A stretch of 64,000 nt of DNA. Origin: Halomonas socia. GTDB taxonomy: Bacteria > Pseudomonadota > Gammaproteobacteria > Pseudomonadales > Halomonadaceae. Location of the stretch: contig NZ_CP048812.1 in the NCBI RefSeq assembly GCF_010977575.1, positions 62,001 through 126,000 on the forward strand, read 5' to 3'. The translations under genes were made by a program, and so were the position numbers. Below, piece after piece: positions 1 through 64,000 of the stretch (position 1 is the first letter of the stretch; every line of letters starts with the position of its first letter). Under the pieces are notes generated by a model, which saw only the letters and a list, made by a program, of their open reading frames with translations, was not told the DNA's origin and made no database searches.

Positions 1-829
1 GCGCCGAGCAGGTGACGATGGCGTTGTCGAACGCCTCGCGGGTCAGCACGTCGCTGGGGCGCAGGTCGTCCCAGACCATCTCGACGATGCGCTCGCCGGT
101 CTGGTAGGCGACCATGGCGCGCTCCTTGTAGGGCGCCGGAATCATCGCCGAGCCGGGCAGGCTCATGCCCAGCGCCTCGGCCAGGGAGTTCATGGTCGAG
201 GCGGTGCCCATGGTGTTGCAGTGGCCCACCGAGGGCGCCGAGTCGGTGGCCCGGGCGAGGAACTCGGCGTAGTCGATATCACCCGCGGCGAGGCGCTTGC
301 GCAGCTCCCAGATGATGGTGCCGGAACCGACCCGCTCCGCCCCACGCCAGCCGTTGAGCATCGGTCCGCCGGACAGCACGATGGCGGGGATATTGACCGT
401 GGCCGCGGCCATCAGGCTGGCCGGGGTGGTCTTGTCGCAGCCGGTGGTCAGTACCACGCCGTCCAGCGGGTAGCCGTGCAGCACCTCGACCAGGCCCAGG
501 TAGGCCAGGTTGCGATCCAGCGCCGCGGTGGGGCGGCGCACGTTCTCGTGGATGGGGTGCAGCGGGAACTCGAAGGGCACCCCGCCGGCGGCGCGGATAC
601 CGTCCTTGACGCGCTTGACCAGCTCGATGTGGTGGCGGTTGCACGGCGTGAGGTCGGAGCCCGACTGGCAGATGCCGATGATCGGCTTGCCGCCCACCAG
701 CTCATCGAGGGTAATGCCCTGGTTGAGGTAGCGCTCGATGCACAGCGCCGTGGTGCCCGGGTGCTCGGGGTTATCGAACCAGTAGCGCGAGCGCAGCTGC
801 TCCGGCGTGATCCTGTTATTCGTTGCCAT
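1..829 (-). CDS. xylD: xylonate dehydratase-type IlvD/Edd protein (partial)
   Basis: The first 276 residues are visible; the C-terminal half lies beyond base 1. IlvD/Edd enzymes dehydrate sugar acids using an Fe-S cluster. The three expected cluster cysteines are present: Cys54 (GICQSGSD), Cys131 (TTGCDKTTP) and Cys204 ([11 protein letters not shown]). The RYWFDNPEH start, the [14 protein letters not shown]-type segment and [10 protein letters not shown] resemble Caulobacter XylD from memory, so D-xylonate to 2-keto-3-deoxyxylonate is the likely reaction. The ATG follows a GGAG site. It lies 73 bases downstream of the arabinonate dehydratase on the same strand and is probably co-transcribed with it. 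Substrate is inferred; another aldonate is possible. Confidence 0.8.
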
Positions 830-902
830 CGTCTCTGCTCCATTCACCGGGTTAACGACGCTGATGCATGGTCAATGCAATTGTCATTAGTGCGAGCTGT
901 CA

Positions 903-2651
903 TTAGTGCGAGTGCCGCGGCACCTCGGCGCCGCGGCAGCCGACCAGAAAATCGAAGTCGCAGCCCTCGTCGGCCTGCAGCACGTGCTCGATGTACAGCT
1001 GGCGATAGCCGCCGTCGCTGGCGATGTGCCGCGAGGCCGCACCGGGATCCTCTGCCGCCAGGCGTGCCGCGAGTTCGGCGTCGTCGATCTCCAGCTGCAA
1101 CCGGCCGGCCGCGCAGTCGAGGCTGATCCAGTCGCCGTTGCGCACCGCCGCCAGGGGGCCGCCAGCGGCGGCTTCCGGTGATACGTGCAGCACCACGGTG
1201 CCGTAGGCAGTGCCGCTCATGCGCGCATCGGAAATCCGCACCATGTCGGTCACCCCTTGCTCGAGCAGCTTGGCCGGCAGCCCCATGTTGCCCACTTCGG
1301 CCATGCCGTGATAGCCCCGCGGCCCGCAGTGCTTCATGACCAGGATGCTGTCGGCGCTGACCTCGAGGTCGGGGTCGTTGATGCGCGCCTTGTAGTCGTC
1401 GAAGTTCTCGAACACCACCGCGCGGCCGCGGTGGGTCATCAGCTCGGGGGTCGCCGCCGAAGGCTTGAGCACCGCGCCCTGCGGGGCCAGGTTGCCGCGC
1501 AGCACGCACATGCTCCCGTCGGTGACCAGCGGCGATGCCAGCGGGCGGATCACTTCGTCATCGTAGAGCGGGGCCTCCTCGACGTTCTCCCATAGGGTCT
1601 TGCCATTGGCAGTCAGGGCGCCCTTGTGGGGCAACCGGTCGGCCTCGCCGAGGCGCTTGAGCACCGCCGGCAGGCCGCCGGCGTAGTAGAACTCTTCCAT
1701 CAGGAAGCGCCCCGAGGGTTGCAGGTCGACGATGGTCGGCGTGCCGCGGCCGATGCGCGTCCAGTCGTCCAGCGCCAGGTCGACGCCGATGCGTCCGGCG
1801 ATCGCCTTCAAGTGGATCACTGCGTTGGTCGAGCCACCGATGGCGGCGTTGGTGCGAATGGCGTTCTCGAATGCTTCGCGGGTCAGGATCTTCGACAGCG
1901 TGAGCCCTTCGTCGACCATCTCGACGATGCGGTTGCCGGACAGGTGCGCCAGCACGTAGCGCCGCGAGTCCACCGCGGGGATCGCCGCATTGTGCGGCAG
2001 CGTGGTGCCCAGCGCCTCGGCCATGCAGGCCATGGTCGAGGCCGTTCCCATGGTGTTGCAGGTGCCCGCCGAGCGCGACATGCCGGCCTCGGCGGCCATG
2101 AAGTCGTGCAGCGAGATGGTCCCGGCCTTGACCTGCTCGGAGAGCTGCCAGACCACGGTGCCGGAGCCAATGTCCTTGCCCTTATGCTTGCCGTTGAGCA
2201 TCGGCCCGCCGCTGACCACGATGGTCGGGATGTCGCAGCTGGCCGCGCCCATCAGCAGCGCCGGGGTGGTCTTGTCGCAGCCCACCAGCAGCACCACGCC
2301 ATCGAGCGGATTGCCGCGGATCGCCTCCTCGACGTCCATGCTCGCCAGGTTGCGGGTAAACATCGCCGTGGGCCGCAGGTTGGACTCGCCGTTGGAGAAC
2401 ACCGGGAACTCCACCGGGTAGCCGCCGGCCTCCAGCACGCCCTTCTTGACGTGCTCGGCGAGCTTACGGAAATGGGCGTTGCAGGGCGTCAGCTCCGACC
2501 AGGTGTTGCAGATGCCGATGATCGGCTTGCCCTGGAACTCGTGGTCGGGAATCCCCTGGTTCTTCATCCAGCTGCGGTACATGAAGCCGTTCTTGTCGGC
2601 ACTGCCGAACCACGCGGCGGAGCGAAGGGGACGTTTGGGCTGGGAACTCAT
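903..2651 (-). CDS. araC: L-arabinonate dehydratase-type IlvD/Edd protein
   Basis: This 582-residue cytoplasmic enzyme belongs to the IlvD/Edd dehydratases and most resembles L-arabinonate dehydratase (L-arabinonate to 2-keto-3-deoxy-arabinonate). Cluster cysteines are Cys48 (GICNTWSELTPCN), Cys125 (VGCDKTTPA) and Cys198 ([11 protein letters not shown]), the spacing seen in arabinonate and xylonate dehydratases. The SWMKNQGIPDHEF start is typical of this subgroup. An upstream in-frame extension to 2744 exists, but the ATG at 2651 has a GAGG site and matches family length. It is divergent from the TRAP operon and upstream of the xylonate-type paralogue. The araC symbol follows its use for this dehydratase, not the E. 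coli regulator. Related acids such as D-galactonate or fuconate cannot be excluded. Confidence 0.82.
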   Translation of the reverse strand: MSSQPKRPLRSAAWFGSADKNGFMYRSWMKNQGIPDHEFQGKPIIGICNTWSELTPCNAHFRKLAEHVKKGVLEAGGYPVEFPVFSNGESNLRPTAMFTRNLASMDVEEAIRGNPLDGVVLLVGCDKTTPALLMGAASCDIPTIVVSGGPMLNGKHKGKDIGSGTVVWQLSEQVKAGTISLHDFMAAEAGMSRSAGTCNTMGTASTMACMAEALGTTLPHNAAIPAVDSRRYVLAHLSGNRIVEMVDEGLTLSKILTREAFENAIRTNAAIGGSTNAVIHLKAIAGRIGVDLALDDWTRIGRGTPTIVDLQPSGRFLMEEFYYAGGLPAVLKRLGEADRLPHKGALTANGKTLWENVEEAPLYDDEVIRPLASPLVTDGSMCVLRGNLAPQGAVLKPSAATPELMTHRGRAVVFENFDDYKARINDPDLEVSADSILVMKHCGPRGYHGMAEVGNMGLPAKLLEQGVTDMVRISDARMSGTAYGTVVLHVSPEAAAGGPLAAVRNGDWISLDCAAGRLQLEIDDAELAARLAAEDPGAASRHIASDGGYRQLYIEHVLQADEGCDFDFLVGCRGAEVPRHSH

Positions 2652-2841
2652 GGGCGCCTCGGTTGGTAGCAGCGAGATGTCATGAATTGACGGTAGTCTT
2701 CTTCCCGCGCCTAGTCGACACATACAAAAGTATATGTTGAACAAATTGCCAATAAGTTCGACATTGAATGGGCTAACGCCGACCTCGGGCTCCTCGCCAC
2801 GGCGTTGCCCCTACAACAACGACACAATGGAGACTCACGCC
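2652..2841. promoter_or_regulatory. divergent promoter region with imperfect dyad
   Basis: This 190-base spacer separates the dehydratase pair from the TRAP operon and must hold both promoters. At 2720-2737 there is an imperfect inverted repeat, ACATAC-AAAA-GTATATGT, within a locally AT-rich patch. Its GTAT/ATAC arms resemble operators of FCD-type GntR sugar-acid regulators, which is inference. No regulator gene is visible next to it; one may lie left of the window. Confidence 0.4.
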
Positions 2842-3921
2842 ATGCACGCAATCTGGCGCAGCACCCTCACGCTGGCAGGCACCGCCACGCTCACGCTGGG
2901 CGTTGCCCACGCCCAGACTCCCGACCTCTCCGACCCGCCGCCCATCGAGGGCGAAGTGATCACCGAGGACCTGGGGTCCCACACCATTCGCGTCGGCCTG
3001 GGCCTGGCCGAAACCTCACCGCTGTATATTTCCACCCAGCACTTTGGCAATATTCTTTCCGAGCGCACCGAGGGGCGGCTGACCGTCAACGTCTTCCCCA
3101 ATAGCCAGTTGGGTGACGACGCGCAGATGATGGAGATGCTGCAGACCGGCTCGCTGGACATGACCATCCCTTCGACCTCGCCGGCCACTACCTACGTCGA
3201 GGAACTGGCGGTGTTCGACCTGCCGTTCCTGTTGCCGACCCGCGAGGCGGCCGTCGCCGTACTCGAGAGCGATGCGGCACTGGACCTGCTCGATAAATTC
3301 GACGGCACCGGCATCAAGGCCTTCGCCTATCACGAGAACGGCTATCGCCAGTTGACCAACAGCGTGCGTCCCGTCGAGTCCCCCGACGATGTCGCCGGCC
3401 TCGATGTCAGCGGCCTGACCATTCGCACCATGGAGAACCCGGTGCAGCTGAGCATCTGGGAAGCGCTCGGCGCCAACCCCACGCCGATGGCCTTCGGCGA
3501 AGTGTTTTCGGCCATGGAGCAGGGCGTGATCGACGGCCAGGAGAACCCCTGGAGCACCATCCTCACCTCCAACTTCCATGAAGTGCAGGACTACGGTTCC
3601 GAGACCCGCCACGTCTATACGCCGTTCATCATCATGATGTCCGAGCGCACCTGGGAGCGGCTCGACCCGGCCTACCAGGAGCTGGTCGAAGAGGCGGCAC
3701 GTGAAGCGGCAGCTTACGAGATCCAGCTGGCCACCGAGTACGACGACTGGGCCCGCGATCAGCTCGAGGAGCGCGGCATGCAGGTCACCCGCCTCGACGA
3801 CGAGCAGATCGCCGCCTTCCAGGACGCCGTGCAGCCGGTCTACGACGAGTGGGCACCGCGCATCGGCGAGGACCTGGTCGCCGAGATCCAGCAGATCGTC
3901 GCAGACACCATGAACGACTGA
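2842..3921 (+). CDS. dctP: TRAP transporter substrate-binding protein DctP
   Basis: This 359-residue periplasmic receptor delivers a carboxylate ligand to the DctQM membrane pair. Residues 1-24 form a signal peptide (hydrophobic core, AHA cleavage site before QTPDLSD). The mature part has the DctP fold markers: an FGNILSERTEGRL-like segment, SQLGDDAQMMEMLQTGSLDM, and the ligand-carboxylate Arg195 in LTIRTMENP. The ATG at 2842 follows GGAG at 2829; earlier in-frame starts lack such a site and would block the signal peptide. The gene leads an operon with DctQ, DctM and two sugar-acid enzymes, so the ligand is probably an aldonate such as xylonate or arabinonate. That ligand is inferred from neighbours only. 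Confidence 0.9.
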   Translation: MHAIWRSTLTLAGTATLTLGVAHAQTPDLSDPPPIEGEVITEDLGSHTIRVGLGLAETSPLYISTQHFGNILSERTEGRLTVNVFPNSQLGDDAQMMEMLQTGSLDMTIPSTSPATTYVEELAVFDLPFLLPTREAAVAVLESDAALDLLDKFDGTGIKAFAYHENGYRQLTNSVRPVESPDDVAGLDVSGLTIRTMENPVQLSIWEALGANPTPMAFGEVFSAMEQGVIDGQENPWSTILTSNFHEVQDYGSETRHVYTPFIIMMSERTWERLDPAYQELVEEAAREAAAYEIQLATEYDDWARDQLEERGMQVTRLDDEQIAAFQDAVQPVYDEWAPRIGEDLVAEIQQIVADTMND

Positions 3922-3991
3922 TATCGCATGACGATGAGAGACGCGGGCCAGCGGTTGGCCCGCGTTGCGCCTACCTGCCCTTGGAGCGCCT

Positions 3992-4558
3992 ATGGATACC
4001 CCTCACTCACCGCCCCCGGACCCGGCCGAGTTTCTCGATGACCCGCGTCGCCAGCCGTTGGAAATCGATCCCCAGCAGCGCCGCGGCCCCGCGCTGTTCC
4101 GCTGGTTGACCGTGGCCATGGAGCATCTGATCGCCACGATCCTGGTGGCGCTGATCGTGTCGGTCTCGGCCAACGTGGTGGGCCGGTCGCTGTTCAACCG
4201 CTCACTGCCGTGGGCCGATGAACTGGCGCGCATGCTGTTCATCTGGCTGATCTTCGTCGGCGCCGCTGCGGCCTTCTCACGCTTTGAGCATATCGCCGTC
4301 GACCTGCTGCTGCGCAAGCTCAAGCCGCGCGCCGCCTACACCCTCTACCTGCTCCAGCACCTGCTGATCACTGGTCTGATGATCGTGATCATGATCGGCG
4401 GCTACTTCGTGCTGGCCCGCTCCACCGGGCGCACCGCGATCCTCGGTGTGCCCTGGAACCTGATCAATATCTCGCTGGTGCTGTGCGCCGCCTTCATCGC
4501 CGCGGTGGCGATCTGGCGCGCCTGGCGCGCCGGCCAACTGATGCTCGGCGCCCGCTAG
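3992..4558 (+). CDS. dctQ: TRAP transporter small permease DctQ
   Basis: This 188-residue inner-membrane protein has four predicted hydrophobic helices. It starts with a hydrophilic 40-residue N-terminal stretch and carries the typical SLPWADELARMLFIWLIFVGAA motif region of DctQ subunits. It bridges the periplasmic receptor and DctM in sodium-driven TRAP uptake. The ATG at 3992 has a GGAG site eight bases upstream. It lies between dctP and dctM with short gaps, as in a standard dctPQM operon. Confidence 0.9.
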   Translation: MDTPHSPPPDPAEFLDDPRRQPLEIDPQQRRGPALFRWLTVAMEHLIATILVALIVSVSANVVGRSLFNRSLPWADELARMLFIWLIFVGAAAAFSRFEHIAVDLLLRKLKPRAAYTLYLLQHLLITGLMIVIMIGGYFVLARSTGRTAILGVPWNLINISLVLCAAFIAAVAIWRAWRAGQLMLGAR

Positions 4559-4570
4559 GAGGCCTCTGTC

Positions 4571-5854
4571 ATGCTCTGGATCTTTCTCGGCATCCTGTTC
4601 GCCTCCCTGGCCCTGGGGCTGCCGATCGCCTTTGGCTTGGGCATCGCCGCGGTGGTCATGGCGGTGATCTCGGATATCCCCCTGTCGATCCTGATCGAAC
4701 AGTCGGTGCGCGGGGTCAACAACTTCCCGCTGCTGGCGATCCCGTTCTTCATCCTGGTCGGCGAGGTGATGAGCGCCGGCGGTATCGCCCGGCGGCTGAT
4801 GGAGCTGGCCGGCGCGCTGGTCGGCTTCATCCGCGGGGGGCTTGGCCAGGTGGCGATCACCGGCTCGATGTTCTTCGGCGGCATCAGCGGCTCGGCGGTG
4901 GCCGATACCGCCGCCACCGGCTCGATGATGATCCCGTCGATGAAGCAGCAGGGCTACTCGGCGCCCCAGGCCACCGCGATCAACACCGTCTCCTCGGTGA
5001 TCGGTATCATCATCCCGCCGTCGATCCCGCTGATCCTCTACGGCATCGTCACCGAGACCTCGATCAGCCGGCTGTTCATCGCCGGCATCGTGCCCGGGGT
5101 GATGATCGGCATCGGGCTGATGGTCACCACCTTCATCATGGCCAGCTTCGGCGGCGCCGGACAGACCCGCACGTTCCGCCTCGACCTCCTGTGGCAGGCG
5201 TTCAAGGCTGCCTGGCTGGCGCTGGTGCTGCCGGTGATCGTGATCGGCGGCATCATCGGCGGCATCTTTACCGCCACCGAGGCGGCGGTCGCCGCGCTGC
5301 TCTACTCGCTGGTCATCTCGCTGCTGGTCTACCGCGAGTTTCACGTGCGCGAGCTGTGGGGCATGCTGATCCGCACCGCGCGGCTGACCGGCATGGTGCT
5401 GCTGCTACTGGCCTTCGCCACGGTGATCGCCTGGTTCCTGACCATCAACATGGTGCCGCAGACCCTGGTGACCCAGGTCCAATCGATCACCCAGGAGCCA
5501 TTCTGGCTGCTGCTGATCGTCGCTGGCCTGCTGCTGCTGGTGGGCTTCGTGATGGACCTGACCCCGGCGATGGTGATCATGGCGCCGATGCTCACGCCGA
5601 TCGTCACCTCGGTGGGCATCGACCCGGTCTACTTCGGTGTGCTGATGGCGTTCATTCTCGGCATCGGCCTGCTGACCCCGCCGGTGGGCACCTGCCTGTA
5701 CGTCGGCTGCGGGGTGGGCAAAGTGACCATGGAGCAGTTGGTGCGGGCGATGCTGCCCTACTACGCAACCCTGCTGATCATGGCGGTGATCCTGATCGCC
5801 TTCCCCGGCCTGGTGACCTGGCTGCCCGACCTCACCGTCGTGGGCGGTAACTGA
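4571..5854 (+). CDS. dctM: TRAP transporter large permease DctM
   Basis: This 427-residue protein has about 12 hydrophobic segments along its whole length and is the transport channel of the TRAP system. Family markers include FFILVGEVMSAGGIARRL, GGISGSAVADTAATGSMMIP and NTVSSVIGIIIPPSIPLI. The ATG lies 12 bases after the dctQ stop with an AGGAGG site spanning the junction, implying translation coupled to dctQ. Length matches the family. Confidence 0.92.
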   Translation: MLWIFLGILFASLALGLPIAFGLGIAAVVMAVISDIPLSILIEQSVRGVNNFPLLAIPFFILVGEVMSAGGIARRLMELAGALVGFIRGGLGQVAITGSMFFGGISGSAVADTAATGSMMIPSMKQQGYSAPQATAINTVSSVIGIIIPPSIPLILYGIVTETSISRLFIAGIVPGVMIGIGLMVTTFIMASFGGAGQTRTFRLDLLWQAFKAAWLALVLPVIVIGGIIGGIFTATEAAVAALLYSLVISLLVYREFHVRELWGMLIRTARLTGMVLLLLAFATVIAWFLTINMVPQTLVTQVQSITQEPFWLLLIVAGLLLLVGFVMDLTPAMVIMAPMLTPIVTSVGIDPVYFGVLMAFILGIGLLTPPVGTCLYVGCGVGKVTMEQLVRAMLPYYATLLIMAVILIAFPGLVTWLPDLTVVGGN

Positions 5855-5881
5855 ACTGGCTGACACGACAAGGACTAGCCC

Positions 5882-6883
5882 ATGCGACTGATCCAATACC
5901 TCGCCCAGGACCAACTGCGGGTGGCCGTGGTGGAAAGCAGTGAGGCGGTGCGTCCCATCGACATCGACGGCGGCAGCTACGCCCTGGCGCGCATCGCCAT
6001 CGACGCCGGCCAGCCGCTCACCCAGGTCGTCGAGGCGCGCCTCGGCGAGACCCTGGTCGACTACCAGACGCTGGTCGACGAGCAGCGCCTGCTGCCACCA
6101 CTGACCCATCCCGACCCGGCCCACTGCCTGGTCACCGGCACCGGCCTCACCCATCTGGGCAGCGCCGATACCCGCTCGGCGATGCACGCCCACTCTCAAC
6201 AACAGACCCAAGTGAGCGAGGAGGAGCTGACCGACTCGATGCGCATGTTCAAGCTCGGCGTAGCGGGCGGCAAGCCCGCCCGCGGCGAGAGCGGCGCCCA
6301 GCCGGAGTGGTTCTACAAGGGCGACGGCGACTGCATCGTCGCGCCGGAGGCCGCGCTACCCTCACCGGCCTTCGCCGAGGACGCCGGCGAGGAGCCGGAG
6401 CTCGCCGGGCTCTACTTGGTGGGCGCCGACGGCACCCCGTGGCGGGTCGGCTATGCGCTGGGCAACGAGTTCTCCGACCACGTCACCGAGCGCTTCAACT
6501 ACCTGTGGCTGGCCCACTCCAAGCTGCGCGCCTGCAGTGTCGGCCCGGAGCTGCTGGTCGGCGAGCTGCCGGCGCACCTGGAGGGCGTCAGCCGCATCGT
6601 GCGTGACGGCGAGACGCTGTGGCAGAAGCCGTTCCTCACCGGCGAGGCCAACATGGCGCACAGCCTGGCCAACCTCGAGCACCACCACTTCAAGTACCCC
6701 CACTTCCGCCGCCCCGGCGATGTCCACGTGCACTTCTTCGGCACTGCTACCCTGAGCTTTGCCGATGACATTCAGACCCGCGACGGTGATCGCTTCGAGA
6801 TCGAACTGCCCGCCTTCGGCCGGCCGCTGCGCAATCCGCTGCGATTCGCCGAAGCGGCTTCGGTCACCGTCGACGCCCTTTGA
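5882..6883 (+). CDS. FAH-family 2-keto-3-deoxy-pentonate dehydratase
   Basis: This 333-residue protein belongs to the fumarylacetoacetate hydrolase superfamily, subgroup annotated AraD1/GguC and related to XylX. It would convert 2-keto-3-deoxy-pentonate to alpha-ketoglutarate semialdehyde. The FAH fold region spans about residues 135-333, with markers [22 protein letters not shown] and the acidic residues expected for Mg2+ binding. The ATG follows AAGGA. It lies between dctM and the semialdehyde dehydrogenase, exactly where the middle step of a Weimberg-type route is expected. The subgroup is clear; the stereochemistry of the substrate is not. Confidence 0.82.
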
Positions 6884-6902
6884 GCGACCCCAGGAGGACA
6901 GC

Positions 6903-8480
6903 ATGACGTTACAAGGCACTTCCCTGATCGGCCAGCAGGCCGTCAGCGGCGAGCGCGCCGAGATCCGCGCCACCAATCCCGCCACCGGCCAGCCCCTTGA
7001 GCCGGTCTACCGCGGCGGCGGCCAGGCCGAGGTCGAGCGCGCCTGCGAACTCGCCGAGGCGGCCTTCGGCGCCTACCGCGAGACCTCGCTCGACGAACGC
7101 GCGACCTTTCTCGAGACCATCGCCGCCGAGATCGAAGCCATCGGCGATGAGCTGACCCAGCGCGGCATGGCCGAGACCGGCCTGCCCCAGGCGCGCCTCG
7201 AGGGCGAGCGCGGCCGCACCTGCGGCCAGCTGCGGCTGTTCGCCGCGGTGGTGCGCGCCGGCGAGTGGCTCGACGTGCGCCACGACCCGGCGCTGCCTGA
7301 GCGGGCACCGATGCCCCGCGTCGACCTGCGCCAGCGGCATATCGCCCTGGGCCCGGTGGCGGTGTTCGGCGCCTCCAACTTCCCGCTGGCCTTCTCGGTG
7401 GCCGGCGGCGACACCGCCTCCGCCCTCGCCGCCGGCTGCCCGGTGGTGGTCAAGGGCCACTCCGCCCATCCCGGCACCTCGGAGCTGGTGGGGCGCGCCA
7501 TCCAGCGCGCCGTCGCCAAGTGTGGGCTGCCCGAGGGAACCTTCTCGCTGCTGTTCGGCGCCGGCAACGAGATCGGCCAGGCGCTGGTCAGCGACCCGCG
7601 CATCCAGGCGGTGGGCTTCACCGGCTCGCGCAGCGGCGGTACCGCCTTGATGAAGACCGCCCAGGCCCGCCCGCAGCCGATCCCGGTCTACGCCGAGATG
7701 AGCTCGATCAACCCGGTATTCCTGCTGCCGGAAGCGCTCGAGGCGCGCGCTGACAAGATCGCCGAGAGCTTCGTGGGTTCCTTGAACATGGGCGCCGGGC
7801 AGTTCTGCACCAACCCCGGCCTGGTGCTGGGCGTCAAGGGCGCGGCGCTGGACGCCTTCGTCAAGGCCGCCGGCGAGGCGGTCACGGCAAGCGCTGCCCA
7901 GACCATGCTCACCCCCGGCATCCACGGCGCCTATGCCGACGGCCTGGGGGCGCTGGCCGGCCACCCCAAGGTCCGCGAGATCGCCCGCGGCCAGGCCGGC
8001 GACGGCCCGCACCAGTGCCAGACCGGACTGTTCGTGGCCAGTGCGGCGGACTTCCTCGCCGACGCGGCGCTGCAGGCCGAAGTCTTCGGCGCCACCTCGC
8101 TGGTGATCGAGTGCGCCGACCAGGCCGAGATGCAGCGCGTCGCCGCGGCCCTGGAAGGCCAGCTTACCGCCACCCTGCAGATGGACGACGGCGACCTGGC
8201 CGCCGCCAAGGCGCTGCTGCCGGTCCTCGAGCGCAAGGCCGGGCGTATTCTCGCCAACGGCTGGCCGACGGGCGTCGAGGTATGCCACGCCATGGTCCAC
8301 GGCGGCCCCTACCCGGCGACATCCGACAGCCGCACCACCTCGGTGGGCAGCGCCGCCATCCAGCGCTTCCTGCGTCCGGTGTGCTACCAGGCGCTGCCGG
8401 CGGGGCTGCTGCCCGAGGCGCTCAAGGACGGCAACCCGCTGGGCGTGTCCCGGCTGGTGGATGGCAAGCGCGAGGTGTGA
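6903..8480 (+). CDS. alpha-ketoglutarate semialdehyde dehydrogenase
   Basis: This 525-residue aldehyde dehydrogenase oxidises 2,5-dioxopentanoate to 2-oxoglutarate with NAD(P)+. Catalytic Cys302 lies in [10 protein letters not shown] and general-base Glu265 in [10 protein letters not shown]; the cofactor-site motif is GFTGSRSGG near residue 240. The length and the [20 protein letters not shown] segment are characteristic of the KGSADH subgroup rather than succinate semialdehyde dehydrogenases. The ATG at 6903 has an AGGAGG site. It closes the pentonate operon and is followed by a strong terminator. Other uses (hydroxyproline or glucarate breakdown) share this enzyme, but the context favours pentonates. 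Confidence 0.9.
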
Positions 8481-8505
8481 CGCGGACGCCTTAAGGTAAC
8501 GCTGA

Positions 8506-8547
8506 AACGAAGCAGGCCGGGGACGATGTCCCCGGCCTGCTTTCGTT
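8506..8547. terminator. bidirectional intrinsic terminator
   Basis: A 19-base arm (8506-8524) pairs almost perfectly with 8528-8547 across a three-base GAT loop. The arms begin with AACGAA and end with TTTCGTT, so either strand has a short U-rich tail. It lies between the convergent KGSADH and DEAD-box genes. Confidence 0.85.
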
Positions 8548-8581
8548 GCCGAACTCGACCGCCGCGAGGGCGGTCGTGGTA

Positions 8582-10282
8582 TCAGGCGCTGGTGCGGCGA
8601 ATCGGCGCGTCGCCGTCGCTGCGCCGACGCGGTGCGCGCTCCGGCGCGCCGCTGTCTTCGCTGATCTCCAGCGGACGACCGGCGACACGGGCGCGCGCCA
8701 TCTTGGCCAGGATGCTGGACGGCAGCGAGCTTGGCAGCTCGACCACCGAGAAGGCGTTGCGGATATCGATGCGGCCGATACGCGCGCCCTCGATGCCGCC
8801 TTCGTTGGCCAGCGCGCCGACCAGTTGGCCGGGCTTGACGCCATCCTTGTGACCGACTGATACGCGGTAGCGGGTCATGCCTTCACGCGGGGCGCTGTCG
8901 CGACGCTTGGGCTTGCCGTCACGCGGGGCGCGATCGCTGGCACGCTCGGCGCGCGGCGCCTGCACACGGCCGATCGGTGCCTCGTCGGCGCGCGCCATGG
9001 CGGCAAACACGCAGGCCAGCTCGATCGGATCGTTGCCTTCGGCCACCAGACGCTCGATCAGCGCTTTCTGCTCGTCGGCACCCGCGGTGATCATGCCCTG
9101 CACGCGCTTGGAGAACACCTCGTCGCGGTGAGCGCGGATTGTCGCTTCGTCGGGCAGCGGCATCTCGGCCATGTGCTGGCCGGTGGCCTGCTCCATCCAG
9201 CGCACCTTGCGGGTCTCGCGGAAGCCGACGAAGGTGATGGCGATGCCGGTCCGACCGGCACGACCGGTACGCCCGATGCGGTGGGTGTAGGCCTCGCTGT
9301 CCTGCGGCAGGTCGTAGTTGATGACGTGGGTGATGCGCGGCACGTCGAGGCCGCGGGCGGCCACGTCGGTGGCGATCAGCACGTCGACCTTGCCACGCTT
9401 GAGGCGCGTGATGGTGCGCTCGCGCAGGCTCTGGTCGAGATCCCCCGACAGGCCAGCGGCGTTGACGCCGCGTGCGGTGAGCTGCTCGACCAGAGTGGTA
9501 CAGGCGGCACGGGTGCGCACGAAGACGATGGCACCGTCGACCGGCTCGACCTCGAGAATGCGCGCCAGTGCTTCCAGCTTGGCGCCACCGTCGACGCGCA
9601 CCATGCGCTGGTCGATGCTGGCCGCCGTACCGGCGCTGGCCTCGATGGCGACCTTGACCGGGTCGACCAGGTAGCGATTGACGATGCGTTCGATCTCGGC
9701 CGGCAGCGTGGCAGAGAAGAATACCCGCTGGGCATCCTTGGGTGTGTCGGCGACGACGCGCTTGACGTCATCGATGAAGCCCATGCGCAGCATCTCGTCG
9801 GCTTCGTCGAGCACCAGGGCGGAGAGGCCGTCGAGCTTGAGGCTACCGCGATCCAGGTGGTCGATGATGCGGCCTGGAGTACCGACCACGACCTGCGCGC
9901 CGCGCTTGAGAGCGCCGAGCTGCTCGCGATATTCCTGGCCGCCGCACAGGGTGGCGACTTCCAGGCCCTTGAGGTTCTGGCCGTATTTGCTGAACGACAC
10001 GGCGACCTGCTGGGCCAGCTCACGGGTCGGCGCCATCACCAGCACCTGGGGCTCGCGGCGGTCGAGTTCGATACGCGACAGGATCGGCAGCGCGAAGGCT
10101 GCGGTCTTGCCGGTACCGGTCTGGGCCTGGCCCAGCATGTCACGGCCTTCCAGCAGTGCAGGAATAGTCTGCAGCTGGATCGGCGAAGGAGTCTCGTAGC
10201 CCAGTGTTTCCACAGCGGAGAGAACGGCAGGCAACAGAGCAAGATCGCCGAAGCTCGGCGAAGCGACAGAAGTCGAGATCAT
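8582..10282 (-). CDS. deaD: DEAD-box ATP-dependent RNA helicase DeaD/CsdA
   Basis: This 566-residue cytoplasmic RNA helicase remodels structured RNA in ribosome assembly and mRNA decay, notably in the cold. Motifs in order: Q motif (GYETPSPIQ), Walker A AQTGTGKT near residue 54, PTRELAQQ, GTPGR, LDEADEML, SATLP, then ARGLDVP and HRIGRTGRAGR of the second RecA domain. The C-terminus (about residues 470-545) resembles the DbpA-type RNA-binding domain (RYRVSVGHKDGVKPGQLVGAL) followed by an Arg-rich tail. It is shorter than E. coli DeaD (629 residues). The ATG at 10282 has AAGG upstream; an in-frame TTG one codon earlier is less likely. A long open frame on the opposite strand (9128-10339) is a composition artefact. 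Confidence 0.93.
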   Translation of the reverse strand: MISTSVASPSFGDLALLPAVLSAVETLGYETPSPIQLQTIPALLEGRDMLGQAQTGTGKTAAFALPILSRIELDRREPQVLVMAPTRELAQQVAVSFSKYGQNLKGLEVATLCGGQEYREQLGALKRGAQVVVGTPGRIIDHLDRGSLKLDGLSALVLDEADEMLRMGFIDDVKRVVADTPKDAQRVFFSATLPAEIERIVNRYLVDPVKVAIEASAGTAASIDQRMVRVDGGAKLEALARILEVEPVDGAIVFVRTRAACTTLVEQLTARGVNAAGLSGDLDQSLRERTITRLKRGKVDVLIATDVAARGLDVPRITHVINYDLPQDSEAYTHRIGRTGRAGRTGIAITFVGFRETRKVRWMEQATGQHMAEMPLPDEATIRAHRDEVFSKRVQGMITAGADEQKALIERLVAEGNDPIELACVFAAMARADEAPIGRVQAPRAERASDRAPRDGKPKRRDSAPREGMTRYRVSVGHKDGVKPGQLVGALANEGGIEGARIGRIDIRNAFSVVELPSSLPSSILAKMARARVAGRPLEISEDSGAPERAPRRRSDGDAPIRRTSA

Positions 10283-10888
10283 CAATCACACCTTGGTAGG
10301 CCGGTCATTACCGGCAACAGAGTTTGGTGGTGTCCCTGATCCCATCAATACGCCAACCGTCACGGACGGGCGGGCCTGCCCCTTGGGGCAACACGGGCGG
10401 AGTCTGGGACACCGGTCGCACCTGGCATCCGGTTCGCGTACGTAGATTCGGCTGGGCCGAACCGGCTCGGGCCATGGCGGGCAGCTGCTCGCGTAGACCC
10501 TCGGCGAACCGCTGTGGCGACCGTTTGCGCCGCACGGAATGACAATCCGCGTTCCTGGGCGCTCCATCTACATAGTCGGACGCATCTGGCGTCCTGCAAA
10601 GCGTCGTGCAGCATCATCGAATCAAGCAGCGATGAGCGACGAACCGTTACGATGGTGGGGTCAACACATGCGAGGAGCGCGCATGCTAACATCGCCACCC
10701 GGCCCTGGCCAGTCTTTTCGCGGCCACCCTTTTTGCCCTCATGCCTGCCCTCGTCACCTCACCGTTCATGGACGTTTCATCCAACTGCCCTCGATCCGCC
10801 ATCGGATCAACACGCGTCGGTCATATCTCGCCGCTAGAGTCGCCCCATGAGATCGATCTCATCGATCACACGTTCATGAGGCAGCGAC
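10283..10888. other. 606-base intergenic region upstream of deaD and lacI
   Basis: No convincing gene or RNA gene is seen on either strand. The region divides deaD from the divergent LacI operon. The deaD-proximal part is GC-rich with several short inverted repeats and could be a long 5' leader, as is known for cold-shock helicase genes; this is inference. The lacI-proximal end carries the palindrome listed separately. Confidence 0.5.
10847..10862. promoter_or_regulatory. perfect 16-bp palindrome, candidate LacI-family operator
   Basis: ATGAGATCGATCTCAT is a perfect dyad with a central CG step, the usual form of LacI-family operators. It lies 27 bases upstream of the lacI start codon and about 1.07 kb before the ABC genes. 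Since lacI and the ABC operon are separated by only 11 bases, one autoregulated operator could govern the whole set. Confidence 0.55.
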
Positions 10889-11917
10889 ATGGCAGATCTA
10901 CTCAGCGTGGCGAAGTTGGCCGGCGTTTCCCGCGCCACGGCGTCGCGCACCTTCGCCTCCCCCGAGCGGGTAAGTCCCACGACCCGCCGTAAGGTAGAGG
11001 ATGCGGCAACCCAGCTCGCCTTTCGGCCCAACAAGGTGGCGCGCCAGCTACGCGCCCAGGCCACCAAGATGATCGGCGTGATGGTACCCAGCCTTAACAA
11101 CCCGGTCTTCGCCGAGCAGCTACACGCCATGGAAGTGGCGGCCCGTGAGGCCGGCTATTCACTGATCGTCACTACCAGCGGCTATGACCCCAGCCGCGAG
11201 CAAGCGATCGTCGAAGAGATGCTCAGCCAGCGCGTCGACGGCCTGGCACTCACCGTTGCCGTGGCCCGCGACAGTGCGGTGCTGGCCACGCTACAGCGCG
11301 AGACCACGCCCTGCCTGCTGGTCTACAACCCGCCCCACCCCGGCGGCCTTCCCGCCATCGGCGTGGACAACCGCACCGCCATGGCCGAGGCCACGCGCCA
11401 TCTCATCGCACGGGGCCACCGCCACATCGGCATGGTCGCCGGCCCGTTGCTGCAGTCGGACCGCGCCCGCCTGCGCTATGCCGGCTACCGCCAGGCCATG
11501 CGCGAGCACGGGCTGGCAGCGCGGCCACTGATCGAGATGCCGCGCCACACCCAGGCCGAGCTGGCCTGCCTGGCGCCGGCCCTGGCGGGCCCCAACCGCC
11601 TCACCGCCGTGCTATGCACCAACGACCTGCTGGCCATCAGCCTGATAGGCGAACTGCAGCGGGCCAAGTTCTCGGTACCGGACGACCTCTCGGTGATGGG
11701 TTTCGATGGTATCGACCTGGGGCGGTGCCTCTACCCCTCGCTGTGCAGCATGGAGCAGCCGCGTATCGAGATCGGCCGCGCGGCGATTGCCACCCTGCTG
11801 GCCATGATCCAGGGGCAGTCGCCCCCTCTCCCCTTCCTCCCTCACGCACTGCGGGAGGGAGAAAGCGTCGGAGCGCCTCCGACGTCCCGGCAAGCCCCCA
11901 CCCTTCGCTCACCTTAG
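10889..11917 (+). CDS. LacI-family transcriptional regulator
   Basis: This 342-residue repressor has an N-terminal helix-turn-helix (residues 4-25, LLSVAKLAGVSRATASRTFA), the hinge near residues 45-60 and a periplasmic-binding-like effector domain from about residue 61 (KMIGVMVPSLNNPVFAEQL). The last 30 residues are Pro-rich and look like a nonconserved tail. GAGG lies upstream of the ATG. It is transcribed in the same direction as the ABC importer and phosphodiesterase genes, with an 11-base gap, and probably senses their substrate. Effector identity is unknown. Confidence 0.88.
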   Translation: MADLLSVAKLAGVSRATASRTFASPERVSPTTRRKVEDAATQLAFRPNKVARQLRAQATKMIGVMVPSLNNPVFAEQLHAMEVAAREAGYSLIVTTSGYDPSREQAIVEEMLSQRVDGLALTVAVARDSAVLATLQRETTPCLLVYNPPHPGGLPAIGVDNRTAMAEATRHLIARGHRHIGMVAGPLLQSDRARLRYAGYRQAMREHGLAARPLIEMPRHTQAELACLAPALAGPNRLTAVLCTNDLLAISLIGELQRAKFSVPDDLSVMGFDGIDLGRCLYPSLCSMEQPRIEIGRAAIATLLAMIQGQSPPLPFLPHALREGESVGAPPTSRQAPTLRSP

Positions 11918-11928
11918 AGGAATACACC

Positions 11929-12936
11929 ATGAGCGCTTCGCGTCTTCGTCAAACCCTGCTGGCTAGCGCCCTGCTCGGCGCCAGCTCCCTGGCCAGCGGC
12001 GATACTGCCATCTGCTACAACTGCCCGCCGGAGTGGGCCGATTGGGGCACGCAGCTGCGTCTGATCGAGCAGGAGACCGGTATCCGCGTACCCCAGGACA
12101 ACAAGAATTCCGGCCAGTCGCTGGCGCAGTTGGTGGCCGAACAGAACAGCCCGGTAGCGGATGTCGTCTACTATGGCGTGACCTTCGGCATCCAGGCCAT
12201 GGAGGCCGACGTCGTCGCGCCCTATCAGCCGGCCCACTGGGACGAGATCCCCGAGGGGCTCAAGGATCCTGACGGCCACTGGTTCGCCATTCACTCCGGC
12301 ACCCTGGGCTTCATGGTCAATGTCGACGCCCTGGACGGCGCGCCGGTGCCTAGCTCATGGAACGACCTGCTCAAGCCCGAGTACCGCGGCATGGTCGGCT
12401 ACCTCGATCCCGCCAGCGCCTTCGTCGGCTATGTCGGTGCCGTAGCGGTGAACCTGGCCAAGGGCGGCGATCTCGATGACTTCTCGCCCGCCATCGACTA
12501 CTTCAACGCCCTGGCCGACAACGCCCCCATCGTTCCCAAGCAAACCAGCTACGCCCGGGTACTCTCGGGCGAGATTCCGATCCTGCTCGACTACGACTTC
12601 AACGCCTATCGTGCCCGGCACGGCGATAGCGCCAACGTCGAGTTCGTCATTCCCGCCGAAGGCAGCGTAGTGGTGCCCTATGTGATGAGCCTGGTGAAGG
12701 ATGGCCCACACGCCGACAGCGGGCGCGAGGTGCTCGACTTCGTGCTCTCGGATCAGGGCCAGGCGGTGTGGGCCGATGCCTACCTGCGTCCGGTACGCGA
12801 CAGCGCGATCTCCGAGCAGGCGCGCGAGGTGTTCCTGCCCGACAGCGACTACGCACGAGCCCAAACCGTGGACTACGACGCTATGGCGGCGGCACAGCGC
12901 CAGTTCTCCGACCGCTACCTGTCAGAGGTGCGGTGA
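11929..12936 (+). CDS. ABC transporter substrate-binding protein
   Basis: This 335-residue periplasmic protein has a signal peptide (about residues 1-23, ending LASG before DTAICYNCPPEW) and the fold of binding proteins for iron, polyamine or phosphonate importers. Visible segments include LAQLVAEQNSPVADVVYYG, NVDALDGAPVPSSWNDLLKPEY and LDYDFNAYRARHGDS. The ATG has an AGAGGA site; in-frame upstream sequence is overlap with lacI. Two permeases, an ATPase and a GpdQ-like phosphodiesterase follow. The enzyme partner suggests a phosphodiester ligand such as a glycerophosphodiester, but the sequence alone does not prove it. Confidence 0.85.
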   Translation: MSASRLRQTLLASALLGASSLASGDTAICYNCPPEWADWGTQLRLIEQETGIRVPQDNKNSGQSLAQLVAEQNSPVADVVYYGVTFGIQAMEADVVAPYQPAHWDEIPEGLKDPDGHWFAIHSGTLGFMVNVDALDGAPVPSSWNDLLKPEYRGMVGYLDPASAFVGYVGAVAVNLAKGGDLDDFSPAIDYFNALADNAPIVPKQTSYARVLSGEIPILLDYDFNAYRARHGDSANVEFVIPAEGSVVVPYVMSLVKDGPHADSGREVLDFVLSDQGQAVWADAYLRPVRDSAISEQAREVFLPDSDYARAQTVDYDAMAAAQRQFSDRYLSEVR

Positions 12937-12938
12937 TC

Positions 12939-13835
12939 ATGTCGGTGGTATCACAGCAGCGGCCCCAAGCGGGGGCCGCTTCATCGCGCAAGCCGGCGCC
13001 AGCCGCCGCCCTAAGGGGGCTGGGGCATCCGGCCATATTGGCCTTGGTGCCGGCCTTGACGCTGTTCTGTGCCTTCTGGCTGCTGCCTTTCGCCCGGCTG
13101 GTACTGATGGGCGCCGAGGTCGACCGTGGCAGTGGGGTCAGCGCCTACCTGGCCATCCTCACCCACCGGCAATACCTGACCAGCCTCGCCGCCACGCTGG
13201 GCATTTCCCTGGTGGTATCGCTGGCGGCAGTGGGCATCGCGGGCCTGGCCGGCTTCTTCCTTGCCCGCCACCGCTTTGCAGGCAAGTCGCTGCTGGTCGC
13301 CAGCTTGACCTTTCCGCTGGCCTTCCCGGGGGTCGTGGTCGGTTTCCTGGTGATCATGCTAGGCGGGCGCCAGGGCGCCCTGGCGCAGTTGAGCCTGTGG
13401 TTGTTCGACGAGCGTTGGATGTTCGCCTACTCGCTGCTGGGGCTGTTCGTCGGCTACCTCTACTTCTCCATTCCCCGGGTGATCACCACCGTGATGGCGG
13501 CCTGCGACACCCTCGATCGCAGCCTGGAGGAGGCGGCTCGCTCACTGGGGGCCAGCACCTGGCGGGTCGCGCGTGACGTGATCGTGCCAGGCATCGCGCC
13601 GACGCTGCTCTCCACCGGGGCGATCTGCTTTGCCACCAGCATGGGGGCTTTCGGCACCGCCTTCACCCTGGGGACCCGCATGAGCATTCTGCCCCTCGAT
13701 ATCTATGGCGAGTTCACCAACTACGCCAACTTCTCCATGGCCGCCGCCCTCTCGGTGGTGCTCGGGGTGATCACCTGGATCGCCCTGAGCCTGGCCCGCA
13801 AACTGGCCGGTGGCGGCCTGGGAGCACCGGCATGA
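12939..13835 (+). CDS. ABC transporter permease (first)
   Basis: This 298-residue inner-membrane protein has about six transmembrane segments after a 35-residue Ala/Arg-rich N-terminus. The EAA loop that contacts the ATPase is LEEAARSLGASTWRVARDVIVPG. The ATG lies two bases after the binding-protein stop and GAGGTG sits within that gene's end. The last four bases overlap the next permease (ATGA). It resembles permeases of the spermidine/iron/aminoethylphosphonate group. Confidence 0.88.
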   Translation: MSVVSQQRPQAGAASSRKPAPAAALRGLGHPAILALVPALTLFCAFWLLPFARLVLMGAEVDRGSGVSAYLAILTHRQYLTSLAATLGISLVVSLAAVGIAGLAGFFLARHRFAGKSLLVASLTFPLAFPGVVVGFLVIMLGGRQGALAQLSLWLFDERWMFAYSLLGLFVGYLYFSIPRVITTVMAACDTLDRSLEEAARSLGASTWRVARDVIVPGIAPTLLSTGAICFATSMGAFGTAFTLGTRMSILPLDIYGEFTNYANFSMAAALSVVLGVITWIALSLARKLAGGGLGAPA

Positions 13836-14620
13836 CGTCACGCCTACGCTTTCTGCTACAGCTGGGCTTCACCCTGCTGGTATGCCTGTTCATGATCGTG
13901 CCGGTGGTGATGTCGGTGCTCGCCGGCCTCACCGAAAACTACTTCGTAGGTCTCCGGAGCGGCTTGACGCTGCGCTGGGTCGACGAGGTCTGGTCGCTCT
14001 ATTCCGACACCATCTGGCTATCGATCCGGCTGGCGCTGGCCTGCCTTGCCGTCACCGTGCTGCTCGGCGTGCCGGCCGCCTACGGCCTGCTGCGTAGCCG
14101 CCGCCGCTGGGCCAATGCCATCGAGGAAACCCTGCTACTGCCGGTGGCCGTGCCCGGCCTGGCCACGGCCCTGGCGCTGCTGCTGGCCTATGGCCACTAC
14201 CGCGAATTTCGCGACAGCTGGCTATTCATCCTGGTCGGCCATGTGCTGTTCACCCTGCCGTTCATGATCCGTCCGGTGCTTGCCGTGATGCGCAGCGCGC
14301 GCCTGGCGCTGCTCGAGGAGGCTGCGGCAAGCCTCGGTGCCGGCTTCTGGCGACGCTTCCTGACGGTGGTGGTACCCAACTGCATGAGCGGCATTCTGGC
14401 CGGCGCCCTGATGGTGGTCACCCTGTCGATCGGTGAGTTCAACATCACCTGGATGCTGCACACGCCGCTGAACAAGACGCTACCGGTGGGGCTGGCCGAC
14501 AGCTACGCCTCCATGCGCCTGGAGATCGGCTCGGCCTACACCCTGATCTTCCTGGTCATGATCGTGCCGCTGCTGGTCGCCATCCAGTGGCTGGGGCGCC
14601 TCACCGGCCAGCGCCACTAA
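13832..14620 (+). CDS. ABC transporter permease (second)
   Basis: This 262-residue partner permease has six hydrophobic segments and the EAA loop LEEAAASLGAGFWRRFLTVVVPN. It is translationally coupled to the first permease by an ATGA overlap, giving a heterodimeric channel. Length is normal for the family. Confidence 0.88.
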   Translation: MTSRLRFLLQLGFTLLVCLFMIVPVVMSVLAGLTENYFVGLRSGLTLRWVDEVWSLYSDTIWLSIRLALACLAVTVLLGVPAAYGLLRSRRRWANAIEETLLLPVAVPGLATALALLLAYGHYREFRDSWLFILVGHVLFTLPFMIRPVLAVMRSARLALLEEAAASLGAGFWRRFLTVVVPNCMSGILAGALMVVTLSIGEFNITWMLHTPLNKTLPVGLADSYASMRLEIGSAYTLIFLVMIVPLLVAIQWLGRLTGQRH

Positions 14621-14647
14621 CCTTTGCCGATATCCTGCGAGACCGAT

Positions 14648-15730
14648 ATGAACTCATTCGTCAGCATCGACCTGGAAGCGTGCGGTCGCACCTTTGCCGG
14701 TGGCCACACCGCTCTGCACCCCCTCGACCTGAATATCGCCGCCGGCGAGACTCTGGTGCTACTGGGGCCCTCCGGCTGCGGCAAGACCACCACCCTGCGC
14801 CTCATCAGCGGCCTGGAAAGCCCCGATCCCAACGGCCGCGTGCGCTTCGACGGGCGCGACGTCACGCCGCTGCCCATCGAGAAGCGCAAGGTGGGCATGG
14901 TGTTCCAGAGTTATGCCCTGTTCCCCAACATGAACGTCGCCGCCAACATCGCCTACGGGCTACGGATCCAGCGCCTGCCGGCAGCCGAGATCCAGCAGCG
15001 GGTGGACGAGGTGATGGCCATGACCGACCTCGGCGGCTTCGGCGAACGCCGCATCGACGCGCTCTCCGGCGGCCAGAAACAGCGCGTGGCGCTGGCCCGC
15101 GCCATCGCCGTGCGGCCCAGGGTGCTGCTGTTCGACGAGCCGCTCGCCGCCCTCGACGCCAAGCTGCGCGATCGGCTGCGCATCGAGATTGCCAGGTTGC
15201 TCAAGGAGCTGGGGATCACTGCCGTCTATGTGACCCACGACCAGTCGGAGGCGATGGCGCTCGGCGATCGTATCGCCGTCATGCACCAGGGGCGTATCGT
15301 CCAGCTCGGCACACCGCAAGAGATCTACCATCGCCCCGCCAGCACCTTCGTGGCTAACTTCATCGGCGCCGTCAACCGCCTGCCGGTGCTCGCCGCTGGC
15401 GCCGCGGGCCGGCTGGCAGTCCACGGCGGCGAGTTGTTCAGCCCGCACCTACGCGGCAAGCGCACCCTCTACTGCCGCCCCGAAGACATCCAAGTCGTAG
15501 CGCTGGACGCCGCGGCCATTCGCGGCCGTGTCCTGGAGAGCGTCTTCCTCGGTCAATCCCAGCGCCTGCTGGTGGATACCGGTAGCGACGCCCCACTGCA
15601 GGTGGATGCCGGCTCGCGCCACCAATGGCGAGTCGGCGAGGCCATCGGCCTGGCGATTCCTCCCGAGGTGCTGTTTCACCCTGAGCAGCACCCCGACGCC
15701 GCCCGGGCCGAGGAGGTGTCGCATGGTTGA
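14648..15730 (+). CDS. ABC transporter ATP-binding protein
   Basis: This 360-residue ATPase powers the importer. Walker A is GPSGCGKTT (about residues 42-50), the Q-loop MVFQSYALFPNMNV, the signature LSGGQKQR, Walker B VLLFDEPLAALD and the H-loop YVTHDQSEAM. The C-terminal 100 residues form a TOBE-like domain (LYCRPEDIQVV), as in MalK/PotA-type ATPases. The ATG at 14648 was chosen because the domain begins there; the ribosome site is weak. The stop overlaps the start of the phosphodiesterase gene by eight bases. Confidence 0.9.
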   Translation: MNSFVSIDLEACGRTFAGGHTALHPLDLNIAAGETLVLLGPSGCGKTTTLRLISGLESPDPNGRVRFDGRDVTPLPIEKRKVGMVFQSYALFPNMNVAANIAYGLRIQRLPAAEIQQRVDEVMAMTDLGGFGERRIDALSGGQKQRVALARAIAVRPRVLLFDEPLAALDAKLRDRLRIEIARLLKELGITAVYVTHDQSEAMALGDRIAVMHQGRIVQLGTPQEIYHRPASTFVANFIGAVNRLPVLAAGAAGRLAVHGGELFSPHLRGKRTLYCRPEDIQVVALDAAAIRGRVLESVFLGQSQRLLVDTGSDAPLQVDAGSRHQWRVGEAIGLAIPPEVLFHPEQHPDAARAEEVSHG

Positions 15731-16553
15731 TTCTTGCCTGATCGCCCAGATCAGCGACCCCCACATCAAGGCCGAGGGGCGCCTCTCCTATCGCCAGGTC
15801 GATACCGCCAGGGCGCTGCGCCAGGCCATCGACAAGCTCGAACGGCTGATACCACGCCCGCAGCTGCTGCTGATCAGCGGCGACCTGGTGGATTTCGGCA
15901 GACCCGACGAGTACGCCACGCTGCGCGAGATACTCGCTGGTTCGAGCCTGCCGATCTACCTAATTCCGGGCAACCACGACCACCGGGAGAACCTGCGCGC
16001 CGCCTTCTCGACACTCACACACCTGTTTCAGCATCCGCGCTTCGTGCAGTGGGCGGTGGACGACTACTCGGTTCGGCTGATCGGTCTCGACTCCAGCGTG
16101 CCTGGGGCGTCCCACGGTCTGCTGTGCCCGGCGCGCCTGCAGTGGCTCGATGAGACCCTGCACCAGCAACCGACCCGCCCGACCCTGGTCATGCTGCACC
16201 ATCACCCCTTCGCCAGCGGCATCGCGCATATGGATCGCCAGCCGCTGCGCCATGCCAGCGCCCTGGCCGAGGTCATTGTCCAGCATCCCCAGGTCGAGCG
16301 GGTGCTGTGCGGCCATCTGCACCGCAGCCTCCAGGCACGCTTCGCCAACACCCTGGCAATGAGCTGCCCAGGCGTGTCGCACCAGGTCAGCCTGAGGTTA
16401 GGCGACGAAGGCACGCCGAGCTTTCATCTCGAGCCCCCCGGCTACCTGCTACACCACTGGACGCCCGCTGCTGGTCTGGTGACCCACCAGGGATTCATCG
16501 ACGACTACCCGGGCCCGTTCCCCTTCTATGACGACAACGGCTTGATCGATTGA
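15723..16553 (+). CDS. GpdQ-like metallophosphoesterase / glycerophosphodiesterase
   Basis: This 276-residue enzyme of the calcineurin-like (class III) phosphodiesterases has the full binuclear metal signature: Asp12 and His14 (ISDPH), GDLVDFG, GNHDHRE, HHHPF and GHLH. The spacing, the pair YLIPGNHD and LAMSCPGVSHQV, and the YPGPFPFYDDNG C-terminus match Enterobacter GpdQ as I remember it better than CpdA. It would hydrolyse phosphodiesters such as glycerophosphoethanolamine. It is translationally coupled to the ABC ATPase (8-base overlap, GGAGGTG site), which strongly ties catalysis to uptake. cAMP phosphodiesterase activity remains a possible alternative. Confidence 0.82.
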   Translation: MVDSCLIAQISDPHIKAEGRLSYRQVDTARALRQAIDKLERLIPRPQLLLISGDLVDFGRPDEYATLREILAGSSLPIYLIPGNHDHRENLRAAFSTLTHLFQHPRFVQWAVDDYSVRLIGLDSSVPGASHGLLCPARLQWLDETLHQQPTRPTLVMLHHHPFASGIAHMDRQPLRHASALAEVIVQHPQVERVLCGHLHRSLQARFANTLAMSCPGVSHQVSLRLGDEGTPSFHLEPPGYLLHHWTPAAGLVTHQGFIDDYPGPFPFYDDNGLID

Positions 16554-16610
16554 AGGGGCGGGCACGACCGCATGCTATGATCCCTCGCCGACACCGTTCA
16601 GGAGCCCTGC

Positions 16611-17060
16611 ATGCCTAGCCTGTGGATCGATGCCGACGCCTGCCCCAAGGTCGCCCGCGAGATCATCGTGCGTGCCGCCGAGCGCACCGCCACCCCCACC
16701 TGGTTCGTGGCCAACCACCAGATCCCGCTGCCGCCGTCGCGCTGGGTCAAGTCGCTGGCGGTGGCCAGCGGCTTCGACGCCGCCGACGATGAGATCGTCG
16801 CCCGGCTCGAGGCCGGCGACCTGCTGATCAGCTCGGATCTGCCGCTGGCCATGGAGGCCATCGACAAGGGTGCGGCGGTAATGACCAGCCGCGGCGAGAT
16901 GCTCGACAAGAGCAATATCAAGGCGCGGGTGCAAATGCGGGATTTCATGGAAACCCTGCGCGCCAGCGGCGAGCACACCGGCGGGCCCAAGGGCTACTCC
17001 GATGTCGACCGCCGCGAGTTCGCCAATGCGCTGGACCGCTGGCTGGCGAAGCAGACCTAA
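16611..17060 (+). CDS. UPF0178 / DUF188 (YaiI-like) protein
   Basis: This 149-residue protein belongs to the YaiI/UPF0178 family, recognised by the start LWIDADACPKVAREI, the acidic patch DAADDEIVARLEAGDLLISSDLPLA and the segment SRGEMLDKSNI. The fold is NYN/PIN-like with a cluster of Asp residues, suggesting a nuclease-type role, but no function is established. AGGAG precedes the ATG. It is convergent with the LacI gene at 17065, with only four bases between the stops. Confidence 0.9.
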   Translation: MPSLWIDADACPKVAREIIVRAAERTATPTWFVANHQIPLPPSRWVKSLAVASGFDAADDEIVARLEAGDLLISSDLPLAMEAIDKGAAVMTSRGEMLDKSNIKARVQMRDFMETLRASGEHTGGPKGYSDVDRREFANALDRWLAKQT

Positions 17061-17064
17061 GGCG

Positions 17065-18069
17065 TCACGCGTCGGGCCGGCCGGTACTCTTGCGCACGAT
17101 GAGCTGGGTGCTGAGTGTCTGACGCCTGACCACCGGCTCGCCCCGCATGAGTCCCAACAGCAGGCGCATCGCCTGCTGCCCGATCTCATTGCGCGGCTGG
17201 CTGATGGTGGTCAGTTCCGGCTCGCAATACTCGCTGAAGCCGATGTTGTCGAAGCCGACCACCGAGAGCTGCCCGGGCACCGCCAGGCCGAGTTGGCGAG
17301 CAGCCTTGAGCACCCCGATGGCCATCTCGTCACTGTGGCAGAAGATGGCGGTGGGTCGCGTCCGGCCAGGCTCGAGCAGCGCCAGGCCCTGCTGATAGCC
17401 AGAGCGAAAGCCGAAATCGCCCTCCACGATGCGCGCCTCGGCAACCAGGCCATGGGCGGCCAGGGTGTCGTGATAGCCACGAACCCGCTCCTTGCAGATC
17501 GGGTTGGCAGCGGGGCCGCTGAGCGTGGCAATGCGTCGATGCCCCAGTGAGATCAGGTAGTCGATGGCGTGACAGGCAGCCTGGTGGTTATCGATGGCAA
17601 CGGTGGGCAGGTCGATATCGGCAAAGAACTCACAGGCCATGACCAGCGGGAAGCTTGACTGCCCATCGGCCTGGCGGACAAGCACCATGGGCACCTCGGC
17701 GGTCAGCAGCAAGATACCGTCGGCCTGATTGGTCGGCAGCAGCTCGAAGTAGGCCTCCGCCCGTGCCGGGTCATGCTCGCAGTCACCGATCAGCACCTGA
17801 TAGCCGGCCAGATGCGCAACCTCCTCCATGCCGTTGATGATCTCGGAAAAGAAGGGATTGGAGATGTCCGGCAGCAGCGCAACGATGGTCTTCGACTCGG
17901 CACGCCGCAGGTTGCGCGCCGCCACGTTGGGCGCATAGCCGACTTCTGCGATGGCCAGGGCGACCCGCTCACGCGTCGTGTCACTCACCTTTTCGGGGTT
18001 GGCCAGGGCGCGGGATACCGTCGCCGTCGAGCAGCCCGCGACCCGGGCGACATCCTTGATGGTGGGCAT
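17065..18069 (-). CDS. LacI-family regulator (CytR/PurR-like)
   Basis: This 334-residue regulator has a classic LacI helix-turn-helix (residues 2-25, PTIKDVARVAGCSTATVSRAL), hinge (YAPNVAARNLRR) and effector-binding domain from residue 60 (KTIVALLPDISNPFFSEII). MPTIKDVA at 18069 is the expected family start; an in-frame ATG at 18108 would add 13 residues. No strong ribosome site is visible. The gene is divergent from the sugar isomerase/ABC operon across a spacer with two matching operators, so it most likely represses that operon and itself. Confidence 0.88.
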   Translation of the reverse strand: MPTIKDVARVAGCSTATVSRALANPEKVSDTTRERVALAIAEVGYAPNVAARNLRRAESKTIVALLPDISNPFFSEIINGMEEVAHLAGYQVLIGDCEHDPARAEAYFELLPTNQADGILLLTAEVPMVLVRQADGQSSFPLVMACEFFADIDLPTVAIDNHQAACHAIDYLISLGHRRIATLSGPAANPICKERVRGYHDTLAAHGLVAEARIVEGDFGFRSGYQQGLALLEPGRTRPTAIFCHSDEMAIGVLKAARQLGLAVPGQLSVVGFDNIGFSEYCEPELTTISQPRNEIGQQAMRLLLGLMRGEPVVRRQTLSTQLIVRKSTGRPDA

Positions 18070-18177
18070 TAAGTGGTTTCGCTTGCCAGATACCTTGGCG
18101 CGTAGCATATCGCGATTGTCCTGATGGAGGTAATGCCCTGCACGCTCGTCAGGGCCATGGCGTCCCTTTCGCTTGAA

Positions 18178-18191
18178 TGTAAAGCTTTACA
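18178..18191. promoter_or_regulatory. LacI-type operator TGTAAAGCTTTACA
   Basis: This perfect 14-bp palindrome lies 109 bases upstream of the chosen lacI start. Central GC and TGTAA/TTACA arms fit a LacI-family site. Confidence 0.6.
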
Positions 18192-18421
18192 CAAGCATGA
18201 CCACCAGCACCACCCTCCTTCGCGACATAGCTTCCCCCTGCTTCCTGCATGCCCATAGATGGATAAAACCGGTTTTCACTCATACATTGGTCTAAAAAAA
18301 CAGCAGCTTGCGCACCACTAGTTGACCAAAAAAGCGTGTACTTCCGGTGCATTACGGCTATTTCAGCGCCTCCTCTGATACTCCTGCTCTGGCTTGACCC
18401 TCTTAGCCGTCTCTGCTGACA

Positions 18422-18435
18422 TGTAATCCATTACA
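18422..18435. promoter_or_regulatory. LacI-type operator TGTAATCCATTACA
   Basis: A 14-bp dyad with one mismatched pair, 61 bases upstream of the isomerase start codon. Its TGTAA-N4-TTACA form repeats the site at 18178, so the same repressor probably binds both. Confidence 0.6.
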
Positions 18436-18496
18436 TTTATGTCGGGCTGGATTTCATTCACGCCCAGGCCACGCGATCCGAACCACGAGGTGCACG

Positions 18497-19552
18497 ATGA
18501 AGACCATCAAGGGGCCGGCACTCTTTCTTGCCCAGTATGTGGGCGACGAGTTTCCCTTCGACAGCCTGGCGCATCTCGCCCCCTGGGCGGCGTCACTCGG
18601 CTTCAAGGGGGTGCAGATCCCCACCTGGGACAAGCGGCTATTCGACCTCGAGCAAGCGGCCGAGAGTCCTGAATACTGCCGTGAGATCCAGGTGCTGCTG
18701 GCCGAGCATGGTCTGGAGATCACCGAGCTCTCGACCCATCTGCAGGGGCAACTGGTGGCGGTGCATCCGGTCTACGACAGCGTGTTCGACGGCTTTGCTC
18801 CCGCCGAGCTGCACGGCGATCCCGCTGCGCGCCAGGCCTGGGCGGTGCAGCAGCTCAAACTGGCGGCTCGCGCCAGCGCCAACCTGGGACTGAGTGCCCA
18901 CGGCACCTTCTCCGGCTCGCTGCTGTGGCCCTTCCTGTATCCCTGGCCGCAGCGCCCCACCGGGCTGGTCGAGGAAGGCTTCGCCGAGCTGGCCAGGCGC
19001 TGGCGACCGATCCTTGATGCCTTCGCTGACGCCGGCGTCGACCTGTGCTTCGAGATTCACCCCGGCGAAGACCTCCACGATGGCGCCACCTTCGAGCGCT
19101 TCCTGGAGGAGGTGGATCACCACCCGCGCTGCTGCATGCTCTACGACCCTTCCCATATGGTCCTGCAGCAGCTCGACCATCTGGCTTTCCTCGACCGCTA
19201 CCACCCGTGGATCCGCATGTTTCACGTCAAGGACGCCGAATTCCAGCCCTCCGCCAGCCAGGGCGTCTATGGCGGTTATACCAACTGGATCGATCGTGCC
19301 GGGCGTTTCCGCTCCCTGGGCGATGGCCAGGTCGACTTCAAGGGCATCTTCTCGAGGCTCGCCCAGTACGACTTCGACGGCTGGGCGGTGATCGAGTGGG
19401 AGTGCGCCCTGAAGCATCCCGAACAGGGCGCCGCCGAGGGAGCACGCTTCGTCACTGACCACATCATCCGGGTCACCGAGCGCGCCTTCGACGACTTCGC
19501 CGATGCCGGCACCGACCGCCAGGCCAACCGCGTCCTGCTCGGACTCGACTGA
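18497..19552 (+). CDS. sugar phosphate isomerase/epimerase-family TIM-barrel protein
   Basis: This 351-residue protein belongs to the xylose isomerase-like TIM-barrel family (AP endonuclease 2 superfamily). Metal-ligand signatures are visible: CFEIHPGEDL, CMLYDPSHM, IRMFHVKDAEF and the terminal VIEWEC. Members act on keto-sugars or sugar acids with a divalent cation; the true substrate is rarely a phosphate ester. It opens an operon with a Gfo/Idh/MocA dehydrogenase and an RbsA-type importer. No sugar kinase is present, which argues for oxidation or isomerisation of a free sugar, polyol or glycoside. Confidence 0.82.
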   Translation: MKTIKGPALFLAQYVGDEFPFDSLAHLAPWAASLGFKGVQIPTWDKRLFDLEQAAESPEYCREIQVLLAEHGLEITELSTHLQGQLVAVHPVYDSVFDGFAPAELHGDPAARQAWAVQQLKLAARASANLGLSAHGTFSGSLLWPFLYPWPQRPTGLVEEGFAELARRWRPILDAFADAGVDLCFEIHPGEDLHDGATFERFLEEVDHHPRCCMLYDPSHMVLQQLDHLAFLDRYHPWIRMFHVKDAEFQPSASQGVYGGYTNWIDRAGRFRSLGDGQVDFKGIFSRLAQYDFDGWAVIEWECALKHPEQGAAEGARFVTDHIIRVTERAFDDFADAGTDRQANRVLLGLD

Positions 19553-19583
19553 CCACTCACCAAACACCCGCAAGGAGCCCGCC

Positions 19584-20744
19584 ATGACGCACGACTCAAC
19601 GCGACCCCGCCTGCGCCTGGCCATGATCGGCGGCGGCCAGGGCGCCTTTATCGGCGGCGTCCACCGAATGGCCGCTCGCCTGGACGACCGCTTCGAACTG
19701 GTTGCCGGCGCCTTCTCGTCTCAGGCCGAGCGCAACCTGGCCACCGCGAGTGAGCTGGGCGTCGACAAGACGCGCTGCTACGCCAACCACGAGGCACTGC
19801 TGGCCGGTGAGACGGCACGCGAGGATGGCGCCGAGGTCGTCGCCATCGTCACCCCCAACCACCTGCACTTTCCGGCAGCGCTGGCGACGCTGGAAGCTGG
19901 ACTGCACGTGGTGTGCGAGAAGCCCATGACGCTGAGCGTCGCGGAAGCCGAGCGCCTGGCAAGGGCCGCCGCGGCCAGCGAGCGGCGTTTCGTGCTGACC
20001 CACAACTATGCGGGCTACCCGCTGGTCCAGCATGCCCGGGCGCTGGTCGCTCGTGGCGAACTCGGGCGACTGCTCCATGTGCAGGTGGAATACCTTCAGG
20101 AGTGGCTCAGCGAGGCACCAGACGCAGACAACCGCCAAGCCGCCTGGCGGCTCGATCCCGCCCGTGCCGGGGCAGCCGGCTGCCTGGGCGATATCGGCGT
20201 TCACGCCTTCCAACTGGCCCAGTTCATCAGCAGCCAGCGAGTCAACCAGGTGAGCGCTGAATTAAGCAGCGCGGTGCCTGGCCGCGCGTTAGACGACAAT
20301 GTCCAGGCGCTGCTGCGTTTCGACGGCGGCGCCCGCGGCATGCTGTGGGCGAGCCAGACCGCGGCGGGCTTCGAAAATGCCCTGAGCATCCGCGTGATTG
20401 GCGAGCGGGGCAGCCTGCAGTGGGCCCAGGAGATGCCCAACGAGCTGTGGTTGAGGCCACTCAACGGCCCCAGCCAGCACCTGACGCGCCGCGATGACAC
20501 CCTGAGCGCCGAGATCGGCCGCGGCGTGCGTCTGCCAGGGGGACACCCGGAGGGCTACATCGAGGCCTTCGCCAATCTCTACCAGGCACTGGCCGACGAT
20601 CTGGCGGCAGACGAACACTCGGCCTGGCTGCCGGGGATTACCGATGGCGTCGACGGCATGCGCTTCATCAGCGCCACGCTCGCCTCCAGCCAGGCAGCGG
20701 GCAGCTGGACGTCGCTGACGCAGAAGGGGGCCCCAGATGCATGA
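19584..20744 (+). CDS. Gfo/Idh/MocA-family oxidoreductase
   Basis: This 386-residue NAD(P)-dependent dehydrogenase has a Rossmann fold at the N-terminus (LRLAMIGGGQGAFIGGVHR) and the family catalytic segment VVCEKPMTLSVAEAE, where Lys of EKP contacts cofactor and substrate. The second conserved motif, GDIGVHAFQLAQFI, supplies the catalytic His. AAGGAG precedes the ATG. The last eight bases overlap the ABC ATPase start. Substrate is unknown; paired with the TIM-barrel enzyme it may oxidise position 3 of a glycoside or an inositol-like compound, as in levoglucosan or 3-keto-glycoside routes (inference). Confidence 0.87.
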   Translation: MTHDSTRPRLRLAMIGGGQGAFIGGVHRMAARLDDRFELVAGAFSSQAERNLATASELGVDKTRCYANHEALLAGETAREDGAEVVAIVTPNHLHFPAALATLEAGLHVVCEKPMTLSVAEAERLARAAAASERRFVLTHNYAGYPLVQHARALVARGELGRLLHVQVEYLQEWLSEAPDADNRQAAWRLDPARAGAAGCLGDIGVHAFQLAQFISSQRVNQVSAELSSAVPGRALDDNVQALLRFDGGARGMLWASQTAAGFENALSIRVIGERGSLQWAQEMPNELWLRPLNGPSQHLTRRDDTLSAEIGRGVRLPGGHPEGYIEAFANLYQALADDLAADEHSAWLPGITDGVDGMRFISATLASSQAAGSWTSLTQKGAPDA

Positions 20745-22260
20745 GCCCATCCTGCGCCTAGAAGGCATCGCCAAGGCTTTCGGCCCGGTCCAGGTACTAG
20801 AGGACATCTCACTCTCCATCGCCCCGGGCGAGGTGCTCGGCATCCTCGGCGAGAACGGCGCCGGCAAGTCGACCCTGCTCAAGATCGTCAGCGGTATCTA
20901 CACCCCGAGCGCGGGCACCATTCACCTGGACAGAGAGGCACTCAGCACCCTGGATCCGATCACGGCGCGCCGCCACGGCGTGGCGATGATCCCCCAGGAG
21001 TTCAATCTGGTATCGACCCTGCGGGTCTACGAGAACGTCTTCCTCGGCCAGGAGCTGCGCCGCAACGGGCTACTCGACCACAGCGCCATGCGCCAGCGTA
21101 CCCGGGAACTGCTGGCCTCTCTGGAGGTAGCGCTCAATCCCGACCTGCCCATCGAACGTCTCAGCGTCGCCGAGAAGCAGATGGTGGAAGTGGCCCGGGT
21201 GCTGGTCAACGAGGCGCGTATCGTCATCCTCGACGAACCGACCACGGTGCTCACCGACCGCGAAGTGGCGGTGCTGTTCAAGGTGGTGCGCACGCTGGTC
21301 GCCCGGGGCGTGGCGGTCATGTTCATCTCCCACAAGCTCAAGGAGGTCAAGGAACTCTGCGACCGGCTACTGATCCTTCGCGATGGCCAGCAGGTCGAGC
21401 TGTGCGAAGTGAGCGAGCTTAGCGAGGAGGACATGGCGCGCAAGATGGTCGGTCGCGAGCTGTCGCAGGTCTATCCCGACAAGCCCCCTGCCCCGGCGCA
21501 TGAGGCCTCGCCGGCACTGTGCGTGCGCGGTCTGAGCCTCAAGGGCATGCTTCACGATATCGACCTGGAGGTCCAGCACGGCGAAGTGCTGGGACTCTCC
21601 GGCCTGGTGGGGGCGGGCCGCACCGAGATCGCCGAGACGATCATGGGCCTACGCCGCAGGGACGGCGGAGCGCTGCATATCGACGGCAAGGCAGTCGATA
21701 TCCGCTCCCCCAACGAGGCACATGCCCACGGCCTGGCCTACCTCTCCGAAGACCGCCAGGGCAAGGGGCTGCAGCTCTCCTTCAATGTCATGCAGAACAT
21801 CACCTCGCTGAGCCTGAAGCGCTATGTGCACGGCCTTATCCGCCATCGTGCCGAACGTCGCCAGGCCGAACACTACCAGCAGCGACTCTCGATCAAGGCC
21901 GCCAATCTGGGCGCCCCCGTCGGCAAGCTGAGTGGCGGCAACCAGCAGAAGGTCTACTTCTCCAAACTGCTCGATATCGATCCGGACATCCTGATCCTGG
22001 ACGAGCCCACCCGCGGCATCGATATCAGTGCCAAGCAGCAGATCTACCGGCTGATCCGCGAGCTCACCGACCAAGACAAGGCGGTCATTGTGATCTCCTC
22101 CGAACTCGAGGAGATCATCGGCATGGCCGACCGCGTTCTGGTGGTCCGAGAAGGGCGGATAGCGGTCGAGCTGAACGGCGACGACATCAATGAAGAGCAG
22201 ATCATGCTGTATGCCGCTGGTGCACGACAGCACGCCAATTGCGAAAGAGTGGGGACGTGA
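20737..22260 (+). CDS. RbsA-type sugar ABC transporter ATPase (two ABC domains)
   Basis: This 507-residue protein carries two tandem ABC domains. Domain 1 has Walker A GENGAGKST (near residue 39) and Walker B VILDEPTTVL. Domain 2, from about residue 258, has the usual degenerate P-loop GLVGAGRTE, the signature LSGGNQQK and LILDEPTRGID. This layout defines the ribose/galactoside/inositol class (CUT2). Start and upstream stop overlap (ATGCATGA), showing translational coupling. Confidence 0.93.
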   Translation: MHEPILRLEGIAKAFGPVQVLEDISLSIAPGEVLGILGENGAGKSTLLKIVSGIYTPSAGTIHLDREALSTLDPITARRHGVAMIPQEFNLVSTLRVYENVFLGQELRRNGLLDHSAMRQRTRELLASLEVALNPDLPIERLSVAEKQMVEVARVLVNEARIVILDEPTTVLTDREVAVLFKVVRTLVARGVAVMFISHKLKEVKELCDRLLILRDGQQVELCEVSELSEEDMARKMVGRELSQVYPDKPPAPAHEASPALCVRGLSLKGMLHDIDLEVQHGEVLGLSGLVGAGRTEIAETIMGLRRRDGGALHIDGKAVDIRSPNEAHAHGLAYLSEDRQGKGLQLSFNVMQNITSLSLKRYVHGLIRHRAERRQAEHYQQRLSIKAANLGAPVGKLSGGNQQKVYFSKLLDIDPDILILDEPTRGIDISAKQQIYRLIRELTDQDKAVIVISSELEEIIGMADRVLVVREGRIAVELNGDDINEEQIMLYAAGARQHANCERVGT

Positions 22261-22261
22261 A

Positions 22262-23257
22262 ATGAACCAGTCACAGAATACTAAACCAGCGGCAGCGCTC
22301 GTCATCCAGGGCCTGCGCAAGATTCCGCTAAACGCCTCTATTCTGGCCCCCTTGGTGGCTCTGATCCTGCTGTTTGCAGTATCGTCGCTGGCCAGCGAGT
22401 ACTTCCTCAACGCCCGCAACATCTCCAACGTGCTGCGTCAGGTCTCCTACACCGGGATCATCGCCATCGGCATGACCTTCGTGATCATCGCCGGCGGCAT
22501 CGATCTCTCGGTGGGCTCGATGGTGGCGCTGGTCGGTGTGATCGTACTCTACGTGGTCAACACCATCAGTGACCCCGTCCAGGCGGTGATCCTGGCGATG
22601 CTGGCAGCTATCATGGCCGGCGCGCTGTTCGGCCTCTTCAATGGCCTGATGGTCACGCGAGGACGCATTGCCGCCTTCGTGGTGACCCTGGCCAGCATGT
22701 CGATCTTCCGTTCGCTGGCGCTCTACTTCACCGATGCCGCCGAGGTCTCGACGCGCAACCCGATCTTTTCCAACGTGGGCGGCGGTTTCTTCCTGAGCAT
22801 ACCGATTCCGGTCTGGGTGTTCTTCGGCCTGGCCATCGTCGCCCACGTCCTGCTGTTCCATACCGCGTACGGTCGGCATGTCTGCGCCGTAGGCGCCAAT
22901 CCGCAGGTGGCCCGTTACTCCGGCATCCGCGTCGAGCGCATCGTGCTCTCCACCTTCGTCATCGCCGGCCTCTGCGTTGGCCTGTCGGCGATCATGCTGA
23001 CCTCACGCCTCAACTCGGTAAGCCCCAGCGACGCCGGCTACTTCTACGAGCTGGATGCCATCGCTGCGGTAGTCATCGGTGGCACCGCGCTATCCGGTGG
23101 ACGTGGCACGGTATGGGGCACCGTCATCGGGGCACTGATTCTCGGCATCATCAATAACATGCTTAACCTGACCGGGGTCTCGCCTTATCTGCAGGGACTG
23201 GTCAAGGGCGCGGTGATTCTGCTCGCGGTGCTGCTCCAGTACAAGCGCACCCCCTGA
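22262..23257 (+). CDS. RbsC-type sugar ABC transporter permease
   Basis: This 331-residue membrane protein has 8-10 hydrophobic segments and CUT2 markers GMTFVIIAGGIDLSVGSM, NGLMVTRGRIAAFVVTLASM and GGTALSGGRGTVWGTVIGA. The ATG lies one base after the ATPase stop. An in-frame frame opens earlier inside the ATPase gene but the hydrophilic MNQSQNTK start fits the family. Confidence 0.92.
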   Translation: MNQSQNTKPAAALVIQGLRKIPLNASILAPLVALILLFAVSSLASEYFLNARNISNVLRQVSYTGIIAIGMTFVIIAGGIDLSVGSMVALVGVIVLYVVNTISDPVQAVILAMLAAIMAGALFGLFNGLMVTRGRIAAFVVTLASMSIFRSLALYFTDAAEVSTRNPIFSNVGGGFFLSIPIPVWVFFGLAIVAHVLLFHTAYGRHVCAVGANPQVARYSGIRVERIVLSTFVIAGLCVGLSAIMLTSRLNSVSPSDAGYFYELDAIAAVVIGGTALSGGRGTVWGTVIGALILGIINNMLNLTGVSPYLQGLVKGAVILLAVLLQYKRTP

Positions 23258-23305
23258 GTTCCAATTCGGCCGCTCCAACCTCAATCGATCAGGACGGCCA
23301 AATGA

Positions 23306-23326
23306 GGTGGGGCCTATCGCCCCATC
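23306..23326 (+). promoter_or_regulatory. intra-operon hairpin before the binding-protein gene
   Basis: TGGGGC pairs with GCCCCA across a CTATC loop, with two further pairs outside (one G-U). No T-tract follows, so it is more likely an mRNA processing or stabilising hairpin than a terminator. It sits 40 bases before the binding-protein start and could raise that gene's relative expression. Confidence 0.4.
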
Positions 23327-23365
23327 CGATCATGACGTCACAATGACATCAATGGGAGCACAACA

Positions 23366-24334
23366 ATGACTCTATCACGCGTACTCAAAATGGCGGCACT
23401 GGCCACCGCCTTGACCGGCACCGCCGGCCTGGCCAGCGCCAACGACTATCATATCGGCGTCACGGTACCCTCGGCCGATCATGGCTGGACGGCGGGCCTG
23501 ATGTGGTGGGCCCAGCAAGCCACCGATGAGTTGAGTGAAAAGTATCCGGACGTCAGCTTCACCGTGCTCTCCGCCAATTCCGGCACCGCCCAGGTCTCCA
23601 ACGTGGAGGACCTGATGATCCGCAACCTGGATGCGCTGGTGATACTGCCCTACAACCCGGCGACCCTGCAGTCGGTGATCTCGGAAGCCTACGAGGAGGG
23701 CATCTATACGGTAGTCGTGGATCGCGAACTGGAGACCCCGGCCCAGGACGTCTTCCTGGCCGGCGACAACCCCGGCCTTGGCGAGCAGGCCGCGCGCTAT
23801 ATCGCCGACGAACTCGGTGGCGAAGGCAACATCCTGGTTCTGGAGGGGCCACCGATTCCCATCAACAGCCAGCGCGTAGACGCCTTCAACCGAGTCATGG
23901 GGGAGTATTCGGGGATCAACATCCTGGCCTCCCAGAATACCGATTGGAATCCGCAGCAGGCACTGAGCGTCACCGAGGATCTGCTCGGTAGCAACCCCCA
24001 GGTGGATGCCATCTGGGCCGGTGACGACGATGTGCTGGTCGCAGCGCTGCAGGCCATCGAGGAAAACGACCGGGACGATATCCAGCTCGTGGTGGGCGGT
24101 GGTGGCTCGCAGCGGGTCATTGAGATGATTCGCGACGACCACCCCTTGGTCAAGGGTACCGTCACCTATCCCCCCAATATGATCGCCTCGGCAATTGCCT
24201 TGGCCGTGCACGGCGTCAAGGGCGAACGCCTGGGTGACATGTATCACGGCATTCCGTCACGCGTGATCCTGGCCGCCGACCTGATCACCGCCGACAACGT
24301 CGAGGAGTTCTACGAGCCCGACGCGACCTACTGA
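23366..24334 (+). CDS. RbsB-type sugar ABC transporter binding protein
   Basis: This 322-residue periplasmic sugar receptor has a signal peptide (residues 1-25, LASA before NDYHIGVTVP). The mature protein is a type I periplasmic-binding fold with HGWTAGLMWWAQQA, the DALVILPYNPATL segment and VDRELE near the ligand pocket. GGGAG lies upstream of the ATG. It closes the operon, a common position for the receptor when it needs separate dosage. Aromatic residues WTAGLMWW suggest stacking on a sugar ring. Confidence 0.92.
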   Translation: MTLSRVLKMAALATALTGTAGLASANDYHIGVTVPSADHGWTAGLMWWAQQATDELSEKYPDVSFTVLSANSGTAQVSNVEDLMIRNLDALVILPYNPATLQSVISEAYEEGIYTVVVDRELETPAQDVFLAGDNPGLGEQAARYIADELGGEGNILVLEGPPIPINSQRVDAFNRVMGEYSGINILASQNTDWNPQQALSVTEDLLGSNPQVDAIWAGDDDVLVAALQAIEENDRDDIQLVVGGGGSQRVIEMIRDDHPLVKGTVTYPPNMIASAIALAVHGVKGERLGDMYHGIPSRVILAADLITADNVEEFYEPDATY

Positions 24335-24402
24335 TACAACGGCTTCCCTTGCACGATGGCCGCACCCCTTCGCCGGAGCGCGGCCGTTGCGTCATAGCGC
24401 CG

Positions 24403-25407
24403 TCACTCCCTCTCGCGAATCCCCTGCCCCGGCAGCCGCTGGCGATCATGGGCGCGCTCGAGGTCGAGCAGCGGCCCCTTGGGCACGATGCGGGTCGGGT
24501 TGATGGTGTCGTGGCTGTAGTAGTAGTGGCGCTTGATGTGGTCGAAGTCCACCGTCTCCTTGATGCCCGGCCACTGGTATAGCTCACGCAGGTAGTTCGA
24601 CAGGTTCGGGTAGTCCCCGATGCGCTTGAGATTGCACTTGAAGTGGCCGTAATAGACGGCATCGAAGCGCACCAGGGTCGTGAACAGGCGAATGTCGGCC
24701 TCGGTCAGCCACTCGCCGGCCAGATAGCGATGCTCGGCGAGGCGTGCTTCCATGCGATCCAGCGCTTCGAACAGCGCCACCACATGCTTGTCGTAGACCT
24801 TTTGCTCGGTAGCGAAGCCCGACTTGTAGACGCCGTTGTTGATATGGTCGTAGACGTCGGCGTTGACCGCGTCGATGCTCTCACGCAGGTCAGCCGGATA
24901 GAAATCGAGGCGATTGCCGGTCAGCTCGTCGAAGGCACCGTTGAGCATGCGCAGCAGCTCGGCGGACTCATTGTTGACGATGCGGCCACCCTGTTTGTCC
25001 CACAGCGCCGGCACGGTGACGCGGCCGGTGTAGTGCGGGTCGGTGAGGGTATAGAGCTCGCGATGATAATCGACGCCGTTGACCGGGTCGCCGCTGGCGC
25101 CCTCTTCGCGGTTGTAGGTCCAACCCTGGTCGAGCATCAGCGGGCTGACGTGCGAGACGCCGACCAGCGCGTCCAGCCCCTTGAGCTTGCGCAGGATCAG
25201 GGTGCGGTGCGCCCAGGGGCAGGCCAGCGACACATAAAGGTGGTAGCGGTCCGCCTCGGCGGGCAAGCCCGGCTGGCCACCGGGGCCGGGGCTGCCGTCG
25301 GCCGTCACCCAGTCGCGCAGCTGGGCGGATTCACGCACGAATTCACCGCCGTGCTTGTCGGTGTCGTACCACTGGTCGAGCCATTTGCCGTCGATCAACA
25401 GGCCCAT
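24403..25407 (-). CDS. yqjG: glutathionyl-hydroquinone reductase (YqjG/ECM4 family)
   Basis: This 334-residue Xi-class glutathione transferase reduces glutathionyl-hydroquinones. The catalytic cysteine sits in SLACPWAHRT (about residue 64). Other family markers are DQWYDTDKHGGEF at the start, VPALWDKQ, VNNESAEL for glutathione binding and the C-terminal helical domain ending RIVPKGPLLD. The ATG at 25407 has a strong GGAGG site; an earlier in-frame ATG at 25443 adds a nonconserved 12 residues. It is convergent with the sugar operon. Confidence 0.92.
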   Translation of the reverse strand: MGLLIDGKWLDQWYDTDKHGGEFVRESAQLRDWVTADGSPGPGGQPGLPAEADRYHLYVSLACPWAHRTLILRKLKGLDALVGVSHVSPLMLDQGWTYNREEGASGDPVNGVDYHRELYTLTDPHYTGRVTVPALWDKQGGRIVNNESAELLRMLNGAFDELTGNRLDFYPADLRESIDAVNADVYDHINNGVYKSGFATEQKVYDKHVVALFEALDRMEARLAEHRYLAGEWLTEADIRLFTTLVRFDAVYYGHFKCNLKRIGDYPNLSNYLRELYQWPGIKETVDFDHIKRHYYYSHDTINPTRIVPKGPLLDLERAHDRQRLPGQGIRERE

Positions 25408-25486
25408 CGGCCACCTCCGGATCTTGAGAAGTCGAGTGGCCATAGCCTACCCCTCTCGACCCGGCGCTCAAGCGCAAGTTTTGCAC

Positions 25487-26407
25487 CTACTCATTCGATG
25501 GCGTCGAATCGACGCGGCTCTCGCAGCAGCTGGCAACGGCCTGGCTCAGGGCATCGGCCATGGCGTGGGCGGCGGGACCTGCGCGGTCACGATCGCGATA
25601 GATCAACTGCATCGGCACCTCGCGAATACCGCCGGCGCTTAGCGGCAGCGGCATCAGGGTGCCGCGCTCCAGTGACTGGTGGATGCGCGTCTCCGGCACC
25701 CAGGCAAAGCCCAGGCCGCGCTCGAGCATGTCCACTGAGGTATCGAGATGGCTCAGCGTCCAGCGCTGCTCGGCCTTGAGCCAGCCGGCATCCATCGACT
25801 GGCGCTGGGCCGAGTCGCGCACCACCAGTTGGCGATGTTGCTTGAGATCGCGCAGATCCAAAGGCCGGCCAAGCCGGTGCAGCGGATGCTCGGGGTGTGC
25901 CACGGCAATGAAGCGTACCGTCACCAGCGGTTCGCCGAGAAACCCCTGGGCCGCCAGCCCCGAGGCCACCAGATCGGCGCGGCCATCGTAGAGCATTTCG
26001 ATCCCGCCATTGAGCACCGTCTCGTGAAGCTGTACGCGCACCCCGGGGTAGCGGGACGAAAAGGCATCCAGCGCTTGGGCCAGGGCATCCGGCGGAAACA
26101 GCTGGTCGATGGCCAGCACGATCTCCGCCTCGAGCCCCGCGGCCAGGCTTTCGGCCACCTCTTCGAGCGCCTCGGCGCTCTCGATCAACTGACGGGCACG
26201 CCGCAACAGCAGCTCGCCGGCCTCGGTCAGCCGCACCTGGCGGCCTACCGGCTCCAGCACCTTGACGCCGAGCTGCTCCTCGAGCTTGTGCACGGCATGA
26301 TTGAGCGTCGAGGGGCTCTTGTGCACCGCCTCGGAGGCGCGCACGAAGCCGCCATGGTCGACCACGGCCGCCAGCATCTGCCACTGCGATAGGGTCACAC
26401 GGGACAT
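25487..26407 (-). CDS. LysR-family transcriptional regulator
   Basis: This 306-residue regulator has a winged helix-turn-helix (residues 1-62, LSQWQMLAAVVDHGGFVRAS and SPSTLNHAVHKLEEQLG) and a type 2 periplasmic-binding effector domain from about residue 88. The MSRVTLSQ start at 26407 has GAGGAA upstream. It is divergent from the pirin gene with 108 bases between them, the usual layout for a LysR target. Effector unknown. Confidence 0.9.
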   Translation of the reverse strand: MSRVTLSQWQMLAAVVDHGGFVRASEAVHKSPSTLNHAVHKLEEQLGVKVLEPVGRQVRLTEAGELLLRRARQLIESAEALEEVAESLAAGLEAEIVLAIDQLFPPDALAQALDAFSSRYPGVRVQLHETVLNGGIEMLYDGRADLVASGLAAQGFLGEPLVTVRFIAVAHPEHPLHRLGRPLDLRDLKQHRQLVVRDSAQRQSMDAGWLKAEQRWTLSHLDTSVDMLERGLGFAWVPETRIHQSLERGTLMPLPLSAGGIREVPMQLIYRDRDRAGPAAHAMADALSQAVASCCESRVDSTPSNE

Positions 26408-26515
26408 TTCGAATTCCTCGAACAGTTGCAGCAAAACTATGCGCTTCTGATGCCGCCTGTCCATCATCGATAATAGCGGGCATAGGTACCAACCCTTTCT
26501 CCAAGGAGATACGCC

Positions 26516-27364
26516 ATGACCCACTCCCCTGTTCGCCAAGTCGTCTCGGTGGTACGCAGTCAACCCAGCCAGGATGGCGACGGCGTCAAGATCAAGCGCA
26601 TCCATGATTTCGGCGGCGGCATCGATCCTTTCCTGATGCTCGACGAGCTCGGTTCCGATCAAACGGACGATTATATCGGTGGTTTTCCGCCCCACCCGCA
26701 CCGCGGCATTCAGACCCTGACCTACGTGATTCACGGCGGCCTGACCCATGAAGACCATATGGGGCATTCCAGCACCATCAACGCCGGCGATGCCCAGTGG
26801 ATGCATACCGGACGAGGCATCGTGCACTCGGAAATGCCGCTGACCGACCATCACGGCCTGCACGCCTTTCAGCTATGGCTGAGCCTGGCGGCCAAGGACA
26901 AACTCAGCGAGGCCACCTATCGCGACGTGCGGGCAACCGAGATACCACACCTGCAGGGCGAAGGTGCCAAACTGATTGCCCTCGGCGGCAAATGGCACGC
27001 TATCGAGCCACAACAGGACGTTGCGGGCCCGCTGGATGCACTGGCCGGTGATGGTGGCGTCGCCCATGTAATTCTCGAACCAGTTGGGCGACTACTGCTC
27101 CAGCAGGAGTCACCGATGCTTGCCGTCTATGTCTTCGCCGGCGAGCTCGAGATCGGCGAGCAGCGCATCCCAGCGGGCCACCTGGTTCGACTGGGTGACG
27201 GGCAGCAACTGCCACTCTCGAGTGAGGCCGGCGCCCAGGCACTGCTCCTCTCCGGCACGCCGCATCGAGAGCCGATCGCCCACTACGGCCCCTTCGTCAT
27301 GAACACCCAAGATGAGCTCGAACAGGCCTTGAACGACTACCGAAGCGGCAGACTGACAGGATAA
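26516..27364 (+). CDS. pirin family protein
   Basis: This 282-residue bicupin carries the pirin signature in its N-terminal half: metal ligands in FPPHPHRGIQTLTYVI and the TGRGIVHSEMP segment with a further His and Glu. Pirins bind Fe and some have quercetin 2,3-dioxygenase activity; cellular roles are uncertain. AAGGAG precedes the ATG. The divergent LysR gene probably controls it. Confidence 0.92.
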   Translation: MTHSPVRQVVSVVRSQPSQDGDGVKIKRIHDFGGGIDPFLMLDELGSDQTDDYIGGFPPHPHRGIQTLTYVIHGGLTHEDHMGHSSTINAGDAQWMHTGRGIVHSEMPLTDHHGLHAFQLWLSLAAKDKLSEATYRDVRATEIPHLQGEGAKLIALGGKWHAIEPQQDVAGPLDALAGDGGVAHVILEPVGRLLLQQESPMLAVYVFAGELEIGEQRIPAGHLVRLGDGQQLPLSSEAGAQALLLSGTPHREPIAHYGPFVMNTQDELEQALNDYRSGRLTG

Positions 27365-27489
27365 TCCACTTGAGTTGTTGCCCAGCGAACGCGCGCACAC
27401 AGATAAAAATGCTGTAACGCTGGGCATTTCCAGCATGACCCACCGCCAGACCTAAGTCGAACAGCGCTTCCAAACCGTGATCAAAAAGG

Positions 27490-27505
27490 CTGTATGAACA
27501 TACAG
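27490..27505. promoter_or_regulatory. SOS-box-like dyad CTGTATGAACATACAG
   Basis: The sequence fits the LexA core CTGT-N8-ACAG and has seven-base perfect arms around a central AA. It lies 75 bases before the M23 peptidase start codon. The outer TA pairs of the 20-mer consensus are absent (flanks GG and AC). Binding is unproven. Confidence 0.4.
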
Positions 27506-27580
27506 ACTAGGCATCTCAACCGCCTTGGGGTAAGGTTCTCGTGCCTTTTTACGTTCATCTAACAAGTCACGGCCTTTATC

Positions 27581-29341
27581 ATGTTGCGAATTCTTCATTC
27601 GCTGCCCCGCACGCACAAGTTACTTTTACTGCCCGTTGCCACCATGGTTACTGTGCTGGGTACGCAAAAAATCATCGGCGCTTTCGACAGCACTAGTGAA
27701 AGCCCTGTTGCCGCTTCACCGATTCATATTCCCCTCGATTCCAACACAAACCGCGACACCGACACCCTCGAATTCGAGCGTAGTGCCGTGTCAGAAGCAG
27801 TGGAAATGGCCAGCAATGCGCTGGACGCCACCCGCCAGTACGTGCCGATTGCCGAACTGGCTGCCCAGGAAATCGTTGACATCGACGTGCTCTCCACGGC
27901 ACATGCCAGCGATGAACAGATGCCGGTTGTCGCGCTCACCCCCGGGTCGAGCAACGCCGACGACGAGCAACAGTACAGCGACTCGCCGGCAACCATCGAT
28001 ACCGATGTCCTGCATCTCGCCCTGCACCTTCCCGAGCTGGGCCAGACCGACGACCTCGAACAGGTCGGCGACTCCTTGCAGGACAGCGGATTCGACGACG
28101 AAGCGATGGCGTCGTACACCTCCTACGACGACTATCTCGACGGCCCCTTGGTACTGTTCGATGACGGCGAGGTGTTTCTTGACGAAGAGCTGATTGCCGA
28201 ACAGACCTATGTGCCCGAGTGGGAAACCTATACGGTGCAGCAAGGCGATACTTTTGCCGTCATGGCGCAGCAGACGCTGGGTCTCGGCTATAGCGAAGTG
28301 CTGCAACTGCTCGACAAGATGCCCGACCGCAATGTCCTGACCCGTTGGCGGGCCGGGCATAATTTCGACTACCAGCTCGACGAAGACGGGCAACTCCTGG
28401 CGCTGCGCGTGATGAAGAATCCGCGCAGCGGCTTCTTGATAGAGCGCGACCCCGACACCGCGTTCGAGGTATCGAGCATCGAGAAAGCCGGCGAACCCAC
28501 CCAGCGGCTGTTTGCCGGCACCGTCAGCGGCAGCTTCGGGCGCTCCGCCGAGGCCACCGGGCTTTCCGCTTCCGAAGTCGCCCAGCTCAGCAATTTGCTG
28601 GAGAAGAAACTCGACTTCCGCCGCGACACCCGTCGCGGTGATCGTTTCCAGGTGCTGGTAGAGTCCGACCTGATCGATGGCCAGAGTCTCGACTCCCGTG
28701 TGCTCGCGGTAAAATACGAAGGCGCACGGATGGACCTGACGGTCATCCGTAATAGCTCCGACAGCCGCTTTTACACGCCGGAAGGTTACAGCCTCGACCC
28801 TGCCTTCGAGCGCCACCCCTTCAACGGCAGCTATCGCATGAGCTCATCGTTCAACCTGCGCCGCAAGCATCCGGTCACCGGCCGCGTCAGCCCCCACTAC
28901 GGTACCGACTGGGCGATGCCGATCGGTACTTCGATCAATGCGCCCGCCGACGGTCGCGTGGAGAAGGTCGGCAATCACCCGCTGGCCGGCCGCTTCATCG
29001 TGGTACGCCACGACAACGGCTACCGCACCCGCTACCTGCACCTCTCCCAGCCGCTGGTCGGCCGCGGCGATCGCGTCAACATGGGCGAAGCGATTGCCAA
29101 GTCGGGCAACACCGGACGCAGCACCGGCCCGCACCTGCACTACGAGGTGATCGTCAACGGCAACCAGGTCGACCCGATGCGCGTCGACCTGCCCGAGAAC
29201 CAGAGCCTCGAAGGTGATGCCCTGGCCGCCTTCCAGCGCGAGTCCGAGCGCCTGCTGGCGACCCTCGAAAGCGGCGAGACCGGCACCGTCATCGCCAGCA
29301 CCGGCGAGCCTGAGCCGCGCCGCCCTGGCGACGATAGCTAG
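27581..29341 (+). CDS. M23-family murein DD-endopeptidase (MepM-like)
   Basis: This 586-residue envelope protein probably cleaves peptidoglycan cross-links. Residues 13-32 form an N-terminal membrane anchor or uncleaved signal. Residues 45-200 are acidic and low in conservation. A LysM/OapA-like domain starts near residue 211 (YTVQQGDTFAVMAQQ). The M23 domain covers about 430-530 with zinc ligands in HYGTDW and GPHLHYE plus the HLSQ segment. Length exceeds E. coli MepM (440) mainly through the acidic linker. No clear ribosome site precedes the ATG. An SOS-box-like dyad lies 75 bases upstream. Confidence 0.88.
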   Translation: MLRILHSLPRTHKLLLLPVATMVTVLGTQKIIGAFDSTSESPVAASPIHIPLDSNTNRDTDTLEFERSAVSEAVEMASNALDATRQYVPIAELAAQEIVDIDVLSTAHASDEQMPVVALTPGSSNADDEQQYSDSPATIDTDVLHLALHLPELGQTDDLEQVGDSLQDSGFDDEAMASYTSYDDYLDGPLVLFDDGEVFLDEELIAEQTYVPEWETYTVQQGDTFAVMAQQTLGLGYSEVLQLLDKMPDRNVLTRWRAGHNFDYQLDEDGQLLALRVMKNPRSGFLIERDPDTAFEVSSIEKAGEPTQRLFAGTVSGSFGRSAEATGLSASEVAQLSNLLEKKLDFRRDTRRGDRFQVLVESDLIDGQSLDSRVLAVKYEGARMDLTVIRNSSDSRFYTPEGYSLDPAFERHPFNGSYRMSSSFNLRRKHPVTGRVSPHYGTDWAMPIGTSINAPADGRVEKVGNHPLAGRFIVVRHDNGYRTRYLHLSQPLVGRGDRVNMGEAIAKSGNTGRSTGPHLHYEVIVNGNQVDPMRVDLPENQSLEGDALAAFQRESERLLATLESGETGTVIASTGEPEPRRPGDDS

Positions 29342-29357
29342 GCTACCGTGCTTGACG

Positions 29358-29393
29358 CCACGACGCCCCGCTCTGCGGGGCGTCGTGGTTTCT
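29358..29393 (+). terminator. intrinsic terminator after the M23 gene
   Basis: A 13-bp perfect GC-rich stem (29358-29370 with 29376-29388) with a CTCTG loop is followed by TTTCT. It ends immediately before the convergent NCS1 gene. Confidence 0.88.
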
Positions 29394-30639
29394 AGGCCTT
29401 GGCAGGAAGCGTCGCAGTGCCGAAGCGCAGCAGTAGCACATAGCTGAACACGGCCACCAGCACTCCCACCAGCGGCGGCAGCAGCGGCGAGAGATAGGCG
29501 GCCAGCGAGCCCAAGGCATAGGCCAGCAGCCCCACCCAGTGAAAGGCCGGCAGATTCGCTGACTCGAGAGACGGATAGCGCCCCTTATGGCGCAGCCAGA
29601 AATCGGCCATGATCACGCCGCCGATCGGCGGGATGAAGGTGCCCAGCAGCACCAGATAGGGAATCAGCAAGTCGTACATGCCGCCGACCGCCAGCAGCGT
29701 ACCGATAGCCGCACCGACCACGGTCACCAGCCGTCGGCGGGGCGTGCGCAGCAGGTTGCAACCGGCCACGGCGAAGTTGTAGATGGTGTTGTCCTGGGTG
29801 GTCCAGATATTGAGGAACAGCATCAACACCGCCAGCACTACGAACCCTTGCGCCAGCATCACGTCGACGATGTCCGCCTGCTGATAGATCAGCGCGCCCA
29901 GCGCACCGGTGAGTACCATCAGCCCGTTGCCGACACAGAAGGCCGCCAGGGTAGCGATCACCGCGACCTTCGGCGAGCGCGCGAAGCGGCTCCAGTTGGT
30001 GGCCTGGGTCCCGCCACTCACGAAGGTACCGATGATCACCGTGACGGCAGCGGCAAAGCTCATGCTATCAGTGGGCGTCTGGCCTAACAGGCCGGTCAAC
30101 CCGCCGATATCGTGCATGCCGGTATAGAGGCTGATCAGGATGAACAGCAGCATGGCCGGCACGGCAAAACGCGACAGCCAGTCGAGACCGCGATAGCCGA
30201 TCATCGCGGTAATGCAGAAGGCCATGCCGAACACCACCATGAGCGGAATTTCTAGCCAGCCGGGCAGGTTAGTGGTTTGCACCAGGATTACCGCGATGGT
30301 GGCCGTCCCCCAGGCGTACCAGCCGATCTGGGTGAAGCCGAGCAGCAAATCGGAGAGCTTGCTGCCAATCTCGCCGAAGCAGAAGCGTCCCATCAGCACC
30401 GAGTTGAGGCCACTGCGACAGGCGATATACGCCAGTGCCGCGGCATAGCCTCCAAGCAGCAGGTTGCCGACGGTAATCACCCACAGCAGCTCGCCAAAGG
30501 TGAACGCCGTGCCCAGCGAGCCACCCGCCCACATCGTCGCCGTAAAGAAGGTAAAGCCCAGCAGCACCATGGTCGTCGAGAGCAGTCCTTTGCGACGACT
30601 TGCCGGTACGGCGCTGAGCGGATAATCGGATGTTTTCAT
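29392..30639 (-). CDS. codB: NCS1-family cytosine/purine permease (CodB-like)
   Basis: This 415-residue membrane protein has about 12 hydrophobic helices and NCS1/CodB features: FTFGELLWVITVGNLLLGGYAA, FCFGEIGSKLSDLLLGFTQIGWY and NIWTTQDNTIYNFAVAGCN. It imports a nucleobase with a cation. GGAG lies upstream of the ATG. It follows the second NCS1 gene on the same strand after 108 bases and belongs with the pyrimidine catabolic locus. Cytosine is the family default; uracil, thymine or a hydantoin is possible here, and no cytosine deaminase is in the window. Confidence 0.85.
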   Translation of the reverse strand: MKTSDYPLSAVPASRRKGLLSTTMVLLGFTFFTATMWAGGSLGTAFTFGELLWVITVGNLLLGGYAAALAYIACRSGLNSVLMGRFCFGEIGSKLSDLLLGFTQIGWYAWGTATIAVILVQTTNLPGWLEIPLMVVFGMAFCITAMIGYRGLDWLSRFAVPAMLLFILISLYTGMHDIGGLTGLLGQTPTDSMSFAAAVTVIIGTFVSGGTQATNWSRFARSPKVAVIATLAAFCVGNGLMVLTGALGALIYQQADIVDVMLAQGFVVLAVLMLFLNIWTTQDNTIYNFAVAGCNLLRTPRRRLVTVVGAAIGTLLAVGGMYDLLIPYLVLLGTFIPPIGGVIMADFWLRHKGRYPSLESANLPAFHWVGLLAYALGSLAAYLSPLLPPLVGVLVAVFSYVLLLRFGTATLPAKA

Positions 30640-30747
30640 TGTTAGCTCCGGAAGGGATGGAATGCCCCGTCTAGCGGGAAGGCCGACGCGACAGCGCCCC
30701 GGCGCTGATGGCCGGGGCGCGGCGCGTGCATCGCTCGAATGACGCTA

Positions 30748-32259
30748 TCAGGGCATGCGCTCGGGCTCGATGGCCGCTGCCGTCGCCGAGACGTTCACCG
30801 GCGACATCACTTGGCTTGCCACATAGTAGATGACTGCACCCAAGGCCGAGCCGGTGAACCAGCCGTAGTCGTAGAACCAGTACATGGTGCCGGTCAGCAG
30901 CGATACCACGGTCAGTGCGACGGGAATACCGAAGGCGACGAAGCCAGGCCAGTTGACCGCCGGATAAGCGCGCCCATCCTGATACAGGCTCGGCACATCG
31001 AGCCGCTGGCGCTTGATCAGGAAGTAGTCCACCGCCATGATCCCGGCGATGGGCCCCAGCAGGCTCGAATAGCCCAGCAGCCAGTTGGAGTACATCTGCT
31101 CGAGCGACACCCCGGAGGTAATTACTCCGGCCTTCTGCAGCAAGTCATAGCCCATCAGCAAGACCCCCACGGCGCCGGTGATCAACACACCGCGGGTCTG
31201 GTCGACCAGCTTGGGCGCCACGTTCTGGAAGTCGTTGGTCGGCGATACGATATTGGCGGCAGTATTGGTCGAGATGGTCGCAATGATGATCAGCAGCATG
31301 GCAAGGGCAACCCAGAAGGGGTTGTCGATCATGCCGATCAGGCTCACCGGGTCGGCCACGGTCTGCCCCACCAGCGACTCGGACGCGGCCGTCATCACCA
31401 CCCCGAGGGCAGCGAAGAAGAACATGGTCAGGGGCAGGCCCAGCACCTGGCCGACGATCTGGTCCTTCTGGCTCTTGGCGAAGCGGCTGAAGTCGGGAAT
31501 GTTGAGCGACAGCGTCGCCCAGAAACCCACCATCGCAGTCAGCCCGGCGAAGAAGTAGCCATACACCGGCGCCCCTTCCGGGCGCGACGGTGGCTGAGCC
31601 AGCAGCTCGGTCATCGACATGTGCGGCCAGGCCCAGAACATCAGGCCTATGGCTACCGCCAGCAGCAGCGGCGCGGCCAGTGTCTCGAGCCACTTGATCG
31701 ACTCGGCGCCGCGAATCACCACGTACAGGTTCATGGCCCCGAAGACGAAGAAGCCGATCACCTCACCCAGGCCACCCAGCGCCTGCCACGGCGGAAAGAT
31801 CGTCGCCAGCAGCAAGTGGATGGCCAGCCCACCGAACATGGTCTGCACCCCGAACCAGCCGCAGCCCACCAATGCCCGCACCAGGCACGGCACATTCGAT
31901 CCCAGGATGCCGAACGATGAGCGCAGCACTACCGGAAACGGAATACCGAACTTGGTGCCGGGAAAGGCGTTCAGCGTGAGCGGTATCAGTACCACCACGT
32001 TGGCCAGCAGGATCGCAAACAATGCCTCGCCGACACTCAGGCCGAAATAGGCGGTGAGCACCCCGCCCAGGGTATAGGTCGGCACGCAGATCGACATGCC
32101 CACCCACAGGGCGGCCACGTTCCATTTCGACCAGGTGCGTTCATGAGCCTTGGTCGGCGCGATATCAGCATTGAAACGTGGACTATCGCGGACGTCATCG
32201 CCCTCCTCGAGCTCGATCAATCCTTGCCTATCCACCATCCTCGATGCCTTGACGGTCAT
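30748..32259 (-). CDS. NCS1-family allantoin/uracil/hydantoin-type permease
   Basis: This 503-residue protein with about 12 helices belongs to the NCS1 group containing hydantoin, allantoin and uracil carriers. Markers include WSKWNVAALWVGMSICVPTYTLGG, GIPFPVVLRSSFGI, WFGVQTMFGG, SLNIPDFSRFAKS and NTAANIVSPTNDF. The MTVKASRM start at 32259 has a GAGGAGA site; an in-frame extension to 32346 is not conserved in type. It is divergent from the beta-ureidopropionase gene, so uracil or thymine is the most likely cargo. Confidence 0.87.
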   Translation of the reverse strand: MTVKASRMVDRQGLIELEEGDDVRDSPRFNADIAPTKAHERTWSKWNVAALWVGMSICVPTYTLGGVLTAYFGLSVGEALFAILLANVVVLIPLTLNAFPGTKFGIPFPVVLRSSFGILGSNVPCLVRALVGCGWFGVQTMFGGLAIHLLLATIFPPWQALGGLGEVIGFFVFGAMNLYVVIRGAESIKWLETLAAPLLLAVAIGLMFWAWPHMSMTELLAQPPSRPEGAPVYGYFFAGLTAMVGFWATLSLNIPDFSRFAKSQKDQIVGQVLGLPLTMFFFAALGVVMTAASESLVGQTVADPVSLIGMIDNPFWVALAMLLIIIATISTNTAANIVSPTNDFQNVAPKLVDQTRGVLITGAVGVLLMGYDLLQKAGVITSGVSLEQMYSNWLLGYSSLLGPIAGIMAVDYFLIKRQRLDVPSLYQDGRAYPAVNWPGFVAFGIPVALTVVSLLTGTMYWFYDYGWFTGSALGAVIYYVASQVMSPVNVSATAAAIEPERMP

Positions 32260-32876
32260 TGTTGTTCTCCTCGTCACTCGTGTCGTCACAACGCCTGGCG
32301 GCGCACGTGTCAGATGCAACGCAATAAGCGTGCCCAGTTGCGCCATTGGCGACGCATGACGACACTGCCGGTCTCGCCCCGGGGCATGCCTACTGCCATC
32401 AACTCAATGATTTTTGTGAAAAACTGTCCTAACAGACAGCTTAATTAGCGTCATTTCAGCGAAAGGAAAAGCCGACTTCCTTGCCATCACCCTTACGCTT
32501 CATGACAGGCTAGTCAGTTTTCATAATGGTTCAAGGTTCATTAACGAGCTAACAAAAAACCCTCAGATATACGACACAAGTAATTGTTAATTATAGATTA
32601 TTTATAAAAGGCATTGCTCGCCATTATGGTGCAGCGAATCACCAAAATGGGGATGTCGCCGCACAGAATAATAAATACAACTTTTAATACAACAACTTAT
32701 ACATAAGCTGTCCAGGCGGGTAAAAAGTTCTTGCAGGAACCTGGCAATGGCGACTAGCTTAAAAAACTGTCTAACGAGTCAACTTTATTGACAGCCTAGA
32801 TCGTGCCTTGGACCCTTCCCGCACCACCACGGCAGGGAAGTTGTCCTGACAACAAACACAAGATGAGTGAAATGCC
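32260..32876. promoter_or_regulatory. 617-base AT-rich divergent control region of pyrimidine genes
   Basis: No gene is seen. The middle (about 32520-32710) is markedly AT-rich, unlike its surroundings. Dyads include CTGTCCTAACAGACAG (32424-32439), in which CTGT-N4-ACAG and CTGTC-N6-GACAG overlap; GTTCTTGCAGGAAC (32727-32740); and CTGTC (32767) with GACAG (32790). The string AACTGTC followed by CTAAC or TAAC occurs at both ends. These are candidate sites for the RutR-like TetR regulator at 38952; this is inference. Confidence 0.5.
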
Positions 32877-35208
<2,332 letters not shown>

Positions 35209-35238
35209 CCAGGCCCACAACAACAACGAGGTATTACC

Positions 35239-36630
35239 GTGAAACATGACCTGACCCACCTGCCCCGGGCCGGCGATGCCGTCGCCGGCCGCCCGGGCGC
35301 GTCGCCCCAGGCGCTGGAGGCCAACTTCAGCGACCTGCATCCGCCGCTGACCCAGCGCCAGGCGCTGATCGAGAGCCAGCGATGCCTGTACTGCTACGAC
35401 GCCCCCTGCGTCGAGGCGTGCCCGTCGGATATCGACATTCCGCGCTTCATCCGCCAGATCAGCGAGCAGAATATCGACGGCGCCGCGCACACCATCCTCG
35501 AACAGAACATCCTCGGCGGCAGTTGTGCCCGGGTCTGCCCTACCGAGATCCTCTGCGAGCAGCGCTGCGTACGCAATCACGATGCCGAGTGCCAGCCGGT
35601 GCTGATCGGCCTGCTGCAGCGCCATGCCACCGACCATGCACACTTCGACGGCCATCCGTTCAAGCGCGCCGCCGATAGCGGCCACCAGGTGGCAGTGGTC
35701 GGGGCCGGGCCGGCAGGGCTGGCCTGCGCCCATCGGCTGGCGATGCTCGGCCACCGGGTCACCGTCTTCGAGGCCGAGACCAAGCCCGGCGGGCTCAACG
35801 AGTACGGCATCGCCCGCTACAAGATGACCGACGACTTCGCACGCAAGGAGGTCGAGTTCCTGCTCGAGATCGGCGGCATCGAGATGCGCTACGGCCAACG
35901 TCTGGGCGACAACCTGCAGTTGGCCCAGCTGCACGCCGACTACGATGGCGTGTTTCTCGGCCTCGGCCTGGGCGCCAGCCGCCGGTTGGGGCTGGCCGGC
36001 GAGGATGCGCCGGGCCTTGCGCCGGCCGTGGACTATATCAAGACACTGCGCCAGACCGACGACCTGACCCAGCTCCCGCTGGCACGCCGCTGCGTGGTGA
36101 TCGGCGCCGGCAACACCGCCATCGACATGGCCACCCAGATGGCACGCCTGGGCGCCGACGAGGTGACGCTGGTCTATCGGCGCGGCGTGGAGGCCATGTC
36201 GGCCACCGGCCATGAGCAGGAGATCGCCAAGGCCAACGGCGTGCGCATGCTGACCTGGGCGACGCCTCGCGAGGTGCTCGTCGACACCGAAGGCCGCGTG
36301 AGCGGCATGCGCTTCGAGAGAACCCGCGAGATCGAGGGGCAACTGCAAGGCACCGGCGAGAGCTTCGAGCTGGCCGCCGATGCGGTGTTCAAGGCTATCG
36401 GCCAGGGCTTCGATGGCGACAGCCTCAGCGACGCCATGGCCAGCGAACTGGCCCGTGACGGCGAGCGCATCCACGTCGACGACGCCTTTCGCACCTCGCT
36501 GCCGCGGGTCTATGCCGGCGGCGACTGTGTCGCACCCGGCCAGGACCTCACCGTCCAGGCCGTGCAGCACGGCAAGCTGGCTGCCCACGCCATTCATCAG
36601 GATCTCTTGGCCAAGCAGGAGGCCGCATGA
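35239..36630 (+). CDS. preT: NAD-dependent dihydropyrimidine dehydrogenase subunit PreT
   Basis: This 463-residue flavoprotein transfers electrons from NADH to PreA. The N-terminus has four-cysteine Fe-S motifs (CLYCYDAPCVEACPSDID and CARVCPTEILCEQRCV). FAD binding is at VVGAGPAGLACAHRLA and NAD binding at VVIGAGNTAIDMA. The start is GTG at 35239 with GAGGT upstream; the nearby ATG at 35245 is out of frame. The stop overlaps preA by four bases (ATGA). Confidence 0.93.
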   Translation: MKHDLTHLPRAGDAVAGRPGASPQALEANFSDLHPPLTQRQALIESQRCLYCYDAPCVEACPSDIDIPRFIRQISEQNIDGAAHTILEQNILGGSCARVCPTEILCEQRCVRNHDAECQPVLIGLLQRHATDHAHFDGHPFKRAADSGHQVAVVGAGPAGLACAHRLAMLGHRVTVFEAETKPGGLNEYGIARYKMTDDFARKEVEFLLEIGGIEMRYGQRLGDNLQLAQLHADYDGVFLGLGLGASRRLGLAGEDAPGLAPAVDYIKTLRQTDDLTQLPLARRCVVIGAGNTAIDMATQMARLGADEVTLVYRRGVEAMSATGHEQEIAKANGVRMLTWATPREVLVDTEGRVSGMRFERTREIEGQLQGTGESFELAADAVFKAIGQGFDGDSLSDAMASELARDGERIHVDDAFRTSLPRVYAGGDCVAPGQDLTVQAVQHGKLAAHAIHQDLLAKQEAA

Positions 36631-37931
36631 ACACTCGCACGGACCACCTCGTCAACGGTGTCGACCTGTCCATCGACTTCGCCGGGATCAAATCTCCCAA
36701 TCCTTTCTGGCTGGCCTCGGCCCCGCCCACCGACAAGGCCTACAACGTCGAGCGCGCCTATCGCGCGGGCTGGGGCGGCGTGGTCTGGAAGACCCTTGGC
36801 GAGGATCCGCCCGCGGTCAACGTCTCGTCGCGTTACTCGGCACACTTCGGCAAGAACCGTGAGGTGCTAGGCTTCAACAATATCGAGCTGATCACCGACC
36901 GCTCGCTGGAGATCAACCTGCAGGAGATCGCCCGGGTCAAGCGCGATTGGCCGGACCGCGCGCTGATCGTCTCGCTCATGGTGCCCTGCGAGGAAGCGGC
37001 CTGGCGGCACATCCTGCCGCTGGTGGAGGCGACCGGCGCCGATGGCATCGAGCTCAACCTGGGCTGCCCCCACGGCATGCCGGAGCGCGGCATGGGCGCG
37101 GCGGTGGGCCAGAACCCCGACCTGATCGAACAGGTGGCGCGCTGGTGCAAGCAATATTATTCCAAGCCGGTGATCGTCAAGCTGACGCCCAACATCACCG
37201 ATATCCGCGTCGCCGCCCAGGCCGCCCTGCGCGGCGGCGCCGATGCGGTGTCGCTGATCAACACCATCAACTCGATCACCAGCATCGACCTCGACAACAT
37301 GGTGGCCAAGCCCACCGTGGGCCAGCAGAGCACCCACGGCGGCTACTGCGGCAGCGCGGTCAAGCCCATCGCCTTGAACATGGTCGCCGAGATCGCCCGC
37401 GACACCCCTACTCGCCATCTGCCGATCTCGGGGATCGGCGGCATCTCGGACTGGCGCGATGCCGCGGAGTTCGTGGCACTCGGCGCCGGCAGCGTGCAGG
37501 TGTGTACCGCCGCGATGCTGCACGGGTTTCGCATCGTCGAGGAGATGCAGGACGGTCTGTCGCGCTGGATGGCCGAGCAGGGCTATCGCTCGCTCGATGA
37601 CTTCAGCGGCAAGGCGGTGGCCAACACTACCGACTGGAAGCACCTCGACATGAACTTCAAGACCATCGCGCATATCGATCAGGACACGTGCATCTCATGC
37701 GGGCGCTGCTACATCGCCTGCGAGGACACCTCGCACCAGTCGATCGCCCAGCTGATCGACGCCAGCGGGACGCGGCGTTACGAGGTGATCGACGAAGAAT
37801 GCGTGGGCTGCAACCTGTGCCAGATCACCTGCCCGGTGCAGGACTGCATCAACATGGTGCCGCAGGAGACCGGCAAGCCCTATATGAGCTGGAACCAGGA
37901 CCCGCGCAACCCCTTCCGCCAGGCCAGTTGA
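36627..37931 (+). CDS. preA: NAD-dependent dihydropyrimidine dehydrogenase subunit PreA
   Basis: This 434-residue catalytic subunit reduces uracil or thymine at FMN. The TIM-barrel FMN domain (about 1-330) resembles class 1 dihydroorotate dehydrogenase with IKSPNPFWLASAPPT, GIELNLGCPHGMPERGMG and VKLTPNITD; the family active-site Cys lies in GCPHG. The C-terminus carries two [4Fe-4S] motifs, CISCGRCYIAC and CVGCNLCQITC. Translation is coupled to preT. Confidence 0.94.
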   Translation: MNTRTDHLVNGVDLSIDFAGIKSPNPFWLASAPPTDKAYNVERAYRAGWGGVVWKTLGEDPPAVNVSSRYSAHFGKNREVLGFNNIELITDRSLEINLQEIARVKRDWPDRALIVSLMVPCEEAAWRHILPLVEATGADGIELNLGCPHGMPERGMGAAVGQNPDLIEQVARWCKQYYSKPVIVKLTPNITDIRVAAQAALRGGADAVSLINTINSITSIDLDNMVAKPTVGQQSTHGGYCGSAVKPIALNMVAEIARDTPTRHLPISGIGGISDWRDAAEFVALGAGSVQVCTAAMLHGFRIVEEMQDGLSRWMAEQGYRSLDDFSGKAVANTTDWKHLDMNFKTIAHIDQDTCISCGRCYIACEDTSHQSIAQLIDASGTRRYEVIDEECVGCNLCQITCPVQDCINMVPQETGKPYMSWNQDPRNPFRQAS

Positions 37932-37949
37932 GCACTGGCCGATCGCCGC

Positions 37950-37979
37950 GACCGCACTCTCATTCCGGGCAGTGCGGTC
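37950..37979 (+). terminator. hairpin after preA
   Basis: A nine-base perfect stem (GACCGCACT with AGTGCGGTC) and a 12-base loop follow the preA stop. There is no clear T-tract, so termination may be partial. Confidence 0.45.
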
Positions 37980-38042
37980 CCGGCTTCTGCAACGGCATGT
38001 TCCCTGTCGGCAGGGCGACAAGCCCACCGCACCCTGAAAAAA

Positions 38043-38074
38043 TGAGAAAACATCTTATCCGATAGTTTTTCTCA
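38043..38074. promoter_or_regulatory. AT-rich inverted repeat before the binding-protein gene
   Basis: TGAGAAAA (38043-38050) is repeated inverted as TTTTCTCA (38067-38074), enclosing a smaller TATC-C-GATA dyad. It ends 16 bases before the start codon and overlaps any ribosome-proximal promoter. It could be an operator; it does not closely match the Fur consensus. Confidence 0.4.
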
Positions 38075-38090
38075 CGAATCAGGAGCATCC

Positions 38091-38948
38091 ATGACCTCGT
38101 CTCGCCTCTTCGCCGCCGCCGTGCTCTCCCTGAGCAGCGGTATCGCCGCCGCCGCCCCCACCAGCATCGCCACCTTCGATCTCGGCAGCCTGGATAGCCT
38201 CGATGCACTGGGCTTGGGCGAGCATGTCGTCGGCGTCCCCCAGCAGAGCCTGCCCACCTACCTGGCCGACTACGCCGACGCGGCCTATGCCGATATCGGC
38301 GGCCTGCGCTCGCCCGACCTCGAGGCGCTTGGCGAGATCGCCCCGGGGCTGATCCTGATCACCGGGCGGCAGGGCGACTGGCGCGACGAACTCGAAGCGA
38401 TCGCCCCGATCATGGACACCGGCCTGGCCAGCGGTGACTACCTGGCAGCCTTCGACGACAACGTCATGGCGCTCGCCGAGCGGCTGGACGCCGGCCAGAC
38501 AGCGGAACACGCGCTCGCAGAGCTGCATCAGCATATCGACCAGGCTCGCCAGGCGCTGGCCGACGCCCCTGCGGTGCTGGTCGCCACCCACAATCAGGGC
38601 AACTTCACCCTCAATCACCACCCGGTCGTGCATCAGGTGCTGGCCATCGACTCGCCAACCCTGCCGGACAGTGTGGCCAGCGAGACCCGCGGCAACCGCG
38701 TATTCACGCCGCTGTCGACCGAGGCCATTGCCGAGATCGACCCTGCGGTGCTGCTGGTCATCGACCGCAGCGCCGCCATCGGCGATGACGCCATCGACAC
38801 CGCCGCCGTGCAGCAGGCGCTGGCCTCGGCCGGCGCCGACACGCTGCGCATCGAGGTGTTGTCGCCGGCGCTCTGGTATCTCTCGGGTGGCGGGCTGCAG
38901 AGCCTGCGCCTGCAGGTCGATGAGGTGGTCACCGCCCTGCAACCCTGA
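38091..38948 (+). CDS. iron-siderophore-type ABC substrate-binding protein
   Basis: This 285-residue secreted protein has a signal peptide (residues 1-22, IAAAA before PTSIATFDL) and the type III periplasmic-binding fold of FatB/CeuE receptors: DIGGLRSPDLEALGEIAPGLILITGRQ and a C-terminal VLLVIDRSAAIG helix-strand unit. Such proteins bind Fe-catecholate complexes. No permease or ATPase is nearby, so it is an orphan in this window. AGGAG precedes the ATG. It sits between preA and the TetR gene, convergent with the latter with three bases between stops. Its tie to pyrimidine metabolism, if any, is unknown. Confidence 0.8.
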   Translation: MTSSRLFAAAVLSLSSGIAAAAPTSIATFDLGSLDSLDALGLGEHVVGVPQQSLPTYLADYADAAYADIGGLRSPDLEALGEIAPGLILITGRQGDWRDELEAIAPIMDTGLASGDYLAAFDDNVMALAERLDAGQTAEHALAELHQHIDQARQALADAPAVLVATHNQGNFTLNHHPVVHQVLAIDSPTLPDSVASETRGNRVFTPLSTEAIAEIDPAVLLVIDRSAAIGDDAIDTAAVQQALASAGADTLRIEVLSPALWYLSGGGLQSLRLQVDEVVTALQP

Positions 38949-38951
38949 GGC

Positions 38952-39572
38952 CTAGGCCGACAGGCCGATACCGCGCAAGATCACCGACGTCACCGACTGC
39001 ACCGCCCGCTCGAACTGGATATCATCGAGCGGGCGGTCGTCGTTGAGCAGCGCAATCTGGTAATCGAAATCCGCATAGTGCTGGGTCGAGGCCCAGATCA
39101 TGTAAAGCAGGTGCGACGGCTCCACCGGCAGAATCTTGCCGCTCTCGACCCACTCGCGAATCTTGGCCTCCTTGAGCTTGGCCCACTCGTAGAGGTTGTC
39201 GCGCAGGCGCTCCTGAAGCACCGGTGCGCCCTGCATGACCTCGGCTGCCCATACCTTGGAGCCATAGGCGCGATTGCGCGAGTGCTGCATCTTGGCGCGA
39301 ATATAGCTCGACAGGACGATACGTGGGTCGTCGTAGAGCTCGAAGCACAGCGCATCCTGCTTCCAGACCTCGAGCAACCCCAGCAGCACCTCGCGATACA
39401 GCTCCTCCTTGGTCGCGAAGTAGTAGTGCACGTTCGACTTGGGCAGATCAGCCAACTGGGCAATATCGCCCATGGCGGCGCCCGCATACCCCTTCTCGGC
39501 AAAGACCCGCTCGGCGGCGAGCAGGATCTTCTCGACATTGCGGCGACGAATATCGCCCTTCTTCTTGGCCAT
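38952..39572 (-). CDS. rutR: TetR-family regulator, RutR-like
   Basis: This 206-residue regulator has a TetR helix-turn-helix (about residues 12-55, ILLAAERVFAEKGYAGAAMG and LPKSNVHYYFATKEELY) and a C-terminal domain resembling RutR (IASTQHYADFD-like WASTQHYADFDYQIALL). RutR in E. coli senses uracil, which fits a pyrimidine locus. AAGGAGG lies before the ATG at 39572; an in-frame start five codons earlier is less likely. It is the only dedicated regulator near the pyrimidine genes. Confidence 0.82.
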   Translation of the reverse strand: MAKKKGDIRRRNVEKILLAAERVFAEKGYAGAAMGDIAQLADLPKSNVHYYFATKEELYREVLLGLLEVWKQDALCFELYDDPRIVLSSYIRAKMQHSRNRAYGSKVWAAEVMQGAPVLQERLRDNLYEWAKLKEAKIREWVESGKILPVEPSHLLYMIWASTQHYADFDYQIALLNDDRPLDDIQFERAVQSVTSVILRGIGLSA

Positions 39573-39955
39573 CCCGCCTCCTTGCACCCCATCTCACGCT
39601 TAACGCTGGCCACCGCCCGCCGGCGAGGCTCTATCCAGCGTACCATTTTCCACCCCCCGGGCGGCGCAACCACGCCCAAGCCGACGCCTAGCCGCCCCAG
39701 TTTCCTGCACCCCGGCATAGCGGAGCCACCCTGTCATTGCACCAACTTGCACCATGCAGCGCAGCATAGCGCGCACCAAGAACAACCCAATCCATTGAAT
39801 AAAAAGTTAAATACAATAAACGGCAAATTAATTGCTTGGTGAATGACAGATATTGACGTGGACCAGGCTCAGACCGAGTACGAGTGCGTCGACCTGACCT
39901 TCAACGGCGAAGGCCCTGATCGTGAGTTCGACCGTCACTTGACGAGGCTAGTCCC
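39573..39955. other. 383-base divergent spacer between tetR and narK
   Basis: No established gene. It contains two direct repeats of TTGCACCA (39737-39744 and 39747-39754) with a ten-base period, about one helical turn, then an AT-rich block (39785-39840) suitable for a promoter. A short possible reading frame at 39843-39995 is listed separately. Confidence 0.45.
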
Positions 39956-39995
39956 ATGGATATTCGCAACAAGGCCAACAAGATCCGCCTGTTGA
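39843..39995 (+). CDS. possible 50-codon leader ORF overlapping narK start
   Basis: An ATG opens a 50-residue frame (MTDIDVDQAQTEYECVDLTF...) whose first 33 codons use codons typical of this genome. It ends 40 bases inside narK in another frame. A TGA lies directly before its ATG, so it is not the tail of a longer frame. The ribosome site is weak. It may be a translated leader, a gene remnant or chance; I do not recognise it. Confidence 0.25.
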   Translation: MTDIDVDQAQTEYECVDLTFNGEGPDREFDRHLTRLVPWIFATRPTRSAC

Positions 39996-41308
39996 GCTTC
40001 AACACTCCCCAGATGCGGGCCTTCCACTTCTCGTGGTTCGCCTTCCACATTTGCTTCTTTGGCTGGTTCGGTATCGCCCCACTGATGGCGGTGGTCCGTG
40101 AAGACCTCTCGCTGACCCAGACCCAGATCGGCAACACCATCATCGCCTCGGTGGCCATCACCGTGATCGTGCGCCTGCTGATCGGCGTGCTCTGCGACCG
40201 TATCGGCCCGCGCAAGGCCTACTCCGGGCTGCTGATCCTCGGTTCGATTCCGGTAATGGCCATCGGCTTCGCCAACAGCTTCGAAACCTTTCTGCTGGCA
40301 CGCCTGGCCATCGGTGCGATCGGTGCCTCCTTCGTCATCACCCAGTACCACACCACCATGATGTTCGCGCCCAATGTGGTCGGTACCGCCAATGCTACTA
40401 GTGCCGGCTGGGGCAACCTGGGCGGTGGTACCACCCAGATCCTGATGCCGCTGATCTTCTCGGGCCTGCTGATGCTGGGTGTCAGCGAAACGCTCGGCTG
40501 GCGCCTGGCCATGGTGGTGCCCGGCGTGGTGCTGTTCATTACCGGTATCTGCTACTACCGCTTCACCCAGGATGCGCCCAACGGCAACTTCGAGGACTTG
40601 CGCGCCCGGGGCGAACTACCCCAGGCCGACGGCGACAGTGGTGCCGGCCAGACCTTCCTGGCGGCCGCCAAGGACATCCGCGTCTGGGCACTGTTCGTGG
40701 TCTACGCCATCTGCTTCGGCGTCGAGTTGACCATCAACAACATTGCCGCCATCTACTTCTTCGATAACTTCAACCTGACCCTGGCCACCGCCGGCCTGAT
40801 TGCCGGGCTGTTCGGCTTGATGAATGTCTTCGCCCGCACCATGGGCGGGATCTTTTCCGACCTCTTCGCACGCAACGGTGGCCTCAAGGGCCGTGTTCGC
40901 TGGCTGTTCATCGCCCTGGTGTGCGAAGGCATCGCCCTGGTGGCCTTCTCGCAGATGCACGTGCTCTCCTACGCCATCGGCATCATGCTGGTGTTCAGCC
41001 TGTTCGTGCAGATGGCCGAGGGCGCGACCTACGGCGTGGTCCCCTTCATCAACAAGCGCGCGCTGGGCGCCGTGGCCGGGATCGTCGGTGCCGGCGGCAA
41101 CGTCGGCGCCGTGGCAGCGGCCTTCCTGTTCCGCTCGGAAGCCATCACCTATCAGCAGGGGCTGTTCTACCTCGGGCTGATCGTGCTGGTGCTGGCCTCC
41201 TGCGCCCTGCTGGTGCGCTTCTCGCCGGAGACCGAAGCCGAAGAGGCCGACGCCTACCAGGATGCCGTGGGCGAAAACACCGGTGCCGGAGCCCTGTCGC
41301 TGCGCTGA
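39956..41308 (+). CDS. narK: NarK/NasA-type nitrate/nitrite MFS transporter
   Basis: This 450-residue carrier has 12 predicted helices and the nitrate/nitrite porter (NNP) signatures GWGNLGGGTTQ in helix 5 and GIVGAGGNVGAVAAAF in helix 11, which line the nitrate path. Arg residues in helices 2 and 8 that bind the anion appear to be present (VRLLIGVLCDRIGPRKAY; ARTMGGIFSDLFAR). GAGG precedes the ATG. The gene starts a nitrate uptake cluster with nasR and nrtABD. With a reduction locus at 57814-64000 lacking respiratory nitrate reductase genes, assimilatory import is likely. Confidence 0.9.
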   Translation: MDIRNKANKIRLLSFNTPQMRAFHFSWFAFHICFFGWFGIAPLMAVVREDLSLTQTQIGNTIIASVAITVIVRLLIGVLCDRIGPRKAYSGLLILGSIPVMAIGFANSFETFLLARLAIGAIGASFVITQYHTTMMFAPNVVGTANATSAGWGNLGGGTTQILMPLIFSGLLMLGVSETLGWRLAMVVPGVVLFITGICYYRFTQDAPNGNFEDLRARGELPQADGDSGAGQTFLAAAKDIRVWALFVVYAICFGVELTINNIAAIYFFDNFNLTLATAGLIAGLFGLMNVFARTMGGIFSDLFARNGGLKGRVRWLFIALVCEGIALVAFSQMHVLSYAIGIMLVFSLFVQMAEGATYGVVPFINKRALGAVAGIVGAGGNVGAVAAAFLFRSEAITYQQGLFYLGLIVLVLASCALLVRFSPETEAEEADAYQDAVGENTGAGALSLR

Positions 41309-41334
41309 GCCCCACCGATAGCAACCGACAAGCC

Positions 41335-41361
41335 AGCCGCCGCCTGCTCAGGGCGGCGGCT
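41335..41361 (+). terminator. GC-rich hairpin between narK and nasR
   Basis: A ten-base perfect stem (AGCCGCCGCC with GGCGGCGGCT) with a seven-base loop lies 26 bases after the narK stop. No T-tract follows; it may reduce read-through or protect the mRNA end. Confidence 0.45.
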
Positions 41362-41402
41362 GACGTGACGATGAACGGCATATTCCACAGGAGATCTCGT
41401 CC

Positions 41403-42674
41403 ATGAACCCTGCCCACCGTCTGCTGCAGGCCGCCAAGCGTAGCGAGATCGACACCCTTCAGCACCTTGCCACCACCTGCGAACTGGTCGGCGATATCAG
41501 CCGCTTCATCCATGCCCTGCAGAAAGAGCGCGGCGCTTCGAATGTCTTTCTCGCCTCCCATGCCCAGCGCTTCGCCAGCCGCCGCCTGGAGCGCGTTGCT
41601 GACAGCCTCACCCGCGAACAGGCCATTCGCGAGCGCCTCGACCACCTCCCGCAATACGCCGCGAGCAATGCTCGCCTGCTCAAGCGCATCGCCTGTGTAT
41701 GGGTCGCCCTCGACGACCTTGCCGGCCTGCGCCGCAACATCGAGACGCTGGCGATCAGCGCCGATGCCGCCACTCGCACCTACAACCGGCTGATCGGGGG
41801 GCTGCTAGCCGTGGTCTTCGATGCCGCCGACACCGCCGACGACCCCGACGTGACCCGCTCGCTGGTGGCCATCTTCCACTTCATGCAGGGCAAGGAGCTG
41901 GCAGGCCAGGAGCGCGCCTGCGGGGCCATCGGATTTACCGCCGGCGAGTTCGACGCCCCTCACCGCCAGCTACTGCTGCAACTGATCGACGCCCAGCAGC
42001 GCTGCTTCGATACCTTTAGCGAATTTGCCAGCAACGCCGCCCGCGAGTATTGGCAGCAGCAGCTGTCGCTGCGTACCCAGGACGGCATCCAGCAGCTGCG
42101 CGAGCGCGCCTGTACCGACGCTGCGCAGCTGCTGGACCGCGGCCTGGGCGAGACCTGGTACGAGCTGACTACCGCGCGAATCGATGCCATGCAGCAGGTC
42201 GAAGCGCAGCTGGCGGCCGAGCTCTCGCAGCTCTGCCATCGCAAGATCGAGCAGGCCCAGGCCGACATACACGACCAGCAGCAGTTGGACGCCTCGCTGC
42301 AGGATGCGATCGAACACTGCTCGACCTGCGAACAGCTGGCCGACCTTTTCCCACAGGAGGCCACCCACGAGCTCGGCCAATTGACCGCCGATGCCGTGGA
42401 ATCGAGACTCAACCGGGCCCTGATCGACCTGATGCAATCCCAGAATGCGCGACTGCAACATATCAGCGATGAGCTGGAAAATACCCGCAAGACGCTTCGC
42501 GAACGCAAGCTGATCGACCGTGCCAAGGGCATGATCATGGAGCATCAGCAGATGAGTGAGGAGGAGGCGTATCGTTTCATGCGCAAGGCCTCCATGGATC
42601 AGAGTAAGAGCATGGCAGAGATGGCCACGACTATCATCGATCTGGCCGATATTCTGCATAAGCGCCAGGTGTGA
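41403..42674 (+). CDS. nasR: nitrate-responsive antiterminator NasR (NIT + ANTAR domains)
   Basis: This 423-residue RNA-binding regulator has an N-terminal nitrate/nitrite-sensing NIT domain (about residues 35-290, FIHALQKERGASNVFLAS and MQGKELAGQERACGAIGF) and a C-terminal ANTAR domain (about 355-415, LRERKLIDRAKGMIMEHQQMS then EEAYRFMRKASMDQS). In Klebsiella, nitrate-bound NasR binds a leader hairpin and prevents termination before nasF. Here a matching leader lies directly downstream, before nrtA, and another before the nitrite channel at 60392. AGGAGAT precedes the ATG. Confidence 0.94.
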   Translation: MNPAHRLLQAAKRSEIDTLQHLATTCELVGDISRFIHALQKERGASNVFLASHAQRFASRRLERVADSLTREQAIRERLDHLPQYAASNARLLKRIACVWVALDDLAGLRRNIETLAISADAATRTYNRLIGGLLAVVFDAADTADDPDVTRSLVAIFHFMQGKELAGQERACGAIGFTAGEFDAPHRQLLLQLIDAQQRCFDTFSEFASNAAREYWQQQLSLRTQDGIQQLRERACTDAAQLLDRGLGETWYELTTARIDAMQQVEAQLAAELSQLCHRKIEQAQADIHDQQQLDASLQDAIEHCSTCEQLADLFPQEATHELGQLTADAVESRLNRALIDLMQSQNARLQHISDELENTRKTLRERKLIDRAKGMIMEHQQMSEEEAYRFMRKASMDQSKSMAEMATTIIDLADILHKRQV

Positions 42675-42830
42675 GCCCGCCTATGGTGCGTCGCATCATG
42701 GATGCGCACCAAGACAACGCCAAGCGAGATATCACCGTTCACAGGCTGCTATACGCAAGTCCTTGTTGGCGAAAGAAACAGCACCATTACAGGTAAAAAT
42801 GGCACCCTAACTGCAACGGTATTGGCGTAC

Positions 42831-42852
42831 GCTGAGTCAACGACGGTTCAGC
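42831..42852 (+). promoter_or_regulatory. ANTAR recognition hairpin, hexaloop AACGAC
   Basis: GCTGAGTC pairs with GGTTCAGC (two G-U pairs) around AACGAC. A1 and G4 fit the ANTAR loop rule. The site lies 26 bases before the terminator. Confidence 0.7.
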
Positions 42853-42877
42853 TCCCAGGCAGTTCTCAATACCGGAC

Positions 42878-42940
42878 AACGGCGTCTGATAAGAGTCCCC
42901 CAGTGAGTGGGGGCTTACATCAGGCGCCGTTTCTTTGTTT
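42878..42940 (+). terminator. leader terminator before nrtA
   Basis: The outer stem AACGGCGTCTGAT (42878-42890) pairs with ATCAGGCGCCGTT (42919-42931), with one mismatch; an inner CCCCC/GGGGG stem tops it. TTTCTTTGTTT follows. It ends about 12 bases before the nrtA start codon, a typical attenuator position. Confidence 0.88.
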
Positions 42941-42951
42941 GGAGCCATCAC

Positions 42952-44256
42952 ATGAACAACAACAGATTCAAGGGTTACTCCCCTCAGCGTCGTCGCTTCC
43001 TGAAAAACTCCGCCACTCTGGTCGGCGGTTCGGCGCTACTCAGCAGCCTGCCGGTGAGCTGGGCCTTTGCCGACGGCCAGCCGGAAACCACCGCGGCCAA
43101 GCTCGGCTTCATCGCCTTGACCGATGCCGCACCGCTGTTCGTCGCCGACGAGAAGGGCTTCTTTGCCAAGCACGGCATGACCGATGTCGAGGTGCTCAAG
43201 CAGTCCTCCTGGGGCACCACCCGCGACAACCTGGTGCTCGGCTCCCAGCGCAACGGCATCGACGGGGCGCATATCCTCACCCCGATGCCCTACCTGATCA
43301 GCGCCGGCGCGGTGACGCCCAACAACCAGCCGGTGCCGATGAGCATCCTGGCGCGCCTCAACCTCAACGGCCAGTGCATCTCGGTGGGCCGCGACTATGC
43401 CGATCTCGAGGTGCAGCTGGATACCCGCGAATTCGGCCAGACACTGGCCGAAAAACGCGCCGGTGGCGACGAGGCCAGTGCCGCCATGACCTTCCCCGGC
43501 GGCACCCACGACATGTGGATTCGCTACTGGATGGCCGCAGGAGGCATCGACCCCAATCGTGACGTCTCGACCATCACCATTCCGCCTGCGCAGATGGTCG
43601 CCAACATGCGCGTAGGCAGCATGGATACTTTCTGTGTCTGCGAGCCCTGGAACCACCAACTGGTCAACCAGGGGATCGGTTATACCGCCAATACCACCGG
43701 CGAACTGTGGAACGACCACCCGGAAAAAGCCTTCGCCATGCGCAGTGACTATGTGGAGGAAAACCCCAACGCCACTCAGGCACTGTTGATGGCCATCATG
43801 GAAGCACAGATGTGGTGCGAGGATCCGGCCAACCACGAAGAGATGGCACAGATCTGCTCACGTCGTCGCTGGATTCACGCACCCTATGACGATCTTATCG
43901 ACCGTATCCAGGGTAATTTCGACTATGGCACTGGACGCGTTATCGAGAACCATCCACAGATGATGCGCTACTGGGATCATCACGCGTCTTATCCCTTCAA
44001 GAGCCACGACCTGTGGTTCTTGACCGAGAACAAGCGCTGGGGCTACCTGCCCATGGATCTCGACAGCGCCGCCCTGATCGAGCGGGTCAATCGCGAGGAC
44101 CTTTGGCGCCAGGCAGCCGACCGCCTCGGCGTGGCATCAGCCGACATTCCCGACTCGACCTCGCGCGGCATCGAGACCTTCTTCGATGGCAAGACATTCG
44201 ATCCCGAGGATCCCCAGGCCTATCTCGACAGCCTCGAGATCAAGCGCCTGGCCTGA
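42952..44256 (+). CDS. nrtA: nitrate ABC transporter substrate-binding protein NrtA/NasF
   Basis: This 434-residue receptor binds nitrate (or nitrite) outside the inner membrane. A twin-arginine-like signal (RRRFLKNSATLVGGSALL, residues 13-30) precedes an AFA cleavage region. The mature part has NrtA hallmarks: LGFIALTDAAPLFVADEKGFF, GTTRDNLVLG, GGIDPNRDV and FCVCEPWNHQLV. GGAG lies before the ATG; an earlier in-frame GTG at 42907 falls inside the terminator and is rejected. Expression should depend on NasR antitermination. Confidence 0.93.
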   Translation: MNNNRFKGYSPQRRRFLKNSATLVGGSALLSSLPVSWAFADGQPETTAAKLGFIALTDAAPLFVADEKGFFAKHGMTDVEVLKQSSWGTTRDNLVLGSQRNGIDGAHILTPMPYLISAGAVTPNNQPVPMSILARLNLNGQCISVGRDYADLEVQLDTREFGQTLAEKRAGGDEASAAMTFPGGTHDMWIRYWMAAGGIDPNRDVSTITIPPAQMVANMRVGSMDTFCVCEPWNHQLVNQGIGYTANTTGELWNDHPEKAFAMRSDYVEENPNATQALLMAIMEAQMWCEDPANHEEMAQICSRRRWIHAPYDDLIDRIQGNFDYGTGRVIENHPQMMRYWDHHASYPFKSHDLWFLTENKRWGYLPMDLDSAALIERVNREDLWRQAADRLGVASADIPDSTSRGIETFFDGKTFDPEDPQAYLDSLEIKRLA

Positions 44257-44303
44257 GCCATATGCTTGACCTACCACTGATACACTGACATGGGAGAATC
44301 GCC

Positions 44304-45158
44304 ATGAGCGTTTCATCCAGCGCTGACAGCACCGGCCAGCCTCTATTGGGCGGGTGGTCAGCCAACCTTCAGAAGCTTCGCGATAGCCTGATACACAATG
44401 TCCTGCCGCCGGTGATCATCCTCGCCGTGCTCGGGGCCATCTGGGAGATCCTCTGCTCGTCGCCGGGGGCGGCACTGCCGCCCCCTTCCCAGGTGGTGAC
44501 CGACACCTGGGAGCTGATCATCGACCCCTTCTATGACTATGGCGGCAACGACAAGGGCATGGGTTGGCAGATTCTCGCCAGCCTCGAGCGCGTCGCCTAC
44601 GGCTACTCGTTGGCCGTGGTGGCCGGCATCAGTCTCGGCGTACTGGTCGGCCAGTCCACCTGGGCCATGCGTGGACTCGACCCGGTGTTCCAGGTGCTGC
44701 GCACCGTGCCACCGCTGGCCTGGCTGCCGATCTCGCTCGCCGGCTTCCAGGACAGCACCCCCTCGGCGATCTTCGTGATCTTCATCACCGCCATCTGGCC
44801 GATCATCATCAACACCTCGGTCGGCGTGCGTAACATTCCCGAGGATTACCGCAACGTGGCGCGGGTACTGCGCCTCAACGGCCTGGAGTATTTCACCCGC
44901 ATCATGCTGCCGGCCGCCGCACCCTATATCTTCTCCGGGCTGCGCATCGGCGTGGGGCTCTCGTGGCTGGCCATCGTCGCCGCCGAGATGCTGATCGGCG
45001 GGGTGGGCATCGGTTTCTTCATCTGGGATGCCTGGAACGCCTCGATGATCAGCGACATCGTGCTGGCGCTGATCTACGTCGGCATCGTCGGCTTCTTCCT
45101 CGACCGCATGGTCGCCTATATCGGCAACCGCGTCACCCGCGGCACCGCCAAGGGCTAA
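44304..45158 (+). CDS. nrtB: nitrate ABC transporter permease NrtB/NasE
   Basis: This 284-residue permease has six hydrophobic segments and the EAA-like loop EDYRNVARVLRLNGLEYFTRIMLPAA. Segments RTVPPLAWLPISLAGF and LSWLAIVAAEMLIGGVGIGFFIWDAWN are typical of nitrate/taurine-type permeases. GGGAGAA precedes the ATG. It follows nrtA after 47 bases. Confidence 0.92.
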   Translation: MSVSSSADSTGQPLLGGWSANLQKLRDSLIHNVLPPVIILAVLGAIWEILCSSPGAALPPPSQVVTDTWELIIDPFYDYGGNDKGMGWQILASLERVAYGYSLAVVAGISLGVLVGQSTWAMRGLDPVFQVLRTVPPLAWLPISLAGFQDSTPSAIFVIFITAIWPIIINTSVGVRNIPEDYRNVARVLRLNGLEYFTRIMLPAAAPYIFSGLRIGVGLSWLAIVAAEMLIGGVGIGFFIWDAWNASMISDIVLALIYVGIVGFFLDRMVAYIGNRVTRGTAKG

Positions 45159-45170
45159 CGGAGACCTCCC

Positions 45171-46019
45171 ATGACCACACGCTATCTAAGCATCGAGCAG
45201 GTCGACATGACCTTCCACACCAAGGGTGGCTCGAGCAACGTACTCAAGGGCATCAACCTGAGCGTCGCCCGCGGCGAGTACATCTCGATCATCGGCCACT
45301 CCGGCTGCGGCAAGTCGACCCTGCTCAATATCATCGCCGGGCTGACCGACTCGACCTCCGGTGCGGTGATCCTCGACGGCAAGGAGGTCAACGCCCCGGG
45401 CCCCGATCGCAGCGTGGTGTTTCAGAACCACTCGCTGCTGCCGTGGTTGACCGTCTACGAGAATGTCGCGCTGGCGGTCAACAAGACCTGCGCCCGGACC
45501 AAGAGCAAGGCCGAGCGCCACGCCTGGATCCTCAAGAACCTGGAGATGGTGGGCATGGGCCATGCGCTGGACAAGCGTCCGGCGGAGATCTCCGGCGGCA
45601 TGAAGCAGCGCGTCGGCATCGCTCGGGCGCTGGCCATGGAACCCAAGGTGCTGCTGCTCGACGAACCGTTCGGTGCCCTCGACGCCCTGACCCGCGCCCA
45701 CCTCCAGGAGGAGGTAATGCGCATCCAGGATGAGCTCGGCAACACGGTGCTCATGATCACCCACGACGTCGACGAAGCGGTGCTGCTCTCCGACCGCATC
45801 GTGATGCTGACCAATGGCCCCTCGGCGTGTATCGGCGAAGTGCTCGACGTCGACCTGCCGCGGCCGCGCAACCGCATCACCCTGGCCGATGACCCGACCT
45901 ACAACCACTACCGCCAGGAGGTGCTACGTTTCCTCTACGAAAAGCAGCGCAAGGTCGAGCAGCTCGCCGAACGGCGCGACAAAGCCCCCACCCCCGAGGC
46001 CTCCAAGGCCCGAGCCTGA
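45171..46019 (+). CDS. nrtD: nitrate ABC transporter ATPase NrtD/NasD
   Basis: This 282-residue ATPase has Walker A GHSGCGKST (about residue 42), Q-loop VFQNHSLLPWLTVYENV, signature ISGGMKQR, Walker B VLLLDEPFGALD and H-loop MITHDVDEAV. The SLLPWLTVYENV segment is characteristic of NrtD/SsuB/TauB. It ends the nrtABD operon; no NrtC-type fusion is present. Confidence 0.93.
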   Translation: MTTRYLSIEQVDMTFHTKGGSSNVLKGINLSVARGEYISIIGHSGCGKSTLLNIIAGLTDSTSGAVILDGKEVNAPGPDRSVVFQNHSLLPWLTVYENVALAVNKTCARTKSKAERHAWILKNLEMVGMGHALDKRPAEISGGMKQRVGIARALAMEPKVLLLDEPFGALDALTRAHLQEEVMRIQDELGNTVLMITHDVDEAVLLSDRIVMLTNGPSACIGEVLDVDLPRPRNRITLADDPTYNHYRQEVLRFLYEKQRKVEQLAERRDKAPTPEASKARA

Positions 46020-46023
46020 AGAC

Positions 46024-46052
46024 TGCCGCGCCGCCCATCGGGCGGCGCGGCA
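46024..46052 (+). terminator. strong hairpin after nrtD
   Basis: A 13-bp perfect GC-only-type stem (46024-46036 with 46040-46052) with an ATC loop lies four bases after the nrtD stop. The T-run after it is weak (TTGG), yet the stem is strong enough to act as a terminator. Confidence 0.65.
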
Positions 46053-46137
46053 TTGGCATGGAATGATCACAAAGATGGCAACCTGGCGGGTGTCGAGCCA
46101 TGCTCATAGCCATCGCCCGCGACACAGAGCCCGCCCA

Positions 46138-47241
46138 GTGAGAGACTTCCCTCGCGTCACGGTATTCTACGACGAGCGCATGCTGGCCCATGAGCCAAGC
46201 GCCGATGCCGCTTTCCTCCCCGGCCGCATGGATACCCGCATCCGCCAACTGCTATCCAGGCTCGGCGTGCCCTGGAAATACCCCGAGCATCCCGGCCGGC
46301 TTACCGCCATCAACCAGTTCCTGGCCCTCGCGCCACTTCAGGGCGTCACCTTCGAGACGGGAAAGGCGGCCACTGCCGAGCAGCTAGGACGCGTTCACAC
46401 CTCGTCGTACCTCGAGCAGGTGTTCAAGCTGCGCGGCCAGCATGCCTGGCTGGACGTGGATACCACCGCGGTATCGCCGGGTAGCGTGGATGCCGCCGAA
46501 GTGGCCGCCGGCACCGCGATTGCCGCCGTCGAGTCGGTGGTCGCCGGCGCAAGCGACAGCGCCTTCGCCCTGGTACGCCCGCCGGGGCATCACGCCGAAC
46601 CGGTGCGCGCCCGGGGCTTCTGCCTGTTCAACAATGTGGCGGTGGCCGCTGCCCACGCCAAGGCGGCGCTGGGCTGCCCGCGCGTGATGATCCTTGACTG
46701 GGATGCGCATCACGGCAACGGCACCCAGGACATCTTCTGGGCTGACCCCGATGTGCTGTTCATCGACCTGCACCGTGGCGCTCCCTTCTATCCCGGCAGC
46801 GGTAGCCTGGACGAGATCGGTGAAGGACTCGGAGAAGGCACCACCGTCAACATCCCCCTGCCGGCCGATGCGGGCGACGCGGCCTATCTGCTGGCCTTCG
46901 AACGCATCCTCGAACCCGCGGCGGACTGGTTCAAACCCGACCTGATCCTGGTCTCGGCAGGCTTCGACCCCCACGCCCATGACCTGGCACTCAACGTCTC
47001 CTACCGCGGCTTCGCCTCGATGACACACCGCCTCAAGCAGCTTGCCGCCCGCCACAGCCAGGGCCGGCTGGCGTTCGTGCTCGAGGGCGGCTACAACCTG
47101 ATTTCGCTGTCACATGGCGTCAAGGCCGTGCTCGAGGTGCTCGCCGGCACAGTTCCGCCGCCGCCGGGCGAGTGCGGTATCGCCGAGGTCGAAGCCGCCG
47201 CCGCCTTTCACCACGGCGCCTTCAGCGACCCCTCACAGTGA
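46138..47241 (+). CDS. histone deacetylase-family amidohydrolase
   Basis: This zinc amidohydrolase of the arginase/deacetylase fold removes acetyl groups from polyamines, proteins or small molecules. Active-site motifs are complete: RPPGHHAEPVRARGFC (His-His), LDWDAHHGNGTQ (zinc ligands), SAGFDPHAHD and LEGGYNL. The conserved domain begins at VTVFYDERMLAHE. The start is uncertain: GTG at 46138 gives 367 residues; ATGs at 46063 and 46075 add a basic tail of doubtful reality, and none has a good ribosome site. The substrate is unknown; an ABC exporter follows after 65 bases. Confidence 0.85.
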   Translation: MRDFPRVTVFYDERMLAHEPSADAAFLPGRMDTRIRQLLSRLGVPWKYPEHPGRLTAINQFLALAPLQGVTFETGKAATAEQLGRVHTSSYLEQVFKLRGQHAWLDVDTTAVSPGSVDAAEVAAGTAIAAVESVVAGASDSAFALVRPPGHHAEPVRARGFCLFNNVAVAAAHAKAALGCPRVMILDWDAHHGNGTQDIFWADPDVLFIDLHRGAPFYPGSGSLDEIGEGLGEGTTVNIPLPADAGDAAYLLAFERILEPAADWFKPDLILVSAGFDPHAHDLALNVSYRGFASMTHRLKQLAARHSQGRLAFVLEGGYNLISLSHGVKAVLEVLAGTVPPPPGECGIAEVEAAAAFHHGAFSDPSQ

Positions 47242-47306
47242 ACGCCGCACCTGCGTGACTGACGGGTTACGCGTACACTGGCGGCTCCCCCGCCAGGAGC
47301 CCGTTC

Positions 47307-49160
47307 GTGTCGTCACCGCCCGCCCCCGACCGTGACAGCAGCAATCCCCTCGCCGGGTTCTTCGGCGTGTTTCGCTACAGCCGCCGGGCGCTCGGCCTGG
47401 TGTGGGAGACCTCGCGCTGGATGACCCTGGGGCTGATGCTCTGCACCCTGGTCGCCGGGGTGCTGCCGGCAGTGGCGGCCTGGGTAGGCCAGTTGATCGT
47501 CGACGGCGTGGTCGCCGCCATGGAGGCCCACCGCGCGGCCAGCGATCCCGAGCTGCTCGCACTGATCACCCCGGTGCTGTGGCTGGTGGCGCTGGAGGGG
47601 CTGATCATCGCGCTGATCGCGCTGGCCCAGCGCGGCCTGGCCGCCCAGCAGTCGTTGCTGCGGGCGCTGCTCGGCCAGAAGGTCAACGTGATGATTCTCG
47701 AGAAGGCCGGGAGACTCTCGCTGGCGCAGTTCGAGGACTCCGAGCTCTACGACCAGCTGACCCGGGCCCGCCGCGAGGCCTCGACCCGCCCCCTGGCGCT
47801 GGTCAACAAGACCTTCGGGCTGCTGCAGAACGCCATCTCGCTGGCCAGCTTCGGCGTGCTGCTGGTGCAGTTCTCGCCCTGGGCGCTACTGCTGCTGGTG
47901 GCAGGCGCCCTGCCGGTGTTCATCTCCGAGGCCAAGTTCTCCGGCGACGCTTTCCGGCTGTTCCGCTGGCGCTCGCCGCAGACCCGCATGCAGATCTACC
48001 TGGAGACCGTGCTGGCCCGCGAGGACAGCATCAAGGAGGTCAAGCTGTTCGGCCTCGAGGGCCTGTTCCTGCAGCGCTATCGCGATATCTTCACCCGGCT
48101 GTTCGCCGAGGATCGCCTGCTGACACTGCGCCGCGAGAGCTGGGGCTTCCTGCTCGGCCTGCTCGGCACCCTGACCTTCTACGGCGCCTACGGCTGGGTG
48201 GTGGTGGAGACCATCGCCGGCGGCCTCACGCTGGGCGAGATGACCATGTACCTGATGGTCTTCAAGCAGGGCCAGGCGGCGCTCTCGGCCAGCCTCACCG
48301 CGATCAGCGGCATGTACGAGGACAACCTCTACCTCTCGAACCTCTACGAGTACCTGGAGCAGCCGGTGGAGGACGGCAGCGGCACCCTTACCCAAGGTGC
48401 CACGCCCGGCGATGGCCTGCGTTTCGAGGACGTCGCCTTCGCCTATCCCGGTGGCGAGGAGGTGCTGCACGATATCAACCTGCACCTCGCCCCGGGCCAG
48501 AGCCTCGCCCTGGTGGGCGAGAACGGCTCTGGCAAGACCACCCTGATCAAGCTGCTGACGCGGCTGTACCACCCCACCCAGGGACGCATCCTGCTGGATG
48601 GCAGCGACCTGCGCGCCTGGCAGACCGAGGCCCTGCGCGAGCGCATCGGCGTGATTTTCCAGGATTTCGTGCGCTACCAGCTGCAGGTCGGCGAGAACCT
48701 CGGGGTCGGCGACACCCACGCCTTCGAGGACCAGCAGCGCTGGCAGGAGGCCGCCCGCCACGGCATGGCCGACGACTTCATCGCGCGCATGGCCAGCGGC
48801 TACCAGACCCAGCTGGGCCGCTGGTTCAAGGGCGGCCAGGAACTCTCCGGCGGGCAGTGGCAAAAGATCGCCCTGTCGCGGGCCTATATGCGCGAGAACG
48901 CCGATATCCTGGTGCTCGACGAGCCCACCGCAGCCATGGACGCCGCCGCCGAAGCGGAGATCTTCGCGCGCTTTCGCGAACATGGACGCGACAAGATGAC
49001 CATCCTCATCTCGCATCGCTTCTCCACGGTGCGCAGCGCCGAACAGATCCTGGTCATCGACCGCGGCGAGATCATCGAACGCGGCACCCACGACCAGCTG
49101 CTGGCCGCCGACGGGCGCTACGCCACGCTGTTCCGGCTCCAGGCCAAGGGATATCGCTGA
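47307..49160 (+). CDS. ABC exporter half-transporter (membrane + ATPase domains)
   Basis: This 617-residue protein fuses a six-helix exporter domain (about 30-345) to an ATPase domain (about 370-610). ATPase motifs: GENGSGKTT, VIFQDFVRYQLQV, LSGGQWQK and ILVLDEPTAAMD, then ISHRFSTVRSAEQI. It would work as a homodimer and resembles lipid, peptide or drug exporters; the substrate is unknown. The start is GTG with AGGAG upstream. It may be co-transcribed with the deacetylase-family gene. Confidence 0.9.
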   Translation: MSSPPAPDRDSSNPLAGFFGVFRYSRRALGLVWETSRWMTLGLMLCTLVAGVLPAVAAWVGQLIVDGVVAAMEAHRAASDPELLALITPVLWLVALEGLIIALIALAQRGLAAQQSLLRALLGQKVNVMILEKAGRLSLAQFEDSELYDQLTRARREASTRPLALVNKTFGLLQNAISLASFGVLLVQFSPWALLLLVAGALPVFISEAKFSGDAFRLFRWRSPQTRMQIYLETVLAREDSIKEVKLFGLEGLFLQRYRDIFTRLFAEDRLLTLRRESWGFLLGLLGTLTFYGAYGWVVVETIAGGLTLGEMTMYLMVFKQGQAALSASLTAISGMYEDNLYLSNLYEYLEQPVEDGSGTLTQGATPGDGLRFEDVAFAYPGGEEVLHDINLHLAPGQSLALVGENGSGKTTLIKLLTRLYHPTQGRILLDGSDLRAWQTEALRERIGVIFQDFVRYQLQVGENLGVGDTHAFEDQQRWQEAARHGMADDFIARMASGYQTQLGRWFKGGQELSGGQWQKIALSRAYMRENADILVLDEPTAAMDAAAEAEIFARFREHGRDKMTILISHRFSTVRSAEQILVIDRGEIIERGTHDQLLAADGRYATLFRLQAKGYR

Positions 49161-49192
49161 CAGCCCGGGCTCAACGGCTCTCTCCCGACCGC

Positions 49193-49221
49193 TTGACGCT
49201 TGATCAGCGATTGTTTATAAG
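49193..49221 (+). promoter_or_regulatory. sigma-70 promoter for the DUF1127 gene
   Basis: TTGACG and TATAAG are separated by exactly 17 bases, close to consensus. The predicted start is near 49228, giving a leader of about 255 bases before the DUF1127-like gene. Confidence 0.7.
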
Positions 49222-49481
49222 AAAAAGGTCACTCACCTCAGGTGGGCGGCGTTCAACCTATCCAGAGACCGTTTTCTCATGCGCTGGCAAACCCGCGTCA
49301 ACCGTCCAAGCAAGCTACATCGCATTGCCAATAATGCGATGCGAGCCTGCCGTTGCCGCGTGCCAATCCGATACTGAGAAACGATGGCCGCGGCATGTGT
49401 CGCGGCCATGTGATTACCCCCGCTGTATTCGGTCATCTCCTGTTCGCGCTGCATCCCGGCCTCCCGCAAGGAGACCGAGAA
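49222..49481 (+). other. long leader with short ORF and hairpin
   Basis: The leader holds a CACCTCAGGTG palindrome near its 5' end, a 32-codon frame at 49279-49377 (start MRWQTRVNRPSKLHRIANNA, eight Arg, two Cys) with a weak ribosome site, and a nine-base perfect hairpin at 49384-49409 (ATGGCCGCG with CGCGGCCAT). The hairpin has no T-tract, so it is not a terminator. The combination suggests post-transcriptional control of the small protein that follows; this is inference. Confidence 0.45.
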
Positions 49482-49709
49482 ATGGCAATTTCCCCTAGCC
49501 TCAAGAGCCTGCTTCACGCACTGCGCAGCCGTGCGATCAAGCGTCGTCAATTCGCTCAACTCAGGGAGTGCGACCCACGCATGCTCAAGGACATGGGCCT
49601 GCGCTGGGAGCGCGGCACCCTGGTCGCCATCAATCCCGAGCGTGATCCATCAGGCACTACCCGCGACGCGCATGAGACCTGTCCCCACTGCGGGAGCAGA
49701 CTGACGTAG
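49482..49709 (+). CDS. DUF1127-like small protein
   Basis: This 75-residue basic protein has a DUF1127-type core (LRSRAIKRRQFAQLRECDPRMLKDMGLRWERG) common in small stress-related proteins that may bind RNA or a partner. Unusually for the family it has a C-terminal tail with a CPHCG motif, half of a zinc ribbon. AAGGAG precedes the ATG at 49482. It has its own promoter, a long leader and a strong terminator, so it is a monocistronic unit. Function is not established here. Confidence 0.75.
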   Translation: MAISPSLKSLLHALRSRAIKRRQFAQLRECDPRMLKDMGLRWERGTLVAINPERDPSGTTRDAHETCPHCGSRLT

Positions 49710-49711
49710 CC

Positions 49712-49746
49712 AACGCCCCGGCCACAGGACGTGGCCGGGGCGTTTT
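49712..49746 (+). terminator. intrinsic terminator after the DUF1127 gene
   Basis: A 14-bp perfect stem (49712-49725 with 49731-49744) with an AGGAC loop ends in TTTT. Confidence 0.92.
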
Positions 49747-49860
49747 CGCTGGCCCATACAGTACCGCCCGCCTCATTCGTCAGCCCCTTACTCATTAGCC
49801 GAGTGAATATCACCCTAAGAATCACTAGAATCGACGTTTCGCTTCGCTGCCGGACACGCC

Positions 49861-51120
49861 ATGAGTTCTGCCCACGCCGCCGACCCACCCGCCGAAGAGC
49901 GGGTTGCCCTGCATCGCCAACCCGGCTTTGTGAGTTTCCTGGTATCGCGCCTGGCAGCGGTGTTCGCCATGCAGATCCAGGCAGTGGTGGTGGCCTGGCA
50001 GGTGTATGCGATTACCCGCGATCCGATGTCGCTGGCCTATGTGGGCCTGGCCCAGTTCCTGCCCATGGTGGTGCTGTTGCTGCCCGCCGGCGACCTGGTC
50101 GATCGTTTTCCGCGCAAGCGCATCCTGCAGCTGAGCTGGGGCGTCCAGGGGGTATGCAGCGCCCTGCTGCTCGCGTTATCGCTGGCCGCCAGCGAGCGGG
50201 TCGGGGCCTTCTACGCGGTGCTCGCGCTGTTCGGCTGCGCCCGCGCCTTCACCGGCCCCACCCTGCAGAGCCTGCTGCCCAATATCGTGCCACGCAGCCA
50301 GCTCGCCCAGGCCATCGCCTTGAACAGCTCAATCATGAAGATCGCGGTGATCGGTGGCCCGCTGCTCGGCGGGATTCTCTATGCGCTGGGCGGGGGTGGG
50401 CTCGCCTATGCGGTATGCCTGGGCTGCTTCGCTGTCGCGCTGGTTCTGCTGGTACCGGTGCCGATCCGCTTCGCCGAGGCTAGCCAGGCGCTTGAAGCCA
50501 CTGCCTGGCGGCGCTTCACCGCCGGCATCGGCTATATCCGCCGCCAGCCGATCATTCTCGGCGCCATCTCGCTGGACCTGTTCGCGGTGCTGCTGGGTGG
50601 GGTAATCGCGCTACTGCCCATCTATGCCCAGGAGGTGCTCCATGTCGGCCCCGAGGGGCTCGGCGCACTGCGTAGCGCCATCGCCGTCGGCGCCCTGCTG
50701 ATGGGGCTCTATCTGGGGCTGCGCGGCATCAAGCGACACGCCGGCATGGTGATGTTCGTGGCCGTGGCAGTATTCGGCATTGCCAACCTGGTGTTTGCCT
50801 TCTCGACGCTGTTCTGGCTGTCGCTGCTGGCCATGCTGGTGGCCGGCGCCGCCGACATGATCAGCGTCTATGTGCGCATGACGGTGATCCAGTTGGCCAC
50901 CCCCGACGCGATGCGCGGCCGGGTCAATGCCGTCAACATGCTGTTCATCGGCTCCTCCAACGAGCTCGGCGAGTTCCGCGCCGGCAGCATGGCGGCCTGG
51001 CTCGGCGCCGTGCCGGCGGCGGTGATCGGTGGCCTGGGAACCCTGGCCGTGGTCGGCGCCTGGATGCGGCTGTTCCCCACCCTGCGCCGCGTCGACCGCT
51101 TCGATGACGCCTCGCGCTGA
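49861..51120 (+). CDS. MFS transporter (EntS/MFS_3-like)
   Basis: This 419-residue carrier has about 12 hydrophobic helices after a 15-residue cytoplasmic start. Segments such as FPRKRILQLSWGVQGVC (helix 2-3 loop), TGPTLQSLLPNIVPRSQLAQAIALNSS and GVIALLPIYAQEVLHVG place it in the MFS_3 group with enterobactin and macrolide exporters. It probably exports a small molecule; nothing nearby identifies it. Confidence 0.87.
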   Translation: MSSAHAADPPAEERVALHRQPGFVSFLVSRLAAVFAMQIQAVVVAWQVYAITRDPMSLAYVGLAQFLPMVVLLLPAGDLVDRFPRKRILQLSWGVQGVCSALLLALSLAASERVGAFYAVLALFGCARAFTGPTLQSLLPNIVPRSQLAQAIALNSSIMKIAVIGGPLLGGILYALGGGGLAYAVCLGCFAVALVLLVPVPIRFAEASQALEATAWRRFTAGIGYIRRQPIILGAISLDLFAVLLGGVIALLPIYAQEVLHVGPEGLGALRSAIAVGALLMGLYLGLRGIKRHAGMVMFVAVAVFGIANLVFAFSTLFWLSLLAMLVAGAADMISVYVRMTVIQLATPDAMRGRVNAVNMLFIGSSNELGEFRAGSMAAWLGAVPAAVIGGLGTLAVVGAWMRLFPTLRRVDRFDDASR

Positions 51121-51187
51121 CAGTGTTCAGCGGCCTGGCAATTTGCGTCTAGACTGGCTGAGGAGTCGTCATCAAGAGGAGAGCACC

Positions 51188-51616
51188 ATGTCCACTCCCC
51201 GCCAACATAGCGGCAGCTGCCTGTGCGGCGCCGTGACCCTGAGCGTCGAGGTCGAATCCGACGAGGTCGCTGCCTGCCACTGCAGCCTGTGTCGCCGCTG
51301 GGGCGGTGGCCCGCTGCTGGCACTGGAGGGCGCCAGCTCAATAGACCTCGTCGGCGAACACAACGTCACGGTGTATCCCTCCTCCGAGTGGGCCGAGCGC
51401 GGCTTCTGCCGGCACTGTGGCACGCATCTGTTCTACCGCCTGAAGAGCGGCGGGCACCACGCCGTGCCGGTAGGGCTGGTCGACCAGGGCCACGGCTGGC
51501 ACTTCGCCAGCCAGATCTTCATCGACGAGAAGCCCGGCTACTACGCCTTCGCCAACGACACCCACGATATGACCGGCGATCAGGTGTTCGCGGCGTTCAA
51601 TGGCGAAGATCAATGA
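51188..51616 (+). CDS. GFA family zinc protein
   Basis: This 142-residue protein belongs to the GFA/CENP-V family. Zinc-binding cysteines are visible in GSCLCGAV, ACHCSLCRRW and GFCRHCGTHLFYR. The family includes a protein first named glutathione-dependent formaldehyde-activating enzyme; that activity is disputed and function here is unknown. GAGGAGA precedes the ATG; an in-frame opening to 51029 lies within the MFS gene. Confidence 0.9.
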   Translation: MSTPRQHSGSCLCGAVTLSVEVESDEVAACHCSLCRRWGGGPLLALEGASSIDLVGEHNVTVYPSSEWAERGFCRHCGTHLFYRLKSGGHHAVPVGLVDQGHGWHFASQIFIDEKPGYYAFANDTHDMTGDQVFAAFNGEDQ

Positions 51617-51645
51617 TTAACCAATCACTCGGCTCGCGACCGCGC

Positions 51646-52368
51646 TCAATCTCTACCGAACAGGTTCTTCTGCACTTCCCGGAGATGCTCCTCGAGTAGC
51701 GCCCTGGCCGTATCTTCGTCGCGATCGCGCAGCGCCGCGACAATGGCGCGGTGCTGCATTTCGTAGCGCTTGCGCCGCTCGGGGGTGAGTGATATTCGCT
51801 TGAGACGCCCCCACTCGCCCTCTTCGCGCACCACATTGGTCAGCTCCAGGATACGCAGGAAGAAACTGTTGTGAGTGGCTTCGGCAAATGCCTGATGCAG
51901 CGCGCCGTCCCAATGTTCGAACTCCTCGATGGCAGTAGCACCTTCAGAGCGGAGAATGCACTCGTCCATGCGCTCGAAATCAGAGGCCGTAGCATAACGC
52001 ACGATCAGCGCCACCATCTGCGGCTCGATCAGCAGCCGCGCTTCCATCAGCTGCGCCGGACTCGTCTGGATGGCCACCGCGCGAGCGCCCGCCCTGGGTT
52101 CACCTCGAGGCTCCACCAGCTCGCCGACACGCTCCGAGACGAAGGTGCCGCTGCCCACCACCTGGGTGATCAAGCCCTGTTGCTTGAAGTTACCGAGTAC
52201 CCGCCTGACTGCCCCACGCGATGCAGCAAAGCGTTCGCTCAGCTCGCGCTCGGTAGGCAGCCGATGCCCTGCAGGGAAACTGCCGCTTTCGATCTGCTGC
52301 TGAAGATAGCGGGACAGGGAACGCGCGCCGTCGGCGCGTACCGCCTTGCCCAGTGTCTTGTCACTCAC
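51646..52368 (-). CDS. GntR-family regulator (FCD/FadR subfamily)
   Basis: This 240-residue regulator has a winged helix-turn-helix (about residues 15-75, LPTERELSERFAASRGAVRRVL) and an all-helical FCD domain with metal-ligand residues (DGALHQAFAEATHNSF and the HRAIVAAL helix). The start is taken as GTG at 52368 with AAGGA upstream; in-frame sequence to 52398 overlaps the operator cluster. It is divergent from an FAH enzyme and a tripartite transporter and probably represses them until their acid substrate appears. Confidence 0.87.
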   Translation of the reverse strand: MSDKTLGKAVRADGARSLSRYLQQQIESGSFPAGHRLPTERELSERFAASRGAVRRVLGNFKQQGLITQVVGSGTFVSERVGELVEPRGEPRAGARAVAIQTSPAQLMEARLLIEPQMVALIVRYATASDFERMDECILRSEGATAIEEFEHWDGALHQAFAEATHNSFFLRILELTNVVREEGEWGRLKRISLTPERRKRYEMQHRAIVAALRDRDEDTARALLEEHLREVQKNLFGRD

Positions 52369-52387
52369 AGGCTGTCCTTGATCCTGA

Positions 52388-52497
52388 TACCAATTCAATC
52401 ATCAATGCAGCAAAGTTATACCATTTGGTCCCACTATTCAAAAAACCCCCTTGAATTGGTACATTTTTAGTTCTAGTCTCGATGAATACGGGACCAA
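52388..52497. promoter_or_regulatory. GntR operator cluster
   Basis: TACCAATTCAA (52388-52398) recurs inverted as TTGAATTGGTA (52451-52461). ACCATTTGGT (52420-52429) is an internal dyad, and TTGGTCCC (52425-52432) recurs inverted as GGGACCAA (52490-52497). All share the ACCA/TGGT half-site common among FCD-type GntR operators. The cluster spans both divergent promoters. Confidence 0.6.
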
Positions 52498-52523
52498 AAC
52501 AAACCTATGGAGAACCAAGCCAG

Positions 52524-53408
52524 ATGAAATTCGCCACGCTCCGCTCAAGCCCCGACCAGCCGGCTTTCGTCGCCCTGGTCGATGGGGACGCCCAGCGCTA
52601 CTGGCCGCTATCCGATCTGATAGCCGATTTCTCGGGAGATATGCACCAACTGGTGCAGGCATGGGACAGTATTCGGGAGAATATCTCTCCTAGCGGTGAC
52701 GGCCAGCCACTCAGCGGGGTACGAGTGGAAGCCCCCATACATCCGCAGCGCAACATGTTCTGCGTGGGCAAGAACTACTTCGAGCACGCCGCCGAATTCA
52801 GCAACTCGGGCTTCGACAGCAGTACCAGTGCCGACGATGTAGTACCAAAGTTCCCGATCATCTTTACCAAGGCCTATAGCACCCTGATCGCCGACGGTGA
52901 CGAGATTCCACGCCACGCCTCGGTGACCGAGCAGCTCGACTACGAGGCCGAGTTCGCCATCATCATCGGCAAGGGCGGACGCGGTATCCGCAAGGCCCAA
53001 GCCTTCGACCACGTGTGGGGCTACACCGTGGCCAACGACGTCACCGCCCGCGACCTGCAGAAGAATCACAAGCAGTGGCACCTGGCCAAATCCCTGGACG
53101 GCCTGTGCCCGATGGGGCCTTGGATCACCACCGCCGACGAAATCGATCCCAGCAACGCCAGCATCAAGTGCTGGGTCAACGGCGAGCTGCGCCAGGACTC
53201 CAATATCGGTCAGCTGATTTTCGACATTCCCACCTTGATCGAAACCATCTCAGCCGGCATCGCACTCAAGCCGGGAGACGTGATCATCACCGGCACCCCG
53301 GTCGGGGTCGGCATCGGCTTCGAGCCTCCCAAGTTCCTGCAGACCGGCGACGTGGTACGCGTCGAAATCGAAGGCATGGGGGCAATCGAGAACCAGGTCG
53401 GCCGATAG
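52524..53408 (+). CDS. fumarylacetoacetate hydrolase-family protein
   Basis: This 294-residue enzyme has the FAH fold with Mg2+ ligands in LDYEAEFAIIIGKGGRGI and the ANDVTARDLQ motif, plus KSLDGLCPMGPWI and GDVIITGTPVGVGIG. Family members cleave or isomerise 2-keto or 1,3-diketo acids (fumarylpyruvate, hydroxyheptadienedioate, oxaloacetate). The MKFATLRS start at 52524 follows GGAGA at about 10 bases; an earlier ATG at 52482 overlaps operator sequence. It leads an operon with a tripartite tricarboxylate transporter, so it probably processes the imported acid. Exact reaction unknown. Confidence 0.85.
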   Translation: MKFATLRSSPDQPAFVALVDGDAQRYWPLSDLIADFSGDMHQLVQAWDSIRENISPSGDGQPLSGVRVEAPIHPQRNMFCVGKNYFEHAAEFSNSGFDSSTSADDVVPKFPIIFTKAYSTLIADGDEIPRHASVTEQLDYEAEFAIIIGKGGRGIRKAQAFDHVWGYTVANDVTARDLQKNHKQWHLAKSLDGLCPMGPWITTADEIDPSNASIKCWVNGELRQDSNIGQLIFDIPTLIETISAGIALKPGDVIITGTPVGVGIGFEPPKFLQTGDVVRVEIEGMGAIENQVGR

Positions 53409-53468
53409 CCGCCCATCAGGTAAACGCACCGGGTCAACAATATTTCACAACAACACCAGGAGCACGCC

Positions 53469-54563
53469 ATGTTCACTAACACTCCCACACTCAAGACCCT
53501 ATCAGCGGCCGTGCTGGTCACCGCCGGCAGTATTGCCGCCTCACCAGCCATAGCCGACGACTTCTACGAGGGCAAGACCATCGAGATGGTCGTGCCCTTC
53601 GGCGAGGGCGGTGCCACCTACGTGGCGGCACAATTCCTCAGGCCGTTCCTTGAAAAACACCTCCCCGGCAATCCGCGTGTGGATGTGCAGACCCGCCCCG
53701 GTGGCGGTTCGATCCTTGGCGCCAACTGGTTCGAGCAGAACGCCGAGCCGGACGGTGAAACCATCCTGTTCACCACATCATCGACCTCCAACCCCTACGT
53801 GCTGGACATGGAAGAGGTGGAATACGACCTGGCCGCCATGCGACCGGCCTACAGCCTGCCGTTCGGCGCGGTGATCTATGTCTCGCCGAACACCGGCATC
53901 GACTCGCCAGCCGGCCTCCTGGAACCCGATATGCCGCTGATCTATGGCGGCATCGCCGCGGCGGCCAGCGATCTGCCGACACTGCTGGCCTTCGAGCTAC
54001 TCGACCTCGACATCCAGACGGTGCTCGGCTTCGACGGCCGCGGCCCGGCGCGCCTGGCCTTCGAGCGCGGTGAGACCAACATCGATTTCCAGTTCACCCC
54101 CGCCTACATGTCGCAGGTGGTCGACATGGTCGAGGCCGGCACTGCGGTCCCCATCATGACCGGCGGCTCGGTCGGCGAGGATGGCGTGCTCAGCCAGCGG
54201 GACACCGCCTTCCCCGACTACCCCTCGGTCTACGAAGTGTATGAAGAGCTGAACGGCGAAGCGCCTTCCGGCGTGGAGTGGGACGCCTTCCAGTCGACCG
54301 GCGCCGTGACCTTCAACTACGGCCTGACCGCCTATCTCCCAGAGGGGACGCCGGACGAGATCCTCGAGATCTTCGAAGCCACCATCGCCGCCATCAACGA
54401 AGACCCCGAGTACCAGCAGCAGAGTCAGGATGCCGTGGGCGGCTATTCGCTGCTGCCCGCCTCCGAGGTCACCGAGTCACTCAGTGAGGCGCTGCAGCCT
54501 TCCGACGAGGTACGTGAGCACCTGCGCACGCTGCTCTCGGAAGAGTACGACGTCGACCTCTGA
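53469..54563 (+). CDS. tctC: tripartite tricarboxylate transporter receptor TctC
   Basis: This 364-residue periplasmic protein has a signal peptide (residues 1-29, AIA before DDFYEGKTIEMVVPF). The TctC fold is shown by VVPFGEGGATYVAAQFLRPFL and RPGGGSILGANWFEQ, which bind the carboxylate. AGGAG precedes the ATG. It is longer than the usual 320-330 residues. It follows the FAH gene and is separated from the membrane subunit by a terminator. Confidence 0.88.
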   Translation: MFTNTPTLKTLSAAVLVTAGSIAASPAIADDFYEGKTIEMVVPFGEGGATYVAAQFLRPFLEKHLPGNPRVDVQTRPGGGSILGANWFEQNAEPDGETILFTTSSTSNPYVLDMEEVEYDLAAMRPAYSLPFGAVIYVSPNTGIDSPAGLLEPDMPLIYGGIAAAASDLPTLLAFELLDLDIQTVLGFDGRGPARLAFERGETNIDFQFTPAYMSQVVDMVEAGTAVPIMTGGSVGEDGVLSQRDTAFPDYPSVYEVYEELNGEAPSGVEWDAFQSTGAVTFNYGLTAYLPEGTPDEILEIFEATIAAINEDPEYQQQSQDAVGGYSLLPASEVTESLSEALQPSDEVREHLRTLLSEEYDVDL

Positions 54564-54578
54564 TGCCAACTTCCCTGC

Positions 54579-54624
54579 CGCGGCCAGCCACCTCTCTCAC
54601 GGGTGGCCCTGGCCGCGTTTTTTT
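54579..54624 (+). terminator. internal terminator between tctC and tctA
   Basis: CGCGGCCAG (54579-54587) pairs with CTGGCCGCG (54609-54617), topped by CCACC/GGTGG, and is followed by seven T residues. It sits within an apparent operon and ends 23 bases before the tctA start codon. Partial read-through would give excess receptor over membrane subunit. Confidence 0.85.
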
Positions 54625-54647
54625 GCCCCCTGCATAGGACCTGTCTT

Positions 54648-56612
54648 GTGCTCGAGAACATTACAACGGCCCTGTCGATCCTGTTCGAGCCCATGCGGCT
54701 GCTGGCGCTGTTCGCCGGGATGCTGGCGGGCATGGTATTCGGCATGTTGCCTGGCCTCGGCGGTGTCGCCGCGGTGTCGATCCTGCTGCCATTCATCTAT
54801 CTGATGGACAGCTACGCCGGGCTGGCCATGCTGCTGGGCGCCATCTCGGTGATCTACACTGCCGACACCATTACCTCGGTCCTGCTCGGCGCACCGGGCT
54901 CGCCGGCGTCGGCGCCGACGGCCATCGAAGGCCATGCCCTGGCCAAGCAGGGCAAGGCATCGCTGGCGCTGGGTGTGGGCTTTCTGGCCTCGATGATCGG
55001 TGGACTGTTCGGTGCGCTGATCCTGTCGGTGGCGATCCCGATCGCTGGCCCGCTGGTACTCGCGCTGGGTACGCCGGAGCTGTTCATGTTCGCCCTGGTG
55101 GGGCTATGTTTTGCCGCCAGCATGGTCGGCAAGGATATCGCCGTCGGCCTCGCTGCGGCCTGCTTCGGCATCCTGCTGGGGGTGGTCGGCGCCGCCCCGG
55201 CGGCGGCCAACTACCGCTTCATCTTCGGCCAGCCCTACCTGATGGACGGCCTGCCACTACCGATCGTCGCGCTGGGGCTATTCGCCGTGGCCGAATTGAT
55301 CGGCATGGTCGCGTCCGGCGGCGGCATCGCCGGCAAGCCGATGGCCATGGGCAAGTGGGGCGAGAGCTTTCGAGAATTCTGGCGCAGTCGCTGGCTGATC
55401 GTGCGCGCCTCGATCATCGGAATCTTCGGCGGCTTCGTGCCAGCCGTCGGCGCCAGCGCCTCGACCTGGATCGCTTACGGCCACGCCATGAGTTCGACCA
55501 AGGACAAGCGGCGCTTCGGCAAGGGCGAGATTCGTGGGGTGGCCGGTGCCGAGGGTGCCAACAACGCCACGGTGATCTCCGACCTGGTACCGACCATGCT
55601 GTTCAGCGTGCCCGGCGGCCCGGCCGCAGCGATCTTTCTCGGTGCGCTGTTCTCGTTCGGCTTCTATCCCGGCCCGCGGATGGTCAGCGAGACGCCGGAC
55701 CTGATGTACATGATCGTCTGGAGCGTGGCGCTCGCCTCGGTGATGGGGGCCGCGCTGTGCTTTGCCGTGACGCCCTACCTGGCCCGCCTGACACGCATCA
55801 ACTTTGCGCTGATCGCCGCGCCGCTGCTGCTGATCATGGTCGCCGGCGCTTATCAGGGCACCCAGACCTTCGGCGACATCCTCGCGCTGCTGGTACTGGG
55901 CGTGATCGGCTGGCTGATGAAGAACGCCGGCTGGCCGCGTGCACCGGTGCTGGTCGGCTTCGTGCTGGCCACGCCGATGGAGCAGTACTTCTGGCTGACC
56001 ACGCAGATCCACGGTTTCGCCTGGCTGACCCGACCTGGCGTGCTGATCATTGCCTCGTTGATCGTGGTGCCGATGCTGCTCAACCTGGTGCGCAGGTGGC
56101 GGGCCTCGAAGGCCTCCGCCGCGGCCAATCCGGCCGATACTCAACCTGCCAGCGACGACGACGCGCCCCGCGATAGCACCATCCTGCTGCTCGCCTCGGC
56201 ATTGCTGCTGATCGCCTTTGCCTATGCCTGTTACGAGATGATGGGATTTCGCAGCAATGCCCGGCTGATGCCCGCGGTGGGGATCGTCCCCGGCTTGCTG
56301 CTGAGCGCCTATATTTTTGGCCGCCAGCTCTACCGGCTACGGCAGCGAGGGCAGATCGTTCACTTGGGCTCGCGTCAGGAGCTGCCGGTCCTGGCAGGCA
56401 TTCTCGCCTATGGGGTGGCGATGTGGCTGATCGGCTTCAGCTTGGCCACTCCGCTGCTGTTGGCCTGGCTGCTGTTGCGGTGTGCCAGGATGCGCCTGGC
56501 CAGCGCCGTCATCTATGGCGTAATCGTCTACGCTACCGCCCAGGGGATGTTCGCCCTGATGCGGCTCACGCCACCCGTGGGGAGCTGGATCAACCTGCCG
56601 ATGCCGTGGTAA
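54648..56612 (+). CDS. fused TctA-TctB tripartite tricarboxylate transporter membrane protein
   Basis: This 654-residue protein combines the large TctA permease (about residues 1-490; GMLPGLGGVAAVSILLPFIY, LLGAPGSPASAPTAIEGHALAKQG, EGANNATVISDLVPTMLFSVPGG) with a C-terminal four-helix TctB-like domain (about 515-650; FRSNARLMPAVGIVPGLLLSAYI). A hydrophilic linker around residue 495-510 joins them. Standard systems encode TctB as a separate small gene, absent here. The start is GTG at 54648 with AGGA; an in-frame opening at 54603 falls in the terminator. Confidence 0.85.
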   Translation: MLENITTALSILFEPMRLLALFAGMLAGMVFGMLPGLGGVAAVSILLPFIYLMDSYAGLAMLLGAISVIYTADTITSVLLGAPGSPASAPTAIEGHALAKQGKASLALGVGFLASMIGGLFGALILSVAIPIAGPLVLALGTPELFMFALVGLCFAASMVGKDIAVGLAAACFGILLGVVGAAPAAANYRFIFGQPYLMDGLPLPIVALGLFAVAELIGMVASGGGIAGKPMAMGKWGESFREFWRSRWLIVRASIIGIFGGFVPAVGASASTWIAYGHAMSSTKDKRRFGKGEIRGVAGAEGANNATVISDLVPTMLFSVPGGPAAAIFLGALFSFGFYPGPRMVSETPDLMYMIVWSVALASVMGAALCFAVTPYLARLTRINFALIAAPLLLIMVAGAYQGTQTFGDILALLVLGVIGWLMKNAGWPRAPVLVGFVLATPMEQYFWLTTQIHGFAWLTRPGVLIIASLIVVPMLLNLVRRWRASKASAAANPADTQPASDDDAPRDSTILLLASALLLIAFAYACYEMMGFRSNARLMPAVGIVPGLLLSAYIFGRQLYRLRQRGQIVHLGSRQELPVLAGILAYGVAMWLIGFSLATPLLLAWLLLRCARMRLASAVIYGVIVYATAQGMFALMRLTPPVGSWINLPMPW

Positions 56613-56696
56613 CCATGACTGACCTCATGCGGCTGGACAAGGCACAACATCGGCGTAGCCTAGGAAGGACTACTCATTCACATCAAGGATGTTCGT

Positions 56697-57173
56697 ATGA
56701 CGCTCTCAGTAGGTGACAAGATCCCCGATATCGCCATCAAGACCAATGGCCCGGACGGCCCCCAGGACATCTCCACCGGTGAGTTGTTCGCCGGCAAGCG
56801 CGTGGTACTGTTCGCCGTTCCTGGCGCCTTCACCCCCGGCTGTTCCAACACCCATATGCCCGGGTTCGTGATCAAGGCCGACGAGATATTTGCCAAGGGC
56901 ATCGACACCATCGCCTGCATGGCGGTCAACGATGCCTTCGTGATGGACGCCTGGCAGACGCATCAGAATGCCCAGGCCTTCACCATGCTGGCCGACGGCA
57001 ACGCCGAGTTCACCAAGGCGATCGGCACCGAGATGGATGCCAGCGGCGGCGGCATGGGCATACGCAGCAAGCGCTTCGCGCTGATCGCCAACGACGGCGT
57101 GGTGGAGTACATCGGCATCGATGCCAAGGGCGTCGACAAGAGCAGTGCCGAGACGGTGCTGGCCCAGCTCTGA
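56697..57173 (+). CDS. peroxiredoxin (Prx5 type)
   Basis: This 158-residue thiol peroxidase reduces hydroperoxides. The peroxidatic cysteine is in VPGAFTPGCSNTHMPGF (about residue 49). The GKRVVLFAVPGAFTPGC and RSKRFALIANDGVVEYIGI segments are typical of the Prx5/glutaredoxin-linked group; no fused glutaredoxin domain is present. AAGGA precedes the ATG. It is a single-gene unit. Confidence 0.93.
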   Translation: MTLSVGDKIPDIAIKTNGPDGPQDISTGELFAGKRVVLFAVPGAFTPGCSNTHMPGFVIKADEIFAKGIDTIACMAVNDAFVMDAWQTHQNAQAFTMLADGNAEFTKAIGTEMDASGGGMGIRSKRFALIANDGVVEYIGIDAKGVDKSSAETVLAQL

Positions 57174-57189
57174 GACTATCTGCGGTACG

Positions 57190-57218
57190 CAAGGGCCGAC
57201 CCTGGTGGCCGGCCCTTG
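57190..57218 (+). terminator. hairpin after the peroxiredoxin gene
   Basis: A nine-base perfect stem (CAAGGGCCG with CGGCCCTTG) with an 11-base loop, 17 bases after the stop. The T-run is weak. Confidence 0.55.
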
Positions 57219-57272
57219 TGCGTCCCCGGGGTGATTGGTCAGAATAGTCGGCTGCCACACTCGAGACAGCGC

Positions 57273-57767
57273 ATGGATATCACCCCGATTACCGCCGACG
57301 ACTTCCGGGCCTTCTGGCCGACCTTCCAGGCCATCGTCGAGGCGCAGGAGACCTACGCCTTCGACCCGAACATGGATTTCGATACGGCCTGGCGGCTGTG
57401 GTGCGAGCTTCCCCAGTTCACCTTCGTGGTCAAGCAGGACGGCGAGTTGCTCGGCTCCTACTACCTCAAGCCCAACGCCGCCGGGCCCGGCGATCATATC
57501 TGCAACTGCGGCTATATGGTCACCCCCCAGGCCCGCGGCAAGGGGGTGGCCCGAGCCATGTGCGAGCACTCCCAGCAGGTCGCCATCGACGCCGGCTACC
57601 TGGCCATGCAGTTCAATGCAGTGGTCGCCACCAACGAGGTGGCCATCCGCCTATGGCAGAAGCTCGGCTTCGAGATCATCGGCACTGTGCCCAGCGGCTA
57701 TCGCCACCGCGAGCTGGGCCTGGTCGATACCCGCATCATGTACAAGCGCCTGACCGCTGACGCCTGA
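57273..57767 (+). CDS. GNAT-family N-acetyltransferase
   Basis: This 164-residue acetyltransferase has the acetyl-CoA pyrophosphate loop in VTPQARGKGVARAMCEH (Q/RxxGxG/A) and the C-terminal NEVAIRLWQKLGFEIIGTVPSGYRH motif. The substrate is unknown; the YMVTP strand and YRH ending resemble small-molecule or protein N-acetyltransferases. The ATG at 57273 fits family length; a longer frame from 57216 is poorly supported. It is convergent with the kinase/phosphatase gene. Confidence 0.9.
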   Translation: MDITPITADDFRAFWPTFQAIVEAQETYAFDPNMDFDTAWRLWCELPQFTFVVKQDGELLGSYYLKPNAAGPGDHICNCGYMVTPQARGKGVARAMCEHSQQVAIDAGYLAMQFNAVVATNEVAIRLWQKLGFEIIGTVPSGYRHRELGLVDTRIMYKRLTADA

Positions 57768-57813
57768 AGGGCCACTCGCCCCAGGCGGGCGACCCTCGCC
57801 ACAGCGGTACCGC

Positions 57814-59544
57814 TCATGGATCAAACGCCACCATGAGCAGCGCGAGTATGATCGCCACCAGCAGTGCGGAAACCCCTTTCCAGAACAGCACAGGGTCGCG
57901 TTCGATCAAGGGGGGACGCGCCTTGTGGAGGAACGCCTTGCTGGGCTCGCGCAGCTCATGGGTGAACTCCGAGAGCGCCTCGAAGCGTCGTTCGGGCTTG
58001 AGGCTCAGGGCTTTCTTGAGCACCTCGTCGAGCCAGGGCGGTAGATCGTGATTGGCAGCGAGTAGCGGCTGATAGACCAGCCGGTTCTGTGCCGCCCGCG
58101 TGCGCGCCTTGGCCACCTCGGTACCATAGGGCAGCTTTCCGGTCAGCAGTTGATAGGCGATCACCGCCAGCGAGAACATGTCCGAACGTGGCGTGGCCGG
58201 CTCACCGAGGAAGCACTCCGGCGCGGTATAGCCTGCCGTTCCCAGCAAGTCGGCGCTCTGCTGTGGCCTGCCTTCGGCGATCCCGGCCACACGAACCGAG
58301 CCGAAATCGATGAGCGTCACGCTACCCGAGCCATCGATCATCACGTTATTGGGCCGCAGGTCCTGATGGACCATCTCCAGGCGGTGAAAGGCACGCAGCC
58401 CACGGGCGATCTGTTCGACGATGCTGCGCACCGTTTCCAGGTCGGGGCTCGGGTTGTCGCGCATCCACTGGGCCAGGGTACGCCCTTCGAGATAGTGCAT
58501 GACGTTATAGAGGTAGCTACGCCGTCGCCCGGGCAGATGCGCCTTCACTACGTGCAGGTTATCGACGCGTCGGGCAATCCACTCCTCCATCAGGAAGCGC
58601 TCCACATGGGCGGGATCCTCCTGGAGCTCAGTCGCCAGCGTCTTGATCAGCACGCGGTCAGACGTTTCGAGGTCGACGGCGAGGAAGGCATGACTGCGGT
58701 GGCTGGCATGCACATGGCGTTCGATGCGGTAGCCATCGAAGACCTGTCGCGGCTCGAGCTGAGGGGGAAACGGCAGCGCCGCCACCCCGGAAGAGAGCTC
58801 AGCGGCCTCGGCCAAGGGCACTTCGTCAATCCGCGCGACCTGCACCGTCAGATTGTCGTCGCTGCCGTGGTCGTAAGCTGCCTGGACGATGGCGGCAGCC
58901 GCCGTGTCCAGATCGTTCGGATGCCGCTCCAGGAGTGCTAGCATCTCCTTCTCACTGAGATACTCGTGGATGCCGTCGGTTGCCATCAGGAAACGGTCGC
59001 CTACCTCGATGGGCAGCGCGAGATAGTCGATTTCGAGCTGCTCGCTGGCCCCCATGGCGCGACCGAGATAGTGCTTATCCGCCGACACCCAGACACGATG
59101 TTCGCGGGTCAGCGGCTCCAGGCCACCGCCCACCGCCCGATAGAGCCGCGCATCACCGACGTGAAAGACGTGGGCCGTTGCCGACTTCAAGACCAGTGCG
59201 GTGAAGGTGCAGACGTAGCCGCGGTCCTTGTCCCAGCGGTACTGGCTATTACGGGTTTGGGCGTGCAGCCAGGAGTTGGTCGCCATCATCACCCGCTGTG
59301 CCGAGAGCTTCACGGTCCAGCTCTCGGCCGTGCAGTAATAGTCCTCGATGAAGCTCTTTACCGCCGCTTCGCTGGCAATCTGGCTCACCGTGCTGGTGCT
59401 GATACCGTCGGCCAGCGCCAGCACGATGCCCTTCGCCGAGCGCTGCGGTTCATAGGGCACATAGGCTGCGTAAAAGTCCTGGTTGGTGGGCTTGCGCCCC
59501 GCTGCCGAACACTGGCCCAGGCTGACGTTCAACTGGCGTTTCAT
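57814..59544 (-). CDS. PP2C phosphatase - Ser/Thr kinase fusion, membrane anchored
   Basis: This 576-residue protein joins a PP2C-like phosphatase (residues 1-245), a eukaryotic-type protein kinase (about 270-530) and one C-terminal transmembrane helix (553-574). Phosphatase metal ligands: Asp46-Gly47 (LADGIS), Asp131 (VGDARLY), Asp190 (TDGIHEY) and Asp229-Asp230 (GSDDNLTV). Kinase: Lys301 (LIKTL), His393-Gln394-Asp395 (VHQDLRPNN) and Asp413-Phe-Gly (LIDFGS). The glycine loop is degenerate (HVHASHRSHAFLA). It lies 38 bases after the nitrite channel gene. Pseudomonas nitrate-assimilation loci carry a similar kinase gene, as I recall. Targets are unknown. Confidence 0.9.
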   Translation of the reverse strand: MKRQLNVSLGQCSAAGRKPTNQDFYAAYVPYEPQRSAKGIVLALADGISTSTVSQIASEAAVKSFIEDYYCTAESWTVKLSAQRVMMATNSWLHAQTRNSQYRWDKDRGYVCTFTALVLKSATAHVFHVGDARLYRAVGGGLEPLTREHRVWVSADKHYLGRAMGASEQLEIDYLALPIEVGDRFLMATDGIHEYLSEKEMLALLERHPNDLDTAAAAIVQAAYDHGSDDNLTVQVARIDEVPLAEAAELSSGVAALPFPPQLEPRQVFDGYRIERHVHASHRSHAFLAVDLETSDRVLIKTLATELQEDPAHVERFLMEEWIARRVDNLHVVKAHLPGRRRSYLYNVMHYLEGRTLAQWMRDNPSPDLETVRSIVEQIARGLRAFHRLEMVHQDLRPNNVMIDGSGSVTLIDFGSVRVAGIAEGRPQQSADLLGTAGYTAPECFLGEPATPRSDMFSLAVIAYQLLTGKLPYGTEVAKARTRAAQNRLVYQPLLAANHDLPPWLDEVLKKALSLKPERRFEALSEFTHELREPSKAFLHKARPPLIERDPVLFWKGVSALLVAIILALLMVAFDP

Positions 59545-59582
59545 GTATCCATCCAATGAGGCCAACGGCCGATCACTTGCCC

Positions 59583-60392
59583 TCAGATCCGACGCTGCGG
59601 CCCGGTGCGCACATGGGTGGCGTACAGCGTCAGGCCGGTCAGCGAAATGCCGCCGACCAGGTTGCCGATCACGACCGGGATCTCGTTCCAGATCATGTAG
59701 TCCATGATCGAGAACTCGCTGCCCAACATCAGCGCCGAGGGGAACAGGAACATGTTGACGATGGAGTGCTCGAAGCCCATGTAGAAGAACAGCATGATCG
59801 GCATCCACATGGCGATCACCTTGCCTCCCACCGTCGTCGAGATCATCGCCCCCACCACGCCGAGGGATACCATCCAGTTGCACAGCACCCCACGGATGAA
59901 CACCGTCAACATCCCGGCAGCGCCAAACTCCTTGTAGCCCAGGGTACGATCCTTGCCGACTTCGGAGATCGCCAGTCCCACTTCATCCGGCGGCGTCGAG
60001 AAGCCATAGGTGAAGACGATTGCCATGAGAAAGGCCACCGTCAAGGCACCCAGCAGATTACCGGTAAACACCACTCCCCAGTGCTTGAGGATACGTGGAA
60101 GGGTGACGCCAGGGCGCCGGTCGAGCCAGGCCAACGGGGTCAGGACGAACACCCCGGTGAGCAGGTCGAAGCCCATCAGGTAGAGCATGCAGAACCCCAC
60201 CGGGAACATGGCCGCACCCAAGAAGGCGGAGCCGGTCTGCACCGTGATGGTCACGGCAAAGACGGCGGCCAGGGCCAGGATGGCGCCGGCCATGAAGGAG
60301 CGTAACAGCGCATCTCGCGTGGCCATATAGAGCTTGGACTCGCCAGCATCGACCATCTTGGTCGAAAATTCGGAAGGGAGCAGATAAGACAT
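59583..60392 (-). CDS. nirC: formate/nitrite transporter family channel (NirC-like)
   Basis: This 269-residue pentameric FNT-type channel has six hydrophobic segments. Family elements include the central-loop helices LGAAMFPVGFCMLYLMGFDLLTGVF and the C-terminal FFYMGFEHSIVNMFLFPSAL with the conserved pore His. Next to CobA and NasA, nitrite is the likely substrate rather than formate. The ATG at 60392 fits family length; its ribosome site is weak. A NasR-type leader precedes it. Confidence 0.87.
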   Translation of the reverse strand: MSYLLPSEFSTKMVDAGESKLYMATRDALLRSFMAGAILALAAVFAVTITVQTGSAFLGAAMFPVGFCMLYLMGFDLLTGVFVLTPLAWLDRRPGVTLPRILKHWGVVFTGNLLGALTVAFLMAIVFTYGFSTPPDEVGLAISEVGKDRTLGYKEFGAAGMLTVFIRGVLCNWMVSLGVVGAMISTTVGGKVIAMWMPIMLFFYMGFEHSIVNMFLFPSALMLGSEFSIMDYMIWNEIPVVIGNLVGGISLTGLTLYATHVRTGPQRRI

Positions 60393-60436
60393 GGCTTTCA
60401 AGGTCTCGCATAGTGAGCGTGGCTGGTGCACGAACG

Positions 60437-60476
60437 AAAAGGCGCCTGAAGCTGAATGTCAGCTCCAGGCGCCTTT
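60437..60476 (-). terminator. leader terminator before nirC
   Basis: On the minus strand AAAGGCGCCTG-AGCTGA pairs with TCAGCT-CAGGCGCCTTT, with one G-T mismatch and a three-base loop, then TTTT. It precedes the nirC start by about 45 bases and so acts as an attenuator. Confidence 0.88.
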
Positions 60477-60516
60477 GCCGATGTTCGTTGCGATGGGGAA
60501 GGTTCGAACATGACGC

Positions 60517-60532
60517 CGGTCTTCGTTGACCG
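60517..60532 (-). promoter_or_regulatory. ANTAR recognition hairpin, hexaloop AACGAA
   Basis: On the minus strand CGGTC pairs with GACCG around AACGAA (A at position 1, G at position 4). The loop differs from the nrtA-leader loop only at the last base. Confidence 0.7.
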
Positions 60533-60569
60533 AGACGCCTACGAACGCGAATACCCCGTCACCTGTATA

Positions 60570-60587
60570 AAGCACGTCCCGTGCCAA
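60570..60587 (-). promoter_or_regulatory. sigma-54-type promoter TTGGCACGGGACGTGCTT
   Basis: GG and GC are separated by ten bases, as RpoN requires, and TGGCACG-N4-nTGCT matches consensus at all but one core position. It lies 178 bases upstream of nirC on the minus strand. It implies nitrogen-limitation (NtrC-type) control. Confidence 0.65.
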
Positions 60588-60772
60588 GTATTGAAAACTC
60601 GCGTCAAGAGCGGTGAAAAGGACGCAAGGTGGCGTATCTACAGGTTCTCTCGCGCCGTGGTGACGCAAGATGTACATCGGCTTGCCTGCAACTTCGTGGC
60701 ATAAGCGATCAATGTGGTGCACGGCCGATCCAGATCGCTCGCCTTTGGTGCAATGGGCCCGAGAGGACTGCG

Positions 60773-61672
60773 TCAGGGCGTCAGCTGCTTGGCCACAGCC
60801 GCCGGACTGGTCGCCACCATGCGCACCACGCTGCCGACCACGATCAGGCACGGCGAGGGCAGCGGTTGGTCCGCTAGCTGCTGCGGCATATCCGCCAGGC
60901 TGCCGGTGAGCGAGCGCTGCTCGGGCTGGCTGGCGTTGGCCACCAGCATGATCGGCCAGTCGCCGGGCAGGCCGGCGTCGCGCAGCCCGGCGCAGATGGC
61001 GGCGACCTTGGAGAGCCCCATATAGAACACCAGGGTCTCGTCGCGGCGCGCCAGCGAGGCCCAGTCTGGCGTGCCGTCCTCGCGGCATAGCTGGGCGGTG
61101 ACGAAGCGCAGCTGCTGGGCATGGCCGCGGTCGGTGAGCGGAATTCCCATGCTCGCCGCGGCGGCCGAGGCGGCGGTAATGCCAGGCACGATCTCGGCGG
61201 GCACGCTTGCCTCGCCAAGGGCGGCCAGTTCCTCGCCCATGCGCCCAAACACGCCGGGGTCGCCGCCCTTGAGGCGCACCACCGACTTGCCTTCGCCGGC
61301 CAGGCGCACCATCAAGGCGCCGATCTCGGCCTGGGGTACGCTGTGATGGCCGCGCGCCTTGCCCACGTAGTAGCGCTCGCAGGCGGCACCGATCAGCGCC
61401 AGCACTTCGCCGCCGACCAGGCGGTCATAGACCACCGCATCGGCCTGCTGCAGCAGCCGCGCGGCCTTGAGGGTCAGCAGTTCGACATCGCCGCTGCCGG
61501 CACCCACCAGGTACACCTTGCCGGGTCGACACTCGCCGCGCAGCGGCATGCTCGGGGTGGCAGCGCCACGCGTCTCGCTGCCCAACGTGGCCAGGTAGCG
61601 GGTCACGCCCTGGCTCAGGCGAGCCAGGGCCTCAGGCCACTTGCGTTTCAGGGGTCGGCTTGGCGCGCTCAT
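60773..61672 (-). CDS. cobA: uroporphyrinogen-III C-methyltransferase CobA
   Basis: This 299-residue SAM-dependent enzyme methylates uroporphyrinogen III to precorrin-2 on the way to siroheme, the cofactor of assimilatory nitrite reductase. Markers: YLVGAGSGDVELLTLKA, DAVVYDRLV, VRLKGGDPGVFGRMGEE and VPGITAASAAAA. The ATG has GAGGAG upstream and lies inside the end of nasA (41-base overlap). The domain starts near residue 50; the N-terminal extension is Arg/Pro-rich. CysG-type oxidase/chelatase domains are absent. Confidence 0.93.
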   Translation of the reverse strand: MSAPSRPLKRKWPEALARLSQGVTRYLATLGSETRGAATPSMPLRGECRPGKVYLVGAGSGDVELLTLKAARLLQQADAVVYDRLVGGEVLALIGAACERYYVGKARGHHSVPQAEIGALMVRLAGEGKSVVRLKGGDPGVFGRMGEELAALGEASVPAEIVPGITAASAAAASMGIPLTDRGHAQQLRFVTAQLCREDGTPDWASLARRDETLVFYMGLSKVAAICAGLRDAGLPGDWPIMLVANASQPEQRSLTGSLADMPQQLADQPLPSPCLIVVGSVVRMVATSPAAVAKQLTP

Positions 61673-64000
61673 GGGCCCGCTCCTCTTCGATCAGTGATTT
61701 GAGTTCCGGAATGCAGCTGCCGCACTGGGTGCCGCAGGCGAGCCGCGCGCCCAGCGCCTCGACGCTGGTATCACCGTCGCGAATGGCGGAGACGATCGCC
61801 TTCTGGCCGACCTGGTGGCAGCTGCATATGGTGGGGCCGGTATCGGCGGCGCCATCGTCGCCGCCGGCCAGCAGCCGGCGGCGATGGGTGTCGCTCAGCT
61901 CGGCGTCGTTGAAGCGCTGCTCGAGCCAGGCCAGGCCGGGCAGCTCGGCGGGCAGGCCGACCATCGCCCACCAGCACAGGCGCCCGTGCTTTACCGCCGC
62001 GGCGCGCAGGCGGCCGTCGCCGCTATCTTCGCACCACAGCGTCGCTGCCTCGGGCAGCCACTCCGCCAGGCGCGCCAACCAGTCGTTCTCGGCCCGCTCG
62101 CCGGCCAGTTGCCAGCGCTGACAGCCGCGCATGGGAATCCGCGCCCAGTAGTCGCTACCGCACCAGGGCCTGGCCGTTTCAAGGTCCTCGGCGACCAGCA
62201 GCGTGGCCTCCCAGGCGGTACCCAGCGGGGCCAGGGCCACGGCGCCATGCTTGGACTCCGGCTGGCCCGAGAGCGGGTCGGTATGGCCGTTGATCAGCGC
62301 ACCGCTGCGCGCCTGCTTGGTGAAACGATCGGTCCAGTGCATGGGCACGAAGACCTCGCCGGCGCGCTGGCTCTTGGTAACGCGCACCCGACCGCGGAAT
62401 TCGCCGGCCTCAGCGGTCAGCACCGCCAGGCGCTGGTCGGCGACGCCATACGCCACGGCATCATCGGGATGCACCTCGATAAACGGCTCGGCGCGGTGGT
62501 TCATCAGCCGCGGGGCGCGAGCCGTGCGCGTCATGGTGTGCCACTGGTCGCGGATACGTCCGGTATTGAGGCGCAGCGGACGCGCCACACTCAGGCGCTG
62601 CTCGGGGAGCCGCGGCGTGATCGGCACCAGCCGCGCCAGACCGTCGTCGGTGGCGAAGCGGCCATCCTCGAATAGCCGTGCGGTGCCCGCGGGAGCCTGG
62701 GCGGTAACCGGCCACTGGATCGGCGCCAGCGCGTCGTAGGCGGCGCGGTCGAGCCCAGCCAGCGCCGAGATATCGAACAGTCGCTCGCTCCCGTCTTGGT
62801 TCTCGAAGCCCGAGAGCCGGGCATGTTCGTCGAAGATCTCGCTGGGGTGGGCGTAGGCAAAGGCCTCACCATAGCCCAGGCGCTTGGCGACCTCGCAGAT
62901 GATCCACCAGTCGTGGCGCGCCTCCCCCGGGGGCGGTAGCAGGCCGCGCTGGCGCGAAATGCAGCGCTCGGAGTTGGTCACGGTGCCGTCCTTCTCCGAC
63001 CAGCTCGAGGCCGGCAGCACGATATCGGCATAGGCCAGCAGGTCGGTGTCGGTGACGCACTCGGAGACGATCACCAGCGGGCACTTGGCCAGCGCCGCGC
63101 GCACCCGGGCGGCATCCGGCAGGCTGACCGCCGGATTGGTGGCCATGACCCACAGCGCCTGGACCTCGCCGCGCTCGATGGCGCTGAACAGCTCGACGGC
63201 CTTATGGCCCGGGCCCTTGGGCAGGGTCGGTGTCAACTGCTCGGTGCGCCAGAAGCGGGTCACCCGATCGATGGCGCCGGGGGTGTGATAGTCCATATGG
63301 GCGGCCAACTGGTTGGCCAGCCCGCCCACCTCGCGGCCGCCCATGGCATTCGGTTGGCCGGTGATGGAGAAGGGCCCGGCACCGGGCAGGCCCAGCTTGC
63401 CGCCAGCCAAGTGGCAATTGATGATCGCATTGCACTTGTCGGTGCCGCTGGTGGACTGGTTGACGCCCTGGGAGTAGAGGGTGACCACGTGCAGCTGGCT
63501 GGCGAACCAGTAGTAGAAGGTCTCCAGCGCCTCGGCATCGAGGTCACAGTCTGTCGCCACTGCCTCTAGATCGCTGGCATCGGCATTGGCGGCGGCCAGC
63601 GCTTCGCCGAAGCCCCGCGTATGGCCCTCCAGGTAGACCCGATCGAGGCGCCCCTTGGCCGCCATCCAGCTCAGCAGGCCGTTGAACAAGTGGGCGTCGC
63701 TGCCGGGCTTGAGGCCCAGATAGAGGTCGGCAATCTCGCAGCTGTCGGTGACGCGCGGGTCGATCACCACCACCCGCATCAACGGATTGCGGGTCTTGGC
63801 CACCTTGAGACGCTGGTAGAGCACCGGATGGTTCCAGGCCAGGTTTGAGCCCACCAGCACCACCAGCTCGGCCTCCTCGAGGTCCTCGTAGCAGCACGGC
63901 ACCGCGTCGGCGCCGAAGGCGCGCTTGTAGCCAGCCACCGCCGAAGCCATGCACAGCCGCGAATTGGTATCCAGGTGCGGCGTGCCGAGAAAGCCCTTGA
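61632..64000 (-). CDS. nasA: assimilatory nitrate reductase catalytic subunit NasA (partial)
   Basis: About 789 C-terminal residues of a molybdopterin oxidoreductase are visible; the N-terminus with its [4Fe-4S] motif lies beyond 64000. Near the window edge FLGTPHLDTNSRLCMASAV is the NasA/NapA-type molybdopterin region with the probable Mo-ligand Cys (SRLCM). Further on are VGSNLAWNHPV, GVNQSTSGTDKCNAIIN and the GQPNAMGGREVG cofactor loop. The C-terminus adds a BFD-like [2Fe-2S] domain (ICSCHQVG and CGTQCGSCIPEL), usual for assimilatory enzymes that take electrons from NADH-linked partners or ferredoxin. It overlaps cobA by 41 bases. No nitrite reductase gene is in the window. Confidence 0.95.
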   Translation of the reverse strand, partial: KGFLGTPHLDTNSRLCMASAVAGYKRAFGADAVPCCYEDLEEAELVVLVGSNLAWNHPVLYQRLKVAKTRNPLMRVVVIDPRVTDSCEIADLYLGLKPGSDAHLFNGLLSWMAAKGRLDRVYLEGHTRGFGEALAAANADASDLEAVATDCDLDAEALETFYYWFASQLHVVTLYSQGVNQSTSGTDKCNAIINCHLAGGKLGLPGAGPFSITGQPNAMGGREVGGLANQLAAHMDYHTPGAIDRVTRFWRTEQLTPTLPKGPGHKAVELFSAIERGEVQALWVMATNPAVSLPDAARVRAALAKCPLVIVSECVTDTDLLAYADIVLPASSWSEKDGTVTNSERCISRQRGLLPPPGEARHDWWIICEVAKRLGYGEAFAYAHPSEIFDEHARLSGFENQDGSERLFDISALAGLDRAAYDALAPIQWPVTAQAPAGTARLFEDGRFATDDGLARLVPITPRLPEQRLSVARPLRLNTGRIRDQWHTMTRTARAPRLMNHRAEPFIEVHPDDAVAYGVADQRLAVLTAEAGEFRGRVRVTKSQRAGEVFVPMHWTDRFTKQARSGALINGHTDPLSGQPESKHGAVALAPLGTAWEATLLVAEDLETARPWCGSDYWARIPMRGCQRWQLAGERAENDWLARLAEWLPEAATLWCEDSGDGRLRAAAVKHGRLCWWAMVGLPAELPGLAWLEQRFNDAELSDTHRRRLLAGGDDGAADTGPTICSCHQVGQKAIVSAIRDGDTSVEALGARLACGTQCGSCIPELKSLIEEERAHERAKPTPETQVA

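Follow-up and report, generated by a model that had tools for sequence, protein, structure and literature searches.

Candidate ANTAR-type antitermination leaders upstream of nrtA and nirC and a double set of nitrate regulators in Halomonas socia

Antitermination by NasS-NasT is reported to operate at the nirBD operon of Pseudomonas aeruginosa, reputedly described by Romeo in 2012. The excerpted text of PMC3369931 describes an ANTAR-target leader as a pair of hairpins, each with a stem of 3 bp or more and a hexaloop carrying A1 and G4, its search definition allowing a variable linker; the linkers of eut leaders measure 5-12 nt, and a linker of 14 nt weakened induction. SELEX data add a C-G pair closing each loop (PMC7496416, in excerpt). 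NasS-NasT has more than one target per genome in Bradyrhizobium, nosR and others, according to the portion of PMC6759348 consulted. For the halomonads, the available part of PMC8014003 calls NasR and NasT almost mutually exclusive, already reports coexistence of NasR and NasST in this group, and places halomonad NasR at a distance from Klebsiella NasR (about 30%). Over the 151 family genomes that we sampled, mutual exclusion of NasT and NasR was not significant (Fisher p 0.22). The leaders described here are further examples of known ANTAR control; what is unusual is the double set of nitrate controllers in one genome.

The window, that is, the whole stretch of DNA analyzed, comprises 64,000 nt of Halomonas socia (contig NZ_CP048812.1 of GCF_010977575.1, positions 62,001-126,000 of the forward strand). 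Its plus strand encodes a nitrate/nitrite MFS transporter, narK (39956..41308, over the TIGR00886 cut-off), the one-component nitrate sensor and antiterminator nasR (41403..42674), and the nitrate ABC transporter nrtA-nrtB-nrtC (42952..46019; NMT1_2 6.9e-106, TIGR01183 and TIGR01184 over cut-off), so that nasR lies between narK and nrtA as it had been placed before. Pfam finds NIT (1.5e-50) at the N-terminus of NasR and ANTAR (1.6e-19) at its C-terminus. A hairpin-terminator scan of L009 found no ANTAR leader 5' of narK. On the minus strand, nasA (from 61632, extending beyond the window end at 64000) and cobA (60773-61672) lie upstream of nirC (59583..60392; formate/nitrite transporter family, Form_Nir_trans 4.3e-63) and its leader, and a PP2C phosphatase-Ser/Thr kinase fusion is encoded downstream of nirC (57814..59499; Pkinase 1.6e-35, PP2C_2 5.4e-14). 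We place the nirC start at ATG 60392, within an ORF that opens at 60431, because most relatives align from residues 8-14 onward.

The nrtA leader follows a predicted sigma-54-like promoter, TGGCACCCTAACTGCA (42800..42815, plus strand), with a transcript start predicted near 42826. Its GG-N10-GC arrangement is the sigma-54 promoter consensus, and by eye such a box is present in the other ten family nrtA leaders too. Hairpin P1 (42831..42852), GCTGAGTC(AACGAC)GGTTCAGC, is separated by a linker of 20 nt from hairpin P2 (42873..42888, loop AACGGC), and an intrinsic terminator identified by scan and fold (42878..42931) ends 20 nt 5' of the ATG. Since the 5' arm of this terminator begins at the first base of the P2 loop, the terminator and P2 would be mutually exclusive; in the minimum-energy fold, P1 and the terminator form and P2 does not. 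Besides the hairpin scan, cmsearch recovered the leader with two covariance models. R1, built solely from nasT-flanking leaders and so from no nrtA leader, gave 27.0 bits (window E 4.7e-5), and R2, built from relatives' nirC leaders, gave 19.4 bits (E 0.0057). Genome-wide, R1 ranked it third (E 0.0035), behind two training sites from the same genome. By eye, P2 and the terminator are present in all 11 family nrtA leaders and P1 in 10 of the 11. In a comparison of named loci that covered 34 of 80, a full leader was found in 16 of the 21 with nrtA directly behind nasR, betaproteobacteria among them.

The nirC leader sits internally, between cobA and nirC, behind a predicted sigma-54-like promoter, TTGGCACGGGACGTGCTT (60570..60587, minus strand); TGCACCA half-sites lie 165 and 134 bases 5' of this box, and a GG-N10-GC box precedes P1 in eight of nine other nirC leaders, the ninth (L021) being judged by eye. 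P1 (60516..60533), TCGGTC(AACGAA)GACCGG, was found by scan and R2, and P2 (60468..60479, loop AAAGGC) by scan, R2 and the nirC-leader alignment. The linker between them is 36 nt long, and the terminator (60438..60476) overlaps P2, its 5' arm again starting at P2 loop base 1. With its own sequence left out of the training set, the leader was the top R2 match in the genome (35.9 bits, E 1.1e-5), while R1 missed it as one unit, scoring its parts at only 10.4 and 9.0 bits. A conserved hairpin bridging the long linker was considered and rejected, as shuffle z-scores of ten linkers ranged from -1.39 to 1.64. Both the A1/G4 hexaloop hairpin and the terminator ahead of the start codon, as proposed for each leader in the preliminary description, are thus present.

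That description also made TACAGGT a shared part of the two leaders, with the terminator about 84 bases downstream. The spacing holds (84 and 85 bases from the last base of the motif), but the motif does not: the window contains five copies against 1.89 expected, 6 of 100 shuffles also have five or more, and TACAGGT is absent from that place in the 10 other nrtA leaders and in the five other nirC leaders inspected (L012, L016, L015, L021, L022). Given this chance-level count and the absence in relatives, we rejected TACAGGT as a common recognition element and regard it as a coincidence. At nrtA it is found 5' of the sigma-54-like box, and at nirC it falls after the -12 element but ahead of the predicted start, so that, judging by the predicted promoters, it is probably transcribed in neither leader.

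We scanned for two C-G-closed A1/G4 hexaloop hairpins with an overlapping terminator, criteria that were set after the leaders had been seen. Exactly two sites in the 64 kb were returned, the nrtA and nirC leaders, compared to a mean of 0.125 sites in 40 dinucleotide shuffles of the window, none of which had a terminator stem of at least 12 pairs, although these statistics flatter the two leaders, on which the scan itself was modeled. All four window hairpins have stems of at least 3 bp and, as the scan requires, a loop-closing C-G pair, and the terminator lies over P2 in both leaders. Compensatory stem changes were counted in leaders selected for having such hairpins: the pair-change score was 0.582 for 19 nasT-flanking leaders (0.236 shuffled, at most 0.116 slid) and 0.413 for 10 nirC leaders (0.182 shuffled, at most 0.161 slid). 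For the nrtA class such changes were seen by eye only, the whole-leader alignment (A2) having been left out of the counts because of poor end points. Alignment A1 was reduced from 24 tandem leaders to 19 by omitting five rows that were identical or nearly so to others, and all its rows except the H. socia nasA leader were chosen by a hairpin-demanding scan; L026, with an unclear P1, was omitted from alignments A3 and A4. The seven pairs with double changes in the nasT-flanking set were not above shuffles (140 of 500 matched them), nor were further pair types in the nasT-flanking (253 of 500) or nirC set (450 of 500). Taken together, anatomy, model recovery and pair changes support the earlier attenuator reading, and we regard both leaders as real ANTAR-type antitermination leaders, to which NasR or NasT would bind.

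A second ANTAR match was found in the genome at C1:127169, the two ANTAR domains sharing 41% identity across the part that matched. It belongs to nasT, which encodes a receiver-ANTAR protein (L008:5834-6427) and lies a short way outside the window together with the adjoining nasS, encoding an NMT1-like sensor (L008:6424-7446). This pair is ~4.3 kb from the nirC leader, from which nasR is 18 kb away. Two further leaders also lie outside the window, one ahead of nasA (C1:126442-126481), with a P2 loop that begins with G, contrary to the A1 rule, and one ahead of a nirB-type operon, bringing the genome to four leaders, all scoring above noise, and two ANTAR regulators. A fifth candidate at C1:4413376 (R2 21.9 bits, genome E 0.0285) is, by eye, antisense inside a DapA-like frame (L160) and was taken as chance. 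By eye, we saw no loop code that would tell NasR leaders from NasT leaders. The preliminary description had missed the second hairpins (AACGGC, AAAGGC), the sigma-54-like boxes, nasT-nasS and the two further leaders.

Regulator classes in the 151 family genomes were assigned by hand: NasR where a match with E no higher than 6e-64 spanned both NIT and ANTAR (49 genomes, one with a two-piece gene and one with an internal stop), NasT at no less than 80% identity (35 genomes), and NasT-like at 38-44% identity (28 genomes, with NasS adjacent in both loci opened, L165 and L166); ANTAR-only matches, a NasR fragment of 79 residues in G023 and weak matches to longer NIT proteins (about 22-31% identity) were not counted. 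At a threshold of E <= 1e-100, 11 of the 151 genomes have nrtA, and NasR is present in every one of them (8/8 genomes with NasR and NasT, 3/41 NasR-only, 0/27 NasT-only, 0/28 NasT-like and 0/47 others). For a nirC leader to count, P1 (3 bp or more), P2 and a terminator all had to be visible, a rule that admits L015 and L022, whose 3-bp P1 falls outside the stricter scan. Among genomes with nirC, H. socia has the leader, as do 6/9 NasT-only and 3/4 NasT-like genomes, compared to 0/18 NasR-only genomes and 0/4 with neither regulator; with kinship ignored, 9/13 genomes carrying NasT or NasT-like without NasR differ from 0/18 NasR-only genomes at Fisher p 3.5e-5. No leader was found at nirC in the NasT-only genomes G021, G040 and G039, or at nine nirC places outside our loci that were fetched separately. 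G009 keeps P2 and the terminator of its nirC leader with an unclear P1 (R2 15.4 bits, E 0.053), and NasT-only G122 shares the plan nirB1-[leader]-nasS-nasT|nasA-cobA-[leader]-nirC-kinase. NasR-only relatives retain the nirB leader at the equivalent place without nasTS (five loci opened: L161-L163 and L168, picked for an R1 match, and L164 of G010, without one), so NasR is probably able to read NasT-type leaders; some NasR-only relatives have leaders 5-27 kb from nasR, which makes action of NasR at a distance probable.

From these data, it is likely that NasR acts on the neighboring nrtABC leader, and NasS-NasT on the three leaders that surround it, those of nasA-cobA, the nirB-type operon and nirC-kinase, in each case by antitermination of transcripts from the sigma-54-like promoters, which would depend on sigma-54 and NtrC. 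The co-occurrence of nrtA with NasR and the leaders found where nrtA follows nasR give good support to control of nrtA by NasR, and this half of the single NasR regulon previously predicted for nrtA and nirC stands. The other half, with NasR reading the nirC leader and NasT uninvolved there, is very unlikely: the common ANTAR form of the two leaders, the presence of nasR inside the window and the NasR-only relatives with distant leaders fit it, but nasT-nasS lies far closer to the nirC leader, which is missing from all 18 NasR-only nirC genomes and yet found in genomes without NasR. Thus, the likelier regulator of nirC lay hidden past the window edge, with NasR perhaps a secondary input.

We consider it unlikely, if less so, that NasR and NasT work as parallel nitrate sensors, each recognizing the full set of four leaders or most of it. 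The four leaders resemble one another in their hairpins, NasR and NasT have related ANTAR domains, and in some genera nasTS flanks the nirB leader, which in others occurs in NasR-only genomes; against this, nrtA goes with NasR and nirC leaders go with NasT-type regulators, the only exceptions being genomes that hold both, and linker lengths are unequal between leaders. Constitutive terminators or sources of small RNAs, as Rfam P11 is described, with no ANTAR protein acting, would account for the full-length alignment of the nirC leader with that annotated sRNA (29.7 bits). This explanation is extremely improbable in light of the base-pair changes that two hairpins with A1/G4 hexaloops show in relatives and of R1 matches that track ANTAR regulators, being found in 33/35 NasT genomes compared to 2/47 with none of these regulators, a tally that leans toward NasT genomes because R1 was trained on NasT-flanking leaders.

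Under the favored division between NasR and NasS-NasT, a transcript made without nitrate or nitrite would form the terminator and halt ahead of the first gene. Loading of the sensor would free or activate the ANTAR protein, which would clamp P1 and P2, block the terminator and permit read-through. More tentatively, and with slightly more doubt than belief, halomonads may change the sensor and keep the RNA: at nirB, NasR would have replaced NasS-NasT in whole lineages with the leader kept, and the genus of the window would hold both sensors, with the leaders divided between the two or recognized by both. If so, one RNA switch accepts nitrate sensors of two different architectures, and nirC-kinase, together with its leader, is a plug-in unit gained or lost as a block. 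Since this one genome combines four leaders with two ANTAR nitrate regulators, and relatives have just one regulator or the other, ANTAR specificity can be studied here in a natural setting.

The closest described systems frame these leaders. Excerpts of PMC7496416 and PMC3369931 give Klebsiella NasR-nasF the same NIT-ANTAR regulator, two A1/G4 hexaloop hairpins, C-G closing pairs and P2-terminator overlap; in H. socia, however, the leader next to nasR heads nrtABC alone, with a 20-nt linker, and other nitrate genes have separate leaders. Both window linkers exceed the eut range (PMC3369931, in part), and long linkers also occur in other nitrate leaders. The P11 RNA of Pseudomonas (Rfam RF00625) aligns end to end with the nirC leader, its consensus can form AACGAU and AAAGGC hexaloop hairpins, and its 5' end, read from the alignment, resembles a sigma-54 box, but the match (E 0.013) does not reach the gathering score of 70 and the downstream gene differs. 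The consensus of the narK RNA (RF03032), on which the literature matches listed held nothing, can form an ANTAR hairpin pair with loops AACGGC and AAAGAC; its gathering score of 43.2 was reached in 2 of 16 relatives' loci scanned (L092, L246), precisely at R1 matches, whereas the H. socia nirB leader scored 25.1 bits. These results suggest a function for the narK RNA and a structure common to it and P11. As in known NasS-NasT systems, such as the one acting on the nasA leader of Paracoccus (PMC3795266, in excerpt), the leaders have hexaloop hairpins and a receiver-ANTAR NasT and an NMT1-like NasS lie by nasA and nirB; in H. socia, by contrast, nasTS is surrounded by three leaders, of which that between cobA and nirC is internal, and the genome has a NasR module as well.

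The plus strand of the window (C1:62001-126000, in genome coordinates, of a 4.75 Mb genome) carries narK, nasR, whose product has NIT and ANTAR domains, and nrtABC; on the minus strand are nasA, cobA, nirC and a gene for a PP2C-kinase fusion. The nearest named relatives of NasR among the matches listed are from Halomonas salipaludis (97%) and Franzmannia pantelleriensis (86%), which marks the genome as that of a halomonad. The leaders of nrtA and nirC, which the preliminary description had proposed to be attenuators with one ANTAR-type hairpin each, both have the full two-hairpin anatomy of ANTAR leaders. The nrtA leader (plus strand) consists of P1 (42831-42852, loop AACGAC), P2 (42873-42888, loop AACGGC) and a terminator (42878-42931), and the nirC leader (minus strand) of P1 (60533-60516, loop AACGAA), P2 (60479-60468, loop AAAGGC) and a terminator (60476-60438). 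Since the 5' arm of each terminator begins at the first P2 loop base, P2 and terminator are mutually exclusive, and minimum-energy folds of both leaders retained P1 and the terminator. A hairpin-terminator scan, designed after both leaders had been seen, returned them as the sole sites in the 64 kb, compared with an average of 0.125 in 40 shuffles. Immediately upstream of each leader is a sigma-54-like box of the form GG-N10-GC, a candidate promoter. The TACAGGT motif previously considered a shared part of the leaders has to be dropped, as in both cases it falls outside the transcript that we predict, and the relatives' leaders inspected do not conserve it.

We aligned 19 of 24 nasT-flanking leaders from relatives and the own genome, nearly all chosen by a scan that itself demands hairpins. 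P1 was paired in 97.7% of cells, and six of its seven pairs showed double changes; P2 was paired in 81.6%, its outer pair being broken in 14 of 19 leaders. The covariation score of the whole structure was 0.582, versus 0.236 when shuffled and at most 0.116 when slid, while the number of double-changed pairs (seven) was not above chance in this set, 140 of 500 shuffles reaching the same count. The covariance model R1 was built from this alignment with all nrtA and nirC leaders excluded; searched against the window, it recovered the leader of nrtA with a score of 27.0 bits (E 4.7e-5; runner-up 15.5 bits). Genome-wide this leader ranked third (E 0.0035), behind two own-genome training sites and ahead of a fourth match with E 0.30. 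Of the nirC leader, R1 picked up only separate parts in the window (10.4 and 9.0 bits), presumably because the linker of this leader is long. Ten nirC leaders showed double changes in five of seven pairs and a covariation score of 0.413 versus 0.182 shuffled, and a second model, R2, trained on nine of them, had the excluded own nirC leader as its top genome-wide match, at 35.9 bits (E 1.1e-5). The second-best R2 match in the genome (21.9 bits) is antisense within an open frame; across the sources to which R2 was applied, the nrtA leader scored 19.4 bits (E 0.0057). Each leader was found by a model trained without it, and the covariation scores were above those of shuffles in both alignments.

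Searching the genome with NasR revealed a second ANTAR stretch (C1:127169-127417). It belongs to NasT (receiver and ANTAR domains), whose gene (C1:126833-127423, plus strand) starts 0.8 kb beyond the window end. The order in this region (locus L008) is nasA on the minus strand, then, on the plus strand, nasT, nasS (NMT1-like), a gene for a nirB-like flavoprotein and nirB. Two leaders in the R1 training set lie here, that of nasA (C1:126442-126481, L008:5443-5482, minus; 49.2 bits) and that of the nirB-type operon (C1:128596-128638, plus; 55.4 bits). With nasT and these leaders past the window end, the genome therefore holds two ANTAR nitrate regulators and four leaders that stand out from noise. 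In the own nasA leader the P2 loop is GACGAC, which naturally departs from the A1 rule; its first position is also G in G012 and A in three sister species. An extra A1/G4 hexaloop hairpin, GGCGGC(ATCGCG)GTCGCC, stands directly 5' of the nirB-leader P1 (L008:7579-7596, plus) and was found in five of five sampled genomes of the genus.

Among 151 family genomes, 8 encode NasR and NasT, 41 NasR only, 27 NasT only, 28 only a NasT-like protein and 47 none. nrtA (E <= 1e-100) was present in 8/8, 3/41, 0/27, 0/28 and 0/47 of these, respectively; by eye, all 11 nrtA leaders in the sample have P2 and the terminator and 10 have P1. Of 80 named nasR loci listed, 34 were scanned: 23 had P1, P2 and the terminator, 3 P2 and the terminator, 7 nothing and 1 (L248) a dissimilar match. 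nrtA directly follows nasR in 21 of the 34, with a full leader in 16 (Azoarcus, Xenophilus, Variovorax and Pseudothauera included); the five scanned loci missing it are from Nitrincola (L231) and four Pseudomonas.

nirC (E <= 1e-60) was called in 36 of the 151 genomes. Besides the own genome, 6/9 NasT-only and 3/4 NasT-like genomes with nirC have its leader, against 0/18 NasR-only and 0/4 neither-regulator genomes with nirC; the scan is unbiased by regulator class, whereas R2 had NasT-type genomes in its training. The difference between 9/13 and 0/18 gives a Fisher p of 3.5e-5, only a guide because the genomes are related. G009, counted as leaderless among the NasT-like genomes, keeps P2 and the terminator and nothing more. 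The NasT-only genome G122 has the gene and leader plan of the window; in NasR-only G010, nirC follows cobA within ~77 bases; the gap holds no leader, and nasTS is absent there too. The single NasR regulon over both leaders that had been suggested is not supported by this distribution, since the nirC leader is missing from the NasR-only genomes and present in NasT-type genomes without NasR. We favor NasR acting on nrtA and NasST on nirC, although nirC without a leader in three NasT-only genomes counts against the NasT assignment.

NasR can probably read leaders of the nirB type, because such a leader stands in all five NasR-only genomes opened (L161-L164, L168; R1 26.4-32.4 bits), at the position that adjoins nasTS in other genera, and nasTS is absent there. 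Four of these five loci were opened because of a prior R1 match; overall, R1 matched in 18 of 41 NasR-only genomes. NasR presumably serves these leaders, several of which lie at a distance of 5-27 kb from it, so NasR cross-talk may occur at the nirC leader in the window's organism, in addition to the NasST control that we favor.

The ~3.05 kb block of leader, nirC and kinase gene (57756-60803) is missing in four of four sister species. In G049 and G012, no more than 53 and 84 bases separate the flanks matching 57755 and ~60804; in G035 and G060 the separation is ~1.8 kb, with other DNA in between. Block GC is 0.62, versus 0.70 in the cobA-nasA flank and 0.63 in the other. Since NasT-only G122 carries the block in this position as well, adjoining cobA, loss in the sister species is as likely as gain in the window's genome.

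The NasT-like proteins, 38-44% identical, form a second NasT lineage (L165:2721-3263 and L166:2994-3545, both minus) that adjoins its own NasS, divergent from narK, in both genomes opened; in the 151-genome sample they occur only in NasR-free genomes. R1 found leaders in 0/28 NasT-like genomes, and the nirC leader is nonetheless in three of the four with nirC.

In the literature listings searched, which cover mainly open-access journals, we saw neither the nirC leader nor a NasR/NasT division described. NasR and NasST are described as nearly mutually exclusive in Halomonas, the H. desiderata group having both, with "possible dual regulation" (PMC8014003). NasT binding to the nasA leader (PMC3795266) and NasR control of nasF (PMC7496416) are established, and multi-leader ANTAR regulons have been sought and found (PMC3369931). 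The nrtA and nirC linkers are longer than the functional range given there for eut leaders, a further point against our reading. The Rfam narK RNA (RF03032) resembles the two-hairpin ANTAR leader, its consensus being able to form two A1/G4 hexaloops; two RF03032 matches that reach the gathering score fall exactly on R1 matches (L092:1068-1137, minus; L246:8596-8666, plus), and the own nirB leader (L008:7598-7636, plus) matches below that score. P11 of P. aeruginosa has been handled as a regulatory sRNA (PMC12080996). The nirC leader (60441-60598, minus) can be aligned with Rfam P11 over the full length, at a score under the P11 gathering score. Since the P11 consensus has a sigma-54-promoter-like 5' end (UUGGCAC...CUGCA) and hairpins like ANTAR P1 and P2, P11 may correspond to the nirB operon leader in its terminated form.
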